From positions 1 to 64,000 of the forward strand of contig NZ_AJHJ01000025.1 of assembly GCF_000257645.1 (NCBI RefSeq): a DNA stretch of 64,000 bases. Reading direction: 5' to 3'. This DNA comes from Serratia sp. M24T3. Lineage in GTDB: Bacteria; Pseudomonadota; Gammaproteobacteria; Enterobacterales; Enterobacteriaceae. Made by a program: the position numbers and the translations under genes. The first letter of the stretch is position 1, and each line of letters opens with the position of its first letter. The notes beneath the pieces are model-generated. The model saw only the letters and a list, made by a program, of their open reading frames with translations, was not told where the DNA came from and did not search any database. Positions 1-64,000 of this stretch are shown one piece after another.

Positions 1-11
1 GCAAGGGGCCT

Positions 12-124
12 GTTGTAGTGCCGGGTGCCTCCCGGTGAGTCATTCATCAGCAATTGTGACTCGCAAGCGGCATCAATGCAAAACTTTCTGATTGGCCCCA
101 CCGCATAGGGGGATTCACTGCAAC
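12..124 (-). ncRNA. Structured late-leader RNA element, copy B
   Basis: Second copy of the element described at 185-302. On the minus strand it opens with GTTGCAGTG and closes with CACTACAAC, which pair over nine positions with one G-U. Inside is CCGGG-AGGCA-CCCGG, a perfect hairpin. The downstream terminator arm starts at about base 10 and is cut by the window edge. It lies between Q and the expected lysis genes. The outline is reminiscent of the cloverleaf C4 antisense RNAs of phages, but that is a guess. Confidence 0.55.
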
Positions 125-156
125 GTATTTGAAAATATCACTAAATCTCAAAATGG

Positions 157-182
157 AAAAGCCCCTGCATTTCTACAGGGGC
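157..182 (-). terminator. Leader terminator downstream of Q (tR'-like)
   Basis: On the minus strand GCCCCTG, an 8-base loop TAGAAATG, then CAGGGGC and TTTT. It lies about 250 bases downstream of the Q gene, where a Q-dependent phage has its leader terminator. The tailocin has a closely similar hairpin at 48,105-48,131. Confidence 0.7.
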
Positions 183-184
183 CT

Positions 185-302
185 GTTGTAGTGCCGGGTG
201 CCTCCCAGTGAACCGTTGGCCAGCCAACCATGGTTCGCTTAGTCCCTAACCGACATAACTATTAGCTGTTTGCCCTACCGCACAGGTAGGATTCACTACA
301 AC
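185..302 (-). ncRNA. Structured late-leader RNA element, copy A
   Basis: On the minus strand the 118-nt stretch is closed by GTTGTAGTG pairing perfectly with CACTACAAC. Internal arms include CCTACC-TGTGC-GGTAGG, GTTGGC/GCCAAC and a hairpin around GGG-AGGCA-CCC. Copy B at 12-124 keeps the closing stem, the GTGAATCC start, the TGCGGTRGGG segment and the GGGAGGCACCCGGCAC segment while the middle differs. That pattern indicates a selected RNA fold rather than a coding sequence. Each copy is followed at once by a terminator-type stem. Confidence 0.6.
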
Positions 303-332
303 AACTTAAAAGTAGCATACTGCTGAAAAAAT

Positions 333-352
333 AAAACCCCGCCGAGGCGAGG
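333..352 (-). terminator. Terminator just downstream of Q
   Basis: Minus-strand CCTCGC-CTCG-GCGGGG followed by TTTT. It lies 76 bases after the Q stop and would end early right-operon transcripts unless antiterminated. A perfect 14-base palindrome, TTTACGTACGTAAA, lies at 410-423 between the Q stop and this hairpin. Confidence 0.55.
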
Positions 353-427
353 TCTTTAAATTGTGTAAGCTTTGTGACTACGTGACCACTCTTAACAGAG
401 TAAAGGATTTTTTACGTACGTAAACAC

Positions 428-832
428 TCAGGCAGTTACTTTTTTATTACCCGGTTGATGCTGAACATCGCAATCCATCTCAAGCTGAACATCGAGCATC
501 ATCAACATTCCCTCAACAATTCCTTCAGCTTTTTGGAGTTTTTTACCAATATGCCCGTCTGAACATTGATGCTTCTTAGCTAAACTCATAAAGGTCATCC
601 TGAAGATATAATAATCAACAAGCAAATCATGCATTTCTGAGTTGTTCATGTTTAAGCGTGAAATACACCCTGCAATAATCATCCCGTCATCATCACAACA
701 TGAAATGCGCGACTTATGACTTGCAGGAAGTAATCCTTTAAATCCGGCTGCAATGGATGGATAATCGACACCACTTACGTCGCATGAAGCCCATGCTCCC
801 CAACGCTCTAAAACTAATTGTATATCTCTCAT
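428..832 (-). CDS. Late-gene antitermination protein Q (Phage_antitermQ family)
   Basis: A 134-residue protein starting [16 protein letters not shown], a hallmark of the lambdoid Q family typified by PF06530. It carries the family's [10 protein letters not shown] segment near residue 45. Q proteins bind DNA at the late promoter and modify RNA polymerase so that it passes the leader terminator and transcribes lysis, head and tail genes. I chose the ATG at 832 because MRDIQ is the usual family start and a GAGG sequence precedes it; an in-frame ATG at 850 would add six residues. It is the last gene of the right operon, and two terminators and two folded RNA units follow it. Confidence 0.88.
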
Positions 833-936
833 AGACTGCCCTCTATGCATGTGAAGATGCGGCCTGCAAACCTGTCACTCTTCAAATTGGACCCCACAAA
901 AACCACTGTAAATACCTGTGTATAATATTAATTATT

Positions 937-1953
937 CTATTTCGACGTGAACACTCCGATGCCCAATGAGTAGTTAAAAAAGTCGAAAAATAGGTTAATC
1001 TGGCAGCCATATTCCTTCTCCCAGGCTCGCGGGTCCCGGTGTAATTCGTCATGATGTTTTCTGCACAAAGGAATAGTGAATAGATCATGTGTTTTTGTGC
1101 CGGTACCGCCGAGGCCATGGCCTATAATATGGTGCGGGTCATCGGCCTGCTGACCACAGCACAAACAGGACTGAGATTTAACCCATCGGGTGTATTTTTC
1201 ATTTCGCCAAGGCTTGAGCTTTTTACGCAGCATGAAAGACTCTTGCGGTTCAGGGTCAACGCTTAACGCGATGATTGCATTGACCTGTTCAACGTATTCT
1301 TCAAGAACTTCGTGTGGAGAAAACTCAGGTTGAATATCAGACTCTCTCCCTACTGACTTTATTGCTGGCTTCGGCATCCAACCCAACGCCTTGCGAGCGG
1401 CACTATCAGGAAGAGCGTCAATAATACCTTTCGAAAAGGCCCACCAGCACAACTCATGAAAACTTACGTGGTGGTCTGACGCTATCTGAAGTTCCATGCG
1501 GATCATTTCAACCACCCAAGTTGCGCGGTTACGGTTTCCTATCTCCCAGAACTCGGCTAAAGCCATATCCCTAAACTTGTGCTCATGGTGCCAGCACAGG
1601 CAAAGATAGCTGCCATCAAATGGATGAACTGTAAGATTTTTATCGTGGTACCCATCTGCTGACTTCACCCACTGGCACGCTGTGAGTTTTTCTACCCACC
1701 GCTCCAGGCTCTGAATACCACCAGCAGCAATAATTACCCGACTGTCTTTAAAGAATGCATTAAGCCGCGCGTCGTCCACCAGCTTTTGACTCACGGCAGG
1801 GATCGCACCAGATGGCAGGTCGGCCAGCTCATCAGGCACATTGGTGATCAGCAAACGCTTTTGCCTAAACAGAGGCAGCAGGTCCTTGCCCGGCTTGAAT
1901 ATCACAACGCCCAGATCATCCTGGACGAATGGCTTTAGCAATGCCCTCTTCAT
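937..1953 (-). CDS. DUF968 phage protein with HNH-like zinc motif
   Basis: A 338-residue protein of the phage DUF968 family. The C-terminal third has CLCCGQ near residue 263, then DDPHHIIGHG and a CRKHHDELH segment, an arrangement typical of HNH nucleases with a zinc site. The N-terminal two thirds are less conserved and of unknown role. Nuclease activity is inferred from the motif only. It overlaps rusA by four bases, so the two are likely translationally coupled, and AAGGAG precedes the start. In related phages it sits in the same position between RusA and Q. Confidence 0.8.
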   Translation of the reverse strand: MKRALLKPFVQDDLGVVIFKPGKDLLPLFRQKRLLITNVPDELADLPSGAIPAVSQKLVDDARLNAFFKDSRVIIAAGGIQSLERWVEKLTACQWVKSADGYHDKNLTVHPFDGSYLCLCWHHEHKFRDMALAEFWEIGNRNRATWVVEMIRMELQIASDHHVSFHELCWWAFSKGIIDALPDSAARKALGWMPKPAIKSVGRESDIQPEFSPHEVLEEYVEQVNAIIALSVDPEPQESFMLRKKLKPWRNEKYTRWVKSQSCLCCGQQADDPHHIIGHGLGGTGTKTHDLFTIPLCRKHHDELHRDPRAWEKEYGCQINLFFDFFNYSLGIGVFTSK

Positions 1954-2321
1954 GCCGAGATCTCCTTGATGGTGACCTCAGCTTTCCCGTTCTTTATGAC
2001 CGGTCCCCATACAGCGTGCAGATCCTTTATCTGACTATCATCGGCATACACTCCGGCGTGCGTCAGCGCATCGAGCAAGGCTTTGAAGTAATTATCCAGA
2101 TCCCTTTTTTGATTGGTTGGCGGATAAAGCACGATGGATACAGCTACATTGGCCGTGATTGCTTTTGGTCGGCGGCGCAATTGCTCTAATACCGATGCAA
2201 GCGCATTAGCCCGAAACTTTCGCCCGCTTTCACTGATCAACGTCCGGCCTTTTAAAGCCCCTTTATTGGGGCTCCTCCAGTATCCGTTAAAGCTTGGTGG
2301 GAATGGTAAAGTCAGGATCAT
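1950..2321 (-). CDS. rusA: RusA-type Holliday junction resolvase
   Basis: A 123-residue protein, close to the usual RusA length of about 120. It has the family signature RDLDNYFKALLDAL near residues 71-84 and the acidic pair in YADDSQI shortly after; these hold the aspartates that bind metal in RusA (known for the family). RusA is a dimeric endonuclease that resolves Holliday junctions made during phage recombination or replication. It overlaps its neighbours on both sides by four bases in the recombination block of the right operon. Confidence 0.92.
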   Translation of the reverse strand: MILTLPFPPSFNGYWRSPNKGALKGRTLISESGRKFRANALASVLEQLRRRPKAITANVAVSIVLYPPTNQKRDLDNYFKALLDALTHAGVYADDSQIKDLHAVWGPVIKNGKAEVTIKEISA

Positions 2322-2866
2322 GCGGCGCTCACTCCTCTTACCTCTGAACCAATCACAAGCAGCTCGTCACGCGATACCGTAGTGAACATGCAGCGCGGTT
2401 TAATGAATGGGCGCCAGATAAACAATAAGCTGCCTTTACTGTTGCCGTTCTTCCCTGGCTTGCCTGTACCGGCATTGATAAAGCCGATCCGGCCATCAGT
2501 GATAAATCTCACTTCATCGACAGTCTTCAATGCCTCAGAGAACCAACCTGTTGAGGTGTCAGCTGGCATAAGCATGACAACAGGCTGTTTCTGGATACGG
2601 CATTGTTCCGCAGCTTTTGCAACCCACGGAGGTGGTGCACTGTATGGTGGGTTACACCAAATAGCCCCGTGGCTGGTCCACTCACAGGAAAGAGAATCGT
2701 CTTGCTCAGTCAGGTAATGCGAACAAAGTGCGTTGCTCTGGTCTGCCGCAGCATCCAGATAGAAACCGAATTCCAGATCCAGTGCGTCAAAAATTTCAAC
2801 CGGCGTCTGCCAACGGTCTTTATGCTCTGCTGGCGTGCTACTCAATCCCAAGTGGTCTGATTTCAT
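2318..2866 (-). CDS. Phage Dam-type DNA N-6-adenine methyltransferase
   Basis: A 182-residue protein of the phage DNA N-6-adenine methyltransferase family (PF05869). The catalytic motif IV NPPY is at residues 72-75, preceded by RWQTP near residue 18, a common start of the conserved core. It likely methylates adenine in phage DNA, which could protect it from host restriction or change regulation; the target site cannot be told from sequence. It overlaps RusA downstream and the LexA-like gene upstream by four bases each. Confidence 0.88.
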   Translation of the reverse strand: MKSDHLGLSSTPAEHKDRWQTPVEIFDALDLEFGFYLDAAADQSNALCSHYLTEQDDSLSCEWTSHGAIWCNPPYSAPPPWVAKAAEQCRIQKQPVVMLMPADTSTGWFSEALKTVDEVRFITDGRIGFINAGTGKPGKNGNSKGSLLFIWRPFIKPRCMFTTVSRDELLVIGSEVRGVSAA

Positions 2867-3255
2867 GCTTCACACTCCGGTTCCTGGCTAAACAGTTCAA
2901 TCAGCGCCGCCATGTTCTGTTCGGAGTGATAACGACCCTTGCACTTAACCCACTTACGGGATGCCTCGACTACCTGGCTTTGCCACTCAGCATGCGCCAA
3001 TGGAACCGCTGCGCGCGGCTGCTCGATATGATGGCTGATGATGGTGATCCCCCTGAACTTGCCCGCTGACAGTTTGATAAAGCCCTTTTTAACCAGGCTA
3101 CGCAGATTTTCATCAGCTGCATTAGGTGACTTGAATCCGAAATGCTCAGCTATCTCGCCCCGGGTCGGTGGGAAACCGTTCTCCGCCAAGAAACTTTTCA
3201 AGAACTCCAGAACCTCACGTTGCTTAGGCGTTATCGGGCTTAACTGTTTTCTCAT
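2863..3255 (-). CDS. LexA-like winged-helix DNA-binding protein without protease domain
   Basis: A 130-residue protein whose first 70 residues match the LexA N-terminal winged helix: SPITPKQREVLEFLKSFLAENG, then PPTRGEIAEHFGFKSPNAA and LRSLVKKGFI. The self-cleaving S24 domain of LexA is absent; the rest is a short segment with a Cys-Lys-Gly turn. It could bind SOS-type operators or a phage site without being inactivated by RecA. The gene sits among replication and recombination genes, with four-base overlaps both sides and GAGGA before the start. Confidence 0.75.
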   Translation of the reverse strand: MRKQLSPITPKQREVLEFLKSFLAENGFPPTRGEIAEHFGFKSPNAADENLRSLVKKGFIKLSAGKFRGITIISHHIEQPRAAVPLAHAEWQSQVVEASRKWVKCKGRYHSEQNMAALIELFSQEPECEA

Positions 3256-3602
3256 GCTGCTTTGTCCTCGTACTTAGCGGCCACCAGGCGGTAAAACCAC
3301 ACCTGCTTACCTGAATCCGGATCCTTCACCATGCGTTTATCCTTCCGCAGGCCGTGCACAACTGGATTTACCTCACGAAGCCGCGCACTGATTGCCGCCT
3401 GCGTATCTGCATGACCGAACATGTTCAACACCAACAATTCCAAGTCTCGCAGGGTGTACCATGTCGGCCCCATCGCCGCGTGCATAACGCGGTAAAGCTG
3501 GGAGTTTGGCCGGTTGAAATCACCGCCGAGTATCACCTTGCGGACGCCTTCATTGATGGCCGCACGCTCGAACTCATCCACCTCTAAACGAAGCTTTTTC
3601 AT
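3252..3602 (-). CDS. Phage protein of unknown function, probable winged helix
   Basis: A 116-residue protein I do not recognise by name. The central segment GPTWYTLRDLELLVLNMFGH followed by DTQAAISARLREV looks like a helix-turn-helix with a wing (RKDKRM ... KQVWFYRL), so DNA binding is a reasonable guess. I chose the ATG at 3602 because it forms an ATGA overlap with the DnaC-like gene upstream and has AGGGGG before it; an earlier in-frame ATG at 3653 lies inside that gene. Position next to the replication genes suggests a role in early phage DNA metabolism. Confidence 0.6.
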   Translation of the reverse strand: MKKLRLEVDEFERAAINEGVRKVILGGDFNRPNSQLYRVMHAAMGPTWYTLRDLELLVLNMFGHADTQAAISARLREVNPVVHGLRKDKRMVKDPDSGKQVWFYRLVAAKYEDKAA

Positions 3603-4345
3603 GCCTTGCCCCCTTTGCGACTGCGGAAACTCTTCCAGGTGAACGGTACCCACATGCCGCCGTTCGTCTGACGGTCCATGATTCGCTCACCTAACAGACC
3701 CGCCATTTCAGCGTGCGTCAGGTTCGTGAGCATGCCGGTAGGCTTAAGCTGCAGCTGGCGACGGTCGATAATCTGGCTCAGCAGGTTGATTTCGTAGTCG
3801 TTGTTAGTGGTCTTCTGCACCCCGACTTCATCCAGCACCAACAAATCAAGGCGGCAGATATCGCGCATCAGGTCGGCTTCTTTCATTGGACTACTCTTAT
3901 CGAAAGTGGCGCGGAATTTCTGGCACAGTTCCGCAACGGTGATGATTGCCGCTGCTTTGTGTTGCTCAATCAGGTTGCGCACTATCGCCGTGGCCAGATG
4001 GTTCTTGCCGGTGCCAACGTTCCCCGCAAAGACGAAGCCGCCATGCGTGTTGCCGAAGTCCTTCAGGTAGGCTTTAGCCATTACCAGCGCCTGCTGTTGC
4101 TCTTCGGTCTCTGCCAGGTAGTTCTTAAAACCGCAGTCTTTGTGAAGCAGCTGAATGCCAGAGCGACCAAGAATTTTTTCAATCCGCGCCTGCCGGTTCT
4201 GGTCTGCAACGCGTTTAGCAGCCTTCTTGCCCTCTTCCTGCTGCCAGGCCATTAACTCGGCCCCCGTTTTGCAATGCGCTTCAACGTGTGCAGGTTTCAT
4301 AGCCAGGAAACGCGCCATCACGTCAGCTGATTTAGATGTAGCCAT
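3599..4345 (-). CDS. DnaC-like helicase loader (lambda P analogue)
   Basis: A 248-residue ATPase resembling E. coli DnaC. Walker A is GNVGTGKNH at about 108-116 and Walker B is LLVLDEVG at about 168-175. DnaC loads DnaB helicase onto origin DNA; here it would load the host helicase at the phage origin, replacing lambda P. AAGGAGG ends eight bases before the ATG at 4345; an adjacent ATG at 4348 would add one residue. The gene overlaps the O-like gene by 14 bases, the usual O-P pairing. Confidence 0.88.
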   Translation of the reverse strand: MATSKSADVMARFLAMKPAHVEAHCKTGAELMAWQQEEGKKAAKRVADQNRQARIEKILGRSGIQLLHKDCGFKNYLAETEEQQQALVMAKAYLKDFGNTHGGFVFAGNVGTGKNHLATAIVRNLIEQHKAAAIITVAELCQKFRATFDKSSPMKEADLMRDICRLDLLVLDEVGVQKTTNNDYEINLLSQIIDRRQLQLKPTGMLTNLTHAEMAGLLGERIMDRQTNGGMWVPFTWKSFRSRKGGKA

Positions 4346-5204
4346 CATCAGAGCCTCCTTGGGTTGGTGCTGCAGGAAGGTTTTTGTTAAAACCTTCTGG
4401 AATATCACTGGTTGCCTGGGTCAGCTGGGTAGGACGCTGCCATTTGCCGTTCACGCATTTCGGGCGGTTCTGCTCGTCCCAGCGTGTGGCGCTAATCAGG
4501 TAACCCTCAAACTTGCTCGGCTGGAACAGCGTTGAAGGCCGTAGGTATTGAGCGTGTTCAGTACCGTCCCAGTGTTCAAATTTGTAATCTACAACCAGAA
4601 TCACGCTTGCCAGGTCATGGCCGTCGCTGAGGCGGGCACGGATATTTGCCAGTGAACCTTTAGCTGGCTGATAGCGAGAACCGGTCAACAGGTTCAGGTG
4701 CTTCAAAACAATCTTGGCATCGTCCGTAATTTGAACTTCACGGTCGGTTTCCGCAGGAAGCTGACCAATAGTTTTTAAAGGTTCATTGACTGGTTCTAAA
4801 GAGTGACTGGTTCTGGTGCCATCTCCTGCCCTAGGGGGTGGGTTATCAGGTGCCATAGGTGGGTTTTTTGATGCCATAGGCCCTGTGTTTTTTGGTGCCC
4901 CACCCCCTATGCTTTCTGGTGCCATAGGGTTATCAAGCATCAGATAATAAACATTCGAGGTATTGCCCTTACCATTGTTCACACCAAGACGGTTCTCTTT
5001 AGATACAAGACCCATATCAATCAGTGAGTTAATATGTCCCTTAACTGCACTTTTGCTGCATTCGCATTGGTCCGCTACATGCTGATAAGAAGGCCAACAC
5101 TCGCCTTTATCATTGGCATTATCAGCAAGCTTGATGAGAACCAACTTACGCAGGTGATTACCCACTTTTATGCTCATAGCTTTCGCCATTAATGTCATGC
5201 TCAT
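4332..5204 (-). CDS. Phage replication initiation protein (O-like, HTH plus Phg_2220_C)
   Basis: A 290-residue protein. Residues 1-95 form a helix-turn-helix replication domain (KLVLIKLADNAND ... WPSYQHVADQCECSKSAVKGH). A proline-rich linker with repeated PMAP follows. Residues about 160-240 match the conserved phage C-terminal domain Phg_2220_C (VLKHLNLLTGSRY ... ARLSDGHD ... YLRPSTLF ... KFEGYL). By position and architecture it is the origin-binding initiator that works with the DnaC-like protein encoded next to it. The linker region is a plausible place for origin iterons, but I could not define a clean set. Confidence 0.85.
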   Translation of the reverse strand: MSMTLMAKAMSIKVGNHLRKLVLIKLADNANDKGECWPSYQHVADQCECSKSAVKGHINSLIDMGLVSKENRLGVNNGKGNTSNVYYLMLDNPMAPESIGGGAPKNTGPMASKNPPMAPDNPPPRAGDGTRTSHSLEPVNEPLKTIGQLPAETDREVQITDDAKIVLKHLNLLTGSRYQPAKGSLANIRARLSDGHDLASVILVVDYKFEHWDGTEHAQYLRPSTLFQPSKFEGYLISATRWDEQNRPKCVNGKWQRPTQLTQATSDIPEGFNKNLPAAPTQGGSDDGYI

Positions 5205-5470
5205 GCAGCCGCCTTACTCTTATTTTTCAACCAGCGCTGATTGGCTACCATCCAGCAAACGAACGAGTAGTTGAGGGGCTCCCATTTGCCCTGTATATTT
5301 TTAACGAAGCGGTAATCATCGTCATGACCACAAAGAGGCAAACAGCGGATTTGCGGTCCGGATGGCTTATCAGATAAACTGTCCATGCGTTGGGATCTCC
5401 ACAAAGTTGTTTCAATGCAAACCGGTGTGCGGGCTGCAACCTGCACACCAACCCTTTCTTGGTTAATCAT
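5201..5470 (-). CDS. Small hypothetical phage protein
   Basis: An 89-residue protein without a recognised domain; it has scattered cysteines and a tryptophan-rich C-terminus (KWEPLNYSFVCWMVANQRW). Both ends form four-base ATGA overlaps, with the CII-type gene upstream and the O-like gene downstream, which supports it as a real, translationally coupled member of the right operon. A different reading frame over the same stretch (68 codons) lacks such coupling and was discarded. Confidence 0.6.
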   Translation of the reverse strand: MINQERVGVQVAARTPVCIETTLWRSQRMDSLSDKPSGPQIRCLPLCGHDDDYRFVKNIQGKWEPLNYSFVCWMVANQRWLKNKSKAAA

Positions 5471-5934
5471 TTATTCCCTGCCTTACTTTGCTTCGAGTAA
5501 AGTCGAACAATTGACCTCACTTCATTCTCACGAGCAGCAATATGAAGATTGTGATAATTCATAATTTCTGCAGCCTCCTCCTTAGTGATCACACCGTCCT
5601 CCAACGACTTTTCAATAATCTGATCTACGTGGCCACGGTTAGCAGCAGTACGAATGGCTTTTTCGAATAAGCAGACTTGATCTAATTCTTCGTAAGTTGG
5701 GATATCCACATGCATGCCACCACGACGCTGTGAAAAATACACAGCTAGTAGATTCGTACCGGATAGGTCTTCCATTGCTTCCAGCTCGTGATGCTCGAAG
5801 AAACGGCAACCATTTTTCTCGTACAGGTTGTTATTGAATTCAGCCAGGGACATGCCCAATCCACCAGCCATAGCCGACCGTCCACCCGGTAACACTTTGC
5901 ACATCGCCTTCACTGTCTCTTTGATGTCTACCAT
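5467..5934 (-). CDS. CII-type phage regulatory protein (YmfL/CP76-like)
   Basis: A 155-residue protein like YmfL of E. coli element e14 and the phage regulatory protein CII family (PF06892). Recognisable blocks are AMCKVLPGGRSAMAGGLGMSLAEFNNNLYEKNG near the start (a helix-turn-helix-like region) and FFEHHELEAMEDLSGT. Members are thought to bind DNA and set the lysis-lysogeny choice. It is the second gene of the right operon, immediately downstream of cro, the same place as lambda cII. Confidence 0.82.
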   Translation of the reverse strand: MVDIKETVKAMCKVLPGGRSAMAGGLGMSLAEFNNNLYEKNGCRFFEHHELEAMEDLSGTNLLAVYFSQRRGGMHVDIPTYEELDQVCLFEKAIRTAANRGHVDQIIEKSLEDGVITKEEAAEIMNYHNLHIAARENEVRSIVRLYSKQSKAGNK

Positions 5935-5953
5935 GTTGTTCTCGCCTTAGTAG

Positions 5954-6196
5954 TTACTTTGCTTTCTCTGTTTCTTTAAAATCAGCAGAGGTCATAAATC
6001 GTTGCGGGTAGAGAATCTGCATTTCTGTAATTCTTCCTCCAAAGAATTTCGATAGTTTTTCCGCGATAGCGAGTGAGGTGATTTGTTTTCCTCTCTCTAT
6101 ACGGCTCAAGTTTCCAACATCTATATTCAGAGAGTTCGCAACATCTTGAATTGTAAGATTTTGTGCGACCCTCAACTTTCTTAGTGGAGTTTGCAT
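5954..6196 (-). CDS. Cro-like HTH repressor
   Basis: An 80-residue protein with an XRE/Cro helix-turn-helix at residues about 5-60 (LRKLRVAQNLTIQDVANSLN, then VGNLSRIERGKQ). It faces the CI gene divergently across a 92-base promoter region and is the first gene of the right operon, so it is the Cro equivalent. GAGG lies before the ATG. Its recognition helix resembles that of the neighbouring CI protein (DIGNVSRLETGKQ), as expected if both bind the same TGC-N7-GCA operators. Confidence 0.85.
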   Translation of the reverse strand: MQTPLRKLRVAQNLTIQDVANSLNIDVGNLSRIERGKQITSLAIAEKLSKFFGGRITEMQILYPQRFMTSADFKETEKAK

Positions 6197-6212
6197 ATTA
6201 GGCCTCGTTATT

Positions 6213-6273
6213 TGCGTTTAAAGCATAATAAATGGGGTTTATAATTTGCGCAAGCAGCTTTGCATTTCACGCA
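6213..6273. promoter_or_regulatory. PR/PRM region with two operators
   Basis: Rightward-operon promoter on the minus strand: -35 TTGCGC (6253-6248), 17-base spacer, -10 TATTAT (6230-6225). Repressor promoter on the plus strand: TTTAAA (6217-6222), 17-base spacer, TATAAT (6240-6245). Two operator-like palindromes TGC-N7-GCA lie at 6213-6225 and 6261-6273, the first covering the cro -10. The same motif recurs at 7071 and 7105. Confidence 0.75.
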
Positions 6274-6288
6274 TGAAGAACATGTAAT

Positions 6289-6984
6289 ATGCATATGAAT
6301 ATAGGAACCCGAATCCGCAACTTGAGAAAGTCGCGTGGAATGACAGTTACACAACTTGCCGAGGCTATTGATAGCGATATCGGCAATGTCTCTCGCCTGG
6401 AAACTGGTAAACAAAAGGCATTTACAGAACAAGCTCTAGCTAGGATTGCTAAAGCTTTATCAGTTTCTGTTACAGATCTTTTCATAAGTGAAGATTTAGT
6501 TGATACTGGGTATATAAACAGTACTAATTTAAGTGTCACTGGGGGAAAGAATGTGTACAGAGTGGATGTTCTTGATGTTTCAGCTAGTGCCGGTGATGGA
6601 TGCGTTACCGGTGAAGTAGTTGAAATTGTTAGTTCGATTGAATATGACGTCGATTATGCCAAGTCCATATTCGGTGCTAGGCCTCAAGGTACTGTAACTT
6701 TGATTAACGTTCGCGGCGACTCCATGGAAGGAACAATAAATCCAAACGATCTAATTTTTGTTGATAACAAAGTAAATATTTTCGATGGTGATGGTATCTA
6801 CGTTTTTGATTTTAACGGCGACCTATTCGTTAAGCGCCTTCAAAAGGTGAAGTTTGAACTTAGGGTTATATCTGATAACAAGGCTTATGAACCTTGGTCG
6901 ATTACTCAAGAGGAACTGGACATGTTGCACATCGAAGGCAAAGTTATTGGCAGTCAACCACAGCAGATCCGTAGACACGGATAA
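6289..6984 (+). CDS. CI-type prophage repressor (XRE plus S24 peptidase)
   Basis: A 231-residue lambda-type repressor. An XRE helix-turn-helix covers residues 5-60. The C-terminal LexA/CI S24 domain has the catalytic serine in RGDSMEG (Ser145) and lysine in LFVKRL (Lys182). The expected self-cleavage site is Ala101-Gly102. RecA-stimulated cleavage would induce the prophage after DNA damage. Start choice is uncertain: ATG 6289 has GAAGAA at a good distance, ATG 6295 is two codons later. A strong terminator follows. Confidence 0.9.
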   Translation: MHMNIGTRIRNLRKSRGMTVTQLAEAIDSDIGNVSRLETGKQKAFTEQALARIAKALSVSVTDLFISEDLVDTGYINSTNLSVTGGKNVYRVDVLDVSASAGDGCVTGEVVEIVSSIEYDVDYAKSIFGARPQGTVTLINVRGDSMEGTINPNDLIFVDNKVNIFDGDGIYVFDFNGDLFVKRLQKVKFELRVISDNKAYEPWSITQEELDMLHIEGKVIGSQPQQIRRHG

Positions 6985-7004
6985 CAAATCATCTATATGA
7001 AGAA

Positions 7005-7028
7005 GCCCGACTTAGGTCGGGTTTTTTT
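7005..7028 (+). terminator. Repressor gene terminator
   Basis: CCCGAC-TTAG-GTCGGG followed by seven T, twenty-one bases after the repressor stop. Confidence 0.9.
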
Positions 7029-7070
7029 ATGCCTACGTTTCCTCCTCTAAAATCTTCATTTCTATAAATT

Positions 7071-7123
7071 TGCACATTAAGCATATTTTTATACTTGACT
7101 ATTTTGCATATACTGCATAATTT
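7071..7123 (+). promoter_or_regulatory. PL-like promoter with two operators
   Basis: Two TGC-N7-GCA palindromes at 7071-7083 and 7105-7117 match the two in the cro/cI region. A -35 TTGACT at 7095-7100 precedes a -10 candidate TAATTT at 7118-7123 (17-base spacing), or CATAAT two bases earlier; the second operator fills the spacer. This is the expected left-operon promoter, repressed by CI. Confidence 0.65.
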
Positions 7124-7161
7124 ATATCTCAACAACGCGAACATGAAATTTAATGTTTGCC

Positions 7162-7204
7162 CGCTCTTTAAAAATCAGGCCAATTCAACTCCCGCACCCG
7201 CGGG
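7162..7204 (+). promoter_or_regulatory. nut-like site (BoxA plus BoxB-like hairpin)
   Basis: CGCTCTTTA at 7162-7170 is a close match to BoxA, the NusB/S10 binding sequence. Twenty bases on is a small hairpin CCCGC-ACCC-GCGGG (7191-7204), in BoxB position though with a four-base loop. It lies just downstream of the PL-like promoter, where lambdoid phages place nutL. No N gene is recognisable in this prophage. Confidence 0.5.
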
Positions 7205-7298
7205 GATTCTGGGAGACCAGATCATGTGAATCTATAAGTGTCCTTACCACTGCCCTTGCGTACGAGGGTTTTGGCAAGACTACTAAGGCAGGTAAATC

Positions 7299-7541
7299 AT
7301 GAAAGAACCAGATCCAATAACGATTATTGTCTCCGGGGTTAGTAATAAAGAGCTGTATGAATACCTGGAGAACGGTATAGCTGCTGCTCGGCTTTTAAAA
7401 ACCGAGTATGAGAATAAAAAGTTTCTTCAAGCACAGTTGGCCCGAACTGAAGCTGAAATCGAAAGATTGACACCTTTAGCGGCCATGAATGTTCAACAAG
7501 CGGCAACGACCGATGATTGGCTGTCCGAACGGTTGAAATAA
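7299..7541 (+). CDS. Hypothetical left-operon protein
   Basis: An 80-residue acidic protein with a central helix that could form a coiled coil (NGIAAARLLKTEYENKKFLQ and onward to about residue 60). I do not recognise it. It lacks the arginine-rich start of N antiterminators, although it is the first gene after the nut-like site where N usually lies. AAGGCAGG precedes the ATG at a suitable distance. Confidence 0.55.
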   Translation: MKEPDPITIIVSGVSNKELYEYLENGIAAARLLKTEYENKKFLQAQLARTEAEIERLTPLAAMNVQQAATTDDWLSERLK

Positions 7542-8086
7542 TTTAGTTTTAGCTGCCAGGCTGACAACGTACTGTCGTTAACACTGCTTTCCCCTGATGA
7601 GTTGGCTAACGCTGGGGCGCGAACTCACCGCGTAATGAGGCATAACCCACAATGCGAGACTGTGAGTGTCGTCTATCCGGATCCTGATGTTAGGGGGTCT
7701 GGTAACACGATAAGGGTGACAGCTGGAGAGACAGCGCAACGCGAGTTGATCCTGCGCGTTATCAGGTCAGTGTCCGTATGCACTCTCATTGCGGTGACGG
7801 CTGGGAATAGTCCAGCACCACAATCAAAGAGCGCGGATGGCAAAAAAGACTGCTCCATCCCCAACAAAGGAAATTCCGGTTCCTGGGGTGCTCGGGGAAA
7901 CCTGACGAACAATGGAGATACCGCTCTTTTTGATTGTGGTGAATGCGCAGGCTGATGCGCAAGGGAGCATAACTCGTCTAAACGCTCCGTTATACCGGAC
8001 GAGATGCCGGAGATCAGCACCGGCCACCACAACTGGAAACCAGCAGCCAACCGAGAATAAAGAGCTGGGAGCAATACGGAGCCTAC
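7542..8086 (+). other. Left-operon stretch with small ORFs and a long inverted repeat
   Basis: No gene here can be supported with confidence. An 18-base arm CACCACAATCAAAGAGCG (7816-7833) pairs with 7922-7941 with a two-base bulge across a loop of about 88 bases, suggesting a folded RNA. Several very short reading frames start with ATG, for example 22 codons beginning MAKKTAPSPTKE inside the loop. Longer frames on both strands have unconvincing composition. Confidence 0.4.
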
Positions 8087-8215
8087 ATGTTCCAGCCGTA
8101 CGTAAAGCTCAATAAGGCAGGACCACAATTTAATGCTTCGCAGTCCAAGGACGAGCGAGCCGGACCAGTAACCGGCACACAAAGGAAAGAGCACTGTTCC
8201 GGATATGTGGCATAG
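8087..8215 (+). CDS. Possible 42-residue left-operon peptide
   Basis: A reading frame starting MFQPYVKLNKAG, of 42 residues, with GGAG five bases before the ATG. The composition is hydrophilic and plausible for a small phage protein, but no family is recognised and the reading frame is short. It would be co-transcribed with the rest of the left operon. Confidence 0.3.
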   Translation: MFQPYVKLNKAGPQFNASQSKDERAGPVTGTQRKEHCSGYVA

Positions 8216-8224
8216 CAGCCCCTG

Positions 8225-8377
8225 ATGCAAGTTACCGGCGAGGTCGTGAGGTCGGAAAACCGCGTTCAAGCCAAGCGGCGCAAGGTGGTCAAATGCAGTG
8301 CTCTACCCTTTGAGGAATTAGGTTTTGCTCTAGCGACACGCCTTATATGGAAAGGGCAGATTAAGTGTCAGATGTAG
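8225..8377 (+). CDS. Possible 50-residue basic left-operon peptide
   Basis: A reading frame starting MQVTGEVVRSENRVQAKRRK, of 50 residues, ten bases after the previous small frame. The basic segment QAKRRKVVKC could bind nucleic acid. No ribosome site is obvious. Its end overlaps the stop of the opposite-strand zinc-ribbon frame by 48 bases, so at most one of the two may be expressed at a time. Confidence 0.25.
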   Translation: MQVTGEVVRSENRVQAKRRKVVKCSALPFEELGFALATRLIWKGQIKCQM

Positions 8378-8530
8378 TTTGTTTTCATCATAAAATACAT
8401 CATACATATCAATAACATGCATGCAGACTGAACAAACAAGGAGGGATACTACTTGAGGGGTTACCGAGTCTACTACGGCATTGAAATGTTCAGATCTACA
8501 CTTTTTACAATATAATTTTATGTCACGCAT
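8330..8530 (-). CDS. Possible small zinc-ribbon protein, antisense in the left operon
   Basis: A 66-residue frame with two Cys pairs, YCKKC near residue 8 and VCSVC near residue 33, spaced as in zinc ribbons. The protein-like composition and paired cysteines support it, but it runs against the surrounding operon and lacks a clear ribosome binding site. The function is unknown. Confidence 0.4.
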   Translation of the reverse strand: MRDIKLYCKKCRSEHFNAVVDSVTPQVVSLLVCSVCMHVIDMYDVFYDENKLHLTLNLPFPYKACR

Positions 8531-8792
8531 TAATGGCTCAAGAACAGGTGAGTTGCTTTATTCAATTATTAAGATTTATCGTATTCAAGGTTAAGTATAG
8601 CAGACATTGGAATAGTGGGTGCACAACTGCAAGAGCACTCCGCGTCGCACGTGACACGCCGCCGTTTCCAGAATCCAGAGTCGTGTGGCATGGGGTAACC
8701 CAATGGGCAAGCCCCCACATAAAAACGGCGAGTGATGTCCTGAGCTCATACGTGACGTTAAAGAGCCGAGGCCACTGCGTGAGTGTGGCATT
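8531..8792. other. Low-coding stretch before the rdgC leader hairpin
   Basis: Reading frames of 88 codons (plus) and 77 codons (minus) cover this stretch, but neither has a family match I know or a good ribosome site. The nucleotide sequence is the kind found as short conserved tracts in enterobacterial prophages, so it may act as RNA or encode a fast-evolving small protein. I make no functional call. Confidence 0.3.
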
Positions 8793-8866
8793 CACATAGA
8801 GAAGGGGTCTACGGTTACCCTTAAACCTTTGTACAGTATAAGCCCCGTTGACCTCTTCTCTATGTG
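8793..8866 (+). ncRNA. Long leader hairpin upstream of rdgC
   Basis: CACATAGAGAAG (8793-8804) pairs perfectly with CTTCTCTATGTG (8855-8866), and GGTC/GACC extends the stem inside after one mismatch. The loop is about 40 bases. A terminator follows 12 bases later, then rdgC. The arrangement suggests an attenuator or a processed leader RNA. Confidence 0.5.
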
Positions 8867-8878
8867 GAGCACCTATCC

Positions 8879-8914
8879 AGCACCAGCTTTTGCAGAAGCC
8901 TGGTGCTTTTTTTT
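8879..8914 (+). terminator. Terminator directly upstream of rdgC
   Basis: AGCACCAG-CTT, loop TTGCAG, AAG-C-CTGGTGCT, then eight T. GGAG for rdgC lies seven bases after the T run, so expression of rdgC and everything downstream needs read-through. Confidence 0.85.
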
Positions 8915-8932
8915 AACTTTGGAGAACCCATC

Positions 8933-9850
8933 GTGAATAGTCCTATCTTTAAAAACGTCATTATTTATCGCTTGAATCGTGACATTACCCTGAAGGTTGA
9001 AGAGCTCAACACCCAGCTTTCAAGCTTCGTATTCTCACCCTGTGGTAGCCAGGATATGGCAAAGACCGGCTGGGTATCGCCTATGGGCAAGCTCAGTGAT
9101 TCCTTAACTCACTCAGTCAATGGGCAGATTCTTCTCTGTGTGCAGAAAGAAGAGAAGATCCTCCCAGCAGGTGTTATCAAGGCTGAATTGGCTCTTAAGG
9201 TAGACAAAACTGAGCAGGAACAGCACCGTAAATTGAAAAAGACCGAGCTAGATTCACTAAGAGATGAAGTACTTCACACTCTTATGCCTCGGGCTTTTAC
9301 TAAGCAATCTCAGATGCTTATCTGGATAGATACCGTATCCGGCCTAATCTCCGTAGCTACTCCAAGTTCTCGCCGCGCCGAAGATGCCCTGGCACTTCTG
9401 AGAAAGAGTTTGGGATCCTTGCCGGTTGTACCGGTGACCACTGAAACCCCTATCGAGCTCACGCTTACCGAATGGGTTCGTAATGGTGACACACCGGCGG
9501 GCTTTGCTTTAGGCGACTCTGCGGAGCTGAAAGCAATTCTGGAAGAAGGCGGCACTATTCGATGTAAAAAGCAGGCTTTAGTCAGCGATGAAATTGCCAG
9601 CCATATAGAAGGTGGAAAGCTAGTCACCAACCTAGACCTCCACTGGCAAGAGCGCATCAGTTTCTCACTCAATGACCGGCTGACGATCAAGCGTATTAAG
9701 TTCGCTGATGTCCTTCTTGAGCAGAATGATGACATTGACCGCGATGATGCGGCACTGCGTTTTGATGCTGACTTCGTATTATTCACCGGTGAACTCTCCA
9801 AGTTTTATCAGAATCTTTTCGCCGCTCTGGGCGGTGAGATTCAGCGTTAA
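8933..9850 (+). CDS. rdgC: RdgC, recombination-associated DNA-binding protein (phage copy)
   Basis: A 305-residue protein matching E. coli RdgC (303 residues) along its whole length: IYRLNRD at the start, [17 protein letters not shown] near 40-56, the [13 protein letters not shown] block near 155, [10 protein letters not shown], and [14 protein letters not shown] near the end. RdgC forms a ring dimer around duplex DNA and inhibits RecA-mediated recombination (known). Start is GTG 8933, with GGAG eight bases before it, which gives the family N-terminus. A phage-borne copy in the left operon may restrain host RecA during infection; that is inference. Confidence 0.93.
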
Positions 9851-9897
9851 CTCTTCCTTAAGTCACCCGGCAACGGGTGGCTTCGTGAAGTGTTGCC

Positions 9898-9919
9898 GGC
9901 GCTTGCAGGCGTCTTTTTT
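9898..9919 (+). terminator. Terminator-like hairpin between rdgC and the HD gene
   Basis: GGCGC, loop TTGCAG, GCGTC (one G-U pair), then six T. Upstream CCGGCAAC (9868-9875) can also pair with GTTGCCGG. GTGGAG for the next gene follows immediately. Confidence 0.65.
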
Positions 9920-9934
9920 CTTGTGGAGATTTCT

Positions 9935-10456
9935 ATGACATGGCTACAAACCTTTACGGGTAAACACCTGGATTACACCAATCCTTGCCCTCACGTTTTT
10001 GATAAAGACAGCATCGCCCAAGGCCTCTCTCATGAGTGCCGCTTTAACGGGCAAATCCCTCAGTTCTACAGCGTTGCCCAGCATTCAGTATTGGTTAGCC
10101 TTCTCGTGCCAAAGCATATGGCCTGGGAAGCGCTGCTTCATGATGCGACAGAGGCATTTATCAAAGATATTCCAGCGCCACTAAAGTTGCTGCTGCCGGA
10201 TTATAAGCGCGTTGAAGACCGGCTAGATAAGGTCATTCGCTTGAAGTATTGCCTACCACTTTCAATGAGCGCGGAGGTGAAGAAAGCAGATTTAATCATG
10301 CTGGCCACCGAACGCCGTGATTTTGATATGGATGACGGGACCGTGTGGCCAGTGCTGGAAGGCATAACCCCTGCTGATTTCGCTATCTGCCCCCTCAATC
10401 CAGCCCAAGCCCGCGCCCAGTTCCTCAAGCGCTGGGAAGAAGTAAAGCCTTTCTAA
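9935..10456 (+). CDS. HD-domain phosphohydrolase (YfbR-like)
   Basis: A 173-residue HD protein. The metal ligands are visible as H in QHSVLVS (near 46), HD in LLHDATEA (near 65) and a later aspartate in KKADLIMLATERRDF. YfbR-type enzymes dephosphorylate deoxynucleoside monophosphates; here it may tune nucleotide pools during infection, but the substrate is not certain. ATG 9935 has GTGGAG in place and gives the common start MTWLQTFTGKHLD. It is the second of a series of left-operon genes each preceded by a short hairpin. Confidence 0.8.
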   Translation: MTWLQTFTGKHLDYTNPCPHVFDKDSIAQGLSHECRFNGQIPQFYSVAQHSVLVSLLVPKHMAWEALLHDATEAFIKDIPAPLKLLLPDYKRVEDRLDKVIRLKYCLPLSMSAEVKKADLIMLATERRDFDMDDGTVWPVLEGITPADFAICPLNPAQARAQFLKRWEEVKPF

Positions 10457-10489
10457 ACCTGTTTGCAGACAGGAATTGTGGAGATACCC

Positions 10490-11134
10490 ATGACAGTGAA
10501 CGTAATCACCATCGATACCGAAACGATGGACACCGCCCATACGGCACTAATCCTCTCGATTGGCGCTTTTGCTTTTGATGTGACCGACTTGAACGCAACG
10601 CAGCAGGCAATCATGGACGTTACCAAAGACGCTGAACTGCAGGACCATTCGCAGTTTGCGTTTTACCGGCGTGCCGATTCCTTCGACCAGTTAATTTCAG
10701 GTCGCACAGTTAGCGTGCCCACTCAGGAGTGGTGGAAGAAGCAAGGCGAAGAAGCCCACGAAGCACTTACCGGTGAACGCGTAAGCTTAGGTGAGGCGCT
10801 ATCAAATTTAAAACAGTGGATAGCCCAGTATCCAGACGCACGCATATTCTTTCGTGGTCCTGACTTCGACGGTTCCATTCTTGAAAACGCCTATCGGGCT
10901 CACGGCATTGAATGCCCGTGGAAATATAACGGTAAGCGCGATATCAGGACCTATATCGATGCAATGGTGCGCGGCGGCAAAGGCTACATCAAAGACCACC
11001 AGCCATGTTTCCCAATGATCAAACACAACTCGCTCCACGATGCTATGGGCGACGCTGAACAGATGGCGACCGCATACATGATGAACGACGGTAACACCGT
11101 TCCCTCTTCTGAATTAAAAAAGGTGAGAGCATGA
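10490..11134 (+). CDS. DEDD-family 3'-5' exonuclease
   Basis: A 214-residue protein with the DnaQ/RNase T fold motifs: ITIDTETMD near residue 8 (ExoI, DTE), FRGPDFDGSILENA near 125 (ExoII) and HNSLHDAMGDAEQM near 185 (ExoIII). It matches the phage 3'-5' exoribonuclease group with the Rv2179c-like domain (PF16473). The probable substrate is RNA or single-stranded DNA. ATG 10490 follows GGAG and a hairpin with a TTGCAG loop at 10,458-10,473. Confidence 0.85.
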   Translation: MTVNVITIDTETMDTAHTALILSIGAFAFDVTDLNATQQAIMDVTKDAELQDHSQFAFYRRADSFDQLISGRTVSVPTQEWWKKQGEEAHEALTGERVSLGEALSNLKQWIAQYPDARIFFRGPDFDGSILENAYRAHGIECPWKYNGKRDIRTYIDAMVRGGKGYIKDHQPCFPMIKHNSLHDAMGDAEQMATAYMMNDGNTVPSSELKKVRA

Positions 11135-11841
11135 CTACTAAACATGAAAACTTTACTGCCGGTGAATGGATAGAGGCAGGCGATCAGATCATTGGAGAAG
11201 ACGGTTTTACTCTCTTTCGGGCGACGGAAAACCTTCTCGATGGAAGCCAGCATCACGCCAACATACAGCGGGTCGTGGCTTGTGTTAATGCCTTCGCCGG
11301 GATCGAGACCTTCCGTATAGCTGGAAAAGATTTAGGGGAAATTCTTGCGGGTGAAGTAAGGCTTAATAAAGCAGAACCGACTGGGGATGGAGGCTTTAGT
11401 TTCTCCTTCTCAGGAGGAGTTATCCAACTGATGGCAAATGCTTTTGCTGAACAGTTTAAAGATTCAGGAGCAATTAATTATCTTGAGTTAATTTTTCAGC
11501 ATCACGAATTAGGTTCGTTGAATGTCACCATGCAGCGCGTCGAGGGATTAACCCCAGCTCAGAAACTGACACAAGTAGAAATGGAACTCGACAAGTTGAA
11601 GGCTGACTATGACGCCGTAGCCAAAATAGCCGGAACCGCTGAGATTCTTGCTGAGTTGCTGAAGTCGGTGAAGTTCCCTAAAGACATGCAGATTTCTGAT
11701 GCCATTAAAGCGAATATTTCTTCGGATTTTATGGATGGCTATAACGTTCGTGGAATTATGGACCGAAAAGCTGTTGAAGCCGCTGGCATTAATGTTTTAT
11801 CTGCTGATCCCGTGGCAGAGTTTCCACCAGCAGGCACTTAA
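11131..11841 (+). CDS. Hypothetical left-operon protein
   Basis: A 236-residue protein, coupled to the exonuclease gene by an ATGA overlap. Residues about 1-60 resemble the variable phage early proteins with ATENLLDGSQHHANIQRVVACVNAFAGI, and the middle (near 145-170) has a short coiled-coil stretch, QVEMELDKLKADYDAVAK. I do not recognise a domain with known activity. Confidence 0.7.
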   Translation: MTTKHENFTAGEWIEAGDQIIGEDGFTLFRATENLLDGSQHHANIQRVVACVNAFAGIETFRIAGKDLGEILAGEVRLNKAEPTGDGGFSFSFSGGVIQLMANAFAEQFKDSGAINYLELIFQHHELGSLNVTMQRVEGLTPAQKLTQVEMELDKLKADYDAVAKIAGTAEILAELLKSVKFPKDMQISDAIKANISSDFMDGYNVRGIMDRKAVEAAGINVLSADPVAEFPPAGT

Positions 11842-11887
11842 ATATCACCCTGTGTGCAGCAGGTAAATTAAATATGTGGAGGTTCGT

Positions 11888-12151
11888 ATGGGCCAACTCG
11901 TACCTTTGATGGAATGGGCATCCAGTCCAAAAGGGTTTAAATATCCACCAGCGCCAGCAACACTTCATCGGTATGCGAAAACCGGTCAAATCATCCCTGC
12001 CCCGATAAAACAAGGCAGTAAATGGGTGGTCGATGAAGACGCGAAATATGTTGGCGTCATTGCAAAAGCTGAGATCCCGAGTCATCTATCAGCTTCTGTC
12101 AGGGCTTTACTGGAGAAAACGATTAATGGCAGCCAGACCACGTACACATAA
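11888..12151 (+). CDS. xis: Excisionase (Xis-like)
   Basis: An 87-residue basic protein next to the integrase. It fits the excisionase pattern of a winged helix with W near the start and a PPxxKxGxxW turn: ATLHRYAKTGQIIPAPIKQG then SKWVVDEDAKYV. It would bend att DNA and turn the integrase towards excision. ATG 11888 has GGAGG in front; an in-frame ATG four codons upstream is less likely. It overlaps the integrase start by 26 bases. Confidence 0.82.
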   Translation: MGQLVPLMEWASSPKGFKYPPAPATLHRYAKTGQIIPAPIKQGSKWVVDEDAKYVGVIAKAEIPSHLSASVRALLEKTINGSQTTYT

Positions 12152-13247
12152 GGTCAATATTCCAAACCTGTACTGCAAGTTAGACCGCCGGACAAGCAAG
12201 GTCTACTGGCAGTACAGACATCCCATCACAGGAAAGTTTATTGGTTTTGGAACTGACGGTGATACAGCACGTGAGGCAGCAATAGCCGCCAACAGCATGC
12301 TCACTGAGCAGCAATCAAAGCAGATTAACTTCATGGTGGATATGACAATCAAAAACACTACAACTAAAGATGCCGGAATCAGGATAGTTGACTGGGTTAA
12401 CAAATATCTGGAAATACAAGAAGAGCGCGTATTACATGGGGAAATTAAAAAAACAACTTTTAAAACAAGAAAGTCATGCGCTCTGGTTCTTTCTAAAAGG
12501 TTGCCTAACGTTCGTCTTAGCAATCTCGACACGAAGTCAATTGCGGCAATTTTGGATGAATATAAGGTTGAAGGAAAAGCGAGGATGGCGCAGATACTAA
12601 GAGCAACCTGGGGGGATTTGTTTAAAGAAGCACAACACTCTGGTGAGGTTGAATCCGGTTTCAATCCAGCCATGGCCACCAGGATACCAAAAGCTAAAGT
12701 CAGTCGTGCTCGACTCAGTTTTCCTGAATGGAAGGCCATTTATGCAGCAGCAGATAAACTTCAGCCATACGCTAAAAATTCGATGCTCATCGCCCTGATC
12801 AGCGGCCAGCGACGTACAGATATTTCTAACATGAAATTTTCGGATGTTTGGGATGGGCACTTACATATTACTCAATCAAAAACTGGCAGTCGTCTTGCGC
12901 TGCCGCTGACCCTCTTTCTACCCGAGCTAAACTTATCACTCGGTGATGCAATTAAGCAGTGTCGTGACCGTGTGGTAAGCAAATACATTATTCATCATAC
13001 ACGCCCTCATGGTTCAGCAATGCCTGGTGATCCTATTGGCAGCAATGGGCTGAGTCGCGTATTTATGGAGGCTAGAAATATGTCTGGAATAAAGTTTTCG
13101 AAAAACTCTACGCCCCCATCTTTTCATGAGCAGCGTTCTTTGGCTGAACGCCTTTACAGCACCCACGGTGTTGATACTCAGACGTTACTGGGACACAAAA
13201 CAGCATCAATGACAGAGAAATATCACGATGACCGCGGCGCCGACTAG
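12126..13247 (+). CDS. int: Lambda-type tyrosine integrase
   Basis: A 373-residue tyrosine recombinase. The arm-binding start KVNIPNLYCKLDRRTSKVYW is lambda-Int-like. The catalytic set is complete: Arg229 (SGQRRTDI), Lys252 (QSKTGSR), His334-x-x-Arg337 (HEQRSL), His357 (LLGHKTA) and Tyr366 (EKYHDD). It integrates and, with Xis, excises this prophage. ATG 12126 is chosen because GGAG lies ten bases upstream and it gives the family start; earlier in-frame ATGs lie inside xis. Confidence 0.93.
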   Translation: MAARPRTHKVNIPNLYCKLDRRTSKVYWQYRHPITGKFIGFGTDGDTAREAAIAANSMLTEQQSKQINFMVDMTIKNTTTKDAGIRIVDWVNKYLEIQEERVLHGEIKKTTFKTRKSCALVLSKRLPNVRLSNLDTKSIAAILDEYKVEGKARMAQILRATWGDLFKEAQHSGEVESGFNPAMATRIPKAKVSRARLSFPEWKAIYAAADKLQPYAKNSMLIALISGQRRTDISNMKFSDVWDGHLHITQSKTGSRLALPLTLFLPELNLSLGDAIKQCRDRVVSKYIIHHTRPHGSAMPGDPIGSNGLSRVFMEARNMSGIKFSKNSTPPSFHEQRSLAERLYSTHGVDTQTLLGHKTASMTEKYHDDRGAD

Positions 13248-13332
13248 ATCACTTTAGCGATATGAATTCAGATAGCGCTGCGTTAAAAATGGGGTAGGAT
13301 TACCCGCAGCGTCATCAATTTTTCAAAATTCA

Positions 13333-13374
13333 TTTTGGAGTGGAGTTTTGGAGGGATTTTGGGGGGAGTTTTTT
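13333..13374 (+). repeat. G-rich triple direct repeat downstream of int
   Basis: Three near copies of RTTTTGGAGKGG in tandem at about 13,332, 13,344 and 13,356, within 90-130 bases of the int stop. They may be arm-type or core-flanking sites of attP; the core itself could not be located from one end. Confidence 0.35.
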
Positions 13375-13455
13375 AAATGATTAAATCAATAAGTTACAAC
13401 TTCTAAATTTGCTCCATAAGCAGACGGCAGATAACTAAACCTATTATCAAGCTAA

Positions 13456-13486
13456 AAGCCGGACAGAATTTTGCTCCGGCTTTTTT
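13456..13486 (+). terminator. Terminator at the prophage right edge
   Basis: AAGCCGGA, 11-base loop, TCCGGCTT then a T run. It ends left-operon/int transcription. Confidence 0.85.
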
Positions 13487-14522
13487 ATGCCTATCGTGCG
13501 ATCTTCTCTCTCCGCAAACCTAAAACCACAATCGTAAAAATAAGTAAAACTAGATAAGATTTCTTGCGAAGATATAAATAGCGAGAATTGGCATTCATGA
13601 CTCACAGTCACGAGACTGGTAGGTAGAAAATGATATAATACTTACAAAGCGGGTTATAACCAGTCTCCTCATACATCCCTTACCCCAATAGATAATCACT
13701 GAGAGTATCTAAATTTGAAAGTTGCAATATTAGCCAATTAGCAAAACTGATAAGATGATAAAAACTAACGTTTACTATAATGATTTATTAAAGATAACTT
13801 ATCTTGGCGTTTTATTAATCTTATAATATAAACCTAAGACTATAGATCTGACACTCTGTTGTTAAATATAATACTCGTAATAAATGTAAAAAAATCTTTA
13901 ACGCATAACAATTCCAACTTGCGTTAGACCTTGAGTCTAATGACATCATTAATTATTATTTTTCAATAAGTTAAGGAAACATCCATGAACTATTAAAAGT
14001 AATAAATAAACACTTTATCTGACTAAAATATTGCCAAGCATGATCAATAATTGCACTCAATGGCAAGATCATAGATACTCATTATAGTTTTGTAATATCA
14101 GAATTACTCTAAATGGTTACAAATTGTTGAAGCAATGCAAATTAATGAGCCTATTAGCCTACCAAAAATTCATATCTAACTATCAATTAAGAATGAGATT
14201 AACGATCTAATCATGTGACACAACCTGTCTAGCTTTATGTTTCAATTGTATATCAGAATTATTGCAGCTCGGCCTGACGTAAAGAAAGGATTCAGCTTAG
14301 GCGCACAGATCACAATTGTGATCCCTTTAAACCGGATGACATTGATTCCAATCTAATTTAGGAGTAGTCTGTTTATGCAACGATCTTTGAAATATCAAAA
14401 TTAATCTTAACCAGTATGTTCAGCACCAGGTGATAAGTGAGGTTCTTGTATTTCATATAGATCTTTATAAAGGATTGGGAACAGAGCTTATCGTTGAAAA
14501 ACCTTATATGCGGTAATTAATT
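13487..14522. other. AT-rich gene-free stretch with one perfect palindrome
   Basis: About 1 kb, very AT-rich, with no reading frame I would support. The one notable element is GATCACAATTGTGATC at 14,308-14,323, a perfect 16-base palindrome of regulator-operator type. The stretch separates the prophage from the backbone and may include remnant or foreign DNA. Confidence 0.5.
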
Positions 14523-14864
14523 ATGAATGATATGATCACCACCCATTCTACGGAAACCGAGTCATGCCCCTTTTGCGGCCATAACATAGACACCAATATA
14601 GATACATGTGACAATTGCGGAAGTAAAAAAGTAGTAGGCTATATCAATAAATTTGAAAGAAGGATAGTTTTGATACTGCGCATAGTCTTATGCGTTCTTG
14701 CCAGTGTTGTTTATTATGACAATTACCCCGATCCTAAAAACTTCTTAATGGGGGCCTTTCTTTTCATAATATCGATTATATTCGCGTTAATCATCCCACT
14801 GGTAATCTTCAAAATCAAAAACAAGAGAAATGTGGTTTGGAGGAAAAGAATATTTTCAATGTGA
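14523..14864 (+). CDS. Small zinc-ribbon membrane protein, hypothetical
   Basis: A 113-residue protein. Residues 14-35 have CPFCGHN and CDNCGSK, a zinc ribbon; then two hydrophobic segments (about 47-66 and 76-100) and a basic tail. It is AT-rich like the surroundings and has no strong ribosome site. Such zinc-ribbon/transmembrane proteins are often uncharacterised. I cannot assign a role. Confidence 0.5.
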   Translation: MNDMITTHSTETESCPFCGHNIDTNIDTCDNCGSKKVVGYINKFERRIVLILRIVLCVLASVVYYDNYPDPKNFLMGAFLFIISIIFALIIPLVIFKIKNKRNVVWRKRIFSM

Positions 14865-15103
14865 TCACTATAAAAACTCTTACAAGCTCGAGTGGTTGTT
14901 ACTTAAACTCAGATTGACATTCACTACTACCTGACTTGCTTAGCTTCTAGAAAAGCTTCAAGACCTGAACAAACTTTCGAAGATGAAAATAAATTCAAAA
15001 TTATTTATTGAAATAATTCATTTTTTAGCAAATGCAACCTCAGAAAAGCGTACAGGCCCTTAGTATCTTTGATTTATGCATGCAGAGTTTCATCATTCTT
15101 GAA

Positions 15104-15232
15104 TCATGAAACAACCGCATAGACACCTGCTGCGACTAAGGACATCCAGAACAGCGAACAGACGGCAAAAATACCTAACCACACCTTTTCGTTGAAAGTC
15201 ATCAGTGAGTGTTCTTGTTCCATTTTCATCAT
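15104..15232 (-). CDS. ymiA: YmiA-like small membrane protein
   Basis: A 42-residue protein starting MMKMEQEHSLMTFNEKVWLG. A single membrane segment runs from about residue 18 to 41. The pattern KVWLGIFAVCSLFW then a hydrophobic stretch matches E. coli YmiA (KAWLAVFLGSALFW...). AAGGA lies eight bases before the first ATG at 15,232. YmiA has no established function. A stretch of low coding density lies on either side. Confidence 0.65.
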   Translation of the reverse strand: MMKMEQEHSLMTFNEKVWLGIFAVCSLFWMSLVAAGVYAVVS

Positions 15233-15903
15233 TTTCTTAATCCTTGCTAGTTATGTTAAGAAAATCTTGACATAAAATATCACCCGAATTAGTGATGGAA
15301 ATCTCATACTTTAAAAGCTATGTAGCTTTCTGGGCCATGGTGTTGAAAAAAAGTGAGCTAAATCTCATATCTTTAATCTTAGAAATTGAGTTATCGATTA
15401 AAAAACGTGCAATTAACAAAAATTTTATCTATCCAAGTCTCATCTTTCACCCTGCAACCGCTCACCATTTAACCAGCACGGCCTATTCCCCTTTAAAACT
15501 AACATATACAGCTGCTAATTAAACCAGCGGAAAGCTTCCACCCGTAGTTTGATAAATAGTGTAAAACTGATGACTAAATCAAAAAAATTTGCTAGCAATT
15601 TTTCATTAAAACAAACACACCACAAAATTACGGACAAACTTTAGGACTTTTGAAACCTGACGCTCAAGTACTTGTCTGCATGGGTTATCTGTCGTATCAA
15701 TGGTTATGGAAATATTTGATGTCAAACCAACCTTCATTATTGCTGAAAATTTTTAATCGTTGACTCCGTCTCACATGTCATCTTGCTAGCAAAAAGCATC
15801 AATTATAATTTTTTTGCAATTTATCACTAAAAATAAAAAAACCAGCTCGAAGGCTGGCTTTTTTAAATACACTTTTAAGCTGTAAAACTATTTAACTAAG
15901 GGA
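15233..15903. other. Intergenic stretch upstream of ymiA and downstream of ydiY
   Basis: No convincing gene. A 76-codon frame at 15,292-15,522 has no ribosome site and a composition expected by chance. The only supported element is the terminator at 15,834-15,864. Confidence 0.5.
15834..15864. terminator. Bidirectional-type terminator after ydiY
   Basis: CCAGC-TCGAAG-GCTGG flanked by A and T runs on both sides, so it can work on either strand; it lies 40 bases after the ydiY stop. Confidence 0.8.
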
Positions 15904-16668
15904 TTACAGTCCGTAAACCAGGTTAATAGAGGTCACAGTATCTGTCTTATCTGGCGCACTGGATGGTGGCTTAGTGTTATAAGTCACGTTATAAGCCAGC
16001 TTCAATGAGAAGCTCTTGTTAATAGCTACTGACAGTGCAGTCTCAGAGTTCAACGTAGTATCATCGTTGGCTAGAACTGAAACGCCTTCGCTGAATTTAG
16101 CAGTATCGCTAATCTGATAGGAATAAGTACCGGATGCGTAAGCAATCGGTTTTGTCGTACTGCTGCCTTCGGTAAATTCATCATGGCGGACGCCCGGACC
16201 GGCCTCGAGGTTTAGAGTATGAACGGGGCCGTTCCAGATCTGACGACCATAACCGAGCGTTGCAGTATCACGCGCGTGGTAGCCATTGAAGCGGTCAGTT
16301 AACCAGTTTGCTTGACCAAACAGATAGTTAACGTCTGACAAGTTATAACGAGTACGAGCACCAGCCTGATATTTTTCAGAGGAACGAACGCCTGAAGAGG
16401 AAGTATTAACGGCTGAAGCCCAAATACTGTAAGCCGTGTTTGGCTGGAACCAAGTCATGGTGGTATTGGCATTCAGATTATTATTACTTGTGTTGCCGGT
16501 CTGTGCGCTGTAACCCGCCTGCACGTTACCATCGAAGTTTTTCTTCGCGGTAGCAGGGTTGTCCAATGCAGTGAAAACATCGGTGTCTGCAAGACTTGAA
16601 ACACTAAACAGTGCCGCACCACAAACTAAGGCACAGGCGGGTAAACGACGAACAACACTAAAAAACAT
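15904..16668 (-). CDS. ydiY: YdiY-like outer-membrane-type protein (DUF481)
   Basis: A 254-residue exported protein of the DUF481 family, similar to E. coli YdiY. The signal peptide is MFFSVVRRLPACALVCGAAL onward to SLA, cut before DTD. The body has repeated beta-strand patterns (YSAQTGNTSNNNLNAN, YQAGARTRYNLSDVNYLFG) and ends in an aromatic-hydrophobic Y-G-L typical of outer-membrane beta barrels. Its role is unknown; YdiY is reported as acid-inducible. ATG 16,668 has GGGG before it; an upstream in-frame ATG adds nine residues that do not fit a signal peptide. Confidence 0.85.
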   Translation of the reverse strand: MFFSVVRRLPACALVCGAALFSVSSLADTDVFTALDNPATAKKNFDGNVQAGYSAQTGNTSNNNLNANTTMTWFQPNTAYSIWASAVNTSSSGVRSSEKYQAGARTRYNLSDVNYLFGQANWLTDRFNGYHARDTATLGYGRQIWNGPVHTLNLEAGPGVRHDEFTEGSSTTKPIAYASGTYSYQISDTAKFSEGVSVLANDDTTLNSETALSVAINKSFSLKLAYNVTYNTKPPSSAPDKTDTVTSINLVYGL

Positions 16669-17041
16669 TTTGCATCCCCAATGAATGTAAGGCAAATAAC
16701 AAGATTAAGCGGGTGATTTTTTAAATACCATCCTCTGCACACTCTCTTAAATGCAGAACTAACCGATGGCATTTTGCATAATTAACAGTCAACAAATATA
16801 CAACACCAGGCTGGTAATATCCTTTTACCTTCTGATTTTTTAGAACATTCCTAAGGTTGTATATTTTCTGAAAACCAAACATACAAAAACATTACGCTTT
16901 AAAGGATTGTTCTTTACTCTCAACGTTATTCTTGAACCCCGTACCTTGTCCTTTCTTCCGGGGCAGGTTAGTTTTAAACTAACTGTCTAATTCAAAAATA
17001 TTTGCCGCGGTTTTCGCTGGCAGCTCTCAGGAGGAATGGTC
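16669..17041. other. Divergent ydiY/nadE intergenic region
   Basis: A 373-base region between two divergent genes, so it must hold both promoters. I could not single out convincing -35/-10 pairs. AGGAGG at 17,029-17,034 is the nadE ribosome site. Confidence 0.4.
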
Positions 17042-17866
17042 ATGGCACTTCAGCAAGAGATAATCCAGGCTCTGCACGTTAAACCACAAATCGATGCCGA
17101 GCAGGAAGTTCGCGTCAGCGTCGATTTTCTTAAAAGTTACCTGCGCGCCCACCCTTTCATAAAATCATTGGTATTGGGCATTAGCGGCGGGCAGGATTCT
17201 ACTCTTACCGGCAAACTTTGCCAAACGACAATTAATGAATTACGAAATGAATCGCCAGAAGCCGGTTACCAATTTTATGCTGTACGGCTGCCTTATGGTG
17301 TTCAAGCTGATGAGTCCGACTGCCTCGATGCTATCGACTTTATCAAGCCAGACAATGTGTTAACGGTAAACATCAAGAATGCTATCCTGGCCAGCGAAGC
17401 CAGCCTGCGTGATACCGGTATCGAATTAAGCGATTTTATCAAGGGCAACGAAAAAGCCCGTGAGCGTATGAAAGCGCAATATAGTATTGCAGGAATGAAA
17501 TCCGGTGTCGTCGTGGGCACCGATCATGCTGCAGAGGCAGTGACGGGTTTCTTCACCAAGTACGGCGATGGTGGCACCGATATTAACCCTATTTTCCGTT
17601 TAAACAAACGTCAGGGGAAAGCGCTGCTTAAACATTTAGGCTGCCCTGAACATTTATATACCAAGGCTCCCACTGCCGATCTTGAAGATAACCGCCCTGC
17701 ACTGCCTGATGAAGCGGCTCTTGGGGTGACCTATGAGCTGATTGATGATTATCTGGAAGGCAAAACAGTTGATACGCAATATGCCAAAATTATAGAAAAT
17801 TGGTATCTGCGTACTGAACATAAACGCCAGCCGCCGATCACTGTATTTGATGATTTCTGGAAATAA
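17042..17866 (+). CDS. nadE: NH3-dependent NAD+ synthetase
   Basis: A 274-residue enzyme, about the length of E. coli NadE (275). It makes NAD+ from deamido-NAD+, ATP and ammonia in the cytoplasm. The ATP pyrophosphatase loop is [10 protein letters not shown] near residues 44-53; further conserved blocks are [31 protein letters not shown] and [12 protein letters not shown] 17,042 is seven bases after AGGAGG; the ATG at 17,036 is too close to it. No glutaminase domain is present, as normal for the ammonia-dependent type. Confidence 0.96.
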
Positions 17867-17888
17867 CGCTTTCTAGCTGTTGTTAATA

Positions 17889-17916
17889 ATCAGGACATCT
17901 CTCCAGATGTCCTGAT
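17889..17916. terminator. Strong hairpin after nadE
   Basis: ATCAGGACATCT-CTCC-AGATGTCCTGAT, a perfect 12-pair stem, 22 bases after the stop, without a T run. It could stabilise the 3' end or terminate poorly. Confidence 0.5.
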
Positions 17917-18013
17917 AGCCATCCCCTCGCCCTGCATCCCAATTCTGTGTAATAGATCCCACGCATCGCTTTTCATTTCATAACGAAATCATTACTCTTG
18001 TTCCCTTTTTCGA

Positions 18014-19225
18014 ATGGATGCGCGGCAACAAATGCAAAAATTCCTTTTTTTATTACTAACTCTGGTTCTGCTTGGTCCGCTAGGCATCGATCTCTATCTT
18101 CCTGCTATTCCGGCAATTGCCAGCGGATTGAACAGCGGCGAAAGCGTGATCCAATCTTCTATTTCATTATTTATTTTGGTGCTGGGCATCGGACAGTTAC
18201 TGGCAGGCCCTTTAGCTGACCGCTATGGACGTCGCCCGGTTGCCATCGCCGGTATTCTGCTTTACATGCTGGGAGTGGTGATGGCTGCAACAGCCGTTAG
18301 CGCCGCGTTATTTATGGCATCACGCGTAGTACAAAGCCTTGGCGTATGCTGCACCTCGGTGGTGATTTTCAGTAGTGTACGTGACCGGCTGGAGGGCGAT
18401 GACGCCGCACGCGCCTTTGGTTTTCTTAATGGAACATTAAATATTGTCCCTGCTTTAGCCCCTCTTATCGGCGGGCTTATTGCTCAATACTATGGCTGGC
18501 GCGCGCCGTTTTGGGCACTGTGCGGCTATACCCTGATCACCCTGTTACTGGTAGTGTTTTTGTTGGCAGAAACTCGCCCTGCCAATACCAAACAGGTCGG
18601 CAGCCTGCCATTGCGGCAATATTTGCGTATCTTGCGTGACAGCAATTTCCTGATTTTTGCGCTGGTGAATGCCGGAGCAATGGGAATGGCGCTGACCTAT
18701 GTTTCGCTGGCGCCTACGGTTTTGATGACCAACGGAGGCCTGACTCCGCTGCAATTTTCACTGGTCTTTGGCGCTAACGGCTTTTGGATCATGCTGATGA
18801 GTTTTATCGCCAGTAAAGTTATTCGCAAAGTAGGACGGCCAACCTGCCTGGCTACCGGGGCTATTCTGATGCTGTTAGGCGGCATCGCACTGTTCGCCGA
18901 GCTGGCCATGTTATCGGATCAGACTCAGCTGTCGACCTGGGCTTATATGCTTCCGGTTGCCAGCGCCTGTGCGGGATTAGCTTTCGTTATTGGACCGGCC
19001 ACCAGCTACGCGCTTGAGCCCTATTCCAGCGAGGCAGGTATTGCCGGAGCTCTGGTAGGATTTGTACAAATGGCTGGCGGTGCGGCGCTTGGGCTGGTTG
19101 CTATGGCACTGCCTTTGCCGCCTAAGGCCAGTCTGGCGCTGGTGATGCTGACCGCTTTTGTCTGGGCGTGGACGGCAAAACGTCGCAGTAAAAGGATTAA
19201 AGGTAAAATTGCGGCTCTGAATTAG
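18014..19225 (+). CDS. Bcr/CflA-family multidrug efflux MFS transporter
   Basis: A 403-residue protein with 12 predicted membrane segments. It has the family start LGPLGIDLYLPAIPAIASGL and the MFS loop motif GPLADRYGRRPV near residue 70, as in Bcr, CmlA and YdhC drug:H+ antiporters. The substrate is unknown. No good ribosome site precedes ATG 18,014; ATG 18,032 (MQKFLFLLL) is an alternative. It is convergent with dadX. Confidence 0.85.
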   Translation: MDARQQMQKFLFLLLTLVLLGPLGIDLYLPAIPAIASGLNSGESVIQSSISLFILVLGIGQLLAGPLADRYGRRPVAIAGILLYMLGVVMAATAVSAALFMASRVVQSLGVCCTSVVIFSSVRDRLEGDDAARAFGFLNGTLNIVPALAPLIGGLIAQYYGWRAPFWALCGYTLITLLLVVFLLAETRPANTKQVGSLPLRQYLRILRDSNFLIFALVNAGAMGMALTYVSLAPTVLMTNGGLTPLQFSLVFGANGFWIMLMSFIASKVIRKVGRPTCLATGAILMLLGGIALFAELAMLSDQTQLSTWAYMLPVASACAGLAFVIGPATSYALEPYSSEAGIAGALVGFVQMAGGAALGLVAMALPLPPKASLALVMLTAFVWAWTAKRRSKRIKGKIAALN

Positions 19226-19226
19226 A

Positions 19227-19248
19227 AACTGGCCCGAGCGGGCCAGTT
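19227..19248. terminator. Hairpin between convergent MFS and dadX genes
   Basis: AACTGGCCCG-AG-CGGGCCAGTT, a perfect 10-pair stem between two convergent genes; the T run is weak on both strands. Confidence 0.55.
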
Positions 19249-19264
19249 CAAAAGCTGAGTAAAA

Positions 19265-20338
19265 TCAGGCTACGATAACCGGCACTCTGGGAGCCAGTGC
19301 GCTCATCAGTTCATATCCCAGCGTGCCCGCCGCTAAAGCCACCTCGTCAATGGGCAACCGATCGCCCCACAGTTCAACCTGCGAACCGATTTTAGCCTGC
19401 GGGCAAGGGGTAAGATCAACCATCAGCATATCCATTGAAACGGTCCCGAGTGTGCTGGTTTTCACACCGTCAACAATTATCGGAGTTCCACTAGGCGCAT
19501 GGCGTGGATAGCCGTCAGCGTAACCACAAGCCACCACGCCAATACGATGCTCTCGCTCAGCTCGATAGCGACCGCTGTAACCCACGCGATCGCCAATCTG
19601 AAGATGTTGCACCGCAATAAGCTCGCTGCGAAGCTGCATCACCGGTTTGAGGCCAGTATGGGCAATATCTTGTACGTTGCCGCTGGGCGAGGCTCCATAA
19701 AGAATAATCCCCGGGCGAACCCAATCATGGTGTGTCTGTGGGTGCCACAAAGTTGCCGCAGAATTGGCCAGCGAACGTGGCCCAGGCAGCTGACGGGTAC
19801 CTTTTTCGATAATATCTTCCTGAGCCTTAACTCCTTCCAGACTGTCTGCACTGGCAAAATGGCTCATCAGCGTTATTTCACCCACCTGCGGCAATGCGCG
19901 TAGTTGATGCCAGACTTCATTAATTTCAGCAGGTTGGAATCCAAGACGATTCATCCCGCTGTTAATTTTTAAATAAATATTCAGCGGCGCAGTCACTTTT
20001 GCTGCTGCCAGAGCCGCCAACTGCCAACGGCTGTGCACGGCAGTAGTTAAACTGTAGTGATCAATGGCTAACAAATCTTCTGGGCTGAAAAAGCCCTCAA
20101 GCAGCAATATCGGGCCTTGCCAACCGGCCTCTCTGAGCAAAATGGCTTCATGAAAGTCTAGTAAAGCAAAACCATCGGTCGCTGTTGCCAGGCTTTGCCA
20201 AATACGCGCAATGCCGTGGCCGTAAGCGTTGGCTTTAACCACCGACCAAACCTTACTTTGCGGGGCGTGGCGACGAATTACCTGCAGATTGTTTTGTAAC
20301 GCTGACATCGACAGGATGGCAGAAATCGGGCGTGGCAT
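19265..20338 (-). CDS. dadX: Alanine racemase, catabolic
   Basis: A 357-residue PLP enzyme; Lys35 in [10 protein letters not shown] is the PLP lysine, and YADGYPRH and [12 protein letters not shown] are further family blocks. It converts L-alanine to D-alanine. It lies 80 bases downstream of dadA on the same strand, the classic dadAX pair in which D-alanine made here is oxidised by DadA so that alanine can serve as carbon and nitrogen source. In E. coli the pair is controlled by Lrp and CRP; no site was assigned here. Confidence 0.95.
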
Positions 20339-20418
20339 GAAATCTCCTGAAATAACTCTTTTCGCCCGCCGTGATAAATGCGGCGGACCTTTATCTTTAT
20401 ATTCCGACTCAGAAAGCT

Positions 20419-21720
20419 TTAGCCTACCGGATGCATTTTATGGGCTTTATCGTTGTGCGAGATAAAGTCTGCGCTATAACGCGCAACAGACAAGTCTTCT
20501 GACGGAATTGCCGGAGTCACGCCCGACATTATATCGGCAAGCAACTGACCCGAACCACAGGCCATGGTCCACCCCAAAGTTCCATGCCCGGTGTTCAGGT
20601 AAAGATTTTTCAAGGTGGTTTTACCAACAATTGGCGTGCCGTCTGGCGTCATTGGGCGCAGGCCGGTCCAGAAAGTCGCCTCTTCAACGCGGCCACCGTT
20701 GGGGTAAAGATCTTTAACCACCATTTCCAGCGTTGCTCGACGCGCCTTGGCCAGTTGAGTATTAAAACCAACAATTTCCGCCATCCCGCCTACGCGGATC
20801 CGCTGGTCGAATCGAGTAATAGCGATTTTATAGGTTTCGTCGAGCACGGTAGAGAACGGCGCGGAGGCTTCGTCCGCGATAGGTATAGTCAGTGAGTAAC
20901 CTTTCAGCGGATAAACCGGGATCGACACCAAATCGGCCAACAGCGCGGTGGAATAAGACCCAAATGCCACCACATAAGCATCGGCTTTTACGATTTCACT
21001 GCCACACTGCACGCCTGAAATTTGGCCATTCTCAACCAAAAGGCGATCCACGCTTTTATTAAATTCAAATTTCACGCCGATTTTACGCGCCATTTCAGCC
21101 AGTTGACGAGTAAACAGCTGGCAATCACCGGTTTCATCATTAGGCAAACGCAGGCCACCCGTCAGCTTATGGGCCACCTGCGCCAATGCAGGTTCAGCGG
21201 TAGCCAACTGGCTCGACTCCAGCAGCTGGTAAGGCACCCCGGCTTCTTCCAGCACGGCAATGTCTTTAGCGGCGCTGGCGAACTGCTGTTCGGTGCGGAA
21301 CAACTGCAATGTCCCGCCCTGACGACCTTCATACTGAATGCCGGTGTCCTCACGCAAAGCCCTGAGGCAGTCACGGCTGTATTCCGACAAACGCACCATG
21401 CGACTTTTGTTGGTCTGATAATGATTCATGTCGCAGTTACGTAGCATCTGCCACATCCATTTCAACTGCATACTGGTGCCGTCGAGACGAATTGCCAAAG
21501 GCGCGTGTTTCTGGAACATCCACTTGATGGCCTTTAACGGAACACCAGGAGCGGCCCACGGAGCGGCATAACCGGGTGAGATCTGACCGGCATTACCTGC
21601 GCTGGTTTCTTCTGCCGGGCCGGACTGACGGTCAATCACCGTAACTTCGTGTCCCGCCTTTGCCAGATACCATGCACTGGCGACACCTACTACACCACTG
21701 CCTAAAATCACCACTCGCAT
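20419..21720 (-). CDS. dadA: D-amino acid dehydrogenase, small subunit
   Basis: A 433-residue FAD enzyme, E. coli DadA length. The dinucleotide-binding start is [20 protein letters not shown], followed by [22 protein letters not shown], a DadA signature; the C-terminus has [15 protein letters not shown]. It oxidises D-alanine and other D-amino acids to oxo acids, passing electrons to the membrane chain. It is the first gene of dadAX. Confidence 0.96.
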
Positions 21721-22134
21721 ACTCGACTCCAGTTCGGCTTACTACAAAGCATAATATTCTGGCGCAGAAGTTAACCTGAAAACGGCGTTAACCCAACATT
21801 CAGAGCCAGAATTGTGAAGAATTTCACAAACATTTATCGTTGAAACTGAATAATTTTTCAATAGGCGCGACTAAATAACGATATACAGCAACATTTTCTG
21901 CTAATTGGAAGTAATTTCTGGCATTTTGATAGCAATGCTATCATTGCTATCAAGAGCAATTGGCCTTCACAAAGCGAACCCATACTCAGGATTAAATGCT
22001 GGATTGGTGGCTAAAAATTGAAACATTCAACTACCCAACCGCTATTAAATGAGATTCTCTGTTTCTGCACCATGGCATGCCCTTTTAACGAGCATGGAGA
22101 TTTATAATCCCGATTTTCATGCCACGCCGAGAGA
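21721..22134. other. dadA/ftrA intergenic region with an inverted repeat
   Basis: A 414-base region that must hold the dadA promoter on its left side. At 21,928-21,951 GATAGCAATG-CTAT-CATTGCTATC forms 10-base inverted arms and overlapping direct repeats, operator-like or a small hairpin. No gene was found. Confidence 0.45.
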
Positions 22135-23136
22135 TCAAACGGTGGAATGCTGAATCGGCTGTGATTCCACTGCCTGTTTGCGATATTGCGTTGGCGTAAT
22201 CCCCATCCGTTGACGAAAATGGTGGCGTAGCGTTTCCGCCGATCCAAAACCCGCAAGTTCGGCAACGTGCTCAATACTCAGAGTTTGGCTTTCAAGAAGT
22301 CGGCAGGCGTTTTGTATCCTGATGCCAAGCATCCACTCCCCCGGACTCGTGCCCGTAGTCTCCTGGAAACGACGTAGAAAAGTGCGGCGACTCATTCCGG
22401 CTTCCGCGGCAAGCTCGGCAATAGCCAGCGGTTTATCCAGTCGACTGCGCAGACTTTCGAGCAGTGGCGAAAGACTTTTGCTTTCTCGGCCGCTCACCGG
22501 CTGGGGCAAATACTGCGCCTGATTTCCTTCACGATGGGAAAACGTGACCATCCTGCGTGCCGCGCGGTTCGCCACCACCGTTCCGTAATCACGACGTATG
22601 AGATAAAGGCACAGATCAACGCCCGCAGCCCCTCCCGATGAGGTTATCAGGCTGCCTTCATCGACATAAATCACGCCGTGGCACACCTTGATTGCCGGGT
22701 AACGATCCTCCAGCGCCTGAGTACTGTTCCAGTGGGCAGTAGCGCGTTTGCCGTCAAGCAACCCGGCTTCGGCCAGCACAAAACTTCCAGCGCAAATCGA
22801 TACAATCCTCGCGCCCCGGGCATGAGCTTGCTGTAAAGCGGCAATTAACTCGGCAGTTGGCGGTTCGTCAATACTGCGCCAGCCCGGAATAACGATGGTC
22901 CCTGCACCTTCCAGCAGTTCAAGGCCACCATCCACCACCAGCCGTATTCCCCCCTGCGCGGCAAAAATTCCATTTTCAACTGAAGCAACGGCCATCTCAT
23001 ACAGCGGCTCGCCGGTAGTTTCATCCGCCCGACCAAAAGCCTCAACGGCAATCCCAAATTCGAAAGTACACAGCCTTTCATAGGCTAGAAGCACTAATCG
23101 TCGATTAAACACAGGTGTTACGGAAAGTGTTGGCAT
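22135..23136 (-). CDS. ftrA: FtrA-like transcriptional regulator (GATase1-like plus AraC HTH)
   Basis: A 333-residue regulator of the GlxA/FtrA group. The N-terminal DJ-1/PfpI domain has the nucleophile-elbow motif ARIVSICAGSFVLAEAGLLDG near residues 108-128, then RATAHWNST. The C-terminal AraC-type domain has two helix-turn-helix units (AIAELAAEAGMSRRTFLRRF and IEHVAELAGFGSAETLRHHF). The ligand is unknown. It is divergent from the MFS pump at 23,251, a hint that it controls that gene. Confidence 0.85.
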   Translation of the reverse strand: MPTLSVTPVFNRRLVLLAYERLCTFEFGIAVEAFGRADETTGEPLYEMAVASVENGIFAAQGGIRLVVDGGLELLEGAGTIVIPGWRSIDEPPTAELIAALQQAHARGARIVSICAGSFVLAEAGLLDGKRATAHWNSTQALEDRYPAIKVCHGVIYVDEGSLITSSGGAAGVDLCLYLIRRDYGTVVANRAARRMVTFSHREGNQAQYLPQPVSGRESKSLSPLLESLRSRLDKPLAIAELAAEAGMSRRTFLRRFQETTGTSPGEWMLGIRIQNACRLLESQTLSIEHVAELAGFGSAETLRHHFRQRMGITPTQYRKQAVESQPIQHSTV

Positions 23137-23250
23137 AATTTACGGGTTTCTCATTGGCATAATATTGACGATATATGGCACAACCACATATTTCCAGTAT
23201 TGTTCGAATCTTTCATCCTGACCGCCTTTACAGCGTGATAGGACTTTCTT

Positions 23251-24759
23251 ATGGCCGTTTTACTTTCGACTCGAAACAAACTGGCGCTTACTGCCGTGTG
23301 TCTGGCCGCGATGATGTCAGGATTAGAGATATCCAGCGTTCCGGTAATCCTGCCAATACTTGAAAAGCAAATCCATGCCAGCTTTACCCAACTGCAATGG
23401 ATAATGAATGCTTATACCTTGGCCTGCACCACCGTACTGATGGCGACCGGAACACTGGCGGATCGTTTTGGTCGCAAGCGTTTATTTTTAATCAGTATTA
23501 CAGGATTCGGCCTGACGTCTTTGCTCTGTGGCGCTGCGAATTCTCCCTCATTGATTATCTTTGGCCGTTTTCTACAGGGAATGAGCGGTGGCGCGATGCT
23601 AATTTGTCTGATTGCCATTCTGTCATCGCAATTTCCACCTGGGAAAGCACGCAATACGGCGTTTACCGCCTGGGGTGTGGTGTTTGGTTTCGGGCTGGGA
23701 TTTGGGCCAATGATTGGTGGCCTGATTGTGGCTTTGGCGAGCTGGCAATGGGTCTTTCTGATCCACGTGGTGATCGCAATAATCACTGGCTTGCTGGCTT
23801 ATAAAAATGTCGAGGAATCGCGCGATCACGAAAATCAGCAGCTGGACGTTGGCGGAGTCGTCTCGCTGAGCGCCACGGTGCTGAGCCTGACATTTTATAT
23901 CACCCAGGGCGGACAAATAGGCTATCTCAGCGATCGTGGACTGTTCATTGTCGGCATTGCGTTGCTGTGCCTGATGATATTCATTTATATCGAGCGCCGC
24001 CATCCGCATCCGATGTTTGATTTTACCGTATTCCGTAACCGCGCTTTCTCCGGCGCGTTGCTGGGGTCGATAGGCATGAATTTCAGTTTTTGGCCGTTTA
24101 TGATTTATCTGCCCATCTATTTTCAGACGGTACTGGGCTACGACATTGTGACCGCGGGACTTTATTTATTGGCCTATACCCTGCCTACCTTGCTAATGCC
24201 GCCGCTCGCCACAAGACTGGTTTCAAGATTTGGCGCAGGCAAAGTAATTCCCTGCGGATTGCTGGGGATTGGCATGGGTTTTTGGCTAATGTACTTCGGA
24301 CTGCATGGGACTATGGGCGTGCTGCCGGGTGCCGTGGTGGCCGGAGTGGCGCTGGGGCTGACAAATACTCCGGTAACCCATACGACTACCGGCGCTTTAC
24401 CTGCCAATCGGGCCGGTATGGCCTCGGGAATGGACATGAGTGCCAGACTGATTACTTTGGCAATCAATATCGCCATGATGGGAACGCTGCTGGTTGCGGG
24501 AGTAAAGCTGGCGTTGTGCGAAGCTCTTCCTGCAGAGAATAGTATGCAAGGGCTGCAATCTCTTGCCGAAAAATTGGCCGGTGGCGAAAATTCTTTATCT
24601 CCGGCTCTGGCCTCTGTAGCGCGAGAGGCGCTGATTTCAGGATTCAGTGGGGTTCTACTGTATGGCGCAGCAGGGGTATGTATTCTGGCTCTGGCCAGTC
24701 ATTTTCTTTTCAATTTCCGAGTAAAGTCGGCGCTGGGCCGCGCCGAGATTGAATCATAA
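23251..24759 (+). CDS. DHA2-type MFS drug transporter (14 membrane segments)
   Basis: A 502-residue protein with about 14 hydrophobic segments. GTLADRFGRKRLFL near residue 70 is the MFS loop motif, and GMSGGAMLICLIAIL with WGVVFGFGLGFGPMIGGLI near 150 is the motif C region of drug:H+ antiporters. It likely exports cationic or lipophilic drugs. The divergent ftrA gene is 114 bases away and is a candidate regulator. Confidence 0.82.
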   Translation: MAVLLSTRNKLALTAVCLAAMMSGLEISSVPVILPILEKQIHASFTQLQWIMNAYTLACTTVLMATGTLADRFGRKRLFLISITGFGLTSLLCGAANSPSLIIFGRFLQGMSGGAMLICLIAILSSQFPPGKARNTAFTAWGVVFGFGLGFGPMIGGLIVALASWQWVFLIHVVIAIITGLLAYKNVEESRDHENQQLDVGGVVSLSATVLSLTFYITQGGQIGYLSDRGLFIVGIALLCLMIFIYIERRHPHPMFDFTVFRNRAFSGALLGSIGMNFSFWPFMIYLPIYFQTVLGYDIVTAGLYLLAYTLPTLLMPPLATRLVSRFGAGKVIPCGLLGIGMGFWLMYFGLHGTMGVLPGAVVAGVALGLTNTPVTHTTTGALPANRAGMASGMDMSARLITLAINIAMMGTLLVAGVKLALCEALPAENSMQGLQSLAEKLAGGENSLSPALASVAREALISGFSGVLLYGAAGVCILALASHFLFNFRVKSALGRAEIES

Positions 24760-24939
24760 GAATTTCTTTACAAAGCATTCTTCTGCTTTGTCATTGACAC
24801 CATCAGCCGCTAGGGATATAGATTTCGTAACCGGGGAAAAGTCTCATCCCCCGGTTTGCCCCAGCTAAAATTGTTAAATCGTTAAGGCAATGAAAAAGCA
24901 TATAAATATGCTCTACGGCCTGCACGAGGTTGAGATTGA

Positions 24940-24950
24940 GCTACGATTAA
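24940..24950 (+). promoter_or_regulatory. Sigma-S-type -10 element upstream of ycgB
   Basis: GCTACGATTAA fits the sigma-S extended -10 consensus KCTAYRCTTAA with a single mismatch. It lies 58 bases before the ycgB start. E. coli ycgB is known to depend on RpoS, so the assignment is consistent. Confidence 0.55.
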
Positions 24951-25007
24951 TAGTGGATGCATATATTTAAAACACTGTTGCGTCCGTAACTGACTGAGGG
25001 TGCGCTG

Positions 25008-26543
25008 ATGACGACAAAGACCCAGGAACATAAAACTGAAGACAAACGTTTGAGTGATGGACCAGACTGGACGTTTGAGTTGCTCCAGACCTATCTGGAA
25101 GAGATTGACCGGGTTGCCAAGAGTTATCGGCTAGAAACCTACCCGCATCAAATCGAGATAATCACCTCCGAGCAGATGATGGATGCCTATTCCAGCATCG
25201 GTATGCCTATCAACTATACCCACTGGTCATTCGGTAAAAAGTTTATCGAAACCGAACAGCGTTATAAGCACGGTCAGCAAGGTCTGGCCTATGAGATTGT
25301 GATTAACTCCAATCCTTGTATCGCGTATTTGATGGAAGAAAATACCATCACCATGCAGGCGCTGGTTATTGCCCATGCCTGTTATGGACACAACTCATTT
25401 TTTAAAAATAACTACCTGTTCCGCAGTTGGACCGATGCCAGCTCTATCGTTGACTATCTGATCTTTGCACGGCGTTACATCAGCCGCTGTGAAGAGCGTT
25501 ATGGCGAGGAAGAGGTGGAACGCCTGCTCGACTCCTGCCATGCACTGATGAACTACGGCGTCGATCGCTATAAACGTCCGCAGAAAATTTCGCTGACTGA
25601 AGAGAAAGCCCGCCAGGAAAGTCGCGAAGCCTATCTGCAGAGTCAGGTAAATACCCTGTGGAAAACCCTGCCTCGCAAGGACAAAGAGGATGCGCCAGAA
25701 CAGGTGCGCCGCTTCCCTTCCGAACCGCAGGAAAATATTTTGTACTTTATGGAAAAAAATGCGCCACTGCTTGAGCCTTGGCAGCGCGAAATTTTGCGTA
25801 TCGTGCGTAAAATCAGCCAGTATTTTTATCCACAAAAACAGACTCAGGTCATGAACGAAGGCTGGGCGACTTTCTGGCACTACACCATTCTCAACCATCT
25901 GTATGATGAGGGAAAAGTCAGCGATCGCTTTATTCTTGAATTCTTGCACAGCCACACTAATGTGGTGTTCCAGCCGCCTTACAACAGCCCATATTACAGC
26001 GGTATCAATCCGTATGCTCTGGGCTTCGCCATGTTCCAGGACATCAAACGTATTTGTCAGTCTCCGACCGAGGAGGATAAATATTGGTTCCCGGACATCG
26101 CGGGTTCTGACTGGCTTGAAACGCTGCATTTCGCCATGCGGGATTTCAAAGACGAAAGTTTTATCAGTCAGTTCCTTTCGCCAAAAGTCATGCGTGATTT
26201 CCGCTTGTTTACCGTGCTCGACGACGATCGCAACAATTATCTCGAGATTTCCTCTATTCATAATGAAGAAGGTTATCGGGCAATTCGTCAGGAGCTTTCA
26301 GCGCAGTACAACTTGAGCAATCACGAGCCGAACATCCAAGTCTGGAACGTGGATTTGCGCGGCGACCGTTCTTTAACCCTGCGTTACATTCCGCAGGATC
26401 GTGCGCCGCTGGACAAGAGCCGCCGCGAAGTGATGAAACATATTCATCGACTGTGGGGATTCGACGTCTATATGGAGCAGTTAAACGAGGACGGCAGCGT
26501 AGAGATGCTGGAACGCTGTCCGGCTCGCCCTTCTGCACTGTAA
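25008..26543 (+). CDS. ycgB: SpoVR-family protein YcgB
   Basis: A 511-residue protein, E. coli YcgB length, SpoVR family. Recognisable blocks are YPHQIEIITSEQMMDAYSSIG, AHACYGHNSFFKNNYLF near 124, NEGWATFWHYTILN near 284 and NPYALGFAMFQDI near 330. The biochemical role is unknown; in Bacillus SpoVR affects the spore cortex, and in enterics YcgB is a stationary-phase protein linked to YeaG/YeaH. It keeps the E. coli position between dadA and fadR. Confidence 0.95.
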   Translation: MTTKTQEHKTEDKRLSDGPDWTFELLQTYLEEIDRVAKSYRLETYPHQIEIITSEQMMDAYSSIGMPINYTHWSFGKKFIETEQRYKHGQQGLAYEIVINSNPCIAYLMEENTITMQALVIAHACYGHNSFFKNNYLFRSWTDASSIVDYLIFARRYISRCEERYGEEEVERLLDSCHALMNYGVDRYKRPQKISLTEEKARQESREAYLQSQVNTLWKTLPRKDKEDAPEQVRRFPSEPQENILYFMEKNAPLLEPWQREILRIVRKISQYFYPQKQTQVMNEGWATFWHYTILNHLYDEGKVSDRFILEFLHSHTNVVFQPPYNSPYYSGINPYALGFAMFQDIKRICQSPTEEDKYWFPDIAGSDWLETLHFAMRDFKDESFISQFLSPKVMRDFRLFTVLDDDRNNYLEISSIHNEEGYRAIRQELSAQYNLSNHEPNIQVWNVDLRGDRSLTLRYIPQDRAPLDKSRREVMKHIHRLWGFDVYMEQLNEDGSVEMLERCPARPSAL

Positions 26544-26578
26544 TTGATGGCAAGTATTTTTATCAGCTAGTAGAAAGC

Positions 26579-26647
26579 AAAAAAGGGCGCCTGAGCGCCT
26601 GATACCAGCCAGTGCTAACCGCCGGTATCACGCGCTCAGGCGCCCTT
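26579..26647 (-). terminator. Long hairpin terminator after fadR
   Basis: Minus-strand stem with arms AAGGGCGCCTGAGCGC and GCGCTCAGGCGCCCTT, extended by TGATACC/GGTATCA after one mismatch, then a run of T (A tract at 26,579-26,584). It serves fadR and lies in the gap to convergent ycgB. Confidence 0.75.
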
Positions 26648-26667
26648 CTAGTAAACTGTCACTCGGC

Positions 26668-27387
26668 TTAACGGCGTTGATCCGCTAAATCTTTGGGCAT
26701 GGCAAGCTGCATACTGTGCCAAATCGCACCGCTTTCCTTACCGTAACTGCGCACGCAGTCGACTATTTGATCAAACTTTTTCTCTTCACAAATAGTGGAA
26801 AGCTGCTGATAAAAATCAATTGCCAGCTTGCGGGCAGCCGGATTGGAGAAATAGTAGCGCCCAACGCGAGTGTACAGACCGCGCAAGCCGTTAATAATCA
26901 ATCCGTAAATCGGGTTACCCGACGCAAATGCCAATCCGCGGAAAATGCCGTAATCAAGTTCGGTAAACGCTTCTGAGGTATCGTCCGTTACCGAGGCTTT
27001 GGCCAATACCTGCTGTGTTTCTTCAGGATTGGAACGCATTGCCTTGCGAATGAAAATAGTCGCGATATTGGTTCGCACAGACAACAGGTTGTCGATCAAC
27101 TGTGGCACGCTTTCATGATCGAGACGGGCCAGTGTTTCCAAAATATTGAGATTCGAGGTTTCCCAAAAGTTGTTCACTTTAGTGGGTTTGCCGTGCTGAA
27201 TAGTCAGCCAGCCATCACGCGCCAAACGTTGCAACACTTCACGCAACGTTGTACGGGTGACACCAATAAGTTCAGAAAGCTCTCTTTCTGCTGGCAAAAT
27301 AGTACCTGGAGGAAATCGGCTGTTCCAAATACTTTCAATAATATATTCTTCGGCAAAACCGGCAGGACTCTGCGCCTTTATAACCAT
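26668..27387 (-). CDS. fadR: Fatty acid metabolism regulator FadR
   Basis: A 239-residue GntR-family regulator, the exact E. coli length. The N-terminal winged helix ([31 protein letters not shown]) binds operators of fatty acid degradation and fabA/fabB genes; the C-terminal FCD domain binds long-chain acyl-CoA. It represses degradation and activates unsaturated fatty acid synthesis. Divergent from dsbB; the nhaB gene present here in E. coli is absent. Confidence 0.96.
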
Positions 27388-27650
27388 GTTTGTGGCTTTC
27401 CGTTACAGCTTCTTCAGCTGTCTTTTAAGAAGTTATAATTCAGCTCATCATACCAGATGAAAAACTTCGGTTATAGCTTCTGTTCCTTACTTATTAAGAT
27501 TGGTTTGGACGAAATGTGCGTTGTATAGCGGTTTTGTGCAACATATCTTCTAAACATTTAGCAAAGACATTTTTTCCCTTAAGTCACTGGCAGTTGGGGT
27601 AAATTGGTTTACACTGCCTGTCGATAGTTTACTGCATGGAAGATAAACCT

Positions 27651-28181
27651 ATGTTGCAATATCTTAACCGTTGCTCTCAGGGGCGCGGAGCTTGGCTGTT
27701 GATGGCATTGACCGCACTTGTTCTAGAATTGGCTGCCCTGTATTTCCAACACGTGATGTTGTTACTCCCTTGTGTGATGTGTATTTATGAACGTTGCGCC
27801 CTGTTTGGCATTCTTGGTGCTGGCATCGTCGGAGCCATTGCCCCGGCAACCTGGCTACGTTACGGCGCGATTATTATCTGGATTTACAGTGCCGCCGAGG
27901 GCCTGCGCCTGTCATGGCAACACACTATGATCCAGCTACACCCGTCACCTTTTGTCACCTGTGACTTTGCTGCCCGTTTTCCAGGCTGGTTGCCGCTGGA
28001 TAAATGGCTGCCGAGCGTGTTTGTAGCAACGGGTGACTGTGCAGAGAGATCCTGGACCTTCCTGACACTTGGCATGCCGCAGTGGCTGGTAGGAGTCTTC
28101 GGCGTATTCTTGCTGATTGGCATTCTGGTCGCGGTTGCTCAATTTGTTAAGAGCCGTCGTCGGGATTTGTTTTCTCGTTAA
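27651..28181 (+). CDS. dsbB: Disulfide bond formation protein DsbB
   Basis: A 176-residue inner-membrane protein, E. coli length, with four membrane segments. The first redox pair is Cys41-Val-Met-Cys44, the second is in the periplasmic loop at about 104 and 130. It reoxidises DsbA and passes electrons to quinones. ATG 27,651 ([17 protein letters not shown]) matches the family start; an ATG five codons upstream is less likely. A terminator follows. Confidence 0.96.
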
Positions 28182-28204
28182 ACTAGTTCTTTGAACATAT
28201 TAAA

Positions 28205-28231
28205 AGGCTTCTCTTGTGGGAAGCCTTTTTG
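28205..28231 (+). terminator. dsbB terminator
   Basis: AAGGCTTC-TCTTGTGG-GAAGCCTT then T5, 23 bases after the stop. Confidence 0.9.
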
Positions 28232-28261
28232 TTACTTTTTATAGGCTGCGCAAAATCCTGA

Positions 28262-29119
28262 TCACAGCGATTTAAGGGTAGTGGCAATCACGTCCTGATA
28301 AGAACCCGTGCCGTGCCCAAGCAAACGACTTAACGTTGCGCTGTCATCAAACAACGCGCCTTTACTGGCACCGGCATCTGAGTCCGCCAGCATATCCGCC
28401 AAACCTTCCGGCAGCCCTGCTCCTTTCAGCGCCGCAGCGAATTCTGATTCAGATAAATTCACATAATTTACCGTTTTGCCAGACTGCCGCGCGATTTCGG
28501 CGGAAAATTCGGCCAGCGTGTAGCTTTCATCCCCAGCCAGTTCATACACTTTACCTTGCTGAGAATCGGCCAAAATCACATTTGCTGCAGCCTGGGCGTA
28601 GTCTGCGCGGGGAGCAGAGGCAATTCTTCCATCGCCCGCAGCCCCTATAAACGCGTTGTGTGCCAATGCGGGCGCGATGCTGGCGGCATAATTTTCGGTA
28701 TACCAGCCATTTCGCAGCAGCACAAAAGGAATGCCGGAAGCGCGCAGAGCGGCCTCAGTATCACGGTGCTCGCGTGCCAGCGACAATGGCGAATTATCCA
28801 GATTTAACAAGCTGGTGTAGGCAATCAGTTTCACGCCCGCGCCTTTTGCCGCATCTATTACCGCCTGATGCTGAGCACTGCGCTGCCCCACTTCGCTTGA
28901 GGAAATCAACAGCAGCTTGTCGACTCCTGTAAACGCCGATTTTAAAGTTTCAGGCTGACTGTAATCAGCCTGGCGAACGACAACACCTAACTGTTTGAGA
29001 TCCTCAGCTTTCACCGGATTGCGCACCGCCGCAACGATTTCACCGGCAGGAATTTTCTTGAGTAATGCTTCAATGACTAAACGGCCTAACTGACCTGTTG
29101 CACCCGTAACTGCGATCAT
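28262..29119 (-). CDS. qorB: NAD(P)H:quinone oxidoreductase QorB (YtfG-like)
   Basis: A 285-residue atypical short-chain reductase, E. coli QorB length. The Rossmann start is MIAVTGATGQLGRLVIEALL; other blocks are YTSLLNLDNSPLSLAREHRDTE and LRNGWYTENY. It reduces quinones with NADPH. ATG 29,119 follows GGAG and gives the family start. It is divergent from an HxlR regulator, the same pair as E. coli qorB/ytfH. Confidence 0.92.
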   Translation of the reverse strand: MIAVTGATGQLGRLVIEALLKKIPAGEIVAAVRNPVKAEDLKQLGVVVRQADYSQPETLKSAFTGVDKLLLISSSEVGQRSAQHQAVIDAAKGAGVKLIAYTSLLNLDNSPLSLAREHRDTEAALRASGIPFVLLRNGWYTENYAASIAPALAHNAFIGAAGDGRIASAPRADYAQAAANVILADSQQGKVYELAGDESYTLAEFSAEIARQSGKTVNYVNLSESEFAAALKGAGLPEGLADMLADSDAGASKGALFDDSATLSRLLGHGTGSYQDVIATTLKSL

Positions 29120-29260
29120 AATGTTCTCCATAAGTTGAACTTTGGCCACGCTAAATTTTGCATAGAAATGAAACTTGCAGACTCAGCACACCAGCTTGCC
29201 CGAGGTAATTGATGTTCACACCTTGTACGGCAGGCACTATAAAATATATACTATCCAATA

Positions 29261-29272
29261 GTAAGTACTTAC
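29261..29272. promoter_or_regulatory. Palindromic operator candidate in the qorB/HxlR gap
   Basis: GTAAGTACTTAC is a perfect 12-base palindrome in the divergent promoter region. Redox-sensing HxlR/YodB regulators bind similar TA-rich palindromes, so this is a likely operator of the neighbouring regulator. Confidence 0.55.
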
Positions 29273-29308
29273 GATTTTGTTAGTATTAAATTTGTTGGAA
29301 ATAAACCT

Positions 29309-29695
29309 ATGAGCGACAGCAATATAAATAGTATTCAGAAAGTTAGGCACGGGAAGTTGCTGGATATCAACTGCCCTTCTCGGCAAGTCTTGCAGCATAT
29401 TGCCAGTCGATGGGGCATTTTGGTTTTGATCGCGTTAGACAAAGATACTCTACGCTTCAACGAATTGAGAAAGAAAATTGTCGGTATCAGCGAAAAAATG
29501 CTGTCACAAACGCTGCAAACTTTCGAAAAAGACGGGTTCATTCATCGCACCATGCTGCCGGTGATGCCACCACACACTGAATATTCCCTCACCCCCTTGG
29601 GGCTGGAAGTCTATCAACAAGTCATTCAATTAAGTGACTGGATAGAACACAATTTACCTCGGGTACTTGAAGCCAGCGGTAACGACCAAGAATAA
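29309..29695 (+). CDS. HxlR-family transcriptional regulator (YtfH-like)
   Basis: A 128-residue winged-helix protein with the HxlR pattern CPSRQVLQHIASRWGILVLIAL, RFNELRKKIVGISEKMLSQTL and an early cysteine (Cys22) in the place used by redox-sensing members. It is divergent from qorB, as ytfH is in E. coli, and probably represses qorB until quinones or electrophiles modify the cysteine; that is inference from family and context. Confidence 0.87.
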   Translation: MSDSNINSIQKVRHGKLLDINCPSRQVLQHIASRWGILVLIALDKDTLRFNELRKKIVGISEKMLSQTLQTFEKDGFIHRTMLPVMPPHTEYSLTPLGLEVYQQVIQLSDWIEHNLPRVLEASGNDQE

Positions 29696-30067
29696 ATATT
29701 GATCTAAAAAGGAAAGTGATAATAAATTTCTTACTGATTATTTATATGTATTAATAAGTCATCATGCGGATTAACTCTCTTTTTTATCTCTTACGTAAAG
29801 TATGAGCAGGACGAATAAAACCCTTGTCCAGAACTAGTGTTTATTTAACGAACGCTTACAAAGAGTTTACATGCGGAACAATAACTAAATGGTATGATAA
29901 CCAACGCTATCATTAGCATATGTGTGTAAATTTTTGGAAATTCTTTCCGCCCACCTTTTTGGTGGGTTTTTTTATCTCTTTTTTTAACTCTTTTTTTTAA
30001 GATAAAGTTGATAGATAAAAACGTTGAATATTGGATACTTTCAATATGAATTTATTGGAGGTAGATC
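29696..30067. other. Intergenic region with possible small RNA ending in a terminator
   Basis: No gene was found. The stretch from about 29,860 to 29,973 ends in a strong terminator and could be a small RNA, although I could not define its promoter (a TATGAT sits at about 29,892). Confidence 0.35.
29950..29973 (+). terminator. Terminator upstream of the small lipoprotein gene
   Basis: CCCACC-TTTTT-GGTGGG then seven T. Nearly identical to the terminator at 30,261-30,283 on the other side of the small gene. Confidence 0.85.
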
Positions 30068-30208
30068 ATGAAAAATGCATTAAAAGCGGTTAGCGTTATG
30101 CTGGTTATTGCTTCACTGAGCGGTTGTTTCTGGCCAGGTTATTATCACGATGGTCATCGCGGCGGTGGCTACCACGGCGGCGGTGGTGGCGGCTACTATC
30201 ATCACTAA
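30068..30208 (+). CDS. Small glycine/histidine-rich lipoprotein
   Basis: A 46-residue protein. A lipoprotein signal MKNALKAVSVMLVIASLSGC has the lipobox LSGC with Cys20; the mature part is only 27 residues and rich in Gly, His and Tyr. GGAGG precedes the ATG. It is bounded by two nearly identical terminators, so it is a single-gene unit. The His-rich tail could bind metal or be structural; no function is known to me. Confidence 0.7.
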   Translation: MKNALKAVSVMLVIASLSGCFWPGYYHDGHRGGGYHGGGGGGYYHH

Positions 30209-30260
30209 AACAACCTAGCATCGTTTAAACAGCCTGGCTCTGAAACATACCATGCTAAAA

Positions 30261-30283
30261 CCCACCTTTTGGTGGGTTTTTTT
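30261..30283 (+). terminator. Terminator after the small lipoprotein gene
   Basis: CCCACC-TTTT-GGTGGG then seven T. Confidence 0.9.
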
Positions 30284-30440
30284 ATAGGATTTGCGCAATG
30301 AGTGTGATGCTTCGCTATCATAAAAGACATTGTTTCTGGCATATTAAGCTTTCCGTAAAAGGACTCGCTTAGTAAACCTCAGAGGTTATGTCACCTCGGT
30401 GGTTTAGGATTGCAGTTAACCATTTGATCCAAGGGTATTT

Positions 30441-30791
30441 ATGAGAAACGTCATCATTCACATGCTCAACAAAATATCTACAATGGATGCAGCATCTAAA
30501 CAGCTTACTGCACAGGTTGAAGCACAATCCCTGCTGATAAGCGCGCTGATGCTGACGATTGGCAAAGAGGGAGGCCCTTCAGAGATGATAGGCAGCGTAA
30601 GTAAAGCCATCAACTCGGTGCTCGCCTCCTCGGATGATTTGATTAAATCAGATGCTGAACTGTTATTATCCAAATTCCAGGAACTACTTGAAATGACTTC
30701 ATTGATTGAAAAAGCCGATGAAACTATCAGCCAGCAATCAATTGATAATTTCGCCTCTTTAAAAGAGGAAGAACCTAAAAGTCCGCTGTAA
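30441..30791 (+). CDS. iraP: IraP-like anti-adaptor (sigma-S stabiliser)
   Basis: A 116-residue protein whose first 90 residues follow E. coli IraP: MRNVIIHMLNKI, then SKQLTAQVEAQSLLISALM, and DAELLLSKFQELLE. In E. coli IraP binds RssB and stops delivery of RpoS to ClpXP under phosphate starvation. This copy is longer, with a Glu/Ser-rich tail. It is the last backbone gene before the tailocin fibre genes. The assignment rests on pattern matching by eye. Confidence 0.72.
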   Translation: MRNVIIHMLNKISTMDAASKQLTAQVEAQSLLISALMLTIGKEGGPSEMIGSVSKAINSVLASSDDLIKSDAELLLSKFQELLEMTSLIEKADETISQQSIDNFASLKEEEPKSPL

Positions 30792-30923
30792 GAATGGCAA
30801 ACCAGGGGGCGAAATGCCCCTTGGTGACAGCAATATTCTCTGTATCGCATCGGCTGGTTTAGATATTGGTTTTCAACAGGGCGGATTATTTAACGCGTTG
30901 GAATTCAAACGGTAATGTAATAT

Positions 30924-32531
30924 CTACGAGAATTCCTCAATGATCACAATGCCTGATTTACCGGCACTGCCTGTTTGCGCTGTACCAGAACTGGAATATG
31001 TACCACCGCCGCCTGATCCGTAAGCTTGCCCGACAGAGCCAGAACTTGAACCCGCGCGACCGCCCCCGCCCCAGAATGATGTGCCGCCGTTTCCTGCAAA
31101 GACAAAAGTACCCGACTGACCATCACTGCCATAGCCACCGCTGATATTAATGTCCCCGCCTGAAGATGCCCCTCCCACTCCTCCGGCCGATGACGCTGTA
31201 ACACCTCCGCCGCCACCGCCACCTCCGTAACCAATCAGCCCCCCATTGAACGAGGACGGGTTACCGCTGCCGCCACTGACACTTGCTCCTGCAACCGAAG
31301 TGCCACCAGCACCAATGATGACTGGATAGGTAGAACTTTGGGTAATCGCCATGGTCTTGATTGCCGTTCCTCCGGCACCGCCCCCAGCACCAGAAATAGT
31401 TTGTGCTGTCGTCGTTCCCTGACAACCACTGCCCGCACCACCGCCGCCAGTAACGGTTACGCGGATCATTTTGGTGCCGGCAGTTGGCGTGTAGGTGCCA
31501 CTGGCAGTAAACACTTTTGGCGCCCCCAGCAGCCAGCCTTTGAAGGTTCCACTGCCAATACCGAGGTTGGCTAATTGAGCACCACTTCCGGTCGTACTCA
31601 TCAGAGACCAGGCAGAGAGTGTCGCATTCCATTTAAGCACCACGCTGCCACCGGAGACAATTTCTCCACCCTTTAATGCGCCGCCGCCTACGCTGAAAAT
31701 AGGGCTTACCGTCAGGCCATTTTGAGAAAATGTAGAAGCTCCGGTATTGCTAAAGGCCGCTTTGAAGGTCAACTCCATGCCATCGGTCAGAGAAGTTATC
31801 GCCGGGCTGTAATCCACCCTATAGACGTTGGCAGAGCCAGTATCACTACCGTGGGTCAGTAATTTTTTCTGAATGCCATCAACCAGACCCGAGGCGGGAA
31901 TAAACGGCGCGCTGACTGCCAGTGAGATATTGGCTGTGGTAATTGTGGTCGCCCCCGCAGGAACGGTAATGACCCAGGCGGCAGTGTATCCATTATCAGC
32001 AGCGGGTGTGACTTGTGTCCCGGTAACGGCTGCAACACCGGCCTTAAGTGCGATTGAACACTCTCCAGAGCGAACGGTATCCTGCGTTGCACCATTTCCC
32101 TCCGGTCCGCTGTAAGCCACCGAGGGATTCCCAGAGTTGTAATACGGTAAAACCTCAGAATCGGTGTCGATGTCAGTATAAGTGACCTGGACAAGATAGT
32201 TTCTTGACTGGCCCGTGATTGCTGGTGCAGATAAAGTAAATGAGGTAGCAGAAAGAATCAGCCCCTGCTTAAGAATTGAATTAACGGTATCGGCATCCAG
32301 CGAGGAATAGGCCGTACCATCAATGTTTTCCAAACTATAAATTTCACCTTCGGCGATATTGACAGTCATCGAGGCGGGCGACGATGGCGTACATTCCAGT
32401 CCTCGAAGATAGGTTGATGAACCCATTAGTGACGCTGATAATTTAGCGAGACCAATCATGGTATTTTTATTGGTGTACAGCAGGTCTTTATCAAGCGGAA
32501 TGGCACCCGGATAAACTATTTGGCGATCCAT
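30924..32531 (-). CDS. Glycine-rich tail fibre/adhesin A
   Basis: A 535-residue protein. Residues 1-110 are an anchoring head (MDRQIVYPGAIPL ...), the middle is beta-rich, and from about residue 345 onward are long Gly-rich tracts (TGGGGAGSG, GAGGGAGG, GYGGGGGGGG) as in polyglycine adhesins that tip some phage fibres. The end KSGIVIIEEFS is typical of such tips. It likely sets the target range of the particle. It is a paralogue of the gene at 32,636, in tandem. Confidence 0.75.
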   Translation of the reverse strand: MDRQIVYPGAIPLDKDLLYTNKNTMIGLAKLSASLMGSSTYLRGLECTPSSPASMTVNIAEGEIYSLENIDGTAYSSLDADTVNSILKQGLILSATSFTLSAPAITGQSRNYLVQVTYTDIDTDSEVLPYYNSGNPSVAYSGPEGNGATQDTVRSGECSIALKAGVAAVTGTQVTPAADNGYTAAWVITVPAGATTITTANISLAVSAPFIPASGLVDGIQKKLLTHGSDTGSANVYRVDYSPAITSLTDGMELTFKAAFSNTGASTFSQNGLTVSPIFSVGGGALKGGEIVSGGSVVLKWNATLSAWSLMSTTGSGAQLANLGIGSGTFKGWLLGAPKVFTASGTYTPTAGTKMIRVTVTGGGGAGSGCQGTTTAQTISGAGGGAGGTAIKTMAITQSSTYPVIIGAGGTSVAGASVSGGSGNPSSFNGGLIGYGGGGGGGGVTASSAGGVGGASSGGDINISGGYGSDGQSGTFVFAGNGGTSFWGGGGRAGSSSGSVGQAYGSGGGGTYSSSGTAQTGSAGKSGIVIIEEFS

Positions 32532-32545
32532 TTATGTCTCCAAAA

Positions 32546-32566
32546 TAAAAAACCCGCCGCAGCGGA
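32546..32566 (-). terminator. Short hairpin and T run before fibre A
   Basis: Minus-strand CCGC/GCGG stem followed by six T, then GGAG of the next gene. It is one of several hairpin-plus-GGAG junctions in this operon. Confidence 0.5.
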
Positions 32567-32635
32567 TTTATGATTTTTAAATTTATTCAAAAAGTTGGCA
32601 CAGACTTTCTTGTGGCTGTTTGTTGGCGTGTGTAA

Positions 32636-34246
32636 TTATGCGTATTCCTCAATAACCACGATGCCCGACTTACCCGCACCGCCGGTAAAAGCAGTTCCGG
32701 TTAGTGAAGCATCATACGCACCACCACCGCCAGAGCCGAAAGCCACTCCAGCCAAACCCACCACGCCATCTGAACTGCGACCTCCACCGCCCCAATAGGA
32801 GCTGCCGCCGTTTGCTGTTAATAAAAAAGCACCGTTCTGCCCGTCGTTACCATATCCACCATCAATATTTATAACTCCGCCAGCAGCAATTCCGCCTGAA
32901 CCCCCCGCCGCACGGGTAACGGAGACAAGTTTTGCCCCTTCGCCCCCCAGTGCAGAATATAATCCAGCAAAAGAGCTGGTACCGCCGGTAGCTGCAGATG
33001 CGTTACTTGCGCCCGCGCCGCCCTTCCCGACCGTAATGGCGTAATGGCTAACTCCGGTTAGCGTAAAATAAGCGACGACTGTGGCCCCGGCACCACCGCC
33101 GCCGCCGGAGAAGGATTGCGAAGTAGTCGTGGCATTCGCGCCGCCCCCCCCGCCGCCACCGCCTGTTAAGGTGATTTTCACAAATCGGGTCCCCGAGGTC
33201 GGCGTATAGGTACCACTGGTCGTATACACTTTAGGTATACCCAACAATCCCCCTTGCAAAGATAACGAGCTCAGCCCAAGATTGGCTAATGAAGCCCCAA
33301 TTCCCGTTGAATTAATCAACATCCACGCGTCAATCGCGGCATTCCATTTAACCGTAGCGTAGCCGCCGGAAACGATTTCACCACCCGCCAGAATTAAACC
33401 CGCGATATTCACCAGTGGCGAAGCTGATAAAGAATTAACGGCCAAAGTGGTTCCGGCAGTATTGCTGCTATTTGCCAGGAAGGTCAGCTCCATGCCATCC
33501 GTCAAAGCAGTAATTGCGGGTGAAAAGTTTACGGAATAGGCATTGGTCGCGCCGGTATCAACACCGTGTGTCATCACCTTTGACTGTGCAGCATCAACTA
33601 TCCCCTTGGCCGGGAGAAAAGTTGCATCAGGAGAAACGCTAATGTTAGCAGCAGTAACAGCCGTTTCACCCTGGGCCACAGCAATGATCCAGGCTGCGTT
33701 ATATCCTTCATCTGGCAACGGCGTAGCTTGAGTGCCGGTTAATGCCGCAACGCCTTGTTTTAATGAAACGCTACATACGCCGGACCTGACGGTATTTTGC
33801 GCAGCGCTTGATCCAGCAGGCCCACTATAAGCAACGGTTGGATTCGCGGTATTATAATAGGGCAAAACGGTAGCGCCGGAATCAATATCACTGTATGTCA
33901 CTTGAACAAGATAATTAATTGAATGACCCGCAGTCTCCGGGGCCGATAGGGTAAATGATGTTGATGAAAGAATAATACCTTGTTTAAGAATTGAATTGGT
34001 TGTGTCTGCATTAATTGATGAATACGCGGTTCCATCTATATTTTGCAGACTATATATTTCGCCTTTAGCAATATCAATGGTCATTGCGGCAGAATCGGAT
34101 GGCGTACACTCCAACCCTCTAAAATAGGTCGAGCCGCCCATTATTGATGAAGACAGTTTGGCCAAACCTATTAAGGCATATTTATTGGTATTTAATAGAT
34201 CTGTTTCAAGCGGAATTGCGCCTGGATAGACGATTTGGCGATCCAT
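32636..34246 (-). CDS. Glycine-rich tail fibre/adhesin B
   Basis: A 536-residue paralogue of fibre A: same length, same start MDRQIVYPGAIPL, same GLECTPS and LPYYN(S/T) blocks, and a Gly-rich C-terminal half from about residue 350 (TLTGGGGGGGGANA, GGGGGAGATVV). The two differ most in the tip region. Either both are built into mixed particles or one is an alternative; the sequence does not show an inversion site. Upstream is a small gene at 34,341. Confidence 0.75.
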   Translation of the reverse strand: MDRQIVYPGAIPLETDLLNTNKYALIGLAKLSSSIMGGSTYFRGLECTPSDSAAMTIDIAKGEIYSLQNIDGTAYSSINADTTNSILKQGIILSSTSFTLSAPETAGHSINYLVQVTYSDIDSGATVLPYYNTANPTVAYSGPAGSSAAQNTVRSGVCSVSLKQGVAALTGTQATPLPDEGYNAAWIIAVAQGETAVTAANISVSPDATFLPAKGIVDAAQSKVMTHGVDTGATNAYSVNFSPAITALTDGMELTFLANSSNTAGTTLAVNSLSASPLVNIAGLILAGGEIVSGGYATVKWNAAIDAWMLINSTGIGASLANLGLSSLSLQGGLLGIPKVYTTSGTYTPTSGTRFVKITLTGGGGGGGGANATTTSQSFSGGGGGAGATVVAYFTLTGVSHYAITVGKGGAGASNASAATGGTSSFAGLYSALGGEGAKLVSVTRAAGGSGGIAAGGVINIDGGYGNDGQNGAFLLTANGGSSYWGGGGRSSDGVVGLAGVAFGSGGGGAYDASLTGTAFTGGAGKSGIVVIEEYA

Positions 34247-34340
34247 TTAATTCTCCGGGAACAGCAGTCATTAAGTTAAACGTGTATTCAACAATTTGAT
34301 TAACTACTGATATCAAAAATAAAGTGAATAGGAATTAAAA

Positions 34341-34619
34341 TTAAGAGTCAGAAACTAGGCTCATTTGCGGGGCAAGCATGCTGTTGAATATTCTTAACGC
34401 CCGCAGCTCTTTGTTCTCTTCAGTTTCGACTGTACCCAATACTTCGAGAAGCATATCAGTACGAGAGTAAATTGCGGTTTTTTGATCCGCATCAGAATAT
34501 ACTGTAATGACTAAAGGGTAAGATGCTCCATCAGATGCCCCTACACTGGTAATATAAGCATAGCAGCTAGAGGTAACCGTAGTTCCCGCATAAAAATCAC
34601 CGAACAAATAGTTAGCCAT
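34341..34619 (-). CDS. Small protein of unknown function in the fibre region
   Basis: A 92-residue protein starting one base after the tailspike stop, so likely co-translated. Polar, with no recognised domain (MANYLFGDFYAGTTVTSS ... LEVLGTVETEENKELRALRI). By position it might be a fibre assembly factor or a small tail tip subunit; nothing in the sequence confirms that. Confidence 0.6.
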   Translation of the reverse strand: MANYLFGDFYAGTTVTSSCYAYITSVGASDGASYPLVITVYSDADQKTAIYSRTDMLLEVLGTVETEENKELRALRIFNSMLAPQMSLVSDS

Positions 34620-34620
34620 T

Positions 34621-36831
34621 TTACATCTCCCTCCTGGAAGTCACAGTTATTAGAGCATCTGAGCCATTAATGTTTGCCGTAAGATTAAACCCGGATACAT
34701 CCAACTTGAAATAGGCCAAAGTTGATTCCTCGATACTTATAGATGTAGTAGTAACCCTTATCAGGGCTTTTGCATACTGGCTTATAATTGATGTTCCGAT
34801 TAATACCGTATAATAGTCTGGATAGAGATCATCTGTGGCAGCAGGGAATGACATGACCGTGATTTCTGTACCAACTACGGCATTATAGCTTCCCTTGGAC
34901 CCATAGAAAGCGTTGTTTCGAATTTGAACATCTTTATCGATAATTAAATTAGTTGGATAGAACTCAAATACCGGACTATTGCCATATAAATGCTTAAGGT
35001 ACCAATATGACGAAGTGGTCCCCCCCGCAATTCCAAGTCCTCTCCAGTTAATTGCGTCAACGACAGCATATGAGTTAGCACATAAAATAGTATTGGTGAA
35101 AAGATTGTGACCACTAATTCCACCTACATAAGTTGCTGCGATATTACATTTAGAAAAATCGGCCGTTCTATTTGAAATAACAATATCAAAATAATTAATA
35201 TTAACCGCTGACGTCAGTGCAATAGCGCTAATTGTTGCAGACCAACTTCCAAAGGTTATTGTGTCTCCGACTGTGTAGTCAGAGGTTCCATCTTTCTTAT
35301 TCGCACTTTCGGTGATCAGTAATACTGGATTACTATCATTTTGAACACCGTTGAACATTAGTGATGATAAGGCATATCCAGAATGAGTTCCACTGGTGAG
35401 CTTATCCCCGAATTCAACATCATAAGCTCCAGAACTAGACAAGTTTGTTAAAGTAAGAGACGATGCCCATTGGCCATTATAGTCATAAGTTCCGCCTAAA
35501 ATTTGGCTGTATTGACTTCTGTCTAGAAATAAGACACCGCCATAGCGGTTATTTGCACACCAGTTAATCTCAACCTGCAAACATTCGCCATTGCCGCCAC
35601 CATTTCCAGTACCTCCGTGTAAAACGCCCACATAACCGTCTTGCCAGTTTTCCCCACTAATATAGCTCATGCCACTTGAGAATATTTGCCCGAGATAGTC
35701 TTTATAACCAATAATAAAGTTTCGTAAAAAACCTATATGTAGATGAGAAGTATTAATCGCGGCATTGGTGGTGCTTATAGCGGAAGCGACTCCTGCACAA
35801 TCCATTGCATTGACATGAAGCTTATAAGATTCAATTTCATTGTTTGCTGGAGGTACAAAAACTGCCTGAGCATTCCACCAGTTATCAGGTACTGAAGGCC
35901 ACCCGGTAGGATCGACTTGCACGATGTTTAAATAAAGCGATGCGCCCAAACGCGTTTCCTGCCCAGAAACCACAGGATCATGATAGCCCGATAACAGGGT
36001 AATTTGACTTTTAACCGAGTATATACCGTCACCACGTACCTGGTCAGTGTGGGCCACAAAGGCTGCCGAAATAGCATAGTTTATTGCAGCAGAGTCATCC
36101 GCAGAACCATCCCCCATCGCGCCAAACATTTCCGGGGTATAGTAATAATCAATAACACGTTTCCAATACCATGAGGAATTAACCACACAAACAGAACCAT
36201 TATCTTCTGTGACCGTGCTCTGAAATGGAACAGCAACGAATTTTCCCCCACCTTTTGCAGAGCCGGTTGCAGCCTTATCATAGTAAGATTTTAAAAGTAT
36301 GGGTTGTCCAGCATAGGATGGTACAACCTGTTTCAGTGCGGCATATGACGCAACCTGCCCGGTGTATTTAAATCCCTCACTGGTAGCCAATTCAGAACGA
36401 AAGACTGAATCACCAACAACGGCCCAGTATCCTTCGCCATAGCCATCGTCACCAGGGCTGGAACCCGCCGCCACCGTTTTGGGGTAAGCCCCCGTCCAGT
36501 AGTATAAGTTTGCACCGTCATTGATCTGGTCAAGAAGAGAAGTCAGCGTTGCCCCGTCTGCAAAGGTTTTACTGCCTTTTATCGCAGCAGCCAATGTCGC
36601 CGATGTCTCATTCGCAGAGTTTTCGGCCTCGGCTGCCGCCTGCTGAGCAAGCGTAACCGCATTCTGCGCCGAAGTACTGTTTGAGGCCGCTGTGTCTGCC
36701 GATTGTGCAGCGCTTAAACTGTAGCCATTGATCTCGTCAATCTTGGCTGTAACCGCGCTGTCGAGATCGGCTTTATTGGCCAAATCGTTTAATTCAGCCG
36801 CGGTCAAAAGTTGACCATCAGTAAATGCCAT
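34621..36831 (-). CDS. Tailspike with pectate-lyase-type beta helix
   Basis: A 736-residue protein. Residues 1-95 are an alanine-rich helical head (AAQSADTAASNSTSAQNAV) like those joining fibres to baseplates. At about residues 235-255 the motif EMFGAMGDGSADDSAAINYA is the classic entrance of phage right-handed beta helices of the Pectate_lyase_3 type; repeated short beta coils follow. Such spikes often bind and cut surface polysaccharide. Position after the gpI-like baseplate gene fits a receptor-binding protein. Confidence 0.8.
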   Translation of the reverse strand: MAFTDGQLLTAAELNDLANKADLDSAVTAKIDEINGYSLSAAQSADTAASNSTSAQNAVTLAQQAAAEAENSANETSATLAAAIKGSKTFADGATLTSLLDQINDGANLYYWTGAYPKTVAAGSSPGDDGYGEGYWAVVGDSVFRSELATSEGFKYTGQVASYAALKQVVPSYAGQPILLKSYYDKAATGSAKGGGKFVAVPFQSTVTEDNGSVCVVNSSWYWKRVIDYYYTPEMFGAMGDGSADDSAAINYAISAAFVAHTDQVRGDGIYSVKSQITLLSGYHDPVVSGQETRLGASLYLNIVQVDPTGWPSVPDNWWNAQAVFVPPANNEIESYKLHVNAMDCAGVASAISTTNAAINTSHLHIGFLRNFIIGYKDYLGQIFSSGMSYISGENWQDGYVGVLHGGTGNGGGNGECLQVEINWCANNRYGGVLFLDRSQYSQILGGTYDYNGQWASSLTLTNLSSSGAYDVEFGDKLTSGTHSGYALSSLMFNGVQNDSNPVLLITESANKKDGTSDYTVGDTITFGSWSATISAIALTSAVNINYFDIVISNRTADFSKCNIAATYVGGISGHNLFTNTILCANSYAVVDAINWRGLGIAGGTTSSYWYLKHLYGNSPVFEFYPTNLIIDKDVQIRNNAFYGSKGSYNAVVGTEITVMSFPAATDDLYPDYYTVLIGTSIISQYAKALIRVTTTSISIEESTLAYFKLDVSGFNLTANINGSDALITVTSRREM

Positions 36832-36888
36832 TGTGATTCTCCAGTGGAGGGAAATAAGTGTTGGATAATTGTTTTGCGATGCACGCCA

Positions 36889-37632
36889 TTACCACTGCGA
36901 ATATTCCAGCAGTAATGACTCATCGAGGGTGAAATCAATCCCCAGGCGGGGATAGCCGTCAGTGCGATGCGATAATATTTTGACCCACACCAGCGTGCCT
37001 TCCATTTTCACCGAGGCAATAGCCTCATAAATCTGCGCATCCGTTATCAAACCGCTGATCATGTCTTGCGAGGCGTACTCGCCGCGTGATGCGTCGCTAT
37101 AACCTGCCGAAGCGGCGTTGTAACCGGCAACATAGGGAATTCCCGAACCGTCGGGCCGATAAGCGGTAACGAAAGCCTGATAAGGGATCAGGATGGAGCC
37201 ATATCCGCCCGCCAAACCGTAGGCGAGAGTCGGGCTTGCGTAGGCCCCCGTGTCCTGCGGTCTTGAAGGTTCAAAGATGTCGGGAGACTTGCCGGTCAAA
37301 TCCTCAAGGATATTGATTATCGACTGGCGCGTCCCTCGTTCGCGGAACAGGTTGGTGTGGATGGTATTGCGAAAAAGTTCGTCCGATTGGCCAGCAGAAC
37401 GGCTCAGATTTTTACCGAAAAAATCATAAGCAGCGATATCCAGCCAGCCGTCGGTCGCCGTGTTGATACGGGTTTGCAGTTTTGCATACCGGTATAGTGA
37501 ATAACACCAGGCCAGCGACGTGGCGCAGCCGGTGAGGATCGCATCTCTAATCGGGCTGCTGTCCCCATACCAGGTCGGAGGAATAAGCGCCTTGAGACGA
37601 CTTAACATATCTTGGGAATCGCCCGTCGCCAT
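36889..37632 (-). CDS. Baseplate/tail protein, Mu gp48 / P2 I position
   Basis: A 247-residue protein immediately following gpJ (adjacent stop and start). The region LSRSAGQSDELFRNTIHTNLFRERGTRQSIINILEDLTG resembles baseplate wedge proteins of the gpI type that join wedges to fibres. The assignment rests mainly on position between J and the tailspike. Confidence 0.6.
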   Translation of the reverse strand: MATGDSQDMLSRLKALIPPTWYGDSSPIRDAILTGCATSLAWCYSLYRYAKLQTRINTATDGWLDIAAYDFFGKNLSRSAGQSDELFRNTIHTNLFRERGTRQSIINILEDLTGKSPDIFEPSRPQDTGAYASPTLAYGLAGGYGSILIPYQAFVTAYRPDGSGIPYVAGYNAASAGYSDASRGEYASQDMISGLITDAQIYEAIASVKMEGTLVWVKILSHRTDGYPRLGIDFTLDESLLLEYSQW

Positions 37633-38760
37633 TTAGCTCACCGAAATTGTGCCAGCGCGAATAACCTGACTGGCGGTTGCTGTTAAGTCATCGGCAGAAC
37701 TGGCGTTCAGCGTGACCCCGGTTACGTTGGTGACATACGGGCTGGCGCCATAGGCAATGGTGGCCAGCTGGGTGAAAGGCAATGTTTGCCCCAAAGCCAG
37801 TGACGCGACGTATGACTCCAGCGCCGCGTCGACCAATGCCACCACCTCGGATCGCACGGCGGGCGCGCTCAGCGTGAGGGTCATCGCGATATTGGCGGTG
37901 ACCAGCTCAGGCGCAAAGACGCTAAATGTGACCGTAAACCCGCGCACCGCGTCGATCGCGCTGTAGGCCTGCCCCAGAAAGGTACTTGACGGGGAGCCAC
38001 TTCCGTCGTCCACCACGGCATAGAAATAGCCAGGCTGAGACAGGCCACTGTAGGTCTGATTTTCGGTCAAGGTGTAGGTCACGCCGTTTTGCATACTCGA
38101 CAGCGCGTAACCAATTGCCGACAGGGTCGATTTCGAGAGCGAGGCAATCCACAGCACAAAACGGGCCCGAAAATCGGTATCGCTTTCTGCATCTTCGCCA
38201 CTGCCAAACGTCACCGTATTAGTCACCGTATCAACATATTGAATCGAGCCGGAGATCACGGTGATCGTTCCCTGCTGCGCATTTCCCGCCGCACCCGCCG
38301 TCACGGCCTGTACCGGCACACTGACTGACGCCACGCCGGCAGCTAACACATAGCCGGTTTGTGTCGCGTCATAGGCGGCATTAGTGGTATCCGTAGTGAC
38401 CAGATAGGCCTGCGTGCCGTCGGTGGTAGACACTTGAGTGCCGACCGGAATTACCGCCTGATTGGTCGCAGTAAAGCGGCTGAACACCACTTGCCCCGTC
38501 GCTGCCGTAGCCGCGAGGCGGGTAAAGCTGAAATCCGCCATCCAGCTATCGAGATCATCGCCCGAGCTGGTTGCGGCGCGGGTTGTCACCAAAAGATCTA
38601 CGATAAGTTGCTGGATCCACATCACTACCGCTGAGTTGGATTCAACAATCGATCGCAAGATACTGCCTATTGCCGTATCCACCAGCCCGGCAGCTGCACC
38701 CTGTAGTGCGGTGACCTGATCGCTGACCAGTGTTGCAAATGTTTTTAAATTGAGAGCCAC
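37633..38760 (-). CDS. Baseplate protein J (gp47-like)
   Basis: A 375-residue protein of the baseplate J/gp47 family: start LKTFATLVSDQVTALQG, then DLDSWMADFSFTRLAATAATG and GTQVSTTDGTQAYLV, which are J-family features. It is a wedge protein of contractile tails. It follows the gp25-like gene by four bases. Confidence 0.87.
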   Translation of the reverse strand: MALNLKTFATLVSDQVTALQGAAAGLVDTAIGSILRSIVESNSAVVMWIQQLIVDLLVTTRAATSSGDDLDSWMADFSFTRLAATAATGQVVFSRFTATNQAVIPVGTQVSTTDGTQAYLVTTDTTNAAYDATQTGYVLAAGVASVSVPVQAVTAGAAGNAQQGTITVISGSIQYVDTVTNTVTFGSGEDAESDTDFRARFVLWIASLSKSTLSAIGYALSSMQNGVTYTLTENQTYSGLSQPGYFYAVVDDGSGSPSSTFLGQAYSAIDAVRGFTVTFSVFAPELVTANIAMTLTLSAPAVRSEVVALVDAALESYVASLALGQTLPFTQLATIAYGASPYVTNVTGVTLNASSADDLTATASQVIRAGTISVS

Positions 38761-38764
38761 GCGA

Positions 38765-39130
38765 TTACCTCGTCACGTCAAAACTAAGAGTTGCAGGAGT
38801 GCCGGTTGTTGCGTCGGTGTAACTGGCATAAACGCTAACGCCCTGATCGATAATGGTCAGCGTAATGGTGGGCGTCGGGTCTTGCGCCACCGCATCCTCG
38901 AGCAGCATTTGCCCAAGGATCAACGCGGTCCATTCATTAATGTTGACTGATTCACCGACTTTTTGGCCCAGACCTGCGCCGTAACTGGTGTGAAAAATAT
39001 AATCTCCGGGGTTGGTCATCAGCCGCCGGAGAACCCGCTGCTTGCCGCGTTCGGTACTTTCGACCGGGCGCAGGTCTCCCGTCGGCGAGGTGCTCAGGTC
39101 ACCGCCTATATAGTGATAAATATCCTTCAT
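38765..39130 (-). CDS. Baseplate wedge protein (gpW/gp25-like)
   Basis: A 121-residue protein. The segment ESTERGKQRVLRRLMTNPGDY followed by YGAGLGQKVGE fits the gp25/gpW lysozyme-like wedge fold, which carries the EPR-type contact that starts sheath assembly (here an equivalent region). Its position between the spike gene and J agrees. Confidence 0.78.
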   Translation of the reverse strand: MKDIYHYIGGDLSTSPTGDLRPVESTERGKQRVLRRLMTNPGDYIFHTSYGAGLGQKVGESVNINEWTALILGQMLLEDAVAQDPTPTITLTIIDQGVSVYASYTDATTGTPATLSFDVTR

Positions 39131-39141
39131 GAATTACCCGT

Positions 39142-39738
39142 TTAGTTGATTTGCTGGTTCGGACTTGCGGTGTTGCTCCCCTTGCCGTTCTCGATATGGG
39201 TATGGCCGTTATAAGTAGTGCGCAGAGTGTTGACCGATCCCACCGCCTGGTTCTGATCGTAAATGTCTTTAACTACAGTCAGGTTTTCATCAATCGTGAC
39301 GTCGCCACCGGTGAAGTGATGAGCGGGCGCGGTATAGGTGATTTTTTTGGGCGAACTGACCAGCACTTGCCCATCGTTGGTGAATTTCAGCAGCGAGCCG
39401 GACTGATGCACCAGCCAAAACTCACCGGACGGCACAGACGGTGGCCGGTCGATATCGTTGAACAACTGCCCTGCGACCACACCGTTGCCAATGTTGAAAG
39501 AGTCAGGTTCAATGACCACTACCGCGCCAATCACCGGCCCTGCCACCAGCCCCCAGCCGTTACCAACCCAGGGCGATTGCAACGGTATCCATCCTGTTTC
39601 TTCACCAGTCGGTTGTAACTGAACTTTGACGGCGTAAGCATCGGGATCGTAAGCGGTAACAATGCCCTGCCGCGTGCCGGTGTCCCCTGCGCTGGCCTGC
39701 ATCGCACGCCCCGCAATGGCGTTCATTAGTGCTTTCAT
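39142..39738 (-). CDS. Baseplate spike protein V (gp5/gpV-like)
   Basis: A 198-residue protein with an N-terminal OB-like domain (GTRQGIVTAYDPDAYAVKVQL ... WIPLQSPWVGNGWG) and a C-terminal beta-helical repeat ending in TTYNGHTHIENGKG, the usual tip pattern of central spikes. It would form the trimeric needle that pierces the target envelope. It overlaps the hub gene by four bases. Confidence 0.85.
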   Translation of the reverse strand: MKALMNAIAGRAMQASAGDTGTRQGIVTAYDPDAYAVKVQLQPTGEETGWIPLQSPWVGNGWGLVAGPVIGAVVVIEPDSFNIGNGVVAGQLFNDIDRPPSVPSGEFWLVHQSGSLLKFTNDGQVLVSSPKKITYTAPAHHFTGGDVTIDENLTVVKDIYDQNQAVGSVNTLRTTYNGHTHIENGKGSNTASPNQQIN

Positions 39739-40850
39739 GATGAAGTTTCCAGTGCCGGGCTATGGTTTTTGCCGGAAATCGACATGGTATAACCCGCGTC
39801 CCAGCTCAGTGAACGATGCACGCTGTCGCAGTAATAAGTCTGGTCAAACGGGCTTTGCGTTCCTTCAATGCGGATAAGTGTCTGCGGCGTGAGCAGGTTG
39901 TCCCCCGCGGTCGAGGCGGTGAACTTCATTTCATGCTGCGAGATACTTTTATAAATCGACATTGCCAATGCATCGGCGGTCTCCGGCGATAGCCCGTTAC
40001 GGACAATGCTGTAAAGCTGCGGCTGAGCACTGGTGCTGGTGCTGGTGCTGGTTGCCGTAGTCTTGGGATAGGTGGCAACGAACTGCCTGTTTTTGCGCTT
40101 TGAGTTCCAGCTTTTCACTTCGACCTTGATGCCTTTTGAAATCGTCAAGGCGCGGCTAAAATGCAAGTCGTCCGAAACATTACACTGCGGATAAGCCAGC
40201 GACCCCGGCGGCTGCCAGCGGATCACATAGTTTTTAGCCTTCGCGGGGTCAGGGATCGGCTGAAAATACAGGCTGTTACCGTCCACGTAAGTGGTGTAGC
40301 CCTCAATCGCCGCCAACTGGTTGAGCAGGTCCCATTCGGTCTGCTCGCCGGTGAGATGCGCCGAGTCAATCTGGTAGAATTCACCAAAACGCCCGCGGGT
40401 TGCCGTCACTATCGGAGTCAGTCCGTGACGTTGCGCGAGCAGGCTGGCAATCTGCGAGCTGGTGTAGTTCTTGAAGCTCTCTCCGGCTGACTTGGCGTCA
40501 ATCAATAGTCCGGTAAAATCGCGCCCGCTGGCCGTAATTTCAAAATGCGCCGGATTGAACTCCCAACTGTCAATATTGCCGACAATCAGCTTTTTCTCGT
40601 CCGTGCCCGAGGCGGTCGTCAGCTTTACCGATAGCTCAACCTTGATGGTGGTCTGGGTGGACCAGTAGCTGAGCAATCCCATTGCGGCTGGAAGCGCCGA
40701 CGTTGCCAACGTCAGATTGAATGTTGACGCCGATTTGAACGAATTACTTTCTACGTCAAATGATACAAAAGGTACCTCGACGCCGTTTAACAGGCATCGC
40801 CCACCCACGCCACGCGCATTGGGCGTCACTATCGGGTTGTTGATATCCAT
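39735..40850 (-). CDS. Baseplate hub protein (gpD / gp27-like)
   Basis: A 371-residue protein like gpD/Mu gp44 hubs: start with GGRCLLNGVEVPFVSFDVES, then ITASGRDFTGLLIDA, LLNQLAAIEGYTTYVDGNSLYF and KGIKVEVKSWNSKRK. It forms the ring that connects tube and spike. The order TMP, this gene and gpV is that of Mu-like tails. Confidence 0.82.
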   Translation of the reverse strand: MDINNPIVTPNARGVGGRCLLNGVEVPFVSFDVESNSFKSASTFNLTLATSALPAAMGLLSYWSTQTTIKVELSVKLTTASGTDEKKLIVGNIDSWEFNPAHFEITASGRDFTGLLIDAKSAGESFKNYTSSQIASLLAQRHGLTPIVTATRGRFGEFYQIDSAHLTGEQTEWDLLNQLAAIEGYTTYVDGNSLYFQPIPDPAKAKNYVIRWQPPGSLAYPQCNVSDDLHFSRALTISKGIKVEVKSWNSKRKNRQFVATYPKTTATSTSTSTSAQPQLYSIVRNGLSPETADALAMSIYKSISQHEMKFTASTAGDNLLTPQTLIRIEGTQSPFDQTYYCDSVHRSLSWDAGYTMSISGKNHSPALETSS

Positions 40851-40852
40851 AG

Positions 40853-41899
40853 TTAGCTCGTTTCAATTTCGCTGGTTGGATTGGAGGGAATTGACACGGT
40901 GTTGATACCGGTGAGAGTGGTATCGGTAAAATGATTGGTTATGTAAAGGCTAATCCACTTGGAGACGTCGTCGTAATATTCGGAGGCCAGCTGGAAAAGG
41001 TTGCCGCCAGAATGGGTAATAGTCTTGACACCGTCTGCGGTCTGGCCGGACTGAACGTTTTTGCTCAGCCTCCCAAGCACACTCTGCAACTGGTAAAGCG
41101 CGGGTAGCTGTACCGCGGTTTGAGCCTGAGTGGCCAGGTTGGTAATGGTTTTTGAGATAGGATTCCCCGGAACCAAACCGCCGAGCGTGGCAATGCTGTT
41201 CGCCTCGGTTTCAACCTGGGTAATCGACTGACTGACCAACTTCTGCGCGGCGACTATCGGGCGGACCACCGTTTGCACCTCATCTATCGTCGCCGAGGCA
41301 AAGTTTTTCACACCGTTTATTGCCGACTGCACGGTACTGACTGCGGTCTTCACCTCACCTATCAGTGAAGTTGCCTTGGTGGTGGCGCCTTTGACCGACG
41401 AAGAGCCCGCAATACTGGCAAGATCCAGTGCTTTGCCAAGGTCGCTGTTCACCAGCGCATCCAGCGCACCGGTCAGTGTATCGGCGCGAACCGGTGCATC
41501 TGTTCGTTCAACGATCGCCACCTCGAGGGTATAAGGTCTACGATAGATAAACTCGAACACTGGCGTAAAACGGGTGATCACTACGTTAAAGCTATAGGTT
41601 CCCAGCGTAAGCTTCAGCACCTTTCCGGCGTCACGCATATGTTCCAGCGTGGTCACCCGGTCACCCGCCTTGGCACCGGTAATAATGCCGGACCAGCTAA
41701 ACGCGTCGTACTCAACGCCGAGCACGTCGATGACGCGCTTACCGCCAATCAATTGGTGAATGACTGTTTTCTGCCTGGCCGGAATCGACATACGTTCCGG
41801 GACTTCAAAATCAGCAAACTGGAAGTCCCCGAGTTTGAGTCGGGTCGTGGTCGTGTCTGTCGCCGGGGCCAGTTTATTCAGTACGCTTAATACCGACAT
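40853..41899 (-). CDS. Tail protein with gpU-like start and LysM-like end
   Basis: A 348-residue protein. Residues about 20-135 resemble the gpU-type tail fold (SGIITGAKAGDRVTTLEHMRDAGKVLKLTLG). The middle is helical and alanine-rich. Residues about 295-340 (HSGGNLFQLASEYYDDVSKWI) look like a LysM-type domain as in T4 gp53 and P2 gpX. Its place matches Mu gp43 (N). It likely links the tape measure end with the hub. Confidence 0.65.
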   Translation of the reverse strand: MSVLSVLNKLAPATDTTTTRLKLGDFQFADFEVPERMSIPARQKTVIHQLIGGKRVIDVLGVEYDAFSWSGIITGAKAGDRVTTLEHMRDAGKVLKLTLGTYSFNVVITRFTPVFEFIYRRPYTLEVAIVERTDAPVRADTLTGALDALVNSDLGKALDLASIAGSSSVKGATTKATSLIGEVKTAVSTVQSAINGVKNFASATIDEVQTVVRPIVAAQKLVSQSITQVETEANSIATLGGLVPGNPISKTITNLATQAQTAVQLPALYQLQSVLGRLSKNVQSGQTADGVKTITHSGGNLFQLASEYYDDVSKWISLYITNHFTDTTLTGINTVSIPSNPTSEIETS

Positions 41900-41909
41900 A
41901 TAAACTCCG

Positions 41910-43751
41910 TTAATTGGTCGTTAATTTGCTTACAGAGCCGGGTAAAATACCGTAGAGAGAAGCGTCGTAACCGCTGACGCTATTTCTGGGTTTCGCGGCT
42001 TCCCTTGCGAGATAGGTAGCCGTGCCCTCGCCGACCTTCTTGCCATCCAGAATGGAGTTAACCTGAATAGTAATAGGCTGCTGCGAGGCGGAAGGCACTT
42101 CTGGAAGTTGGGATAAGGGAGATATTCCGGGCTTGGGAGACAAGTCTTTTAGATTTACATCGCCATTGTAATAGGGCAGCTTAGGGTTATTTAACGCCCA
42201 ATTTCGTCTTTTAACCCTGTCAAGTTCAGCCATCTCTTCGGACTGTGTCACGCTATGGCCCGCATAACCTACGCCTGCAACCACTAATGCAGGTGCCGCG
42301 ATATCAGCCACAAAAGGTAAGGCAACGTCTTCCAGAATCGGCAACGCCGCTCTTCCCAGCGCCGGCAATTTGTTTTTTGCCACATCGATGGCCATACGGC
42401 CAAGATAGCCTCCGGTTCGTTTAAGAGGACCGCCAAGCGCCAACGCTTTTTTCTCAAGCCAGGATTTAACACCGGGGACTTGATAAGCTAAATATCCCCC
42501 CAAACCCACCTTATCCAGTAGCGGGTGTTTATCGATAAAGTTTGCAGCGTATTCGCTGGCTTTAGCCTGGCCCTGATTGATTTTTTTAAAAATCGGCATA
42601 ATTCCAGTCTTTTCTGCAGCCGATAACTGAACATCCGCCTTGGCCTTTTCAACCTGATCTTTCGCGAGCAACAGCTGATTTGCAGGATTATCGACTACCG
42701 ACTTAACGCTCATGGCGCTGTCATAACTGGGTTGCGTTTTATCGATGGCGTCCATTATCTGGTTATAGACTTTTGCTCCTGCGCGGCCAAAAAGAATGCC
42801 GTTCTCACGCTGCATATCGGCTGAACTGTTGATACCGTGGGCTTGGTAAATGGTTTTCAGCTGCTGCGTGTAGCTCGATACGTCTGAATTCTGCAGAGCA
42901 TGTAGACTCGGTGACTGCCCCGTACCTTGCGCATTGCCGATGCCCAGTCTTAAAATTTCCCGACGAGAATTCGGTAACAATGGCTTCTTGCCGTTAATAA
43001 AGTCGGAGGCTTTCTGCAAACCGCTGGCCGTCTCATCACCGCCGAGGTCACTGATAACCGGTTCAAGAACGCTGAAAAGCGCGTGCAGGTTTTGGTTGTG
43101 ACTGGCCACACTTTTGTTGGCGAGAAATGCCTCTGTTTTCTTCTCATCGATAGTCTGGCCGGTGCCCTGAGTATATTTAAAAACGCTATCGACTATTTCG
43201 GTGGCGCGTTCCGGGTTGTTTAGCGCGTCCATTGAGGAAACTAAATCATTGATAGTATTTCGATTATCATCTTTAGAAGCATCGTAGGCATCATCACTCA
43301 ATTTAGAGGCGACGTCATAGCGCGAGAGTATCGGCACCATCATTTCAGCCGCTTGCAGAGACTTGTCTTTGGTGAGCCCAGGGTTAAAGGTTTTTTGCGC
43401 GTCAGCGAGAATACTCATCCGATCTAATCGAGAAGTGCCGGGAATATAGTTGTTAAAAACGTCATCTTGCGCCTGTTTGATCTGCGGCTCACTCACCCCT
43501 CGCGTTCGCATACCCGCCAGCAGCCTTTCATAATTTACGCCTATATCATTGACCGCGCTGAGTTTGTCATAGGTATCCTTACCTTTTCCCGCAAAATCTT
43601 TTAACTTTTCCCATTTGGACTGGATACTGTCGTCAGATTTTTTTTCTTCTTCAGGCACTTCATTTTCTGGCCTGTTGCCCGGCGGGCTGTTTGGCCTCCT
43701 CTTGCGATTCTTGCCGCTTTCGCCGCGACGGCCCCTCTTTTTGGACCCCAT
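41910..43751 (-). CDS. Tape measure protein
   Basis: A 613-residue protein in tape measure position. It has a very basic start (GSKKRGRRGESGKNRKRR), a long helical body and a hydrophobic stretch near residues 460-520 (LPALGRAALPILEDVALPFV). Tape measure length sets tail length, so the particle should have a tail of modest length. ATG 43,751 follows GAGGTGG; an earlier ATG adds seven residues. A terminator-like hairpin lies before it. Confidence 0.78.
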   Translation of the reverse strand: MGSKKRGRRGESGKNRKRRPNSPPGNRPENEVPEEEKKSDDSIQSKWEKLKDFAGKGKDTYDKLSAVNDIGVNYERLLAGMRTRGVSEPQIKQAQDDVFNNYIPGTSRLDRMSILADAQKTFNPGLTKDKSLQAAEMMVPILSRYDVASKLSDDAYDASKDDNRNTINDLVSSMDALNNPERATEIVDSVFKYTQGTGQTIDEKKTEAFLANKSVASHNQNLHALFSVLEPVISDLGGDETASGLQKASDFINGKKPLLPNSRREILRLGIGNAQGTGQSPSLHALQNSDVSSYTQQLKTIYQAHGINSSADMQRENGILFGRAGAKVYNQIMDAIDKTQPSYDSAMSVKSVVDNPANQLLLAKDQVEKAKADVQLSAAEKTGIMPIFKKINQGQAKASEYAANFIDKHPLLDKVGLGGYLAYQVPGVKSWLEKKALALGGPLKRTGGYLGRMAIDVAKNKLPALGRAALPILEDVALPFVADIAAPALVVAGVGYAGHSVTQSEEMAELDRVKRRNWALNNPKLPYYNGDVNLKDLSPKPGISPLSQLPEVPSASQQPITIQVNSILDGKKVGEGTATYLAREAAKPRNSVSGYDASLYGILPGSVSKLTTN

Positions 43752-43773
43752 AGACCACCTCATGCGTAGCAAT

Positions 43774-43800
43774 AAAAAACCCCGGCACCATGGCCAGGGT
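43774..43800 (-). terminator. Terminator-like hairpin before the tape measure gene
   Basis: Minus-strand CCCTGGC-CATGGT-GCCGGGG (one G-U) then six T, 23 bases before the tape measure start. Confidence 0.6.
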
Positions 43801-43856
43801 TGTTGATAACCGTATCGAAGTGCGAGCTTTCTGGCCGGAGATTTCTGCCGGTATCG

Positions 43857-44039
43857 TCAGCTCGGCTCCTCAAACTGTTTTGTCGCCCAGTTAAACTTGT
43901 TGCCCTCAAATTCGCTAAACACGATAGCCATCGCGAATCTTTCATGTGGCAAAAGTTCGGTGATGTTGAATACGATATGGAAAGGAACCCCATTTTTCAT
44001 CAACCAGCATTGATTGCGAAACTCGGGGTTCCGGGCTAG
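43857..44039 (-). CDS. Tail assembly chaperone extension read by -1 frameshift (GT part)
   Basis: A 60-codon frame, LARNPEFRNQ to KQFEEPS, lying in the -1 frame straight after the slippery heptamer A-AAA-AAC at 44,045-44,039 of the upstream chaperone gene. It has no upstream start in its own frame (first ATG at codon 14). The arrangement, between tube and tape measure genes, is the G/GT frameshift of lambda and the E/E' of P2. The fusion would be 185 residues. Confidence 0.75.
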   Translation of the reverse strand, partial: LARNPEFRNQCWLMKNGVPFHIVFNITELLPHERFAMAIVFSEFEGNKFNWATKQFEEPS

Positions 44040-44413
44040 TTTTTTGCGGCGTTATCATCCAGCTGATTAGTGTTTTCTTCACCCATTTGCTGGAACATAA
44101 ACTCCTGCACTGCATTCAAACCGGCCTTGCCCAATACGCTAAGCATGCCGTTGATTTGCAGTTTGTTGGTAGGAACGGCATATTTCTCACCGTCAATCTC
44201 CTCAACCCTGGCTGCCGGAAAAACGTACATGTTCATGTAAGGCATGTTCACCGCGTCTTCTGCACCCGCCGCACAAAATACTCTGGCCTCCTGAACGGCA
44301 TCCAGCTCGCGAATTTTAATCACCCGACCGCGTGCATCAGTCACAGCGCTGCCCTCTTCCTGTAGCGGCTTCAGGTCTCTATCTTTACTTGCGTGAACGT
44401 TTAAATTGGCCAT
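44036..44413 (-). CDS. Tail assembly chaperone (G part)
   Basis: A 125-residue protein (MANLNVHASKDRDLKPLQEE ... DDNAAKN). By position between tube and tape measure it is the short tail assembly chaperone. Its last codons GCA-AAA-AAC-TAG contain a canonical slippery heptamer A-AAA-AAC, so a fraction of ribosomes could shift to the -1 frame and add the 60-residue extension ending at 43,857. Confidence 0.75.
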   Translation of the reverse strand: MANLNVHASKDRDLKPLQEEGSAVTDARGRVIKIRELDAVQEARVFCAAGAEDAVNMPYMNMYVFPAARVEEIDGEKYAVPTNKLQINGMLSVLGKAGLNAVQEFMFQQMGEENTNQLDDNAAKN

Positions 44414-44426
44414 GTGTTTCTCTTAA

Positions 44427-44858
44427 TCAGGATACGCGGATGCGGCGCTGTGCGGTGAAGGTCATTGACTGGCGAACAGTCTGATCGCCCGACTTCTTGC
44501 CCGGTTCGCTGAAGTGGACCTGCACGTTGGTATAACGCCACACGCTGACTGAACCATTCACTTCTTCGACGGTTTCAGTAATGGTGCCCGCCGCGCGGTT
44601 AACGCCGTTGTAATAGTCGGCTTCCCACTGCGCCCACCAGGCGTCGAGGGTTGCATCCTGCCGTTCGGCTTCGATGGTCCCGCTCCAGTTTTTGGGGATC
44701 AGCAGTTCATCGGTCAGGCCAGTCAGCGGCGTGATAACCAGGCTGCTAACGCTGGGTTTGGCTTCAAAGCTGATAACCTGCGGAATACGCAGAGTTCCAT
44801 AGGCGGTAACGATATCGACTGCGATATCGCGGCCAAGAGTGTATCCATTTTGCGGCAT
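44427..44858 (-). CDS. Tail tube protein
   Basis: A 143-residue protein following the sheath gene. The pattern of a beta-rich domain with LIPKNWSGTIEAERQDATLDAWWAQWEADYYNG and a conserved end QSMTFTAQRRIRV fits tube proteins of contractile tails. It would polymerise around the tape measure. Confidence 0.75.
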   Translation of the reverse strand: MPQNGYTLGRDIAVDIVTAYGTLRIPQVISFEAKPSVSSLVITPLTGLTDELLIPKNWSGTIEAERQDATLDAWWAQWEADYYNGVNRAAGTITETVEEVNGSVSVWRYTNVQVHFSEPGKKSGDQTVRQSMTFTAQRRIRVS

Positions 44859-44875
44859 AGTTTTGCTCCGAAAAG

Positions 44876-44893
44876 AAAACCCGCCGTAGCGGG
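44876..44893 (-). terminator. Hairpin before the tube gene
   Basis: Minus-strand CCCGC-TACG-GCGGG then TTTTC and GGAG of the tube gene. It could cap read-through and set the sheath:tube ratio. Confidence 0.6.
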
Positions 44894-44905
44894 TCTATTG
44901 AGTGA

Positions 44906-46462
44906 TTAGTTGGACGCTGAATTAGAAACCGAGATGGAGACGCTACCGCCGCCTTCGAGGTTAATCAGGAAATAACGCACTACGTTGAGGTATTTGACGG
45001 CGACATCGGCTTGCATGTAACCGAGTGCTACCTGAGAGTCTGAGTTATTGGTCGAATCCAGAGTGACAGAGAAGGACGCGCCGCCGTTCGGGTCGCCAAT
45101 CATCCCCTGATCGTCAAGGTTTTGCAGGAACGCCTCAATAGTGCTTTTGGTTTCACGACGCAGGTCGGCAGTCTGGTTTTGGCCTACGACATCGCCAAAG
45201 CTCGCCGCCAGAGTCAGTGACAAATAGTTGGTCATGCGAGTGTAGGTATCATCATTCTGACTGGCGGTGGAGCTGGTATTACGGCCAGAGCGGATACCAA
45301 AATAATTGCCACCCGGGCATGGGTTGGTAATTACGTCCAAACGTGCCGAGTTGATTGAACCAATTTCTGACAGCGAGTAAGGCTGGTTAGCCAGACTGCG
45401 CTGGGTAGAAACGATGGTGCTAATCGACTTGTTGAGAGTTGACACGCTCGGACTACGAGAGGCGATATTGGCCGCCTCGAAAGTTGCCGGTTCAACCATG
45501 CGGGTCAGGCCGTTAACGCTGTCCAGCCAGTAGGTCCAGTCGCCGACCATCGCCTTGAAGTTCCAGCTGTCGACACCGGCAGCGGTGAGCAGAGTTGCCG
45601 CAGTGGAATAAGTGGTGCCTGCCGTGAACTGCGAGACTGCGTAGGAGCCTTCGCTGGCGGCAAAGGTATTCACTGTCGGCCACAGGGTCGAGGTGGTCAG
45701 ACCGACCAGATTGATCACCTGCGAGTTGGTGCCGCGAAGAGCGTACATGCCTTTACGGGTCGTGCTGCTGCCGTCGATGCCAATCAGCATAGTATCGCTA
45801 ATAGAATCAACACCATCAGTGCCGCCCACCAGTGTGTAAGTCGCCGTTACGTCCGGCAGTGCAGTACTTGAACCCAGGGTCGCAATGGCCAACTGGCTTG
45901 CGCCGCGCACGCTGGTCTGACCGTTATTCACCGCGCTGACCAAATTCGACCAGAAGGCCGCACCGGTACCGGTGATGTTGTCGAACACTTCGGCGGTTTG
46001 CCCAGGCAGATAAATAGTCAACTTGTACGAGTTGGCCGCGGTGCCGCCAGTAATCATCGCCTGAATGCTGTTACCGGTAGTGCCGCTGTAAATCGCAGTC
46101 AGCGTAACGCCGGCAACCGGGCTGCTTGCCGCATCATTTAACGCAACGCTGGCGGCAATGTCGGTGCCGTCGGTGACACGAACGCAGTTCAGATTAGTCG
46201 CCCCCAACTGTAGGGAGATCGCTACCGCAGTGGCAAGATCGTATTTACGGTTCTGCTGACTGCCAATATACAGCGCCTGATCGCTGGCTGAACCAATCTG
46301 GAACGGGCTGTTAACCGGGCCCCAGCTCGCGATACCAACCAGCCCAAGGCCGTCAGTAGCAACGCCGTTAATGTATTGCGTCGTGGGTGCAACAACCTGG
46401 ACGTATAAGTCTGGCGCGGTCAGCGCAGAGGTGTTCAAACTGCCAGCTTGATAAATCGGCAT
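44906..46462 (-). CDS. Contractile tail sheath protein
   Basis: A 518-residue sheath protein. It has the sheath start PIYQAGSLNTSALTAPDLYVQVV, the conserved core GLVGIASWGPVNSPFQIGS, and the C-terminal block LAASFGDVVGQNQTADLRRET with VAVKYLNVVRYFLINLEGG. Its presence makes this a contractile, R-type particle. ATG 46,462 follows GGAG; an ATG four codons upstream is less likely. Confidence 0.88.
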   Translation of the reverse strand: MPIYQAGSLNTSALTAPDLYVQVVAPTTQYINGVATDGLGLVGIASWGPVNSPFQIGSASDQALYIGSQQNRKYDLATAVAISLQLGATNLNCVRVTDGTDIAASVALNDAASSPVAGVTLTAIYSGTTGNSIQAMITGGTAANSYKLTIYLPGQTAEVFDNITGTGAAFWSNLVSAVNNGQTSVRGASQLAIATLGSSTALPDVTATYTLVGGTDGVDSISDTMLIGIDGSSTTRKGMYALRGTNSQVINLVGLTTSTLWPTVNTFAASEGSYAVSQFTAGTTYSTAATLLTAAGVDSWNFKAMVGDWTYWLDSVNGLTRMVEPATFEAANIASRSPSVSTLNKSISTIVSTQRSLANQPYSLSEIGSINSARLDVITNPCPGGNYFGIRSGRNTSSTASQNDDTYTRMTNYLSLTLAASFGDVVGQNQTADLRRETKSTIEAFLQNLDDQGMIGDPNGGASFSVTLDSTNNSDSQVALGYMQADVAVKYLNVVRYFLINLEGGGSVSISVSNSASN

Positions 46463-46478
46463 GGCTATCTCCAAATGA

Positions 46479-46496
46479 AAACCCGCTTCAGGCGGG
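46479..46496 (-). terminator. Hairpin before the sheath gene
   Basis: Minus-strand CCCGC-CTGAA-GCGGG then TTTTC and GGAG of the sheath gene; same layout as at 44,876. Confidence 0.55.
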
Positions 46497-46520
46497 CTCT
46501 GGTGTTAAATGAGAGGGGTT

Positions 46521-46736
46521 TTATGCTGCGCGTTTAATCACATAGACAGCGAGTTCGCCAGCGAGAATGTCTTTAATTTCATCCTCATCGGTTATCTCGT
46601 CGCCGACCTGATAATCTGCAAATGCAAAGCGGGTGACCAAGATAAAGCCGAGGCTTGAAGCCACTGCTGCCGAGGATGAAGCTGCGCTTGCGGGCGCAAT
46701 AGTGCCTGACGCGTTAACGTCATCGGTATCTGCCAT
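46521..46736 (-). CDS. Small hypothetical tail-operon protein
   Basis: A 71-residue protein, Ala/Ser-rich at the start and acidic later (GDEITDEDEIKDILAG). Found between the putative terminator protein and the sheath. No function recognised; similar small genes sit at this place in Mu-like tail operons. Confidence 0.6.
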   Translation of the reverse strand: MADTDDVNASGTIAPASAASSSAAVASSLGFILVTRFAFADYQVGDEITDEDEIKDILAGELAVYVIKRAA

Positions 46737-46752
46737 GATTACTCCTGATAAT

Positions 46753-47547
46753 TTAGAGGGGTTGGGTGTAGTCGTTGATGCTAATAACCGGTGCCACTAC
46801 CTGTGGCGCCGAGAGGGTTTGCGAGGTGGCGTAGTTCACCGAAAAAACGATGTCGCGCCGGTAAATCTGGGTGTCCTGGGAAAACATCGAGCGGGAATAA
46901 ATCATAAACGCCGGCAGGTTGTCAGACAGCTGTAGATTGCTGTTTATTGACAGTCCTGAATCCAGCGCACTGCCTAAACTATCGCGCAGCGCGGTAGTTG
47001 GCGCCCAGACAGTGACCATGAACTCCTTGGTTTGTCTGCGTAGCTCGCGCGCCTGTGAACCGACTCCCCCGATTCTGGCAATAATCTCAATCGCCTGCGG
47101 TATGGAGATGACGGCATCAACGTTGCTGGCGGCAGGGATAAGCGTCGACATCGCGGTGGCAATTGTCGTCAGCGTGTCATCGGACTGCACGGCGTAGTGA
47201 TACCCGGTGCCATCGACCAGAAGGTAAACGTTCTGCGGCGTCGATACCGTGCCAGAAAGTGTGACAGATGAATCACTTACCGTCGCAACGATCGTGGGGT
47301 CCCCGCTTTCCACTTCCCGATAGGGCCGCCCCAGCGCGGTGGGAATTTTTTGCTCTCCATCCAATGGAAATACCGAGATGTGTGAGGTTCCGGCCAGAAT
47401 GTCAGTATTAAGCACACTATGTACGGGCCAGCCTGCGTAAACATTGAGTGCCGTGCCGGAAATGCTGGCCGAACTCGTGCCGTTTGGGTAGACAATTGCG
47501 GCTACCTGCGCCGCAATGACATTGAGTATTTCTGATGGATCAGCCAT
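46753..47547 (-). CDS. Tail protein, possible tail terminator
   Basis: A 264-residue protein just upstream of the sheath operon. The last third (ELRRQTKEFMVTVWAPTT ... MFSQDTQIYRRDIVFSVNY) resembles tail terminator or completion proteins that cap the tube and sheath. In a headless particle such a cap is what replaces the neck. The assignment is inference from position and weak similarity. Confidence 0.5.
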   Translation of the reverse strand: MADPSEILNVIAAQVAAIVYPNGTSSASISGTALNVYAGWPVHSVLNTDILAGTSHISVFPLDGEQKIPTALGRPYREVESGDPTIVATVSDSSVTLSGTVSTPQNVYLLVDGTGYHYAVQSDDTLTTIATAMSTLIPAASNVDAVISIPQAIEIIARIGGVGSQARELRRQTKEFMVTVWAPTTALRDSLGSALDSGLSINSNLQLSDNLPAFMIYSRSMFSQDTQIYRRDIVFSVNYATSQTLSAPQVVAPVISINDYTQPL

Positions 47548-47668
47548 ATCAGGTTATTGCCTGCATTGCGGTTAAGCGCCATTACATGTTGTGAAGCTCG
47601 GCGCGGGAAATGACATCACGTCAATGAAGTCATCAGTTGGAAATTAAATTCTGCGGAGTTCTATGACG

Positions 47669-47917
47669 TTACTGGGCGGCGGAATTGTCTTTTCTGGAAG
47701 AAAGATAAGTGCGAAGCATTTCAGTACGCTTCTCGTCCTCGTTCTGTTTTGCCTTAAGAGCCTGTCGATTGCCCAGGTAGGAACCAAACGACAAAAGCGC
47801 GCCAAAGATGGCACAAAATACGTAAATCCACTGTTCAGTGGTCAACCCTGCCGCGCTGGCCAAAGCTGTAACCGTGGCCCAATAGTGAGTCCAAAATCCG
47901 TCACCGTTTTGGTTCAT
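47669..47917 (-). CDS. Holin-like small membrane protein
   Basis: An 82-residue protein with one clear membrane segment (QWIYVFCAIFGALLSFGSYL) and a basic, charged C-terminus, as in small holins. It lies at the front of the late operon, where lambdoid phages keep lysis genes. No endolysin gene is found beside it. ATG 47,917 has GGAG eight bases before; a frame start at 47,962 is abutted by a terminator and unlikely. Confidence 0.6.
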   Translation of the reverse strand: MNQNGDGFWTHYWATVTALASAAGLTTEQWIYVFCAIFGALLSFGSYLGNRQALKAKQNEDEKRTEMLRTYLSSRKDNSAAQ

Positions 47918-47962
47918 CTCATTGTCTCCAACGCCAACCGTTGTTAGGTGTGCTGTAGTCAT

Positions 47963-47985
47963 AAAAAAAGCTCACCGAGGTGAGC
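47963..47985 (-). terminator. Terminator just upstream of the holin-like gene
   Basis: Minus-strand GCTCAC-CTCG-GTGAGC then seven T. Confidence 0.85.
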
Positions 47986-48104
47986 CTTAGAGTTGGATAT
48001 TTCGCATACGTAATGAGGAGAGTGCTTTTAAATAATCGCCCTTGTTAAAGGGAGATTAAAAAGATTGTAGGGTGAGCAATAAACGTAGCCCGATTTTGCA
48101 TACG

Positions 48105-48131
48105 AAAAAGCCTCTGCATTTCTGCAAAGGC
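48105..48131 (-). terminator. Late-leader terminator (tR'-like)
   Basis: Minus-strand GCCTTTGCA-GAAA-TGCAGAGGC with one mismatch, then five T. The loop and flanks GCAGAAATGCAG resemble the terminator downstream of Q in prophage 1 (161-182). Confidence 0.75.
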
Positions 48132-48194
48132 CTCTAAATTTGTTCGGCGCTGAAGTTTTAATGAAATGCTAAAACTTAAACCGTTAATTTGTCA

Positions 48195-48279
48195 CCGTAC
48201 TTTCTATTACCGTGTTTCTATTACCGTATTTTAATTGGTGTGCTTTTAATTACTGTACTTAGATTGGCGTACTTATTTA
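48195..48279 (-). repeat. Six tandem ~14-base repeats in the late leader
   Basis: On the plus strand the units start at 48,195, 48,210, 48,224, 48,238, 48,253 and 48,267 and follow the pattern (C/G)YGTRYTTNNNATTR. They share the core GTACTT with the repressor operators at 49,527 and 49,551. They lie in the transcribed leader between the late promoter and the terminator. Confidence 0.6.
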
Positions 48280-48332
48280 CTGCGGCTTTACGGCGGTGAT
48301 TTGCTGTCGCTTTAATTTTCAAGCTTAGATGA

Positions 48333-48361
48333 AATATACAGCTTCATTTCTTATTTGGCAA
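48333..48361 (-). promoter_or_regulatory. Late promoter pR'-like
   Basis: Minus strand: -35 TTGCCA (48,361-48,356), 17-base spacer, -10 TATATT (48,338-48,333). Thirty bases after the Q-like gene stop, the usual place of a Q-controlled late promoter. Confidence 0.7.
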
Positions 48362-48390
48362 TCTTTTTTTAAATAAATTCCTAATTAATT

Positions 48391-48999
48391 TTAATTGTGG
48401 GTAACTTCTACCTCTAAAAGGCGCTTCATTGCAAAAAACAACTCTTCCTCCAGTATCTCTTCACACCACGTCACGCGCTTTCGGGCAGCCTGAATATCAA
48501 AGCCGGTGTGGTAGTTAATATCTTGCGCGATATTTTGGACTGTGCGGCGATCGCAATAGCGTTTAATAGCAATTGAGCGAATCGGACTATCGCGCTTAAT
48601 TTCTTTATGCATCACTGATTCGACAAAAGCCGCATCCTCGGTTTCTGAAAATGAAGCGAATATGCCGTTTATCGAAGCACCAGGCAGGACTATCCCTCGC
48701 GCAACGTTGAACAGCTCTTCACCCCGATAACCCCGGCTGTAGAGATCTTTTACGACATTAATAATTCTTTCGGCCTGATCGTGGCTCCATTCGGAACGGA
48801 TCATCAAGCGGCCTATCACGTTGACACAACCTGCCGGTGCATCATCGCCTCCTAAATGCTTGCCCCATAGAGACAGCATGTAGCGCGTCCACACTCGTTG
48901 AGAAGGGGTGATGGTCTTGCGACCACGACACCACACCCGGCGCAAGTCTGCTTGTTTTAAAATCATCGGCAGTGTGTAAATGGCGTCTTGTTTTCTCAT
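48391..48999 (-). CDS. Q-like late antiterminator candidate (DUF1133-like)
   Basis: A 202-residue protein. The order WTRYMLSLWGKHLGG ... NVIGRLM, then EDAAFVESVM and a C-terminal helix-turn-helix-like block AIKRYCDRRTVQNIAQDI followed by ARKRVTWCEEILE is shared with DUF1133 phage proteins found at the Q position. It stands at the end of the short right operon and directly before the late promoter, so a Q role is likely, not proven. Confidence 0.65.
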   Translation of the reverse strand: MRKQDAIYTLPMILKQADLRRVWCRGRKTITPSQRVWTRYMLSLWGKHLGGDDAPAGCVNVIGRLMIRSEWSHDQAERIINVVKDLYSRGYRGEELFNVARGIVLPGASINGIFASFSETEDAAFVESVMHKEIKRDSPIRSIAIKRYCDRRTVQNIAQDINYHTGFDIQAARKRVTWCEEILEEELFFAMKRLLEVEVTHN

Positions 49000-49084
49000 T
49001 TATTTCTCCATTATTGCGAAAACTTGATGTTGACGTTGCCTCGGTGCATAAAAATACGCGGCAGAACTGTCAAGAAAGAATGCA

Positions 49085-49291
49085 TCAAATGATTTTTCCA
49101 AGGGCGCTCAGCCAGCGACTGCTAGGTCTGGGGCGCCGAGGGGTTTCTTCAAGATACGCGGACACGCTCCAGGACAATCTGTCTGGGTTAAGTTGCCTGC
49201 GGGTCTGGATGTTGCGCGATTGATACTGGAGGATTAATTCGTCGGCTTCTGCCGAAGTGAGATCATCATAAAAAAACCAGCTTCGTTTCAT
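49085..49291 (-). CDS. Small phage protein, first gene of the tailocin right operon
   Basis: A 68-residue protein (MKRSWFFYDDLTSAEADELI ...) with a WSVSAYLEETPRRPRPSSRW tail that I recognise only as a recurrent phage ORF type. AGGGGG precedes ATG 49,291. It occupies the position of cro but has no helix-turn-helix pattern. Confidence 0.6.
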   Translation of the reverse strand: MKRSWFFYDDLTSAEADELILQYQSRNIQTRRQLNPDRLSWSVSAYLEETPRRPRPSSRWLSALGKII

Positions 49292-49401
49292 ATGGCCCCC
49301 TTGGCCCATGCCTGGCGTAAAGCTTTACCCTGTTGGTTTGCTCTATTGATTTGGGCTTTAACAGGGTCTTGAATTCTTTAAATTCGCTTTGCAGCGACGT
49401 A

Positions 49402-49429
49402 GGACATGAGGTCCGTTGTTTAAAGAGCG
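49402..49429 (-). promoter_or_regulatory. nutR-like site of the tailocin
   Basis: Minus-strand BoxA CGCTCTTTAAACA (49,429-49,417) followed after two bases by a BoxB-like hairpin GGAC-CTCAT-GTCC (49,414-49,402) with a five-base loop. It lies between the right promoter and the first gene of the right operon. Confidence 0.65.
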
Positions 49430-49526
49430 AGGTGGCAAGCCAGTTTTTTCAGTCGAGAAGCCTATATCTCCGGGTTGGGCTATTTTTTAATCGCAACTTC
49501 CGATATGCTAGCGGCAACCCAATCTC

Positions 49527-49569
49527 GTACTTTAAGTACATATTACAATTGTACTGAAAGTTTTTACAA
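49527..49569. promoter_or_regulatory. PR-like promoter and operators of the tailocin
   Basis: Minus-strand promoter TTGTAA (49,569-49,564), 16-base spacer, TGTAAT (49,547-49,542). Operator-like sites GTACTTTAAGTAC (49,527-49,539, near-perfect palindrome) and GTACTGAAAGTTT (49,551-49,563), 24 bases apart. A related GTACT sits at 49,583 across the repressor start. Confidence 0.6.
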
Positions 49570-49588
49570 GAGGTTTATTATCGTACTC

Positions 49589-50269
49589 ATGGTTCGAACT
49601 GAAAAATTGCGTGAAGAATTTGCTCAGAGGCTTGCGCAAGCCTGTAAAGATGCTGGGCTCGACGAACACGGACGCGGGATGGCTTTATCCCGTGCGACAG
49701 GCCTTTCATCGAAAGGCGTCAGCAAATGGTTAAATGCCGAATCGTTACCGCGCCCCGCAGTGATGGCAGAATTGGCCAAGTTTCTAAAAGTTGACCCGGT
49801 GTGGTTACAGTTAGGAATTACTACCGGTGAAAACAGTAACGTTTCAAACTTCAGGCCATACACCCGTGGGGCAACCTATCCGGTACTCAGCAAGGTGCAG
49901 GCCGGAGCCTGGGACGAAGCCATTGAAGCCTACAGTCTTAAAGAAATCGATTTGTGGCTTGAATCAGAAGCCCATATACAAGGCGAAGGATTCTGGCTGC
50001 TGGTTGACGGCGATTCAATGACCGCGCCAATGGGCCTGAGTATTCCTGAAGGTACTTTCGTTCTCTTTGATACGGGTAAAGAAGCCACCAACGGAAAACT
50101 GGTGGTCGCTAAACTCACGGACTTTAACGAAGCGACATTCAAGAAGTTTGTGATCGACAGCGGGCAAAAATACCTTAAAGGGCTTAATCCTGCATGGCCA
50201 ATGGTTCCTATCAACGGTAATTGCCGGATTATTGGCGTCGCCGTTGAGACCAAGCTTAGGCTGCTGTAA
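49589..50269 (+). CDS. LexA/CI-type repressor of the tailocin (XRE plus S24)
   Basis: A 226-residue repressor. XRE-type helix-turn-helix at residues 15-70 (MALSRATGLSSKGVSKWLN). The S24 self-cleaving domain has Ser143 in DGDSMTAP and Lys175 in LVVAKL; the cleavage pair is Ala105-Gly106 (VQAGAW). This makes the locus inducible by DNA damage. AAGAGG is 16 bases before the ATG, so translation may be weak. A strong terminator follows at 50,299. Confidence 0.88.
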   Translation: MVRTEKLREEFAQRLAQACKDAGLDEHGRGMALSRATGLSSKGVSKWLNAESLPRPAVMAELAKFLKVDPVWLQLGITTGENSNVSNFRPYTRGATYPVLSKVQAGAWDEAIEAYSLKEIDLWLESEAHIQGEGFWLLVDGDSMTAPMGLSIPEGTFVLFDTGKEATNGKLVVAKLTDFNEATFKKFVIDSGQKYLKGLNPAWPMVPINGNCRIIGVAVETKLRLL

Positions 50270-50298
50270 TCGGCCTGTTTAAATAGTTACTACGCCCC

Positions 50299-50324
50299 AA
50301 CCCAGCCATTGTGCTGGGTTTTTT
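50299..50324 (+). terminator. Tailocin repressor terminator
   Basis: AACCCAGC-CATTGT-GCTGGGTT then a T run, 30 bases after the stop. Confidence 0.9.
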
Positions 50325-50436
50325 AGGCCCCTGCTCTTTCATTTCACGACCTCATCCCCTCAGCAGCAATTTTCAAAAATAAATCCCTTACCATTCAAAA
50401 GTTAAACCAAAAGTTCATTTTAAATCACCACATAAA

Positions 50437-50473
50437 GTACTAAACACCCTTGCCAATATCGTACTATTAGTTC
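50437..50473 (+). promoter_or_regulatory. Left operators of the tailocin
   Basis: GTACTAAACAC (from 50,437) and GTACTATTAGTTC (50,461-50,473), again 24 bases apart as in the right pair. They would control the left operon that starts with the N-like gene; the promoter hexamers are not clear to me. Confidence 0.5.
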
Positions 50474-50529
50474 AATATTTATTATCGAATGGGAATTGGC
50501 GACCGCATAAAGTCCCTTTACCTCAATCA

Positions 50530-50556
50530 GCTCTTTAGAACGGTGCATATCACACC
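50530..50556 (+). promoter_or_regulatory. nutL-like site of the tailocin
   Basis: BoxA-like GCTCTTTAGAA (50,530-50,540) followed by a small stem GGTG/CACC (50,542-50,555). Lies upstream of the N-like gene. Confidence 0.5.
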
Positions 50557-50640
50557 CACGTGGCTGAAAAGCCAATCAAAATGCTAAGCAACCATTTGGT
50601 TCAGCAAGCTATTTTTCTCTACACGACCCAGGAGATCAAC

Positions 50641-50907
50641 ATGACTCGCAAGACTCCATTTAATGGAACAGCGGCCACTCGACGTCGCGAAAGCCGCCAA
50701 CATTTGCAAACGCTGGCGGTTAACGACTTCAGCAAAGAATTGAATGTTACGCCGGGACGACCCAGCCGTGCCGAACTCAGCTGCAAGCGCAAACCGGTAA
50801 ACCGGGTTGATAAAGCGTTGTCAGTCCGCGAGACGCGTTATTACCCCAGCGCTGACAATCTTTGCCTGCCTCAGGTCGCCCTCTTCGCCGTCGCGCCTCG
50901 AAAATAG
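50641..50907 (+). CDS. N-like antiterminator (P22 gp24-like)
   Basis: An 88-residue basic protein. It has an arginine-rich motif near the start (AATRRRESRQHL) comparable to lambda N (QTRRRERRA), KRKPVNRVDKAL comparable to lambda N NRKPKSRVESAL, and an end LPQVALFAVAPRK comparable to P22 gp24 (LPGVALYAAGHRK). N binds BoxB RNA and turns RNA polymerase into a terminator-resistant form. AGGAG precedes ATG 50,641. It is the first gene after the nutL-like site. Confidence 0.8.
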   Translation: MTRKTPFNGTAATRRRESRQHLQTLAVNDFSKELNVTPGRPSRAELSCKRKPVNRVDKALSVRETRYYPSADNLCLPQVALFAVAPRK

Positions 50908-50999
50908 CGCGTTTCCCGTTACCGCGAACAACGACATCACACACTGAACGCCGCCTTGAGCGGTTTTTTTTCGCCTAAACAACTGATAAGGATGGAATT

Positions 51000-51236
51000 A
51001 TGACTATCGATAATGGCGGGCAAGCCTTTGCGCGGCCCTACAGCAAAGACGACTGGCTCGAAGAGCACAACTATGCGCAAGACGGTATGACTCTGCGCGA
51101 CTATCTGGCAACCAACGCCATGCTGGGCGCGATTATCACACAGGGTAGCGCGATGACTTCATCTAACTATGGCGACTTGAGTGAGGCCGCATACGCCATC
51201 GCCGATGCAATGATTACGGAAAGAAATAAGTCATAA
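51000..51236 (+). CDS. Small hypothetical phage protein
   Basis: A 78-residue protein of a common phage type: TIDNGGQAFARPYS ... QDGMTLRDYLATNAMLG ... EAAYAIADAMITER. The GMTLRDYxA and AYxIADAM blocks recur in early phage genes of unknown function. Ribosome site AAGGA before ATG. Confidence 0.75.
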   Translation: MTIDNGGQAFARPYSKDDWLEEHNYAQDGMTLRDYLATNAMLGAIITQGSAMTSSNYGDLSEAAYAIADAMITERNKS

Positions 51237-51292
51237 AAACATGGCGAGCCTCGTTGAATCGAGGCTTATTGCCGCGGGTAAAAGAGGTTTCA

Positions 51293-51490
51293 ATGAACAA
51301 ATTTGATGAGTATATGAATGAATACATTGAAGATGTTAGCGGAAGAATAATTAAGAGAAGGCATTCAATGAGCCTGCCTCGCGTTGAGTTTATCAGAGCG
51401 TTTTTTGATGATGTCTATCAACGGGGTTACGACGAAGCAATTGAAAATAAAACGATGACAGTGAAAAGCAGGAGGCAATCTCATGGCTGA
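51293..51490 (+). CDS. Small hypothetical left-operon protein
   Basis: A 65-residue protein beginning MNKFDEYMNEYIEDVSGRI, charged, no recognised domain. AGAGG lies before ATG 51,293. It overlaps the next gene by eight bases. Confidence 0.55.
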   Translation: MNKFDEYMNEYIEDVSGRIIKRRHSMSLPRVEFIRAFFDDVYQRGYDEAIENKTMTVKSRRQSHG

Positions 51491-51698
51491 TATTATTGAC
51501 GAGGCAACCGCTGAATTTGAGCATCATCTCAATGCAGCAATAGCTAATCGCGCTAAACCCACCCCGCCTTCCACGATTTGCAAAAACGGCGACTGTGGTG
51601 AGAAGTCTTTGGCTGGCACAAGTTATTGCTGTCGTGAGTGCAGAGAAGATCATGAGAAAGAGCTGTGGGCCAGGAATAATCGTAAGATATTCCGATGA
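51483..51698 (+). CDS. TraR/DksA-type C4 zinc-finger protein
   Basis: A 71-residue protein. The start ADIIDEATAEFEHHLNAAIANR and the CKNGDC ... SYCCREC zinc finger are typical of small phage TraR/YbiI-like proteins, which mimic DksA and bind in the RNA polymerase secondary channel. Here the finger is somewhat irregular, so activity is uncertain. It is the last gene of the locus. Confidence 0.75.
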   Translation: MADIIDEATAEFEHHLNAAIANRAKPTPPSTICKNGDCGEKSLAGTSYCCRECREDHEKELWARNNRKIFR

Positions 51699-51722
51699 TG
51701 GCAATGGAGTTTTATAGTCACC

Positions 51723-51752
51723 AAATGGGCCAAACTTTAGCCCATTTTGTTT
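51723..51752. terminator. Terminator between tailocin and ycgN
   Basis: AAATGGGC-N9-GCCCATTT then TTG-TTT; convergent with ycgN, likely working for both. Confidence 0.75.
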
Positions 51753-51758
51753 ATTAAT

Positions 51759-52208
51759 TTATTTAGCCCACTGCGGCTTGTTGAGGATGTGATCTTGCCA
51801 ATCCACCACGTCGTCTTCGCGAACGGCGATATGGCGTACCGAAATACGCGCACCGTGCATCGCTGACTTGGAGTCTTTATTTAGCAGCGGATGCCACGGC
51901 AGCAGATCTTTGCCCTCACCGATAAGACGATAAGCGCAGGTAGGCGGCAGCCAATCAAACTTGGTGAGATTTTCACGAGTCAGTTTGATGCAGTCTTCTT
52001 CGAGTGCAAAGCGGTTTTCGTAGTTGCGACACTGGCAAGACTTGATGTTCAACTGGTTGCAGGCAACGTTGGTGAAGTAAATCTCGTCCGTGTCTTCATC
52101 AATTAACTTATGTAAACAGCATTGCCCGCAACCGTCGCACAGTGCTTCCCATTCTTCATCGGTCATTTCAGGCAGCGTTTTTTGCTGCCAAAAAGCGAGT
52201 TGAGACAT
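51759..52208 (-). CDS. ycgN: YcgN cysteine-cluster protein
   Basis: A 149-residue protein with the UPF0260 cysteine pattern: CDGCGQCC near residue 24, then [17 protein letters not shown] and PPTCAYR. Cytoplasmic, possibly metal-binding, function unknown. Its place next to ycgM is the E. coli order. Confidence 0.95.
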
Positions 52209-52345
52209 AGTGACATCCGGTTTTAGTAAAATGAGGGTGACTATATAGACGCTTTAGCCGCGAGATGCAAGCAAAGCGGCTGAAATCCGACATTAACCGC
52301 TTTGCCTTCAGTGATATCTCAACGTCATCCAACATTATAGTCGGG

Positions 52346-53017
52346 TTAAATCACTCGCGTGTTTAACAGCCTGCCGTTGAGTGAAATCTCGAGTCGATCG
52401 CCTGCCGCAATCGGCCCCACTCCTTTTGGCGTGCCGGTTATGACAATATCACCAGCGCGGAGCGTGAAGAAGCGGCTCATGTAAGCAATCAACGGTAGAA
52501 TCGGGGTGATCATATCGCGCGTGTTGCCCTGCTGGCGGATTTCTCCATTAACCGACAAAACAAGCTCTGCCTGTTGCGCATCGCCAAATTCCGCCGCCGA
52601 TATAAATCCAGAGACCGGGCAGGAGCCGTCAAAAGCCTTGGCTTTCTCCCAGGGCTGCCCCTGCCTGATAAATCCTGACTGCAAATCTCTGAGCGTGATA
52701 TCCAGCGCGACGCCGTATCCGGCAATGGCCTCAGCCACGCGCTCTTGCGTAGACTGCTTTAAGGGAGAACCGATCAGCACCGCTAGCTCAATCTCATGAT
52801 GCACCGCACCGAAGTCCTTGGGGATAGCGACTGGCTGCAAAAGATCGCACAGCGCCGTTTCCGGTTTTAGAAAAACGACCGGTTCACTGGCCTGCTCACT
52901 GTCGATGTTTTTGATGTGATCAGCTTTAATGTGATCAGCATAGTTATTGCCCACGCAAACCACTTTGCTTACGGGAAAATCAAGTAATGCGCCATGCCAG
53001 TCATGATGCTGATACAT
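52346..53017 (-). CDS. ycgM: Fumarylacetoacetate hydrolase family protein YcgM
   Basis: A 223-residue FAH-family enzyme with KVVCVGNNYADH near residue 19, FLKPETALC, the metal-binding EIELAVLIG near 71, and TGTPKGVGPIAAGD near the C-terminus. Homologues act on acylpyruvates or decarboxylate oxaloacetate; the exact substrate is not shown. It keeps the E. coli neighbourhood. Confidence 0.92.
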   Translation of the reverse strand: MYQHHDWHGALLDFPVSKVVCVGNNYADHIKADHIKNIDSEQASEPVVFLKPETALCDLLQPVAIPKDFGAVHHEIELAVLIGSPLKQSTQERVAEAIAGYGVALDITLRDLQSGFIRQGQPWEKAKAFDGSCPVSGFISAAEFGDAQQAELVLSVNGEIRQQGNTRDMITPILPLIAYMSRFFTLRAGDIVITGTPKGVGPIAAGDRLEISLNGRLLNTRVI

Positions 53018-53029
53018 AATCCCTGTTCC

Positions 53030-54235
53030 TTATTCGCTATTTTCGGAAACGCTATTGGCAGCTCCGGCAATATCATCTGCCATCATGCCCACGCTGATAG
53101 CAAAATAGTACGAGCGATTCCAATGCATAATGGTCCTGAAGTTATCGTAAACCAAAAATGCACGTCCCTGATCGGAGTCGGGAGTAATAATCCAGGCACG
53201 TGTCACAGAAGCGGGTAAAGGTTTGCCATCGGCAGAGACAATGCCTTTTTGCTGCCAGTCACTGACGCTGCGCATCTGATCGTTCTTTAATCCAACCAGT
53301 GTGGTATCGAATCCGGCAGGTAGTTTGACCTCTTGCCCCCAACTCTGATTATTTTTCCAGCCTTCAGAGGATAAATAATTAGCGGTCGAGGCATAAACGT
53401 CAGCCGTATTATTCCAGATATCGATTTTGCCATCGCCATCGCCGTCAGCACCGTATCTCAAATAAGAGCTTGGCATAAATTGCGACTGCCCCATTGCACC
53501 GGCCCAGGAACCTTTCATCATCTCGCTGCTGGCTTTACCTTGATCAACAATAGTCAGCGCGGCTAAAAATTCTTTGGTGAAAAATGCTTCTCGACGACCT
53601 TCGAACGCCAAAGTGGCCAATGCAGAAAATACGTCGTCTTTGCCCTGTATTTTTCCGTAGCCACTTTCCATGCCCCAAAGCGCCACTACGTACTGCGGCT
53701 GAACGCCGTATTTGGCACTGACTTGCTGTAATGCCTGACTATTTTGCTGGAATAGAGACTGACCTTCCTGAATTTTCGAGTCAGACAATACCCGACGCAG
53801 GTAATCGTCGAGAGTGATTTTATTTTCCAGCTGGTTTTGATCCGAGCTGATCGCTCTGTCAATAAAGTGAATGTTGGCGAATGCGCTATCGATGGTGGCC
53901 TGGCTTATCCCCTGCTGCTGCGCTTTGGCCTTTAACTGTTCAACGTAGCCGGGGAATTCGGCCGGATTACGCCCTTGTGCTGCCAACGTAGTTTGACCGG
54001 GCTTAGGGGTGACCGCAGGAATTGTTGTAGTGTTTTTAGGAGCAAATGGATTAACCGCGGCTGCAGGGGGCTGATCCGGCCCTTGCGACGAAGCCTGTGC
54101 CGGGGCGGGAGCGGGAGCCGAGCCCTGAATTTGACCCGCGGGAACAGCGGCCGCAGCCTGATTTTTATCATTGGCGCAGCTGCTTAACATGACAGCACCC
54201 ATCGCCAGAGTGATAACCGATAATCTCATCCTCAT
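53030..54235 (-). CDS. MltB-like lytic murein transglycosylase (lipoprotein)
   Basis: A 401-residue lipoprotein. Signal MRMRLSVITLAMGAVMLSSC with lipobox LSSC, a Pro/Ala-rich linker (about 25-85), then an SLT_2 (MltB-type) domain with catalytic glutamate in ALWGMESGYGKIQG near residue 190, and GAMGQSQFMPSSYLRYG near 265. It cleaves peptidoglycan glycan strands with anhydro product formation. ATG 54,235 has AAGGAAG before it. Confidence 0.87.
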   Translation of the reverse strand: MRMRLSVITLAMGAVMLSSCANDKNQAAAAVPAGQIQGSAPAPAPAQASSQGPDQPPAAAVNPFAPKNTTTIPAVTPKPGQTTLAAQGRNPAEFPGYVEQLKAKAQQQGISQATIDSAFANIHFIDRAISSDQNQLENKITLDDYLRRVLSDSKIQEGQSLFQQNSQALQQVSAKYGVQPQYVVALWGMESGYGKIQGKDDVFSALATLAFEGRREAFFTKEFLAALTIVDQGKASSEMMKGSWAGAMGQSQFMPSSYLRYGADGDGDGKIDIWNNTADVYASTANYLSSEGWKNNQSWGQEVKLPAGFDTTLVGLKNDQMRSVSDWQQKGIVSADGKPLPASVTRAWIITPDSDQGRAFLVYDNFRTIMHWNRSYYFAISVGMMADDIAGAANSVSENSE

Positions 54236-54369
54236 CGCGTGCTTCCTTTTTTGGCAATCAATATTCCACTTAAAGATTAACCTGAAGGAGTCGGCGAATG
54301 AATGCAAGGTTCCCGCCTCTCATTTTAACAAAAGACGGGAAATGTCAGATTTACCCTAAAATAACCTGA

Positions 54370-54642
54370 TTATTTATTGCCTGACTCAAGGTGAATATTT
54401 AATAAGCTCTCGACCGGAGGCGGTACTTGCAGGTAATAACCTGGGTCGATTAAAGCTTGTTTAACTTTTTCGATATCCGCGTGCGCCAACTTGTCACGAG
54501 TTGCAAGATTTAGCACCATTGCAAAATCCGGTTTGCCGAAACTTTTCATCAGTTCTTCAGGAACATGAGTGAAATCGTCTTTTTTTTCGACATACAGGTA
54601 GGTTTGATCACGTTTATTACTTCTATAAATTGCACAAAGCAT
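54370..54642 (-). CDS. ycgL: YcgL family protein
   Basis: A 90-residue protein of the YcgL family: [29 protein letters not shown], and [16 protein letters not shown]. Function is unknown. It is divergent from minC, the E. coli order. Confidence 0.95.
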
Positions 54643-54778
54643 TTTTTTAACTCTATTTTATTGGAACGGTGGCTTGCCTAGATATAGCTGTAACTATACC
54701 ATGCATAACGTACATCGGAATATCGCCCCCCGTGTGGTATTCCGGGGATTTAAAGTTGCTGAGACTGAGTCAGGATAG

Positions 54779-55477
54779 ATGTCACAATCGCCAATAGAAC
54801 TAAAAGGCAGCAGTTTTACCTTATCAGTTGTGCATTTATACAGCGCACAGCCAAAGGTTATTCACCAGGCATTACAGGAAAAAGTTGAGCAAGCTCCCGC
54901 TTTTCTGAAAAATGCCCCTGTTGTTATTAATGTTGCAGCCCTAACGGGGGATGCAGACTGGAAAAACATTCAACAGGCTGTCGTTTCTGCAGGCTTTCGC
55001 GTTGTAGGCATCAGTGGGTGCAAAGATGAGCAGCAAAAGCGCGCGATCGCTCTTACAGGATTACCGCTTTTAAACGAAGGTCGGGCAAAGCGCGTTATTG
55101 CAGAGCCCCCGGCACCGGTTGTGCCACCTGTTGCGGATAATGCACCTGCAAAAACGCGGATTGTCAGCACGCCAGTCCGTTCAGGCCAACAAATTTATGC
55201 CCGTAACAGCGATCTTATTGTAACCAGCAGCGTAAGCGCCGGTGCCGAGCTCATAGCCGATGGTAATATCCATATTTACGGCATGATGCGCGGTCGTGCA
55301 CTGGCTGGCGCGGCGGGTGATACGAATTGTCAGATTTTTTGCACCCATCTGGGCGCTGAGTTAGTCTCAATCGCAGGTCAGTACTGGTTGAGCGATCAAA
55401 TCCCATCCAACTATTTTGGACAGGCCGCGAGACTTAGCCTCCTGGATAATGTGTTAACCGTACAACCTCTATATTAA
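54779..55477 (+). CDS. minC: Septum site-determining protein MinC
   Basis: A 232-residue inhibitor of FtsZ assembly. N-terminal MinC_N domain ([20 protein letters not shown]) and C-terminal beta-helical domain ([26 protein letters not shown]). It works with MinD at the poles. First gene of minCDE, 58 bases before minD. Confidence 0.97.
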
Positions 55478-55535
55478 GTCCCTGCTTTCTACACGTATCG
55501 AGCAGGTACTACGACCTTTGACAAGGAATCCTTAC

Positions 55536-56348
55536 ATGGCACGCATAATTGTTGTTACATCGGGTAAAGGGGGCGTTGGCAAGACTACTTCAAGCGCAGC
55601 CATTGCTACCGGCCTTGCCCAAAAAGGCAAAAAAACCGTCGTCATAGATTTTGACATCGGTTTGCGTAATCTCGACCTGATCATGGGTTGCGAACGTCGC
55701 GTTGTGTATGATTTTGTCAATGTTATTCAGGGTGATGCAACTCTGAATCAGGCTCTTATTAAAGATAAGCGCACTGAAAACCTATACATTTTACCGGCTT
55801 CACAGACGCGCGACAAAGATGCGCTGACTCGTGAAGGCGTTGAAAAAATCTTGAACGACCTGGGTGAGATGAACTTTGACTTCATCGTTTGTGACTCACC
55901 GGCAGGTATCGAAACCGGCGCGCTGATGGCACTGTATTTTGCCGATGAAGCGGTCATTACCACTAACCCGGAAGTTTCCTCTGTTCGCGACTCCGACCGC
56001 ATTCTGGGCATTTTGTCTTCAAAATCCCGCCGTGCAGAACAAGGTCTGGATCCGATCAAGGAGCATCTGCTTCTTACACGTTACAACCCAGGTCGCGTCA
56101 GCCGTGGTGACATGCTGAGCATGGAAGATGTGCTCGAGATCCTGCGCATTCCACTGGTTGGTGTTATTCCTGAAGATCAGTCCGTACTGCGTGCGTCCAA
56201 CCAGGGCGAGCCAGTTATTCTGGATCAGGAATCAGACGCCGGAAAGGCATACGACGACACCGTGAGTCGTTTGCTGGGTGAGGAACGTGCGTTCCGTTTT
56301 ATTGAGGAAGAGAAGAAGAGTTTTCTGAAACGCCTGTTTGGGGGATAA
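55536..56348 (+). CDS. minD: Septum site-determining ATPase MinD
   Basis: A 270-residue ParA-like ATPase, E. coli length. Deviant Walker A SGKGGVGKTT at residues 9-18 and C-terminal membrane-targeting helix KKSFLKRLFGG. It recruits MinC to the membrane. AAGGA precedes ATG 55,536. Confidence 0.97.
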   Translation: MARIIVVTSGKGGVGKTTSSAAIATGLAQKGKKTVVIDFDIGLRNLDLIMGCERRVVYDFVNVIQGDATLNQALIKDKRTENLYILPASQTRDKDALTREGVEKILNDLGEMNFDFIVCDSPAGIETGALMALYFADEAVITTNPEVSSVRDSDRILGILSSKSRRAEQGLDPIKEHLLLTRYNPGRVSRGDMLSMEDVLEILRIPLVGVIPEDQSVLRASNQGEPVILDQESDAGKAYDDTVSRLLGEERAFRFIEEEKKSFLKRLFGG

Positions 56349-56351
56349 GCC

Positions 56352-56627
56352 ATGGCCTTGTTAGATTTCTTTTTGTCCCGCAAAAAACCGACAGCCAATA
56401 TAGCCAAGGAACGGCTACAGATCATCGTAGCCGAACGGCGTCGAGGGGACAGTGAACCCGCTTATTTGCCGGATCTGAAACGTGATATTTTAGCGGTCAT
56501 CTGTAAGTACATTCAGATTGACCCTGAAATGCTCCACGTTCAGTTCGAGCAAAAAGGTGACGATATATCGGTGCTAGAGTTAAACGTTACTCTGCCCGAG
56601 ACGGAATCGGAAGAACCGCCTAAATGA
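56352..56627 (+). CDS. minE: Cell division topological specificity factor MinE
   Basis: A 91-residue protein with membrane-targeting start [20 protein letters not shown] and the MinD-binding [10 protein letters not shown]. It drives pole-to-pole oscillation of MinD. It is three bases after minD and the last backbone gene before the integrative element. Confidence 0.97.
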
Positions 56628-56644
56628 CCGATGCCGTCTGACTG

Positions 56645-56673
56645 CCCCCTGTTCTCGAACGGGGGGTAATTTT
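56645..56673 (+). terminator. min operon terminator
   Basis: CCCCC-N12-GGGGG stem, then TAATTTT, 18 bases after minE. Confidence 0.65.
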
Positions 56674-56808
56674 ACCGGTTAACGTTTATTCCTCACGCCA
56701 TTACGTCTGGCGAGCCGACGCTTGTTACCTGTTTGCTTACTTTAGATTCAAAAATATTTATCACCTCATTAATTAGACGCTTGAATAACCCCTATTCAGG
56801 TATGTGAA

Positions 56809-57753
56809 ATGATTAATGCTACCGTTTTAGCACCCTATGCCCCAACTCCGTCTTTGCCTCGTGGCGTCTGTTTTCCAATTATTGTTCCTATTATCTCCAC
56901 CAAGGGGGGGGAGGGAAAATCTACTCAGGCAGGAAACATTGCGGGATTTCTCGCCGATGCCGGTTTAAAAACACTGCTGATTGATGGCGACCATTCCCAA
57001 CCGACCGCCAGTAGTATGTACGCCTTGGATTACGAAGCGCCCTGCGGCTTCTATGAACTCCTGACCCAGTCCGTCTCACTTGAAGATCCCGATAACATTA
57101 TCTCGCGAACATTCATTCCCAATCTCCACCTCATTGTCTCCAACGATCCTAATGACCGCCTGACCCTCACCATGTTACAGGCGCCCGACGGGCGTCTTCG
57201 CTTACGTAACCAGTTAAAACACGCATCATTCAGCCATTATGACGTCATCATTATTGACTCAAAAGGTTGTGTTTCAGTCATGCTTGAACTGATCCTGCTT
57301 GCCGCCTCCCAGTTCGCCATTGGGGTGATCAAGCCAATTATGCCCGACACCCGTGAGTTTCTTCGCGGCACGGTGGGCGTGATGGCCAGTCTGCTGCCGC
57401 TGGAAGCTTACGGCATCAAGCTGCCGGAAGTGTGCATTCTGATTAACTGCATGGATAACACCTCGCTCGATCGCCAGACCTTGGACAGCCTGACCCACAT
57501 CCTCAATTCCCGGCAATATTCGCACGCAGACCAGCTTAATTTATCTTTGCTAAAGACCAAGATCCCCCTGCTTGAGATATTCGAGGCAGGCCACGCCTGT
57601 GGACAACCCGTCCATCGTCTCGAACATTCTACCCCCCGCAAAATTAGCCTGTCGGCAGCGGAAACGATGCACGCCCTCACCTGCGAAATGTTTCCTCATT
57701 GGACGGTGGAATTTACCCGACTGCTGGTGTCGCTTAAGGCGGGTAAACAATGA
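56809..57753 (+). CDS. parA: ParA/Soj-type partition ATPase of the island
   Basis: A 314-residue ParA family ATPase with deviant Walker A STKGGEGKST at residues 30-39, then LLIDGDHSQPTASS. In PFGI-1/PAPI-1-type islands the soj gene is needed to keep the excised circle. It is the outermost gene, and its stop overlaps the dnaB start by four bases. Confidence 0.9.
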   Translation: MINATVLAPYAPTPSLPRGVCFPIIVPIISTKGGEGKSTQAGNIAGFLADAGLKTLLIDGDHSQPTASSMYALDYEAPCGFYELLTQSVSLEDPDNIISRTFIPNLHLIVSNDPNDRLTLTMLQAPDGRLRLRNQLKHASFSHYDVIIIDSKGCVSVMLELILLAASQFAIGVIKPIMPDTREFLRGTVGVMASLLPLEAYGIKLPEVCILINCMDNTSLDRQTLDSLTHILNSRQYSHADQLNLSLLKTKIPLLEIFEAGHACGQPVHRLEHSTPRKISLSAAETMHALTCEMFPHWTVEFTRLLVSLKAGKQ

Positions 57754-59117
57754 GTGTTGCCAAGGCCGCGAAAGATAATGCCCCGCGCAGTATTGATGCC
57801 GAACAGTGCGTGCTGGGCGGGCTAATACTAGACAATGATCGCTGGGACGATGTAGCTCCCCTGATTTCTAGCGCCGATTTTTATTCGGGGGCGCACACGC
57901 GTATTTACAGCGAGATGGCACGGCTGATGGCGGGCAACAAGCCTCTCGACCTTATCACGCTGACCGATGCCCTTGAGCAGCAGGGCACACTGGAACACTG
58001 CGGCGGGTTTGCCTATCTGGCGGAAATGAGTAAAAACACCCCTAGCGCGGCAAACATTCTTGCCTATGTCGACATCGTGGTGGAAAAAAGTCGCCTTCGA
58101 CGCCTGCTCCTGCTGGGGCGTGAGCTCTGTGAACAGGCCGTGCAACCGGGCGCGGTGGTTGCCAGCCTAAACGAGCGGGTCGAGCAACAGCTTACGCTGC
58201 TGTCGGATTTGACTCGAGTCAGGCAGGACGTCGGATTGCTAAGCGGGTTGGATAGGCTGATAGGCCATCTCGAGCAGATAACCGGGGGTAACGGCATCAC
58301 CGGTACGTCAACGGGATTTGCAGAATTCGATCGAATGACCTCAGGGCTGCAGGCGGGTGATTTGATTTTACTGGCGGCGCGCCCGTCGATGGGCAAGACA
58401 GCCTTTGCACTGGCCTGCTGCACCGGCGCGCTACGAACCTCAACCCGCCCCGTATTCTGCTTCAGTCTGGAAATGCCGCGCCAGCAGTTGCTGATGCGTT
58501 TGGTTGCCATGGAGGGGCGCGTGCCACTCTCGGCCCTGCGTAACGGACAGCTGGACGACGAGGACTGGGCGCGAATTAGCCTGGCCCTGTCTCGCCTTGG
58601 CGAATGGGGATCCCGATTGATAATCGATGACGGCAGTTATCTGACGCCCTCTACCCTGCGCGCCCTTTCCCGCCGCTATGTCCGCCAGTTCGGCACGCCT
58701 TCATTGATCATGATTGATTACCTGCAACTGATGAACTGCCCCGAGCGCAAGGAGAACCGTACGCAGGAAATTTCTGAAATCTCCCGCAGCCTGAAGGCGC
58801 TGGGCAAAGAACTTGGCTGTCCGGTACTGGCCCTTTCACAGCTCAACCGACAGCTTGAAAACCGACAGGATAAACGGCCCAACAATGGCGACCTTCGGGA
58901 CTCCGGTGCTCTGGAGCAGGACGCCGACCTGATTGCCTTCATCTATCGCGACGAAGTTTACGATGCCAACAGCCACGACCGCGGTACCGCGGAGGTCATC
59001 ATTGGCAAGCAGCGTCAGGGGCCCACCGGGACCTTGCGGGTAAAATTCGAGGGAGAATTTACCGCCTTCAGCGATTTTACGGATAATAATTCTGTTACAG
59101 GAAGTGTGCAGGTATGA
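57750..59117 (+). CDS. dnaB: DnaB-type replicative helicase of the island
   Basis: A 455-residue DnaB helicase. N-terminal domain (AEQCVLGGLILDNDRWDDV) and RecA-like domain with Walker A AARPSMGKT near 209-217 and Walker B LIMIDYLQLM, plus ALSQLNRQLENR. A mobile-element copy besides the host gene, part of the island's own replication set. Overlaps parA and parB. Confidence 0.93.
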   Translation: MSVAKAAKDNAPRSIDAEQCVLGGLILDNDRWDDVAPLISSADFYSGAHTRIYSEMARLMAGNKPLDLITLTDALEQQGTLEHCGGFAYLAEMSKNTPSAANILAYVDIVVEKSRLRRLLLLGRELCEQAVQPGAVVASLNERVEQQLTLLSDLTRVRQDVGLLSGLDRLIGHLEQITGGNGITGTSTGFAEFDRMTSGLQAGDLILLAARPSMGKTAFALACCTGALRTSTRPVFCFSLEMPRQQLLMRLVAMEGRVPLSALRNGQLDDEDWARISLALSRLGEWGSRLIIDDGSYLTPSTLRALSRRYVRQFGTPSLIMIDYLQLMNCPERKENRTQEISEISRSLKALGKELGCPVLALSQLNRQLENRQDKRPNNGDLRDSGALEQDADLIAFIYRDEVYDANSHDRGTAEVIIGKQRQGPTGTLRVKFEGEFTAFSDFTDNNSVTGSVQV

Positions 59118-60685
59118 GCCAGCCAAAAAATAAACGACTTGACCTTAATATCGCACTGCTGCAGCCGGGAAAAACGAGTGAACTCACCTCGGTAGCCCTC
59201 GCGCCACAGGTTGAAATCCCCATGCTGCTCACGCTGGATGAGCTGGCACCTAATCCGGATAATCCGCGCACCTCGCGTAACCCAAAGTTCGATGACATTA
59301 AATCGTCCATCATGGCGCGCGGGCTGGATACTGTCCCCAAGGTCACCCGAGACCCTGCACGGGATACGAATTATATCTTTAGCGATGGCGGAAACACCCG
59401 TTATCAAATCCTTCGCGAGTTGTGGGAAGCAACCGGCGATAGAAAATATTTTCATATTCAATGCATCTTCAAACCTTGGCCCGGTCGACTGGCCTGTGTC
59501 ATCGGTCATCTGGCCGAAAACGAGGTGCGCGGCGACCTCAGTTTTATCGAGAAAGCTTTCGGGATTCAGCAAGCGCGCAATATTTATGAAGAGCAGCTGG
59601 GCAAGCGCGTGACTCTGCGTGCCTTTTCGGATTTGCTGGCTCAGGAGGGATATCCCATCCATTATTCAAATATCAGCCGCATGGAGGACACGGTGAAATA
59701 CCTGTTTCCCTGCATGCCCACGCTGCTCGAAGCCGGAATGGGACGCCCACAAATTCAGAGTCTGCTGGGGTTACGTGCTAATGCACTGAAGACATGGGGA
59801 TCCTTTAAAACCGACGCCAATCAGGAAAATAGCTTTGAAAGCGTATTCGAAGAGGTATGCAGGCAGCTCGACGATCCCGAAATTTATACCCTGGACCAGC
59901 TTCGCGATGACCTGATAGGCGCACTCATCGAAGCCATACCCCACCCGGCGCTTAACTATGACCGCTGGCTGCTTGAACTCGATCCCAAAGAGCAGACCCG
60001 TCGCCTGCATTTTGGGGAGCCGATGCCAGAGGTTTATGTAGCCGAGCACGCGGAGAACGCTTTCCCGTTAATTAACAAGACGCTGATTAAAGGCCCCGAC
60101 CCTTCTGCAATGGAGGAAACACGCGTGCTCAGCGAACTGAAACGTGATGACGACCTTCATCACGACCAGAGTCATAATGAATTGGAATTGGAAACGGTTC
60201 GGCATACCGATGTTCCAAAAATGCATTCACCGGCTTGTGCCGTCGAGCCAGTCTTGGGAAATATTGATGATGACAATTCTTTCGTCGACGATGTATGGAA
60301 TATTGCGCCATTACAGGACGATATCGAGCATCTTCAGGTTTTGACCTACCGGCTGGCCTTTGACATTGCCCGTCATGCCGCTTGTGAAAAAGACATCAGC
60401 CCAAACAAAACCAGTCTCTACTCCGTCGGGTTTTCTTTAAATATTCACTTTCATCACCCGGTCTCGGCATTACTCGGCGCACTCGCGGGCCATGATTCAG
60501 AGTACATACTCGATCCTAATTGCCTGTTACAGGTACTCACCGGTGCAGAAGGTGCCCCAGACGCCCCCCTGCTGGATGATGCGCAAACGTTAAATTTTTT
60601 CCGTCTAATACGTTTGCTTCGCCGACTGCGTGAACTTCAGCGAGGCTTGCCGACTTCCGATGATTTTGAGGAGGACGCACGATGA
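59114..60685 (+). CDS. parB: ParB-family protein of the island
   Basis: A 523-residue ParB-like protein. ParB N-terminal domain near residues 38-110 (LDELAPNPDNPRTSRNPKFDD, FSDGGNTRYQILREL); then GHLAENEVRGDLSFIEKAFGIQQAR, a ParB central helix-turn-helix region. The remainder (about 300-523) is specific to this island family. Together with ParA it should partition or stabilise the excised form. Confidence 0.87.
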   Translation: MSQPKNKRLDLNIALLQPGKTSELTSVALAPQVEIPMLLTLDELAPNPDNPRTSRNPKFDDIKSSIMARGLDTVPKVTRDPARDTNYIFSDGGNTRYQILRELWEATGDRKYFHIQCIFKPWPGRLACVIGHLAENEVRGDLSFIEKAFGIQQARNIYEEQLGKRVTLRAFSDLLAQEGYPIHYSNISRMEDTVKYLFPCMPTLLEAGMGRPQIQSLLGLRANALKTWGSFKTDANQENSFESVFEEVCRQLDDPEIYTLDQLRDDLIGALIEAIPHPALNYDRWLLELDPKEQTRRLHFGEPMPEVYVAEHAENAFPLINKTLIKGPDPSAMEETRVLSELKRDDDLHHDQSHNELELETVRHTDVPKMHSPACAVEPVLGNIDDDNSFVDDVWNIAPLQDDIEHLQVLTYRLAFDIARHAACEKDISPNKTSLYSVGFSLNIHFHHPVSALLGALAGHDSEYILDPNCLLQVLTGAEGAPDAPLLDDAQTLNFFRLIRLLRRLRELQRGLPTSDDFEEDAR

Positions 60686-61254
60686 GCCACGGTCTTTCAG
60701 ATGCCACCAACGCCCTGCTGACCCAGCTAGTGATGGAGCTAAAATCCGGTCATATCAAACGCTGCGTTTCTCTTGGCCTCACGACGCGTGAGATGCAGAT
60801 GCTGAATGCCGTAACGCTTGAGGATTTGCACTATCTGCTAAACAGTTCGGTGTCTGTCTTCACCTACAAAATTCATCACGAAAACCTTGCCCTGATGTTT
60901 GAACATGCACGGCGTGAGCGGAGGGTGCTTGATCGCATTGACCGTGCACTCCTGCTGGGTGGCTCGATTGAAATGATGCAACACTATTTTGGCATGTCGA
61001 CCATGGAGGTCGCTGCCCGGAGGCGACTGACTGGCATCCTGACCAGTAAGGGTCGCTACGCCGCGCTCACCGATGAGGATAACGGCACGCTGTGGCTCCG
61101 CTGGAAAAAGGAGAAAGTGAACGATACTTCCTGCGCCGAGGGGCTCGACGTCATGATGCAGGCGGCCGAAGAAATGCAGGTCTCGTTAACCGCGGTCTGG
61201 CATGCGGTCTGCGATTTCGATGACCTCATCAATGAGAATTGCCTGAATGAATAG
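60682..61254 (+). CDS. DUF2857 island protein
   Basis: A 190-residue protein of DUF2857, always found in this island neighbourhood, here between parB and the replication gene with four- and eight-base overlaps. The segment RALLLGGSIEMMQHYFGMSTMEVAARRRL looks like a helix-turn-helix, so a DNA-binding regulatory role is possible. Function unproven. Confidence 0.82.
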   Translation: MSHGLSDATNALLTQLVMELKSGHIKRCVSLGLTTREMQMLNAVTLEDLHYLLNSSVSVFTYKIHHENLALMFEHARRERRVLDRIDRALLLGGSIEMMQHYFGMSTMEVAARRRLTGILTSKGRYAALTDEDNGTLWLRWKKEKVNDTSCAEGLDVMMQAAEEMQVSLTAVWHAVCDFDDLINENCLNE

Positions 61255-62569
61255 CTCGGCGTCCGTGCCGGAAAATAATCTGGTGACTTTTACACTGGCG
61301 CAGATGGACGCCCGCCTTCAGGCACGCATCGAGGCCGAGTCAAACGGCAAGGTTGACGTTAGCCGACTGCGCAGCGGCCTGCTGTTTATGGGCAATGTGC
61401 ATGACGCCATACCACGCCGACTGCTGCTTGATACTCGGCTTTCTCCGCTGGATAAGCAGGCGTGGATGATGATCCGTCTTTATGCCCAGCAAAATCAGGG
61501 CGCCGTGTTTCCAACCTATGAAGAATTACAGTTACAATTGGCCTCCCCTTTTAAGGGGCAGGCCTCCCGAGAAACAGTGAGTCGTGTCTTGCTGATGCTG
61601 CGTCTAACCGGCTGGCTCAGCCTGTGTCGCCGGGTGCGGGACAAAAGTGGCCGCGTGAGGGGCAATATTTATGCCCAGCACGACGAGCCGCTGGGAGCAT
61701 TCGATGCCGAAACGCTGGATCCCACCTGGCTGGATACGGTGGCGGTGGCCTGTGAAAGTAAAAACGTGACCATCAGTCAGACCGCGCTGGCCGTGCTTGA
61801 CGATATCCGCACCGACCCGACGATGTGCCACCATCATTCTCGGCTTGGGGTGATAGCGCAACGACTGGGCATGCCTCAAACACCTCAGGATATGGCGACA
61901 TTTGTCGCGCAACAAAGCCCGGCAAAACCAGGCCGAATTAAATCTACTCTACCGAGTTCGGTTTCCGTATCTGAGGGTTTGAAGCTGGGTTCGGAAACCG
62001 AACCCGGTTCTCCACCTGCAAATAACTCACCGGGTTCGGTTTCCAAACCAATCAATAAATCAGTAAGTTGCGTTGATATTGACAAACCGAACGGTAACGT
62101 ACGTAGATCTTCTAAAAGTATAAAAAGAACGTACGTCGCCACGCCTGATGCACATCTGTTGAAAGGCTGTCAGGGCAATCCTGGCGTATTGACGCTCCCG
62201 ACGGCCGTAACCAAATTACTTGCCGCCGAGGATTGTGCAATGATCACCCGACAGCTGCAGGCGCTGCCGACAGAATCGGGCAAGAAAATTTTGGCCGTTC
62301 TTGATCAAACTCTCACCCGAGGCCTCCTGAATAATCCCGTTGGCTGGCTACTGGCGATGATGAAACGTGCGCGGGAGGGAAAAGTCTTCGCGAGCCAGAC
62401 GTCCCCTCCAGCTTCCATTTCGGCCCCCATAGGCATTGCTACTGCCCCCGTGTTTCCGGCAATAAAAAGCTTACCTTTGTCGGCAAAACAGGCCGCCTCC
62501 AAGGAGCAGGTTCATGAAATTGTTGAAGAATTGAGGCGTCGGCTAAGCCTTGGGAAAGTAAATTGCTAG
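61247..62569 (+). CDS. STY4528-type island replication protein
   Basis: A 440-residue protein of the STY4528 pathogenicity island replication family. The N-terminal 220 residues hold a winged-helix core (PRRLLLDTRLSPLDKQAWMM ... RETVSRVLLMLRLTGWLSL). A Ser/Pro-rich linker spans about residues 225-280 and includes the DNA repeats at 61,955-62,092. The C-terminal part is helical. It is the presumed initiator of the excised circle. No sign of disruption. Confidence 0.83.
   Translation: MNSSASVPENNLVTFTLAQMDARLQARIEAESNGKVDVSRLRSGLLFMGNVHDAIPRRLLLDTRLSPLDKQAWMMIRLYAQQNQGAVFPTYEELQLQLASPFKGQASRETVSRVLLMLRLTGWLSLCRRVRDKSGRVRGNIYAQHDEPLGAFDAETLDPTWLDTVAVACESKNVTISQTALAVLDDIRTDPTMCHHHSRLGVIAQRLGMPQTPQDMATFVAQQSPAKPGRIKSTLPSSVSVSEGLKLGSETEPGSPPANNSPGSVSKPINKSVSCVDIDKPNGNVRRSSKSIKRTYVATPDAHLLKGCQGNPGVLTLPTAVTKLLAAEDCAMITRQLQALPTESGKKILAVLDQTLTRGLLNNPVGWLLAMMKRAREGKVFASQTSPPASISAPIGIATAPVFPAIKSLPLSAKQAASKEQVHEIVEELRRRLSLGKVNC
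61955..62133. other. Candidate replication origin (iterons plus AT-rich inverted repeat)
   Basis: Four copies of GGTTCGGTTTCC or its core lie at 61,955 (+), 61,993 (-), 62,033 (+) and 62,084 (-, shorter). Copy two is part of GGGTTCGG-AAA-CCGAACCC. Then AACGTACGT (62,096) and AACGTACGT (62,125) flank an AT-rich 20-base segment with TTCT/AGAA arms. Iterons beside an AT-rich tract inside an initiator gene is a usual origin layout. Confidence 0.45.
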
Positions 62570-62823
62570 ATAAGCGTGTGGAATAGGTTAATACCATGAA
62601 ATTTATATTTATTATCATTTGAAAATAGGCTATCGATTTTTCCATCGAGACCGGTTTGCAAGTAATCTCCGTATCTCGTGAGAATGCCAAACCCAAAGCA
62701 TAATGACTCATTGGATGTTGTAATTAAATATGAGTTAACAAACCTCGTTACCTATTCTATTTATCGATGCTAAGGGCAAAAAACCGCCGATGATCTCGGC
62801 GGCCTTGTGTTTTAAAAGCCAGT
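62570..62823. other. Convergent gap between replication gene and DUF1281 gene
   Basis: About 250 bases, AT-rich, without a supported gene; it contains one terminator at 62,778-62,802. Confidence 0.45.
62778..62802 (-). terminator. Terminator after the DUF1281 gene
   Basis: Minus-strand CCGCCGA-GATCA-TCGGCGG then six T (A tract at 62,778-62,783). Confidence 0.85.
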
Positions 62824-63747
62824 TTATTGATTTATGGCACTCCTAAACTCGGCGTTCGAACCGCCGAATCTGGCGTTGTTGAGATACACAACTTCCGCTG
62901 TGTTGTTGCCATTCGAGAAGTTGCCGCTTTTGACGTGTTCGCCCAGATCATAACAGTCGTAACCCTTCCTGCCGGTCTCGTCGACATGCCATGCATGCTC
63001 AATCTGACAACTATAGAGCGCAGATAAGGCTGCCATCAATTCCCCCGTCGGTGGATAGCCGAGTGAATCGAACTGTACTATTAGGCAGCTGGTGCATTCA
63101 CGTACCACGGTGACATTCTGACCTGCTGGCCATTCCGTGCCGTATTGTCGCCCGTAGAGGCTGGTGGTAATCGACATCCCTTTCAGAAAATCCTCGCTGC
63201 CATTTATTTCGGCAGTTAGCCTTGACGGAATGATAGCCATCATGTCACAAGGTACAGTTCTGTTCGACGCAACGACCATCGCGGACCAACATCCACCCGG
63301 ATCAAGTTCTTCACTCACCCCAACCATGCCGAACCAATCAGCATATTTACGCTGCAAAACATTGGCCATGCATTGCTGAGCCGTTAACGGGATGTTTTCC
63401 CATTTTACGGCCTCGATACCCGACTGGCAGTACCATCGTTCAATAAGGCGGATATTCTCAACCGTAAGATAAACGTCTTTCTGCAACAGCCCAAGCCAGT
63501 TCTCAAAAGCCTGGTTTTGCGGTGATGATGCTCCCGTACCTTTCCCCAACAGCCCGGGATAAGGCGGATAAAAAGCGGGTTTGATAGGTTTTAGTATGCC
63601 TGCCACTCCTGCCAGAAACAGACGGCGGCTCTGTAATACCGCATGACGATATCGCGGAACGATATTGCCTGTAACCCACAACTGCAGTTCATCGACAAAG
63701 GCGGACTGGCCGGTAACGACCAGGTGATTTGTACACCAATCGGACAT
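62824..63747 (-). CDS. DUF1281-family ferredoxin-like-fold protein
   Basis: A 307-residue protein like the DUF1281 proteins found on IncI-type plasmids and SPI-7-type islands (SDWCTNHLVVTGQSAFVDELQ, VPRYRHAVLQSRRLFLAGVAGILKP, SSPQNQAFENWLGLLQ). Two repeats of a ferredoxin-like fold are predicted for the family. Function is unknown; it is transcribed towards the replication gene. Confidence 0.82.
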   Translation of the reverse strand: MSDWCTNHLVVTGQSAFVDELQLWVTGNIVPRYRHAVLQSRRLFLAGVAGILKPIKPAFYPPYPGLLGKGTGASSPQNQAFENWLGLLQKDVYLTVENIRLIERWYCQSGIEAVKWENIPLTAQQCMANVLQRKYADWFGMVGVSEELDPGGCWSAMVVASNRTVPCDMMAIIPSRLTAEINGSEDFLKGMSITTSLYGRQYGTEWPAGQNVTVVRECTSCLIVQFDSLGYPPTGELMAALSALYSCQIEHAWHVDETGRKGYDCYDLGEHVKSGNFSNGNNTAEVVYLNNARFGGSNAEFRSAINQ

Positions 63748-63832
63748 GATATGACTCTCCTGTTTGAAACAATAAGCAGGGAGTCATCCCGACTGGGAAT
63801 AACTCCCCAACGGGTCCGGCTATAGGTAATGC

Positions 63833-63997
63833 CTAATGTCTTGCAAAAAACATTTTACAAACGTCCTGCTCATCCATTTCGCTAAGATAGGGCGAACGCG
63901 GGTAAAAAGGATTGTATTTCAGGTGTACCAGATGATTTTTTTCGACCAGTTTATTCACTGCCTCGAAAGGCTTTACCCCGGTATCAAAAAGTGTCAT
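63833..63997 (-). CDS. Small hypothetical island protein, possibly truncated by the window edge
   Basis: A 54-residue frame MTLFDTGVKPFEAVNKLVEK ... CKMFFARH read on the minus strand, starting at the ATG near the window edge. The real start may lie beyond base 64,000, so the length is a lower bound. Sequence is protein-like but not recognised. It lies upstream of the DUF1281 gene on the same strand. Confidence 0.55.
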   Translation of the reverse strand: MTLFDTGVKPFEAVNKLVEKNHLVHLKYNPFYPRSPYLSEMDEQDVCKMFFARH

Positions 63998-64000
63998 CTG

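Follow-up and report, generated by a model that had tools for sequence, protein, structure and literature searches.

We identified a contractile-tail module with open genes, located between iraP and ycgN at positions 30924 to 51698 of a 64,000-nucleotide stretch of DNA (the window) from Serratia sp. M24T3, a Rouxiella-type bacterium. The locus is most probably an SOS-induced R-type tailocin derived from a headed temperate contractile phage, and it probably functions as a weapon against other bacteria. The tail genes lie on the − strand; the repressor, N and three accessory ORFs lie on the + strand. Family searches (Pfam, PHROG) covered 25 locus ORFs, a set that leaves out overlapping opposite-strand ORFs. 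The tail structural genes are:

30924..32531, − strand: tail fibre paralogue 2, 535 aa (PF21722, 2.9e-10; phrog_6202, 7e-49)
32636..34246, − strand: tail fibre paralogue 1, 536 aa (PF21722, 1.5e-11; phrog_863, 1.5e-52)
34341..34619, − strand: 92 aa protein adjoining the spike (no Pfam or PHROG match)
34621..36831, − strand: tailspike, 736 aa, pectate-lyase-like body (PF18668, 2.5e-10; phrog_20911, 5.6e-50)
36889..37632, − strand: baseplate protein at the gpI/gp48 position, 247 aa (phrog_26379, 6.6e-102; phrog_7378, 8.4e-8)
37633..38760, − strand: baseplate wedge J (PF04865, 8.4e-33)
38765..39130, − strand: gp25-like sheath initiator (PF10934, 7.7e-4, below cut-off; phrog_120, 7.6e-8)
39142..39738, − strand: spike, gpV/gp45-like (PF04717, 5.9e-6)
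39735..40850, − strand: baseplate hub, gp44-like (phrog_52, 5.3e-38)
40853..41899, − strand: gpU/LysM-like tail protein, 348 aa (phrog_21362, 1e-97; phrog_76, 1.3e-4)
41910..43772, − strand: tape measure protein (position; long ORF matched in G298, G296, L089, L010 and others)
44036..44413, − strand: tail assembly chaperone position, 125 aa (position; phrog_20383, 8.6e-12, function not annotated)
44427..44858, − strand: tail tube by position, 143 aa (phrog_12993, 8.5e-46, function not annotated)
44906..46462, − strand: contractile sheath, 518 aa when read from its ATG (phrog_23, 4.5e-38)
46521..46736, − strand: 71 aa gene, flanked by the 264 aa gene and the sheath (same-place matches in L010, L015, L020, L092)
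46753..47547, − strand: 264 aa protein, a proposed tail terminator and the first of the retained structural genes (phrog_13532, 1.8e-78)

The gene set of a contractile tail is complete, in part by family and in part by position and homology. The original prediction of a headless contractile-tail locus was borne out by family matches to the sheath, J, gp25-like, hub, spike, tailspike and fibres; its tube, chaperone, tape measure and gpU/LysM-like calls agree with position and with matches to the genes that occupy the equivalent place in relatives of the locus. By profile comparison the sheath matches sheath proteins of solved structure (8bky, 3.6e-15); it also reaches PF17482 below cut-off (1.4e-4), and a tube-matching ORF was resolved downstream of the sheath in 159 loci. 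The hub resembles the 43 kDa tail protein of prophage MuSo2 (3cdd, 0.0028), and the gpU/LysM-like protein reaches PF06995 GpU below cut-off (0.0072), its phrog_21362 family having no annotated function. A likely ATG start gives a tape measure of 613 aa, for which Pfam and PHROG returned no family match. At the I position, phrog_26379 has no annotated function and phrog_7378 is a baseplate family; weak 'head and packaging' matches (phrog_2386, 8.5e-4; phrog_4411, 0.0087) rank behind both. The tailspike matches the solved tailspike 5w6h (1.5e-13) and, below cut-off, PF12708 (2.2e-4). The two fibre paralogues are 59% identical, and paralogue 2 has a glycine-rich C-terminal domain. The 92 aa protein is possibly a spike accessory; it has no match in G298 or G296, where two other small ORFs are found instead. 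The 264 aa protein is likely the tail terminator. The assignment of tube, tape measure, chaperone and terminator by position counts against the tailocin reading. A contractile tail with a large spike, accompanied by small ORFs of no assigned function, could also belong to an extracellular contractile injection system whose task is to deliver a protein effector, as opposed to a pore-forming tailocin. A scan of the 25 ORFs for the AAA+ ATPase and cargo toxin of Afp/PVC-type systems found no AAA+ ATPase and no toxin-like family, and the control region is of lambdoid phage type, making such a system highly improbable.

As predicted, the 25 ORFs match no capsid, portal, terminase, integrase or replication family, and 13 head-protein queries found no match in the window by tblastn. 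Scoring related loci as headed if at least one of the 13 head proteins matched (tblastn, E ≤ 1e-5), we found a head match in 130 of 165 loci of sheath relatives, 128 of them to a capsid; among the capsid queries, the P22-annotated Pantoea/Aquitalea type scored best in 63 loci, the phiKX1 type in 65. Thirty-one of the 35 loci with no head match have less than 5 kb upstream, and four have more (L009, L020, L022, L023). Homologues of the 264 aa gene were the only head-side queries matched in the window, L009, L089, L020, L022 and L023. The sheath tree has headless loci at four positions, all of them cut directly before the 264 aa gene. A single clade of headless loci was tried on the sheath tree and ruled out (p-AU 1.3e-5). 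Headed contractile temperate phages and prophages among the relatives include Komagataeibacter phiKX1 and phiKX2, the 54-kb plasmid of Aquitalea sp. USM4 and prophages on Pantoea megaplasmids, with sheaths 40–65% identical to that of the window; identity reaches 79% in headed viral contigs. They have the same tail gene order as the window. On the upstream side of the sheath they encode terminase, portal and capsid, where the window has Q and the holin, and extra genes separate their chaperone from their tape measure. Mitomycin-induced particles of the phiKX1 strain are described as myovirus-like, with 98.9 nm tails for three particles (PMC8566455); phiKX1 is a distant sheath relative, and this observation speaks for the tailocin reading. 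The placing of most sheath relatives in headed temperate contractile-phage loci and the four tree positions of headless loci are new here, and the locus would have evolved by loss of head, packaging, integration and replication modules.

The same genome holds other prophages, one of them on a contig with terminase- and portal-like ORFs seen by eye, and therefore head genes of other lineages exist there; a lambdoid early region is also seen by eye at 1–13 kb of the window. The tails might then be joined to heads of another resident prophage and contribute to transducing particles. A capsid profile was positive in three headed control genomes (L010 and L021 are rows of the profile itself, and only L011 is independent) and in 0 of 6 genomes with headless loci, and a capsid of the lineage fitting these tails was found in none of G000, G298 and R. 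badensis. Headed relatives have a gene before the 264 aa gene; it is still matched in L155, L031 and L006 and is unmatched in the window, and we consider a role as tail donor very unlikely. A Terminase_6N search was empty and also missed the terminase of the resident prophage, and therefore excludes little.

Upstream of the tail genes lies a control region. In lambda and P22 the layout consists of a repressor, pL and N with nutL, pR with nutR, Q, and pR' with leader terminators. The corresponding features of the window are:

47669..47962, − strand: holin (phrog_1350, 1.4e-17)
47967..47988, − strand: terminator hairpin and T run directly before the holin (scan)
48105..48132, − strand: tR'-like leader terminator (four-locus alignment; stem by eye, absent from the terminator scan)
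48333..48361, − strand: late promoter pR', TTGCCA-17-TATATT (10/12 consensus matches)
48391..48999, − strand: Q antiterminator (phrog_753, 6.5e-50)
49085..49291, − strand: early ORF of 68 aa in the interval from nutR to Q (phrog_1212, 2.4e-19, function not annotated)
49384..49428, − strand: nutR, boxA GCTCTTTA, boxB TCGCT-GCAA-AGCGA
49527..49588, − strand: pR/operator region, four GTAC sites (seen by eye)
49589..50269, + strand: S24-type repressor (PF00717, 7.8e-23; PF01381, 9.2e-6; phage relatives)
50450..50479, + strand: pL-like promoter, TTGCCA-18-AATATT, beside GTAC sites (9/12 consensus; conserved stretch)
50530..50574, + strand: nutL, boxA GCTCTTTA, boxB TGGCT-GAAA-AGCCA
50641..50907, + strand: N antiterminator, 88 aa (PF25694 (N_peptide), 3.8e-15; phrog_271, 5.8e-16)
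51000..51698, + strand: three small accessory ORFs beyond N (phrog_2201, 3.2e-15; phrog_54, 2.6e-9)

A self-cleaving repressor, N-like and Q-like genes, nut-like sites and a late promoter had been predicted. The S24 family of the repressor was confirmed, N scored 56.6 bits against a PF25694 cut-off of 27.9, Q matched its family, and two strict nut sites were found, one with boxA and boxB in each early leader. Residues 11–62 of N match the solved N protein 5lm7 weakly (E 0.29). The 64-kb window has three strict nut-like sites, whereas 60 simulated sequences of 64 kb averaged 0.08 and never had more than 1; the third is in an apparent lambdoid prophage early region (by eye). In nutR, ACGTCGCTGCAAAGCGAATT is identical in the window, G298, G296 and L089; in nutL, GCTCTTTA and ACGTGGCTGAAAAGCC are identical in the window, L089 and G296, within an alignment of 433 columns (gaps counted) that shows agreement at 212 and 210 of them. 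Q is 54% identical to its nearest phage record. The promoter scan alone is weak because it found 7 promoter-like sites in the region versus 5.9 expected; support for the late promoter comes from its −10 region and downstream sequence, conserved in G298, G296 and L089, where the −35 is conserved only in TTG. The two nut sites, the late promoter region and the leader terminator are kept across ∼25% DNA divergence, and the Q gene, pR' and leader terminators form a putative lambdoid Q module. R. badensis has extra ORFs before Q, one of them resembling NinH. The last accessory ORF beyond N is DksA-like and the middle one has no clear match. The circuit had been called complete, which goes beyond what was matched: the repressor, N, nut sites, Q and pR' were found, and the locus gave no match to a cro or cII family (Pfam, PHROG). 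The single early ORF, of 68 aa, may act in the Cro role, which is possible because the function of phrog_1212 is not annotated. The window shares the lambda and P22 layout; searches of its copy gave no family match for cro, cII, O or P, and unlike theirs its control region serves a tail-only operon. Pyocin control is by PrtN and PrtR and is not known to use N and Q. The repressor, N, nut, Q, late-promoter and terminator elements of the window largely support an R-type tailocin with two-step antitermination.

Three of six genomes from the genus carry the tail locus. It occupies the same iraP–ycgN site in G298, and its fibre-side flank is common to G296; the site is empty in G297 and G299 and no sheath was found in G295, so the locus is not fixed there, a question the original prediction had raised. 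Tail genes have full-length matching ORFs in G298 and G296 except for the spike, the 92 aa gene, the tape measure and the second fibre, with hubs 4–7 residues shorter. All 26 comparisons (15 genes) gave dN/dS of 0.028–0.240, 24 of them for 14 − strand genes and 2 for the repressor, in a set that leaves out the spike, tape measure, second fibre, holin and N. Values were 0.04–0.05 for Q, 0.03 for the repressor and 0.083 for fibre paralogue 1 versus G296. The tested genes are under purifying selection, and the locus is maintained rather than decaying. Compared with G298, tailspike residues 1–54 are 98% identical and the body is 25% identical over 405 residues, suggesting that the spike body was exchanged within the species and the anchor preserved. 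In G298 the counterpart of fibre paralogue 2 is broken up by an insertion carrying transposase-like ORFs, which counts against the tailocin reading. That interruption, the descent from a headed phage lineage and the lack of an endolysin in the cluster would suit a degraded prophage, decaying after deletion of head and replication genes and with no selected function. Open tail genes of matching length, the low dN/dS in every comparison, the conserved nut sites and late promoter region, a spike exchange that preserves the anchor, and the recurrence of the same cut in headless loci at other tree positions all argue against decay, which we regard as unlikely.

The holin is the only recognised lysis gene of the cluster: no endolysin or spanin/Rz family was recognised among the 25 ORFs, a feature on which the original prediction is silent, and the muralytic enzyme that is a usual, non-defining part of tailocin clusters is absent. 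The same genome has, at another position, a separate cassette of repressor, Q, holin, lysozyme and Rz genes. At least its Q-to-Rz part is found in 3 of 3 tailocin-carrying Rouxiella genomes; the cassette is also in 2 of 3 Rouxiella genomes with no tail locus, which counts against the tailocin reading. Tentatively, the locus could be a two-locus tailocin, released through this second repressor/Q/holin/lysozyme/spanin locus, in a headed lineage turned tailocin at least four times, although we hold this combined reading to be rather doubtful. The conversions it supposes are in beta- and gammaproteobacteria, with the same gene boundary each time, just before the tail terminator.

Carotovoricin of Pectobacterium is described as a headless contractile tail with a spike, fibres and a recombining fibre region, encoded at one chromosomal site, flanked by tolC_2 and ybiB; 428 of 454 genomes have it, and its cluster includes a lytic transglycosylase (PMC13195805). 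Set beside it by description, the window has another site and no such enzyme of its own. Enterocoliticin of Yersinia enterocolitica 29930 is described as a headless tail with an 80 nm relaxed sheath, a Mu-like tail gene order, a CI-annotated repressor and two Q-annotated genes (PMC13030884). It is like the window, by description and not by sheath sequence, in having repressor and Q genes beside a headless tail; N and nut sites, both present in the window, do not figure in the portion of its published description available to us (PMC13030884). No link to these two bacteriocins, which the original prediction had given as known examples of such loci, was seen, judged by description; the sheath relatives are headed contractile phages of a P22-annotated or phiKX1-type capsid lineage. 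The R-type pyocin of P. aeruginosa and the R-type tailocin of P. syringae are reported as contractile tails co-opted independently, from P2 and Mu respectively, and released by lysis (PMC12090994), and the pyocin cluster holds a lysin (PMC8609362). Carotovoricin and pyocin clusters, as described, carry wall enzymes and the window carries none, which counts against the tailocin reading.

For the tailocin, we propose that DNA damage probably flips a lambda-style switch. In the uninduced cell the repressor, as its family and the layout suggest, would hold pL and pR; upon damage RecA would trigger its self-cleavage, as expected of S24 proteins. Transcription from pL would yield N, which would load at nutL and nutR and let polymerase read through to Q, and Q would carry polymerase from pR' past the leader terminators into the holin and tail operon. 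Sheath, tube, tape measure and baseplate would form a ∼80 nm tail, with the 264 aa protein as its cap where a phage would have its head. The holin would open the membrane, and a wall-cutting enzyme would come from another locus, such as a resident prophage or the separate lysis cassette, which is itself present in the genome and would cooperate with the tail locus. Spike and fibres would then attach to a surface structure on cells of a related strain, and the contracting tail would kill them.

With this locus, the phage lineages that seem to have given rise to tailocins increase by one. Headed sisters persist in Pantoea, Aquitalea and others, and headless loci are cut alike; therefore the steps from phage to weapon are directly comparable. 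If the two-locus reading is true, the tail operon gave up its own endolysin and the second locus is repressed separately; release would need that locus, and therefore two independent SOS switches would both have to fire before a cell commits to lysis. The tailocin that the window is proposed to encode would depend for its production on antitermination by both N and Q, and perhaps on lysis genes of another locus, a dependence that bears on how producers limit suicide to few cells.

The window carries a contractile-tail cluster at 30924-51698, between iraP and ycgN. We listed the ORFs in the window and scanned 25 from the locus with Pfam and PHROGs. The headless contractile-tail locus that the original prediction placed at 30912-51750 is borne out: tail families are present, and capsid, portal, terminase, integrase and replication families had no match among the 25 ORFs. 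The genes run from holin to fibres in what we take to be the order of phage Mu, gp37 to gp49.

Gene order of the tail cluster
From 47962 downward, minus strand: holin, 264 aa gene, 71 aa gene, sheath, tube-position gene, chaperone-position gene, tape measure-position gene
Down to 30924, minus strand: gpU/LysM-like gene, hub, spike, gp25-like gene, J, I-position gene, tailspike, 92 aa gene, two fibres

The scan gave family support for the sheath, hub, spike, gp25-like protein, J, tailspike and fibres. The putative tube, tape measure, chaperone and tail terminator (the 264 aa protein) were called from their position and their homology to related loci. Two head-and-packaging PHROGs match the I-position protein weakly (8.5e-4 and 0.0087). 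PDB profile searches returned nothing useful for the tube-position protein and short weak matches to sheath proteins only for the 264 aa protein. A frameshift in the tape measure gene was considered since orf77 (43760-43993) and the tape measure ORF both match one ORF of the related locus L089; no break was seen, and in the alignment the tape measure ATG is shared and orf77 runs in another frame across the end of the chaperone-position gene. The overlap of orf77 with the 3′ end of the chaperone-position gene makes a frameshifted chaperone extension possible.

The sheath matches 3 of 50,697 phage records, all at less than 60% identity, and 9 plasmid records. A P2-like origin was ruled out, as the sheath relatives are other headed phages; PF04984 had no match in a profile search of the window's genome. 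Terminase, portal and capsid genes lie upstream of the sheath in the annotated phiKX1, Pantoea dispersa, Aquitalea and P. agglomerans records, and were not seen in the decayed-looking Paraburkholderia record L006. This small circular record, a 27.6 kb plasmid of Paraburkholderia sp. SOS3, holds a tyrosine integrase and broken pieces of tail genes of this family, and has the look of a relative in decay. Two Pantoea megaplasmids (L003 and L005) carry related prophages with head, tail, antitermination, holin and lysozyme genes; the L005 stretch has umuC and ycgZ nearby and no annotated integrase, in an incomplete plasmid gene table.

We sampled the best 80 of 200 confirmed loci on genome contigs and the best 80 of at least 588 on viral contigs, and listed 165 loci with a sheath match, leaving out the window and three short loci of its genus. 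A head protein was matched in 130 of the 165 (capsid in 128, portal in 117, TerL in 93). Another 31 without a head match cannot be judged because less than 5 kb lies upstream; one of these, L089, has its repressor, small ORF, Q, holin and 264 aa gene arranged as in the window. The remaining four have no head match.

Headless loci with at least 5 kb upstream
L009: Rouxiella badensis
L020: Paludibacterium sp.
L022: Pseudogulbenkiania sp.
L023: Herbaspirillum sp.

A capsid profile matched three headed control genomes (two of them rows of the profile itself) and none of the six genomes with headless loci. Searching the window's own genome with one capsid, without a control, gave no match. Upstream of their tail genes, L020 and L022 encode CI-like repressors (phrog_4, E 4e-45 and 1.4e-40); by eye, host-like ORFs lie further out. 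L023 is surrounded by phage-like ORFs, none a recognised head gene, with an endolysin-looking ORF downstream (by eye). The tail type of these three loci is the same as the window's, and L022 has two similar fibre ORFs with a small ORF after each (by eye).

The headless loci are cut at the same place. Of the queries drawn from the head side, the window, L009, L089, L020, L022 and L023 matched none but the 264 aa gene's homologues. L155, L031 and L006 still have a match to the gene lying before the 264 aa gene in headed phages. Headless loci from different parts of the sheath tree thus keep the 264 aa gene without the genes before it, as expected if the 264 aa protein is the tail terminator, the last protein that a free tail needs.

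For the sheath tree, 162 sheaths passed a length and open-frame filter (128 headed, 6 headless, 28 undecided), and 107 were included: all those with at least 52% identity, L002, and every sixth of the remainder. The window, L089, L009 and two undecided contigs (L090 and L091) form a fully supported clade within headed phages. The other three headless loci are placed apart: L022 is next to L021, which is headed, and L023 neighbours L155, which has TerL as its sole head match. At least four changes between headed and headless are needed in this quick tree, undecided rows not being counted. A single origin of all headless loci was rejected (p-AU 1.3e-5), on the same quick tree with long end branches for L022 and L023.

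The cluster was also predicted to keep a complete lambda-style control circuit. The N, nut sites, Q, late promoter and terminators of that circuit were recovered by sequence; cro and cII had no family match in the locus (Pfam, PHROGs).

Control region
Plus strand: repressor (S24, HTH), pL-like promoter, nutL, N
Minus strand: pR region, nutR, 68 aa ORF, Q, late promoter, leader terminators

N scored 56.6 bits against a cut-off of 27.9. Each nut site consists of GCTCTTTA and, 23 bases on, a 5-bp stem closed by a loop of GAAA or GCAA. The 64 kb contain three matches to the strict pattern, whereas 60 simulated sequences averaged 0.08. The third site, at 7162, falls by eye within an apparent lambdoid prophage early region. 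That region (1-13247) includes a Q-like gene (428-850), CI/Cro-like genes and an integrase-like ORF (12033-13247), all by eye, and an STnc100 sRNA match lies at 1-156. The nutL boxB core and boxA are identical in the window, L089 and the congeneric genome G296, in an alignment with about half of its columns in agreement, and control-region DNA identity is ∼75% to L089 and 72-73% to G296. Around the nutR boxB, 20 bases are identical in four loci (window, G298, G296 and L089); in L089 and G296 the final base of the nutR boxA is T, not A. All four loci also conserve the first leader terminator and the late promoter's −10 region, and TTG alone of the −35. A promoter scan found 7 sites with 5.9 expected, alone no better than chance.

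The best phage matches are at 44% for N (17 records) and 54% for Q (30 records); the repressor reaches 63% among the phage matches listed, and 3 of 456 records, outside those listed, are at 80-90%. Of the 165 listed sheath loci, just L009 and L089 have matches to the repressor, Q and holin of the window, which suggests that the control and tail modules were joined from different phage backgrounds.

The sole lysis gene of the cluster is a single holin; no endolysin or Rz was recognised among the 25 ORFs (Pfam, PHROGs). The genome has three phage-lysozyme matches, none on the window's contig. Two sit in prophage-like contexts (by eye), and the third in a compact cassette.

Lysis cassette, contig 21 (L199, 2855-6663)
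S24 repressor (1.3e-27), Q (PF06530, 1.2e-48), 136 aa protein
Holin (phrog_1350, 3.3e-19), lysozyme (1.4e-39), Rz (phrog_214, 1e-30)

The cassette adjoins FUSC-type genes, and no head or tail genes were seen beside it in 14 kb of contig 21. It matches in five of six genomes of the genus, 3/3 with the tail locus and 2/3 without, ruling out that it is exclusive to tail-locus genomes; in G296 it is seen from Q onward only, where the contig begins. The cassette may serve the putative tailocin; resident prophages could also be its lysis source. In G297 and G299 the cassette has two extra ORFs (399-412 aa) after Q and before the small gene; they look Ig-like by eye, and G296 has other such ORFs.

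The nearest named locus is that of R. badensis DSM 100043 (sheath 91%, among the best 80 of 200 confirmed loci). The sheath occurs in 3/6 genomes of the genus (the window's, G298, called the same species, and G296), in 6/392 of the family (three in this genus, three in other genera), and in 1/295 sampled genomes of the order, the window's own (E≤1e-10). The locus lies between iraP (PF10796) and ycgN in G298 as in the window. In G296 the fibre-side flank is the same, and the site is common on one side and open on the other because the ycgN side sits on a separate contig starting 580 bases before the match. Comparison of this site in sister genomes had been proposed as a check on whether the locus is fixed. 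It is not fixed in the genus: iraP adjoins ycgN across a short intergenic stretch in G297 and G299, and G295 lacks the sheath and has different sequence beside ycgN. Elsewhere in the window (56809-62569), ParA-, DnaB- and ParB-like ORFs past minD/minE-like ORFs look by eye as if an integrative element starts there.

We calculated dN/dS for the window against G296 (13 genes) and L089 (11 genes), covering 14 different minus-strand genes, and for the repressor against both. Values were 0.028-0.240 in 26/26 comparisons, some of them saturated because dS spans 0.30 to 3.05. The tailspike is 98% identical to that of G298 over residues 1-54, and the body differs (25% over 405 residues); the spikes of G298 and G296 share 83% identity over 637 residues. 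The two fibres share 59% identity, and one G298 fibre is interrupted by an insertion with transposase-like ORFs.

Enterocoliticin has a tail of Mu-like type, a repressor annotated as CI and two genes annotated as Q (PMC13030884), so a tailocin with a repressor and Q has been published before. Searches of open-access papers on tailocins and antitermination turned up neither N nor nut sites at such a locus. Repeated independent origin of tailocins is established (PMC12090994). Treated with mitomycin C, the phiKX1 host yielded particles whose heads measured 65.6 nm and whose tails measured 98.9 nm, and the same paper predicted phiKX1 to be incomplete (PMC8566455). If tail length is proportional to the tape measure (a 742 aa ORF at that position in phiKX1, 613 aa here), the window's tail would be about 80 nm long. 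The open-access literature searched, as far as its available text goes, does not name the source phage lineage as a source of tailocins. The locus is a real, selected, headless contractile-tail locus. Judged from its genes and sites, it has putative elements for antitermination by N and Q and a reduced control region, lacks a recognised endolysin of its own, and is most likely an SOS-induced R-type tailocin candidate.
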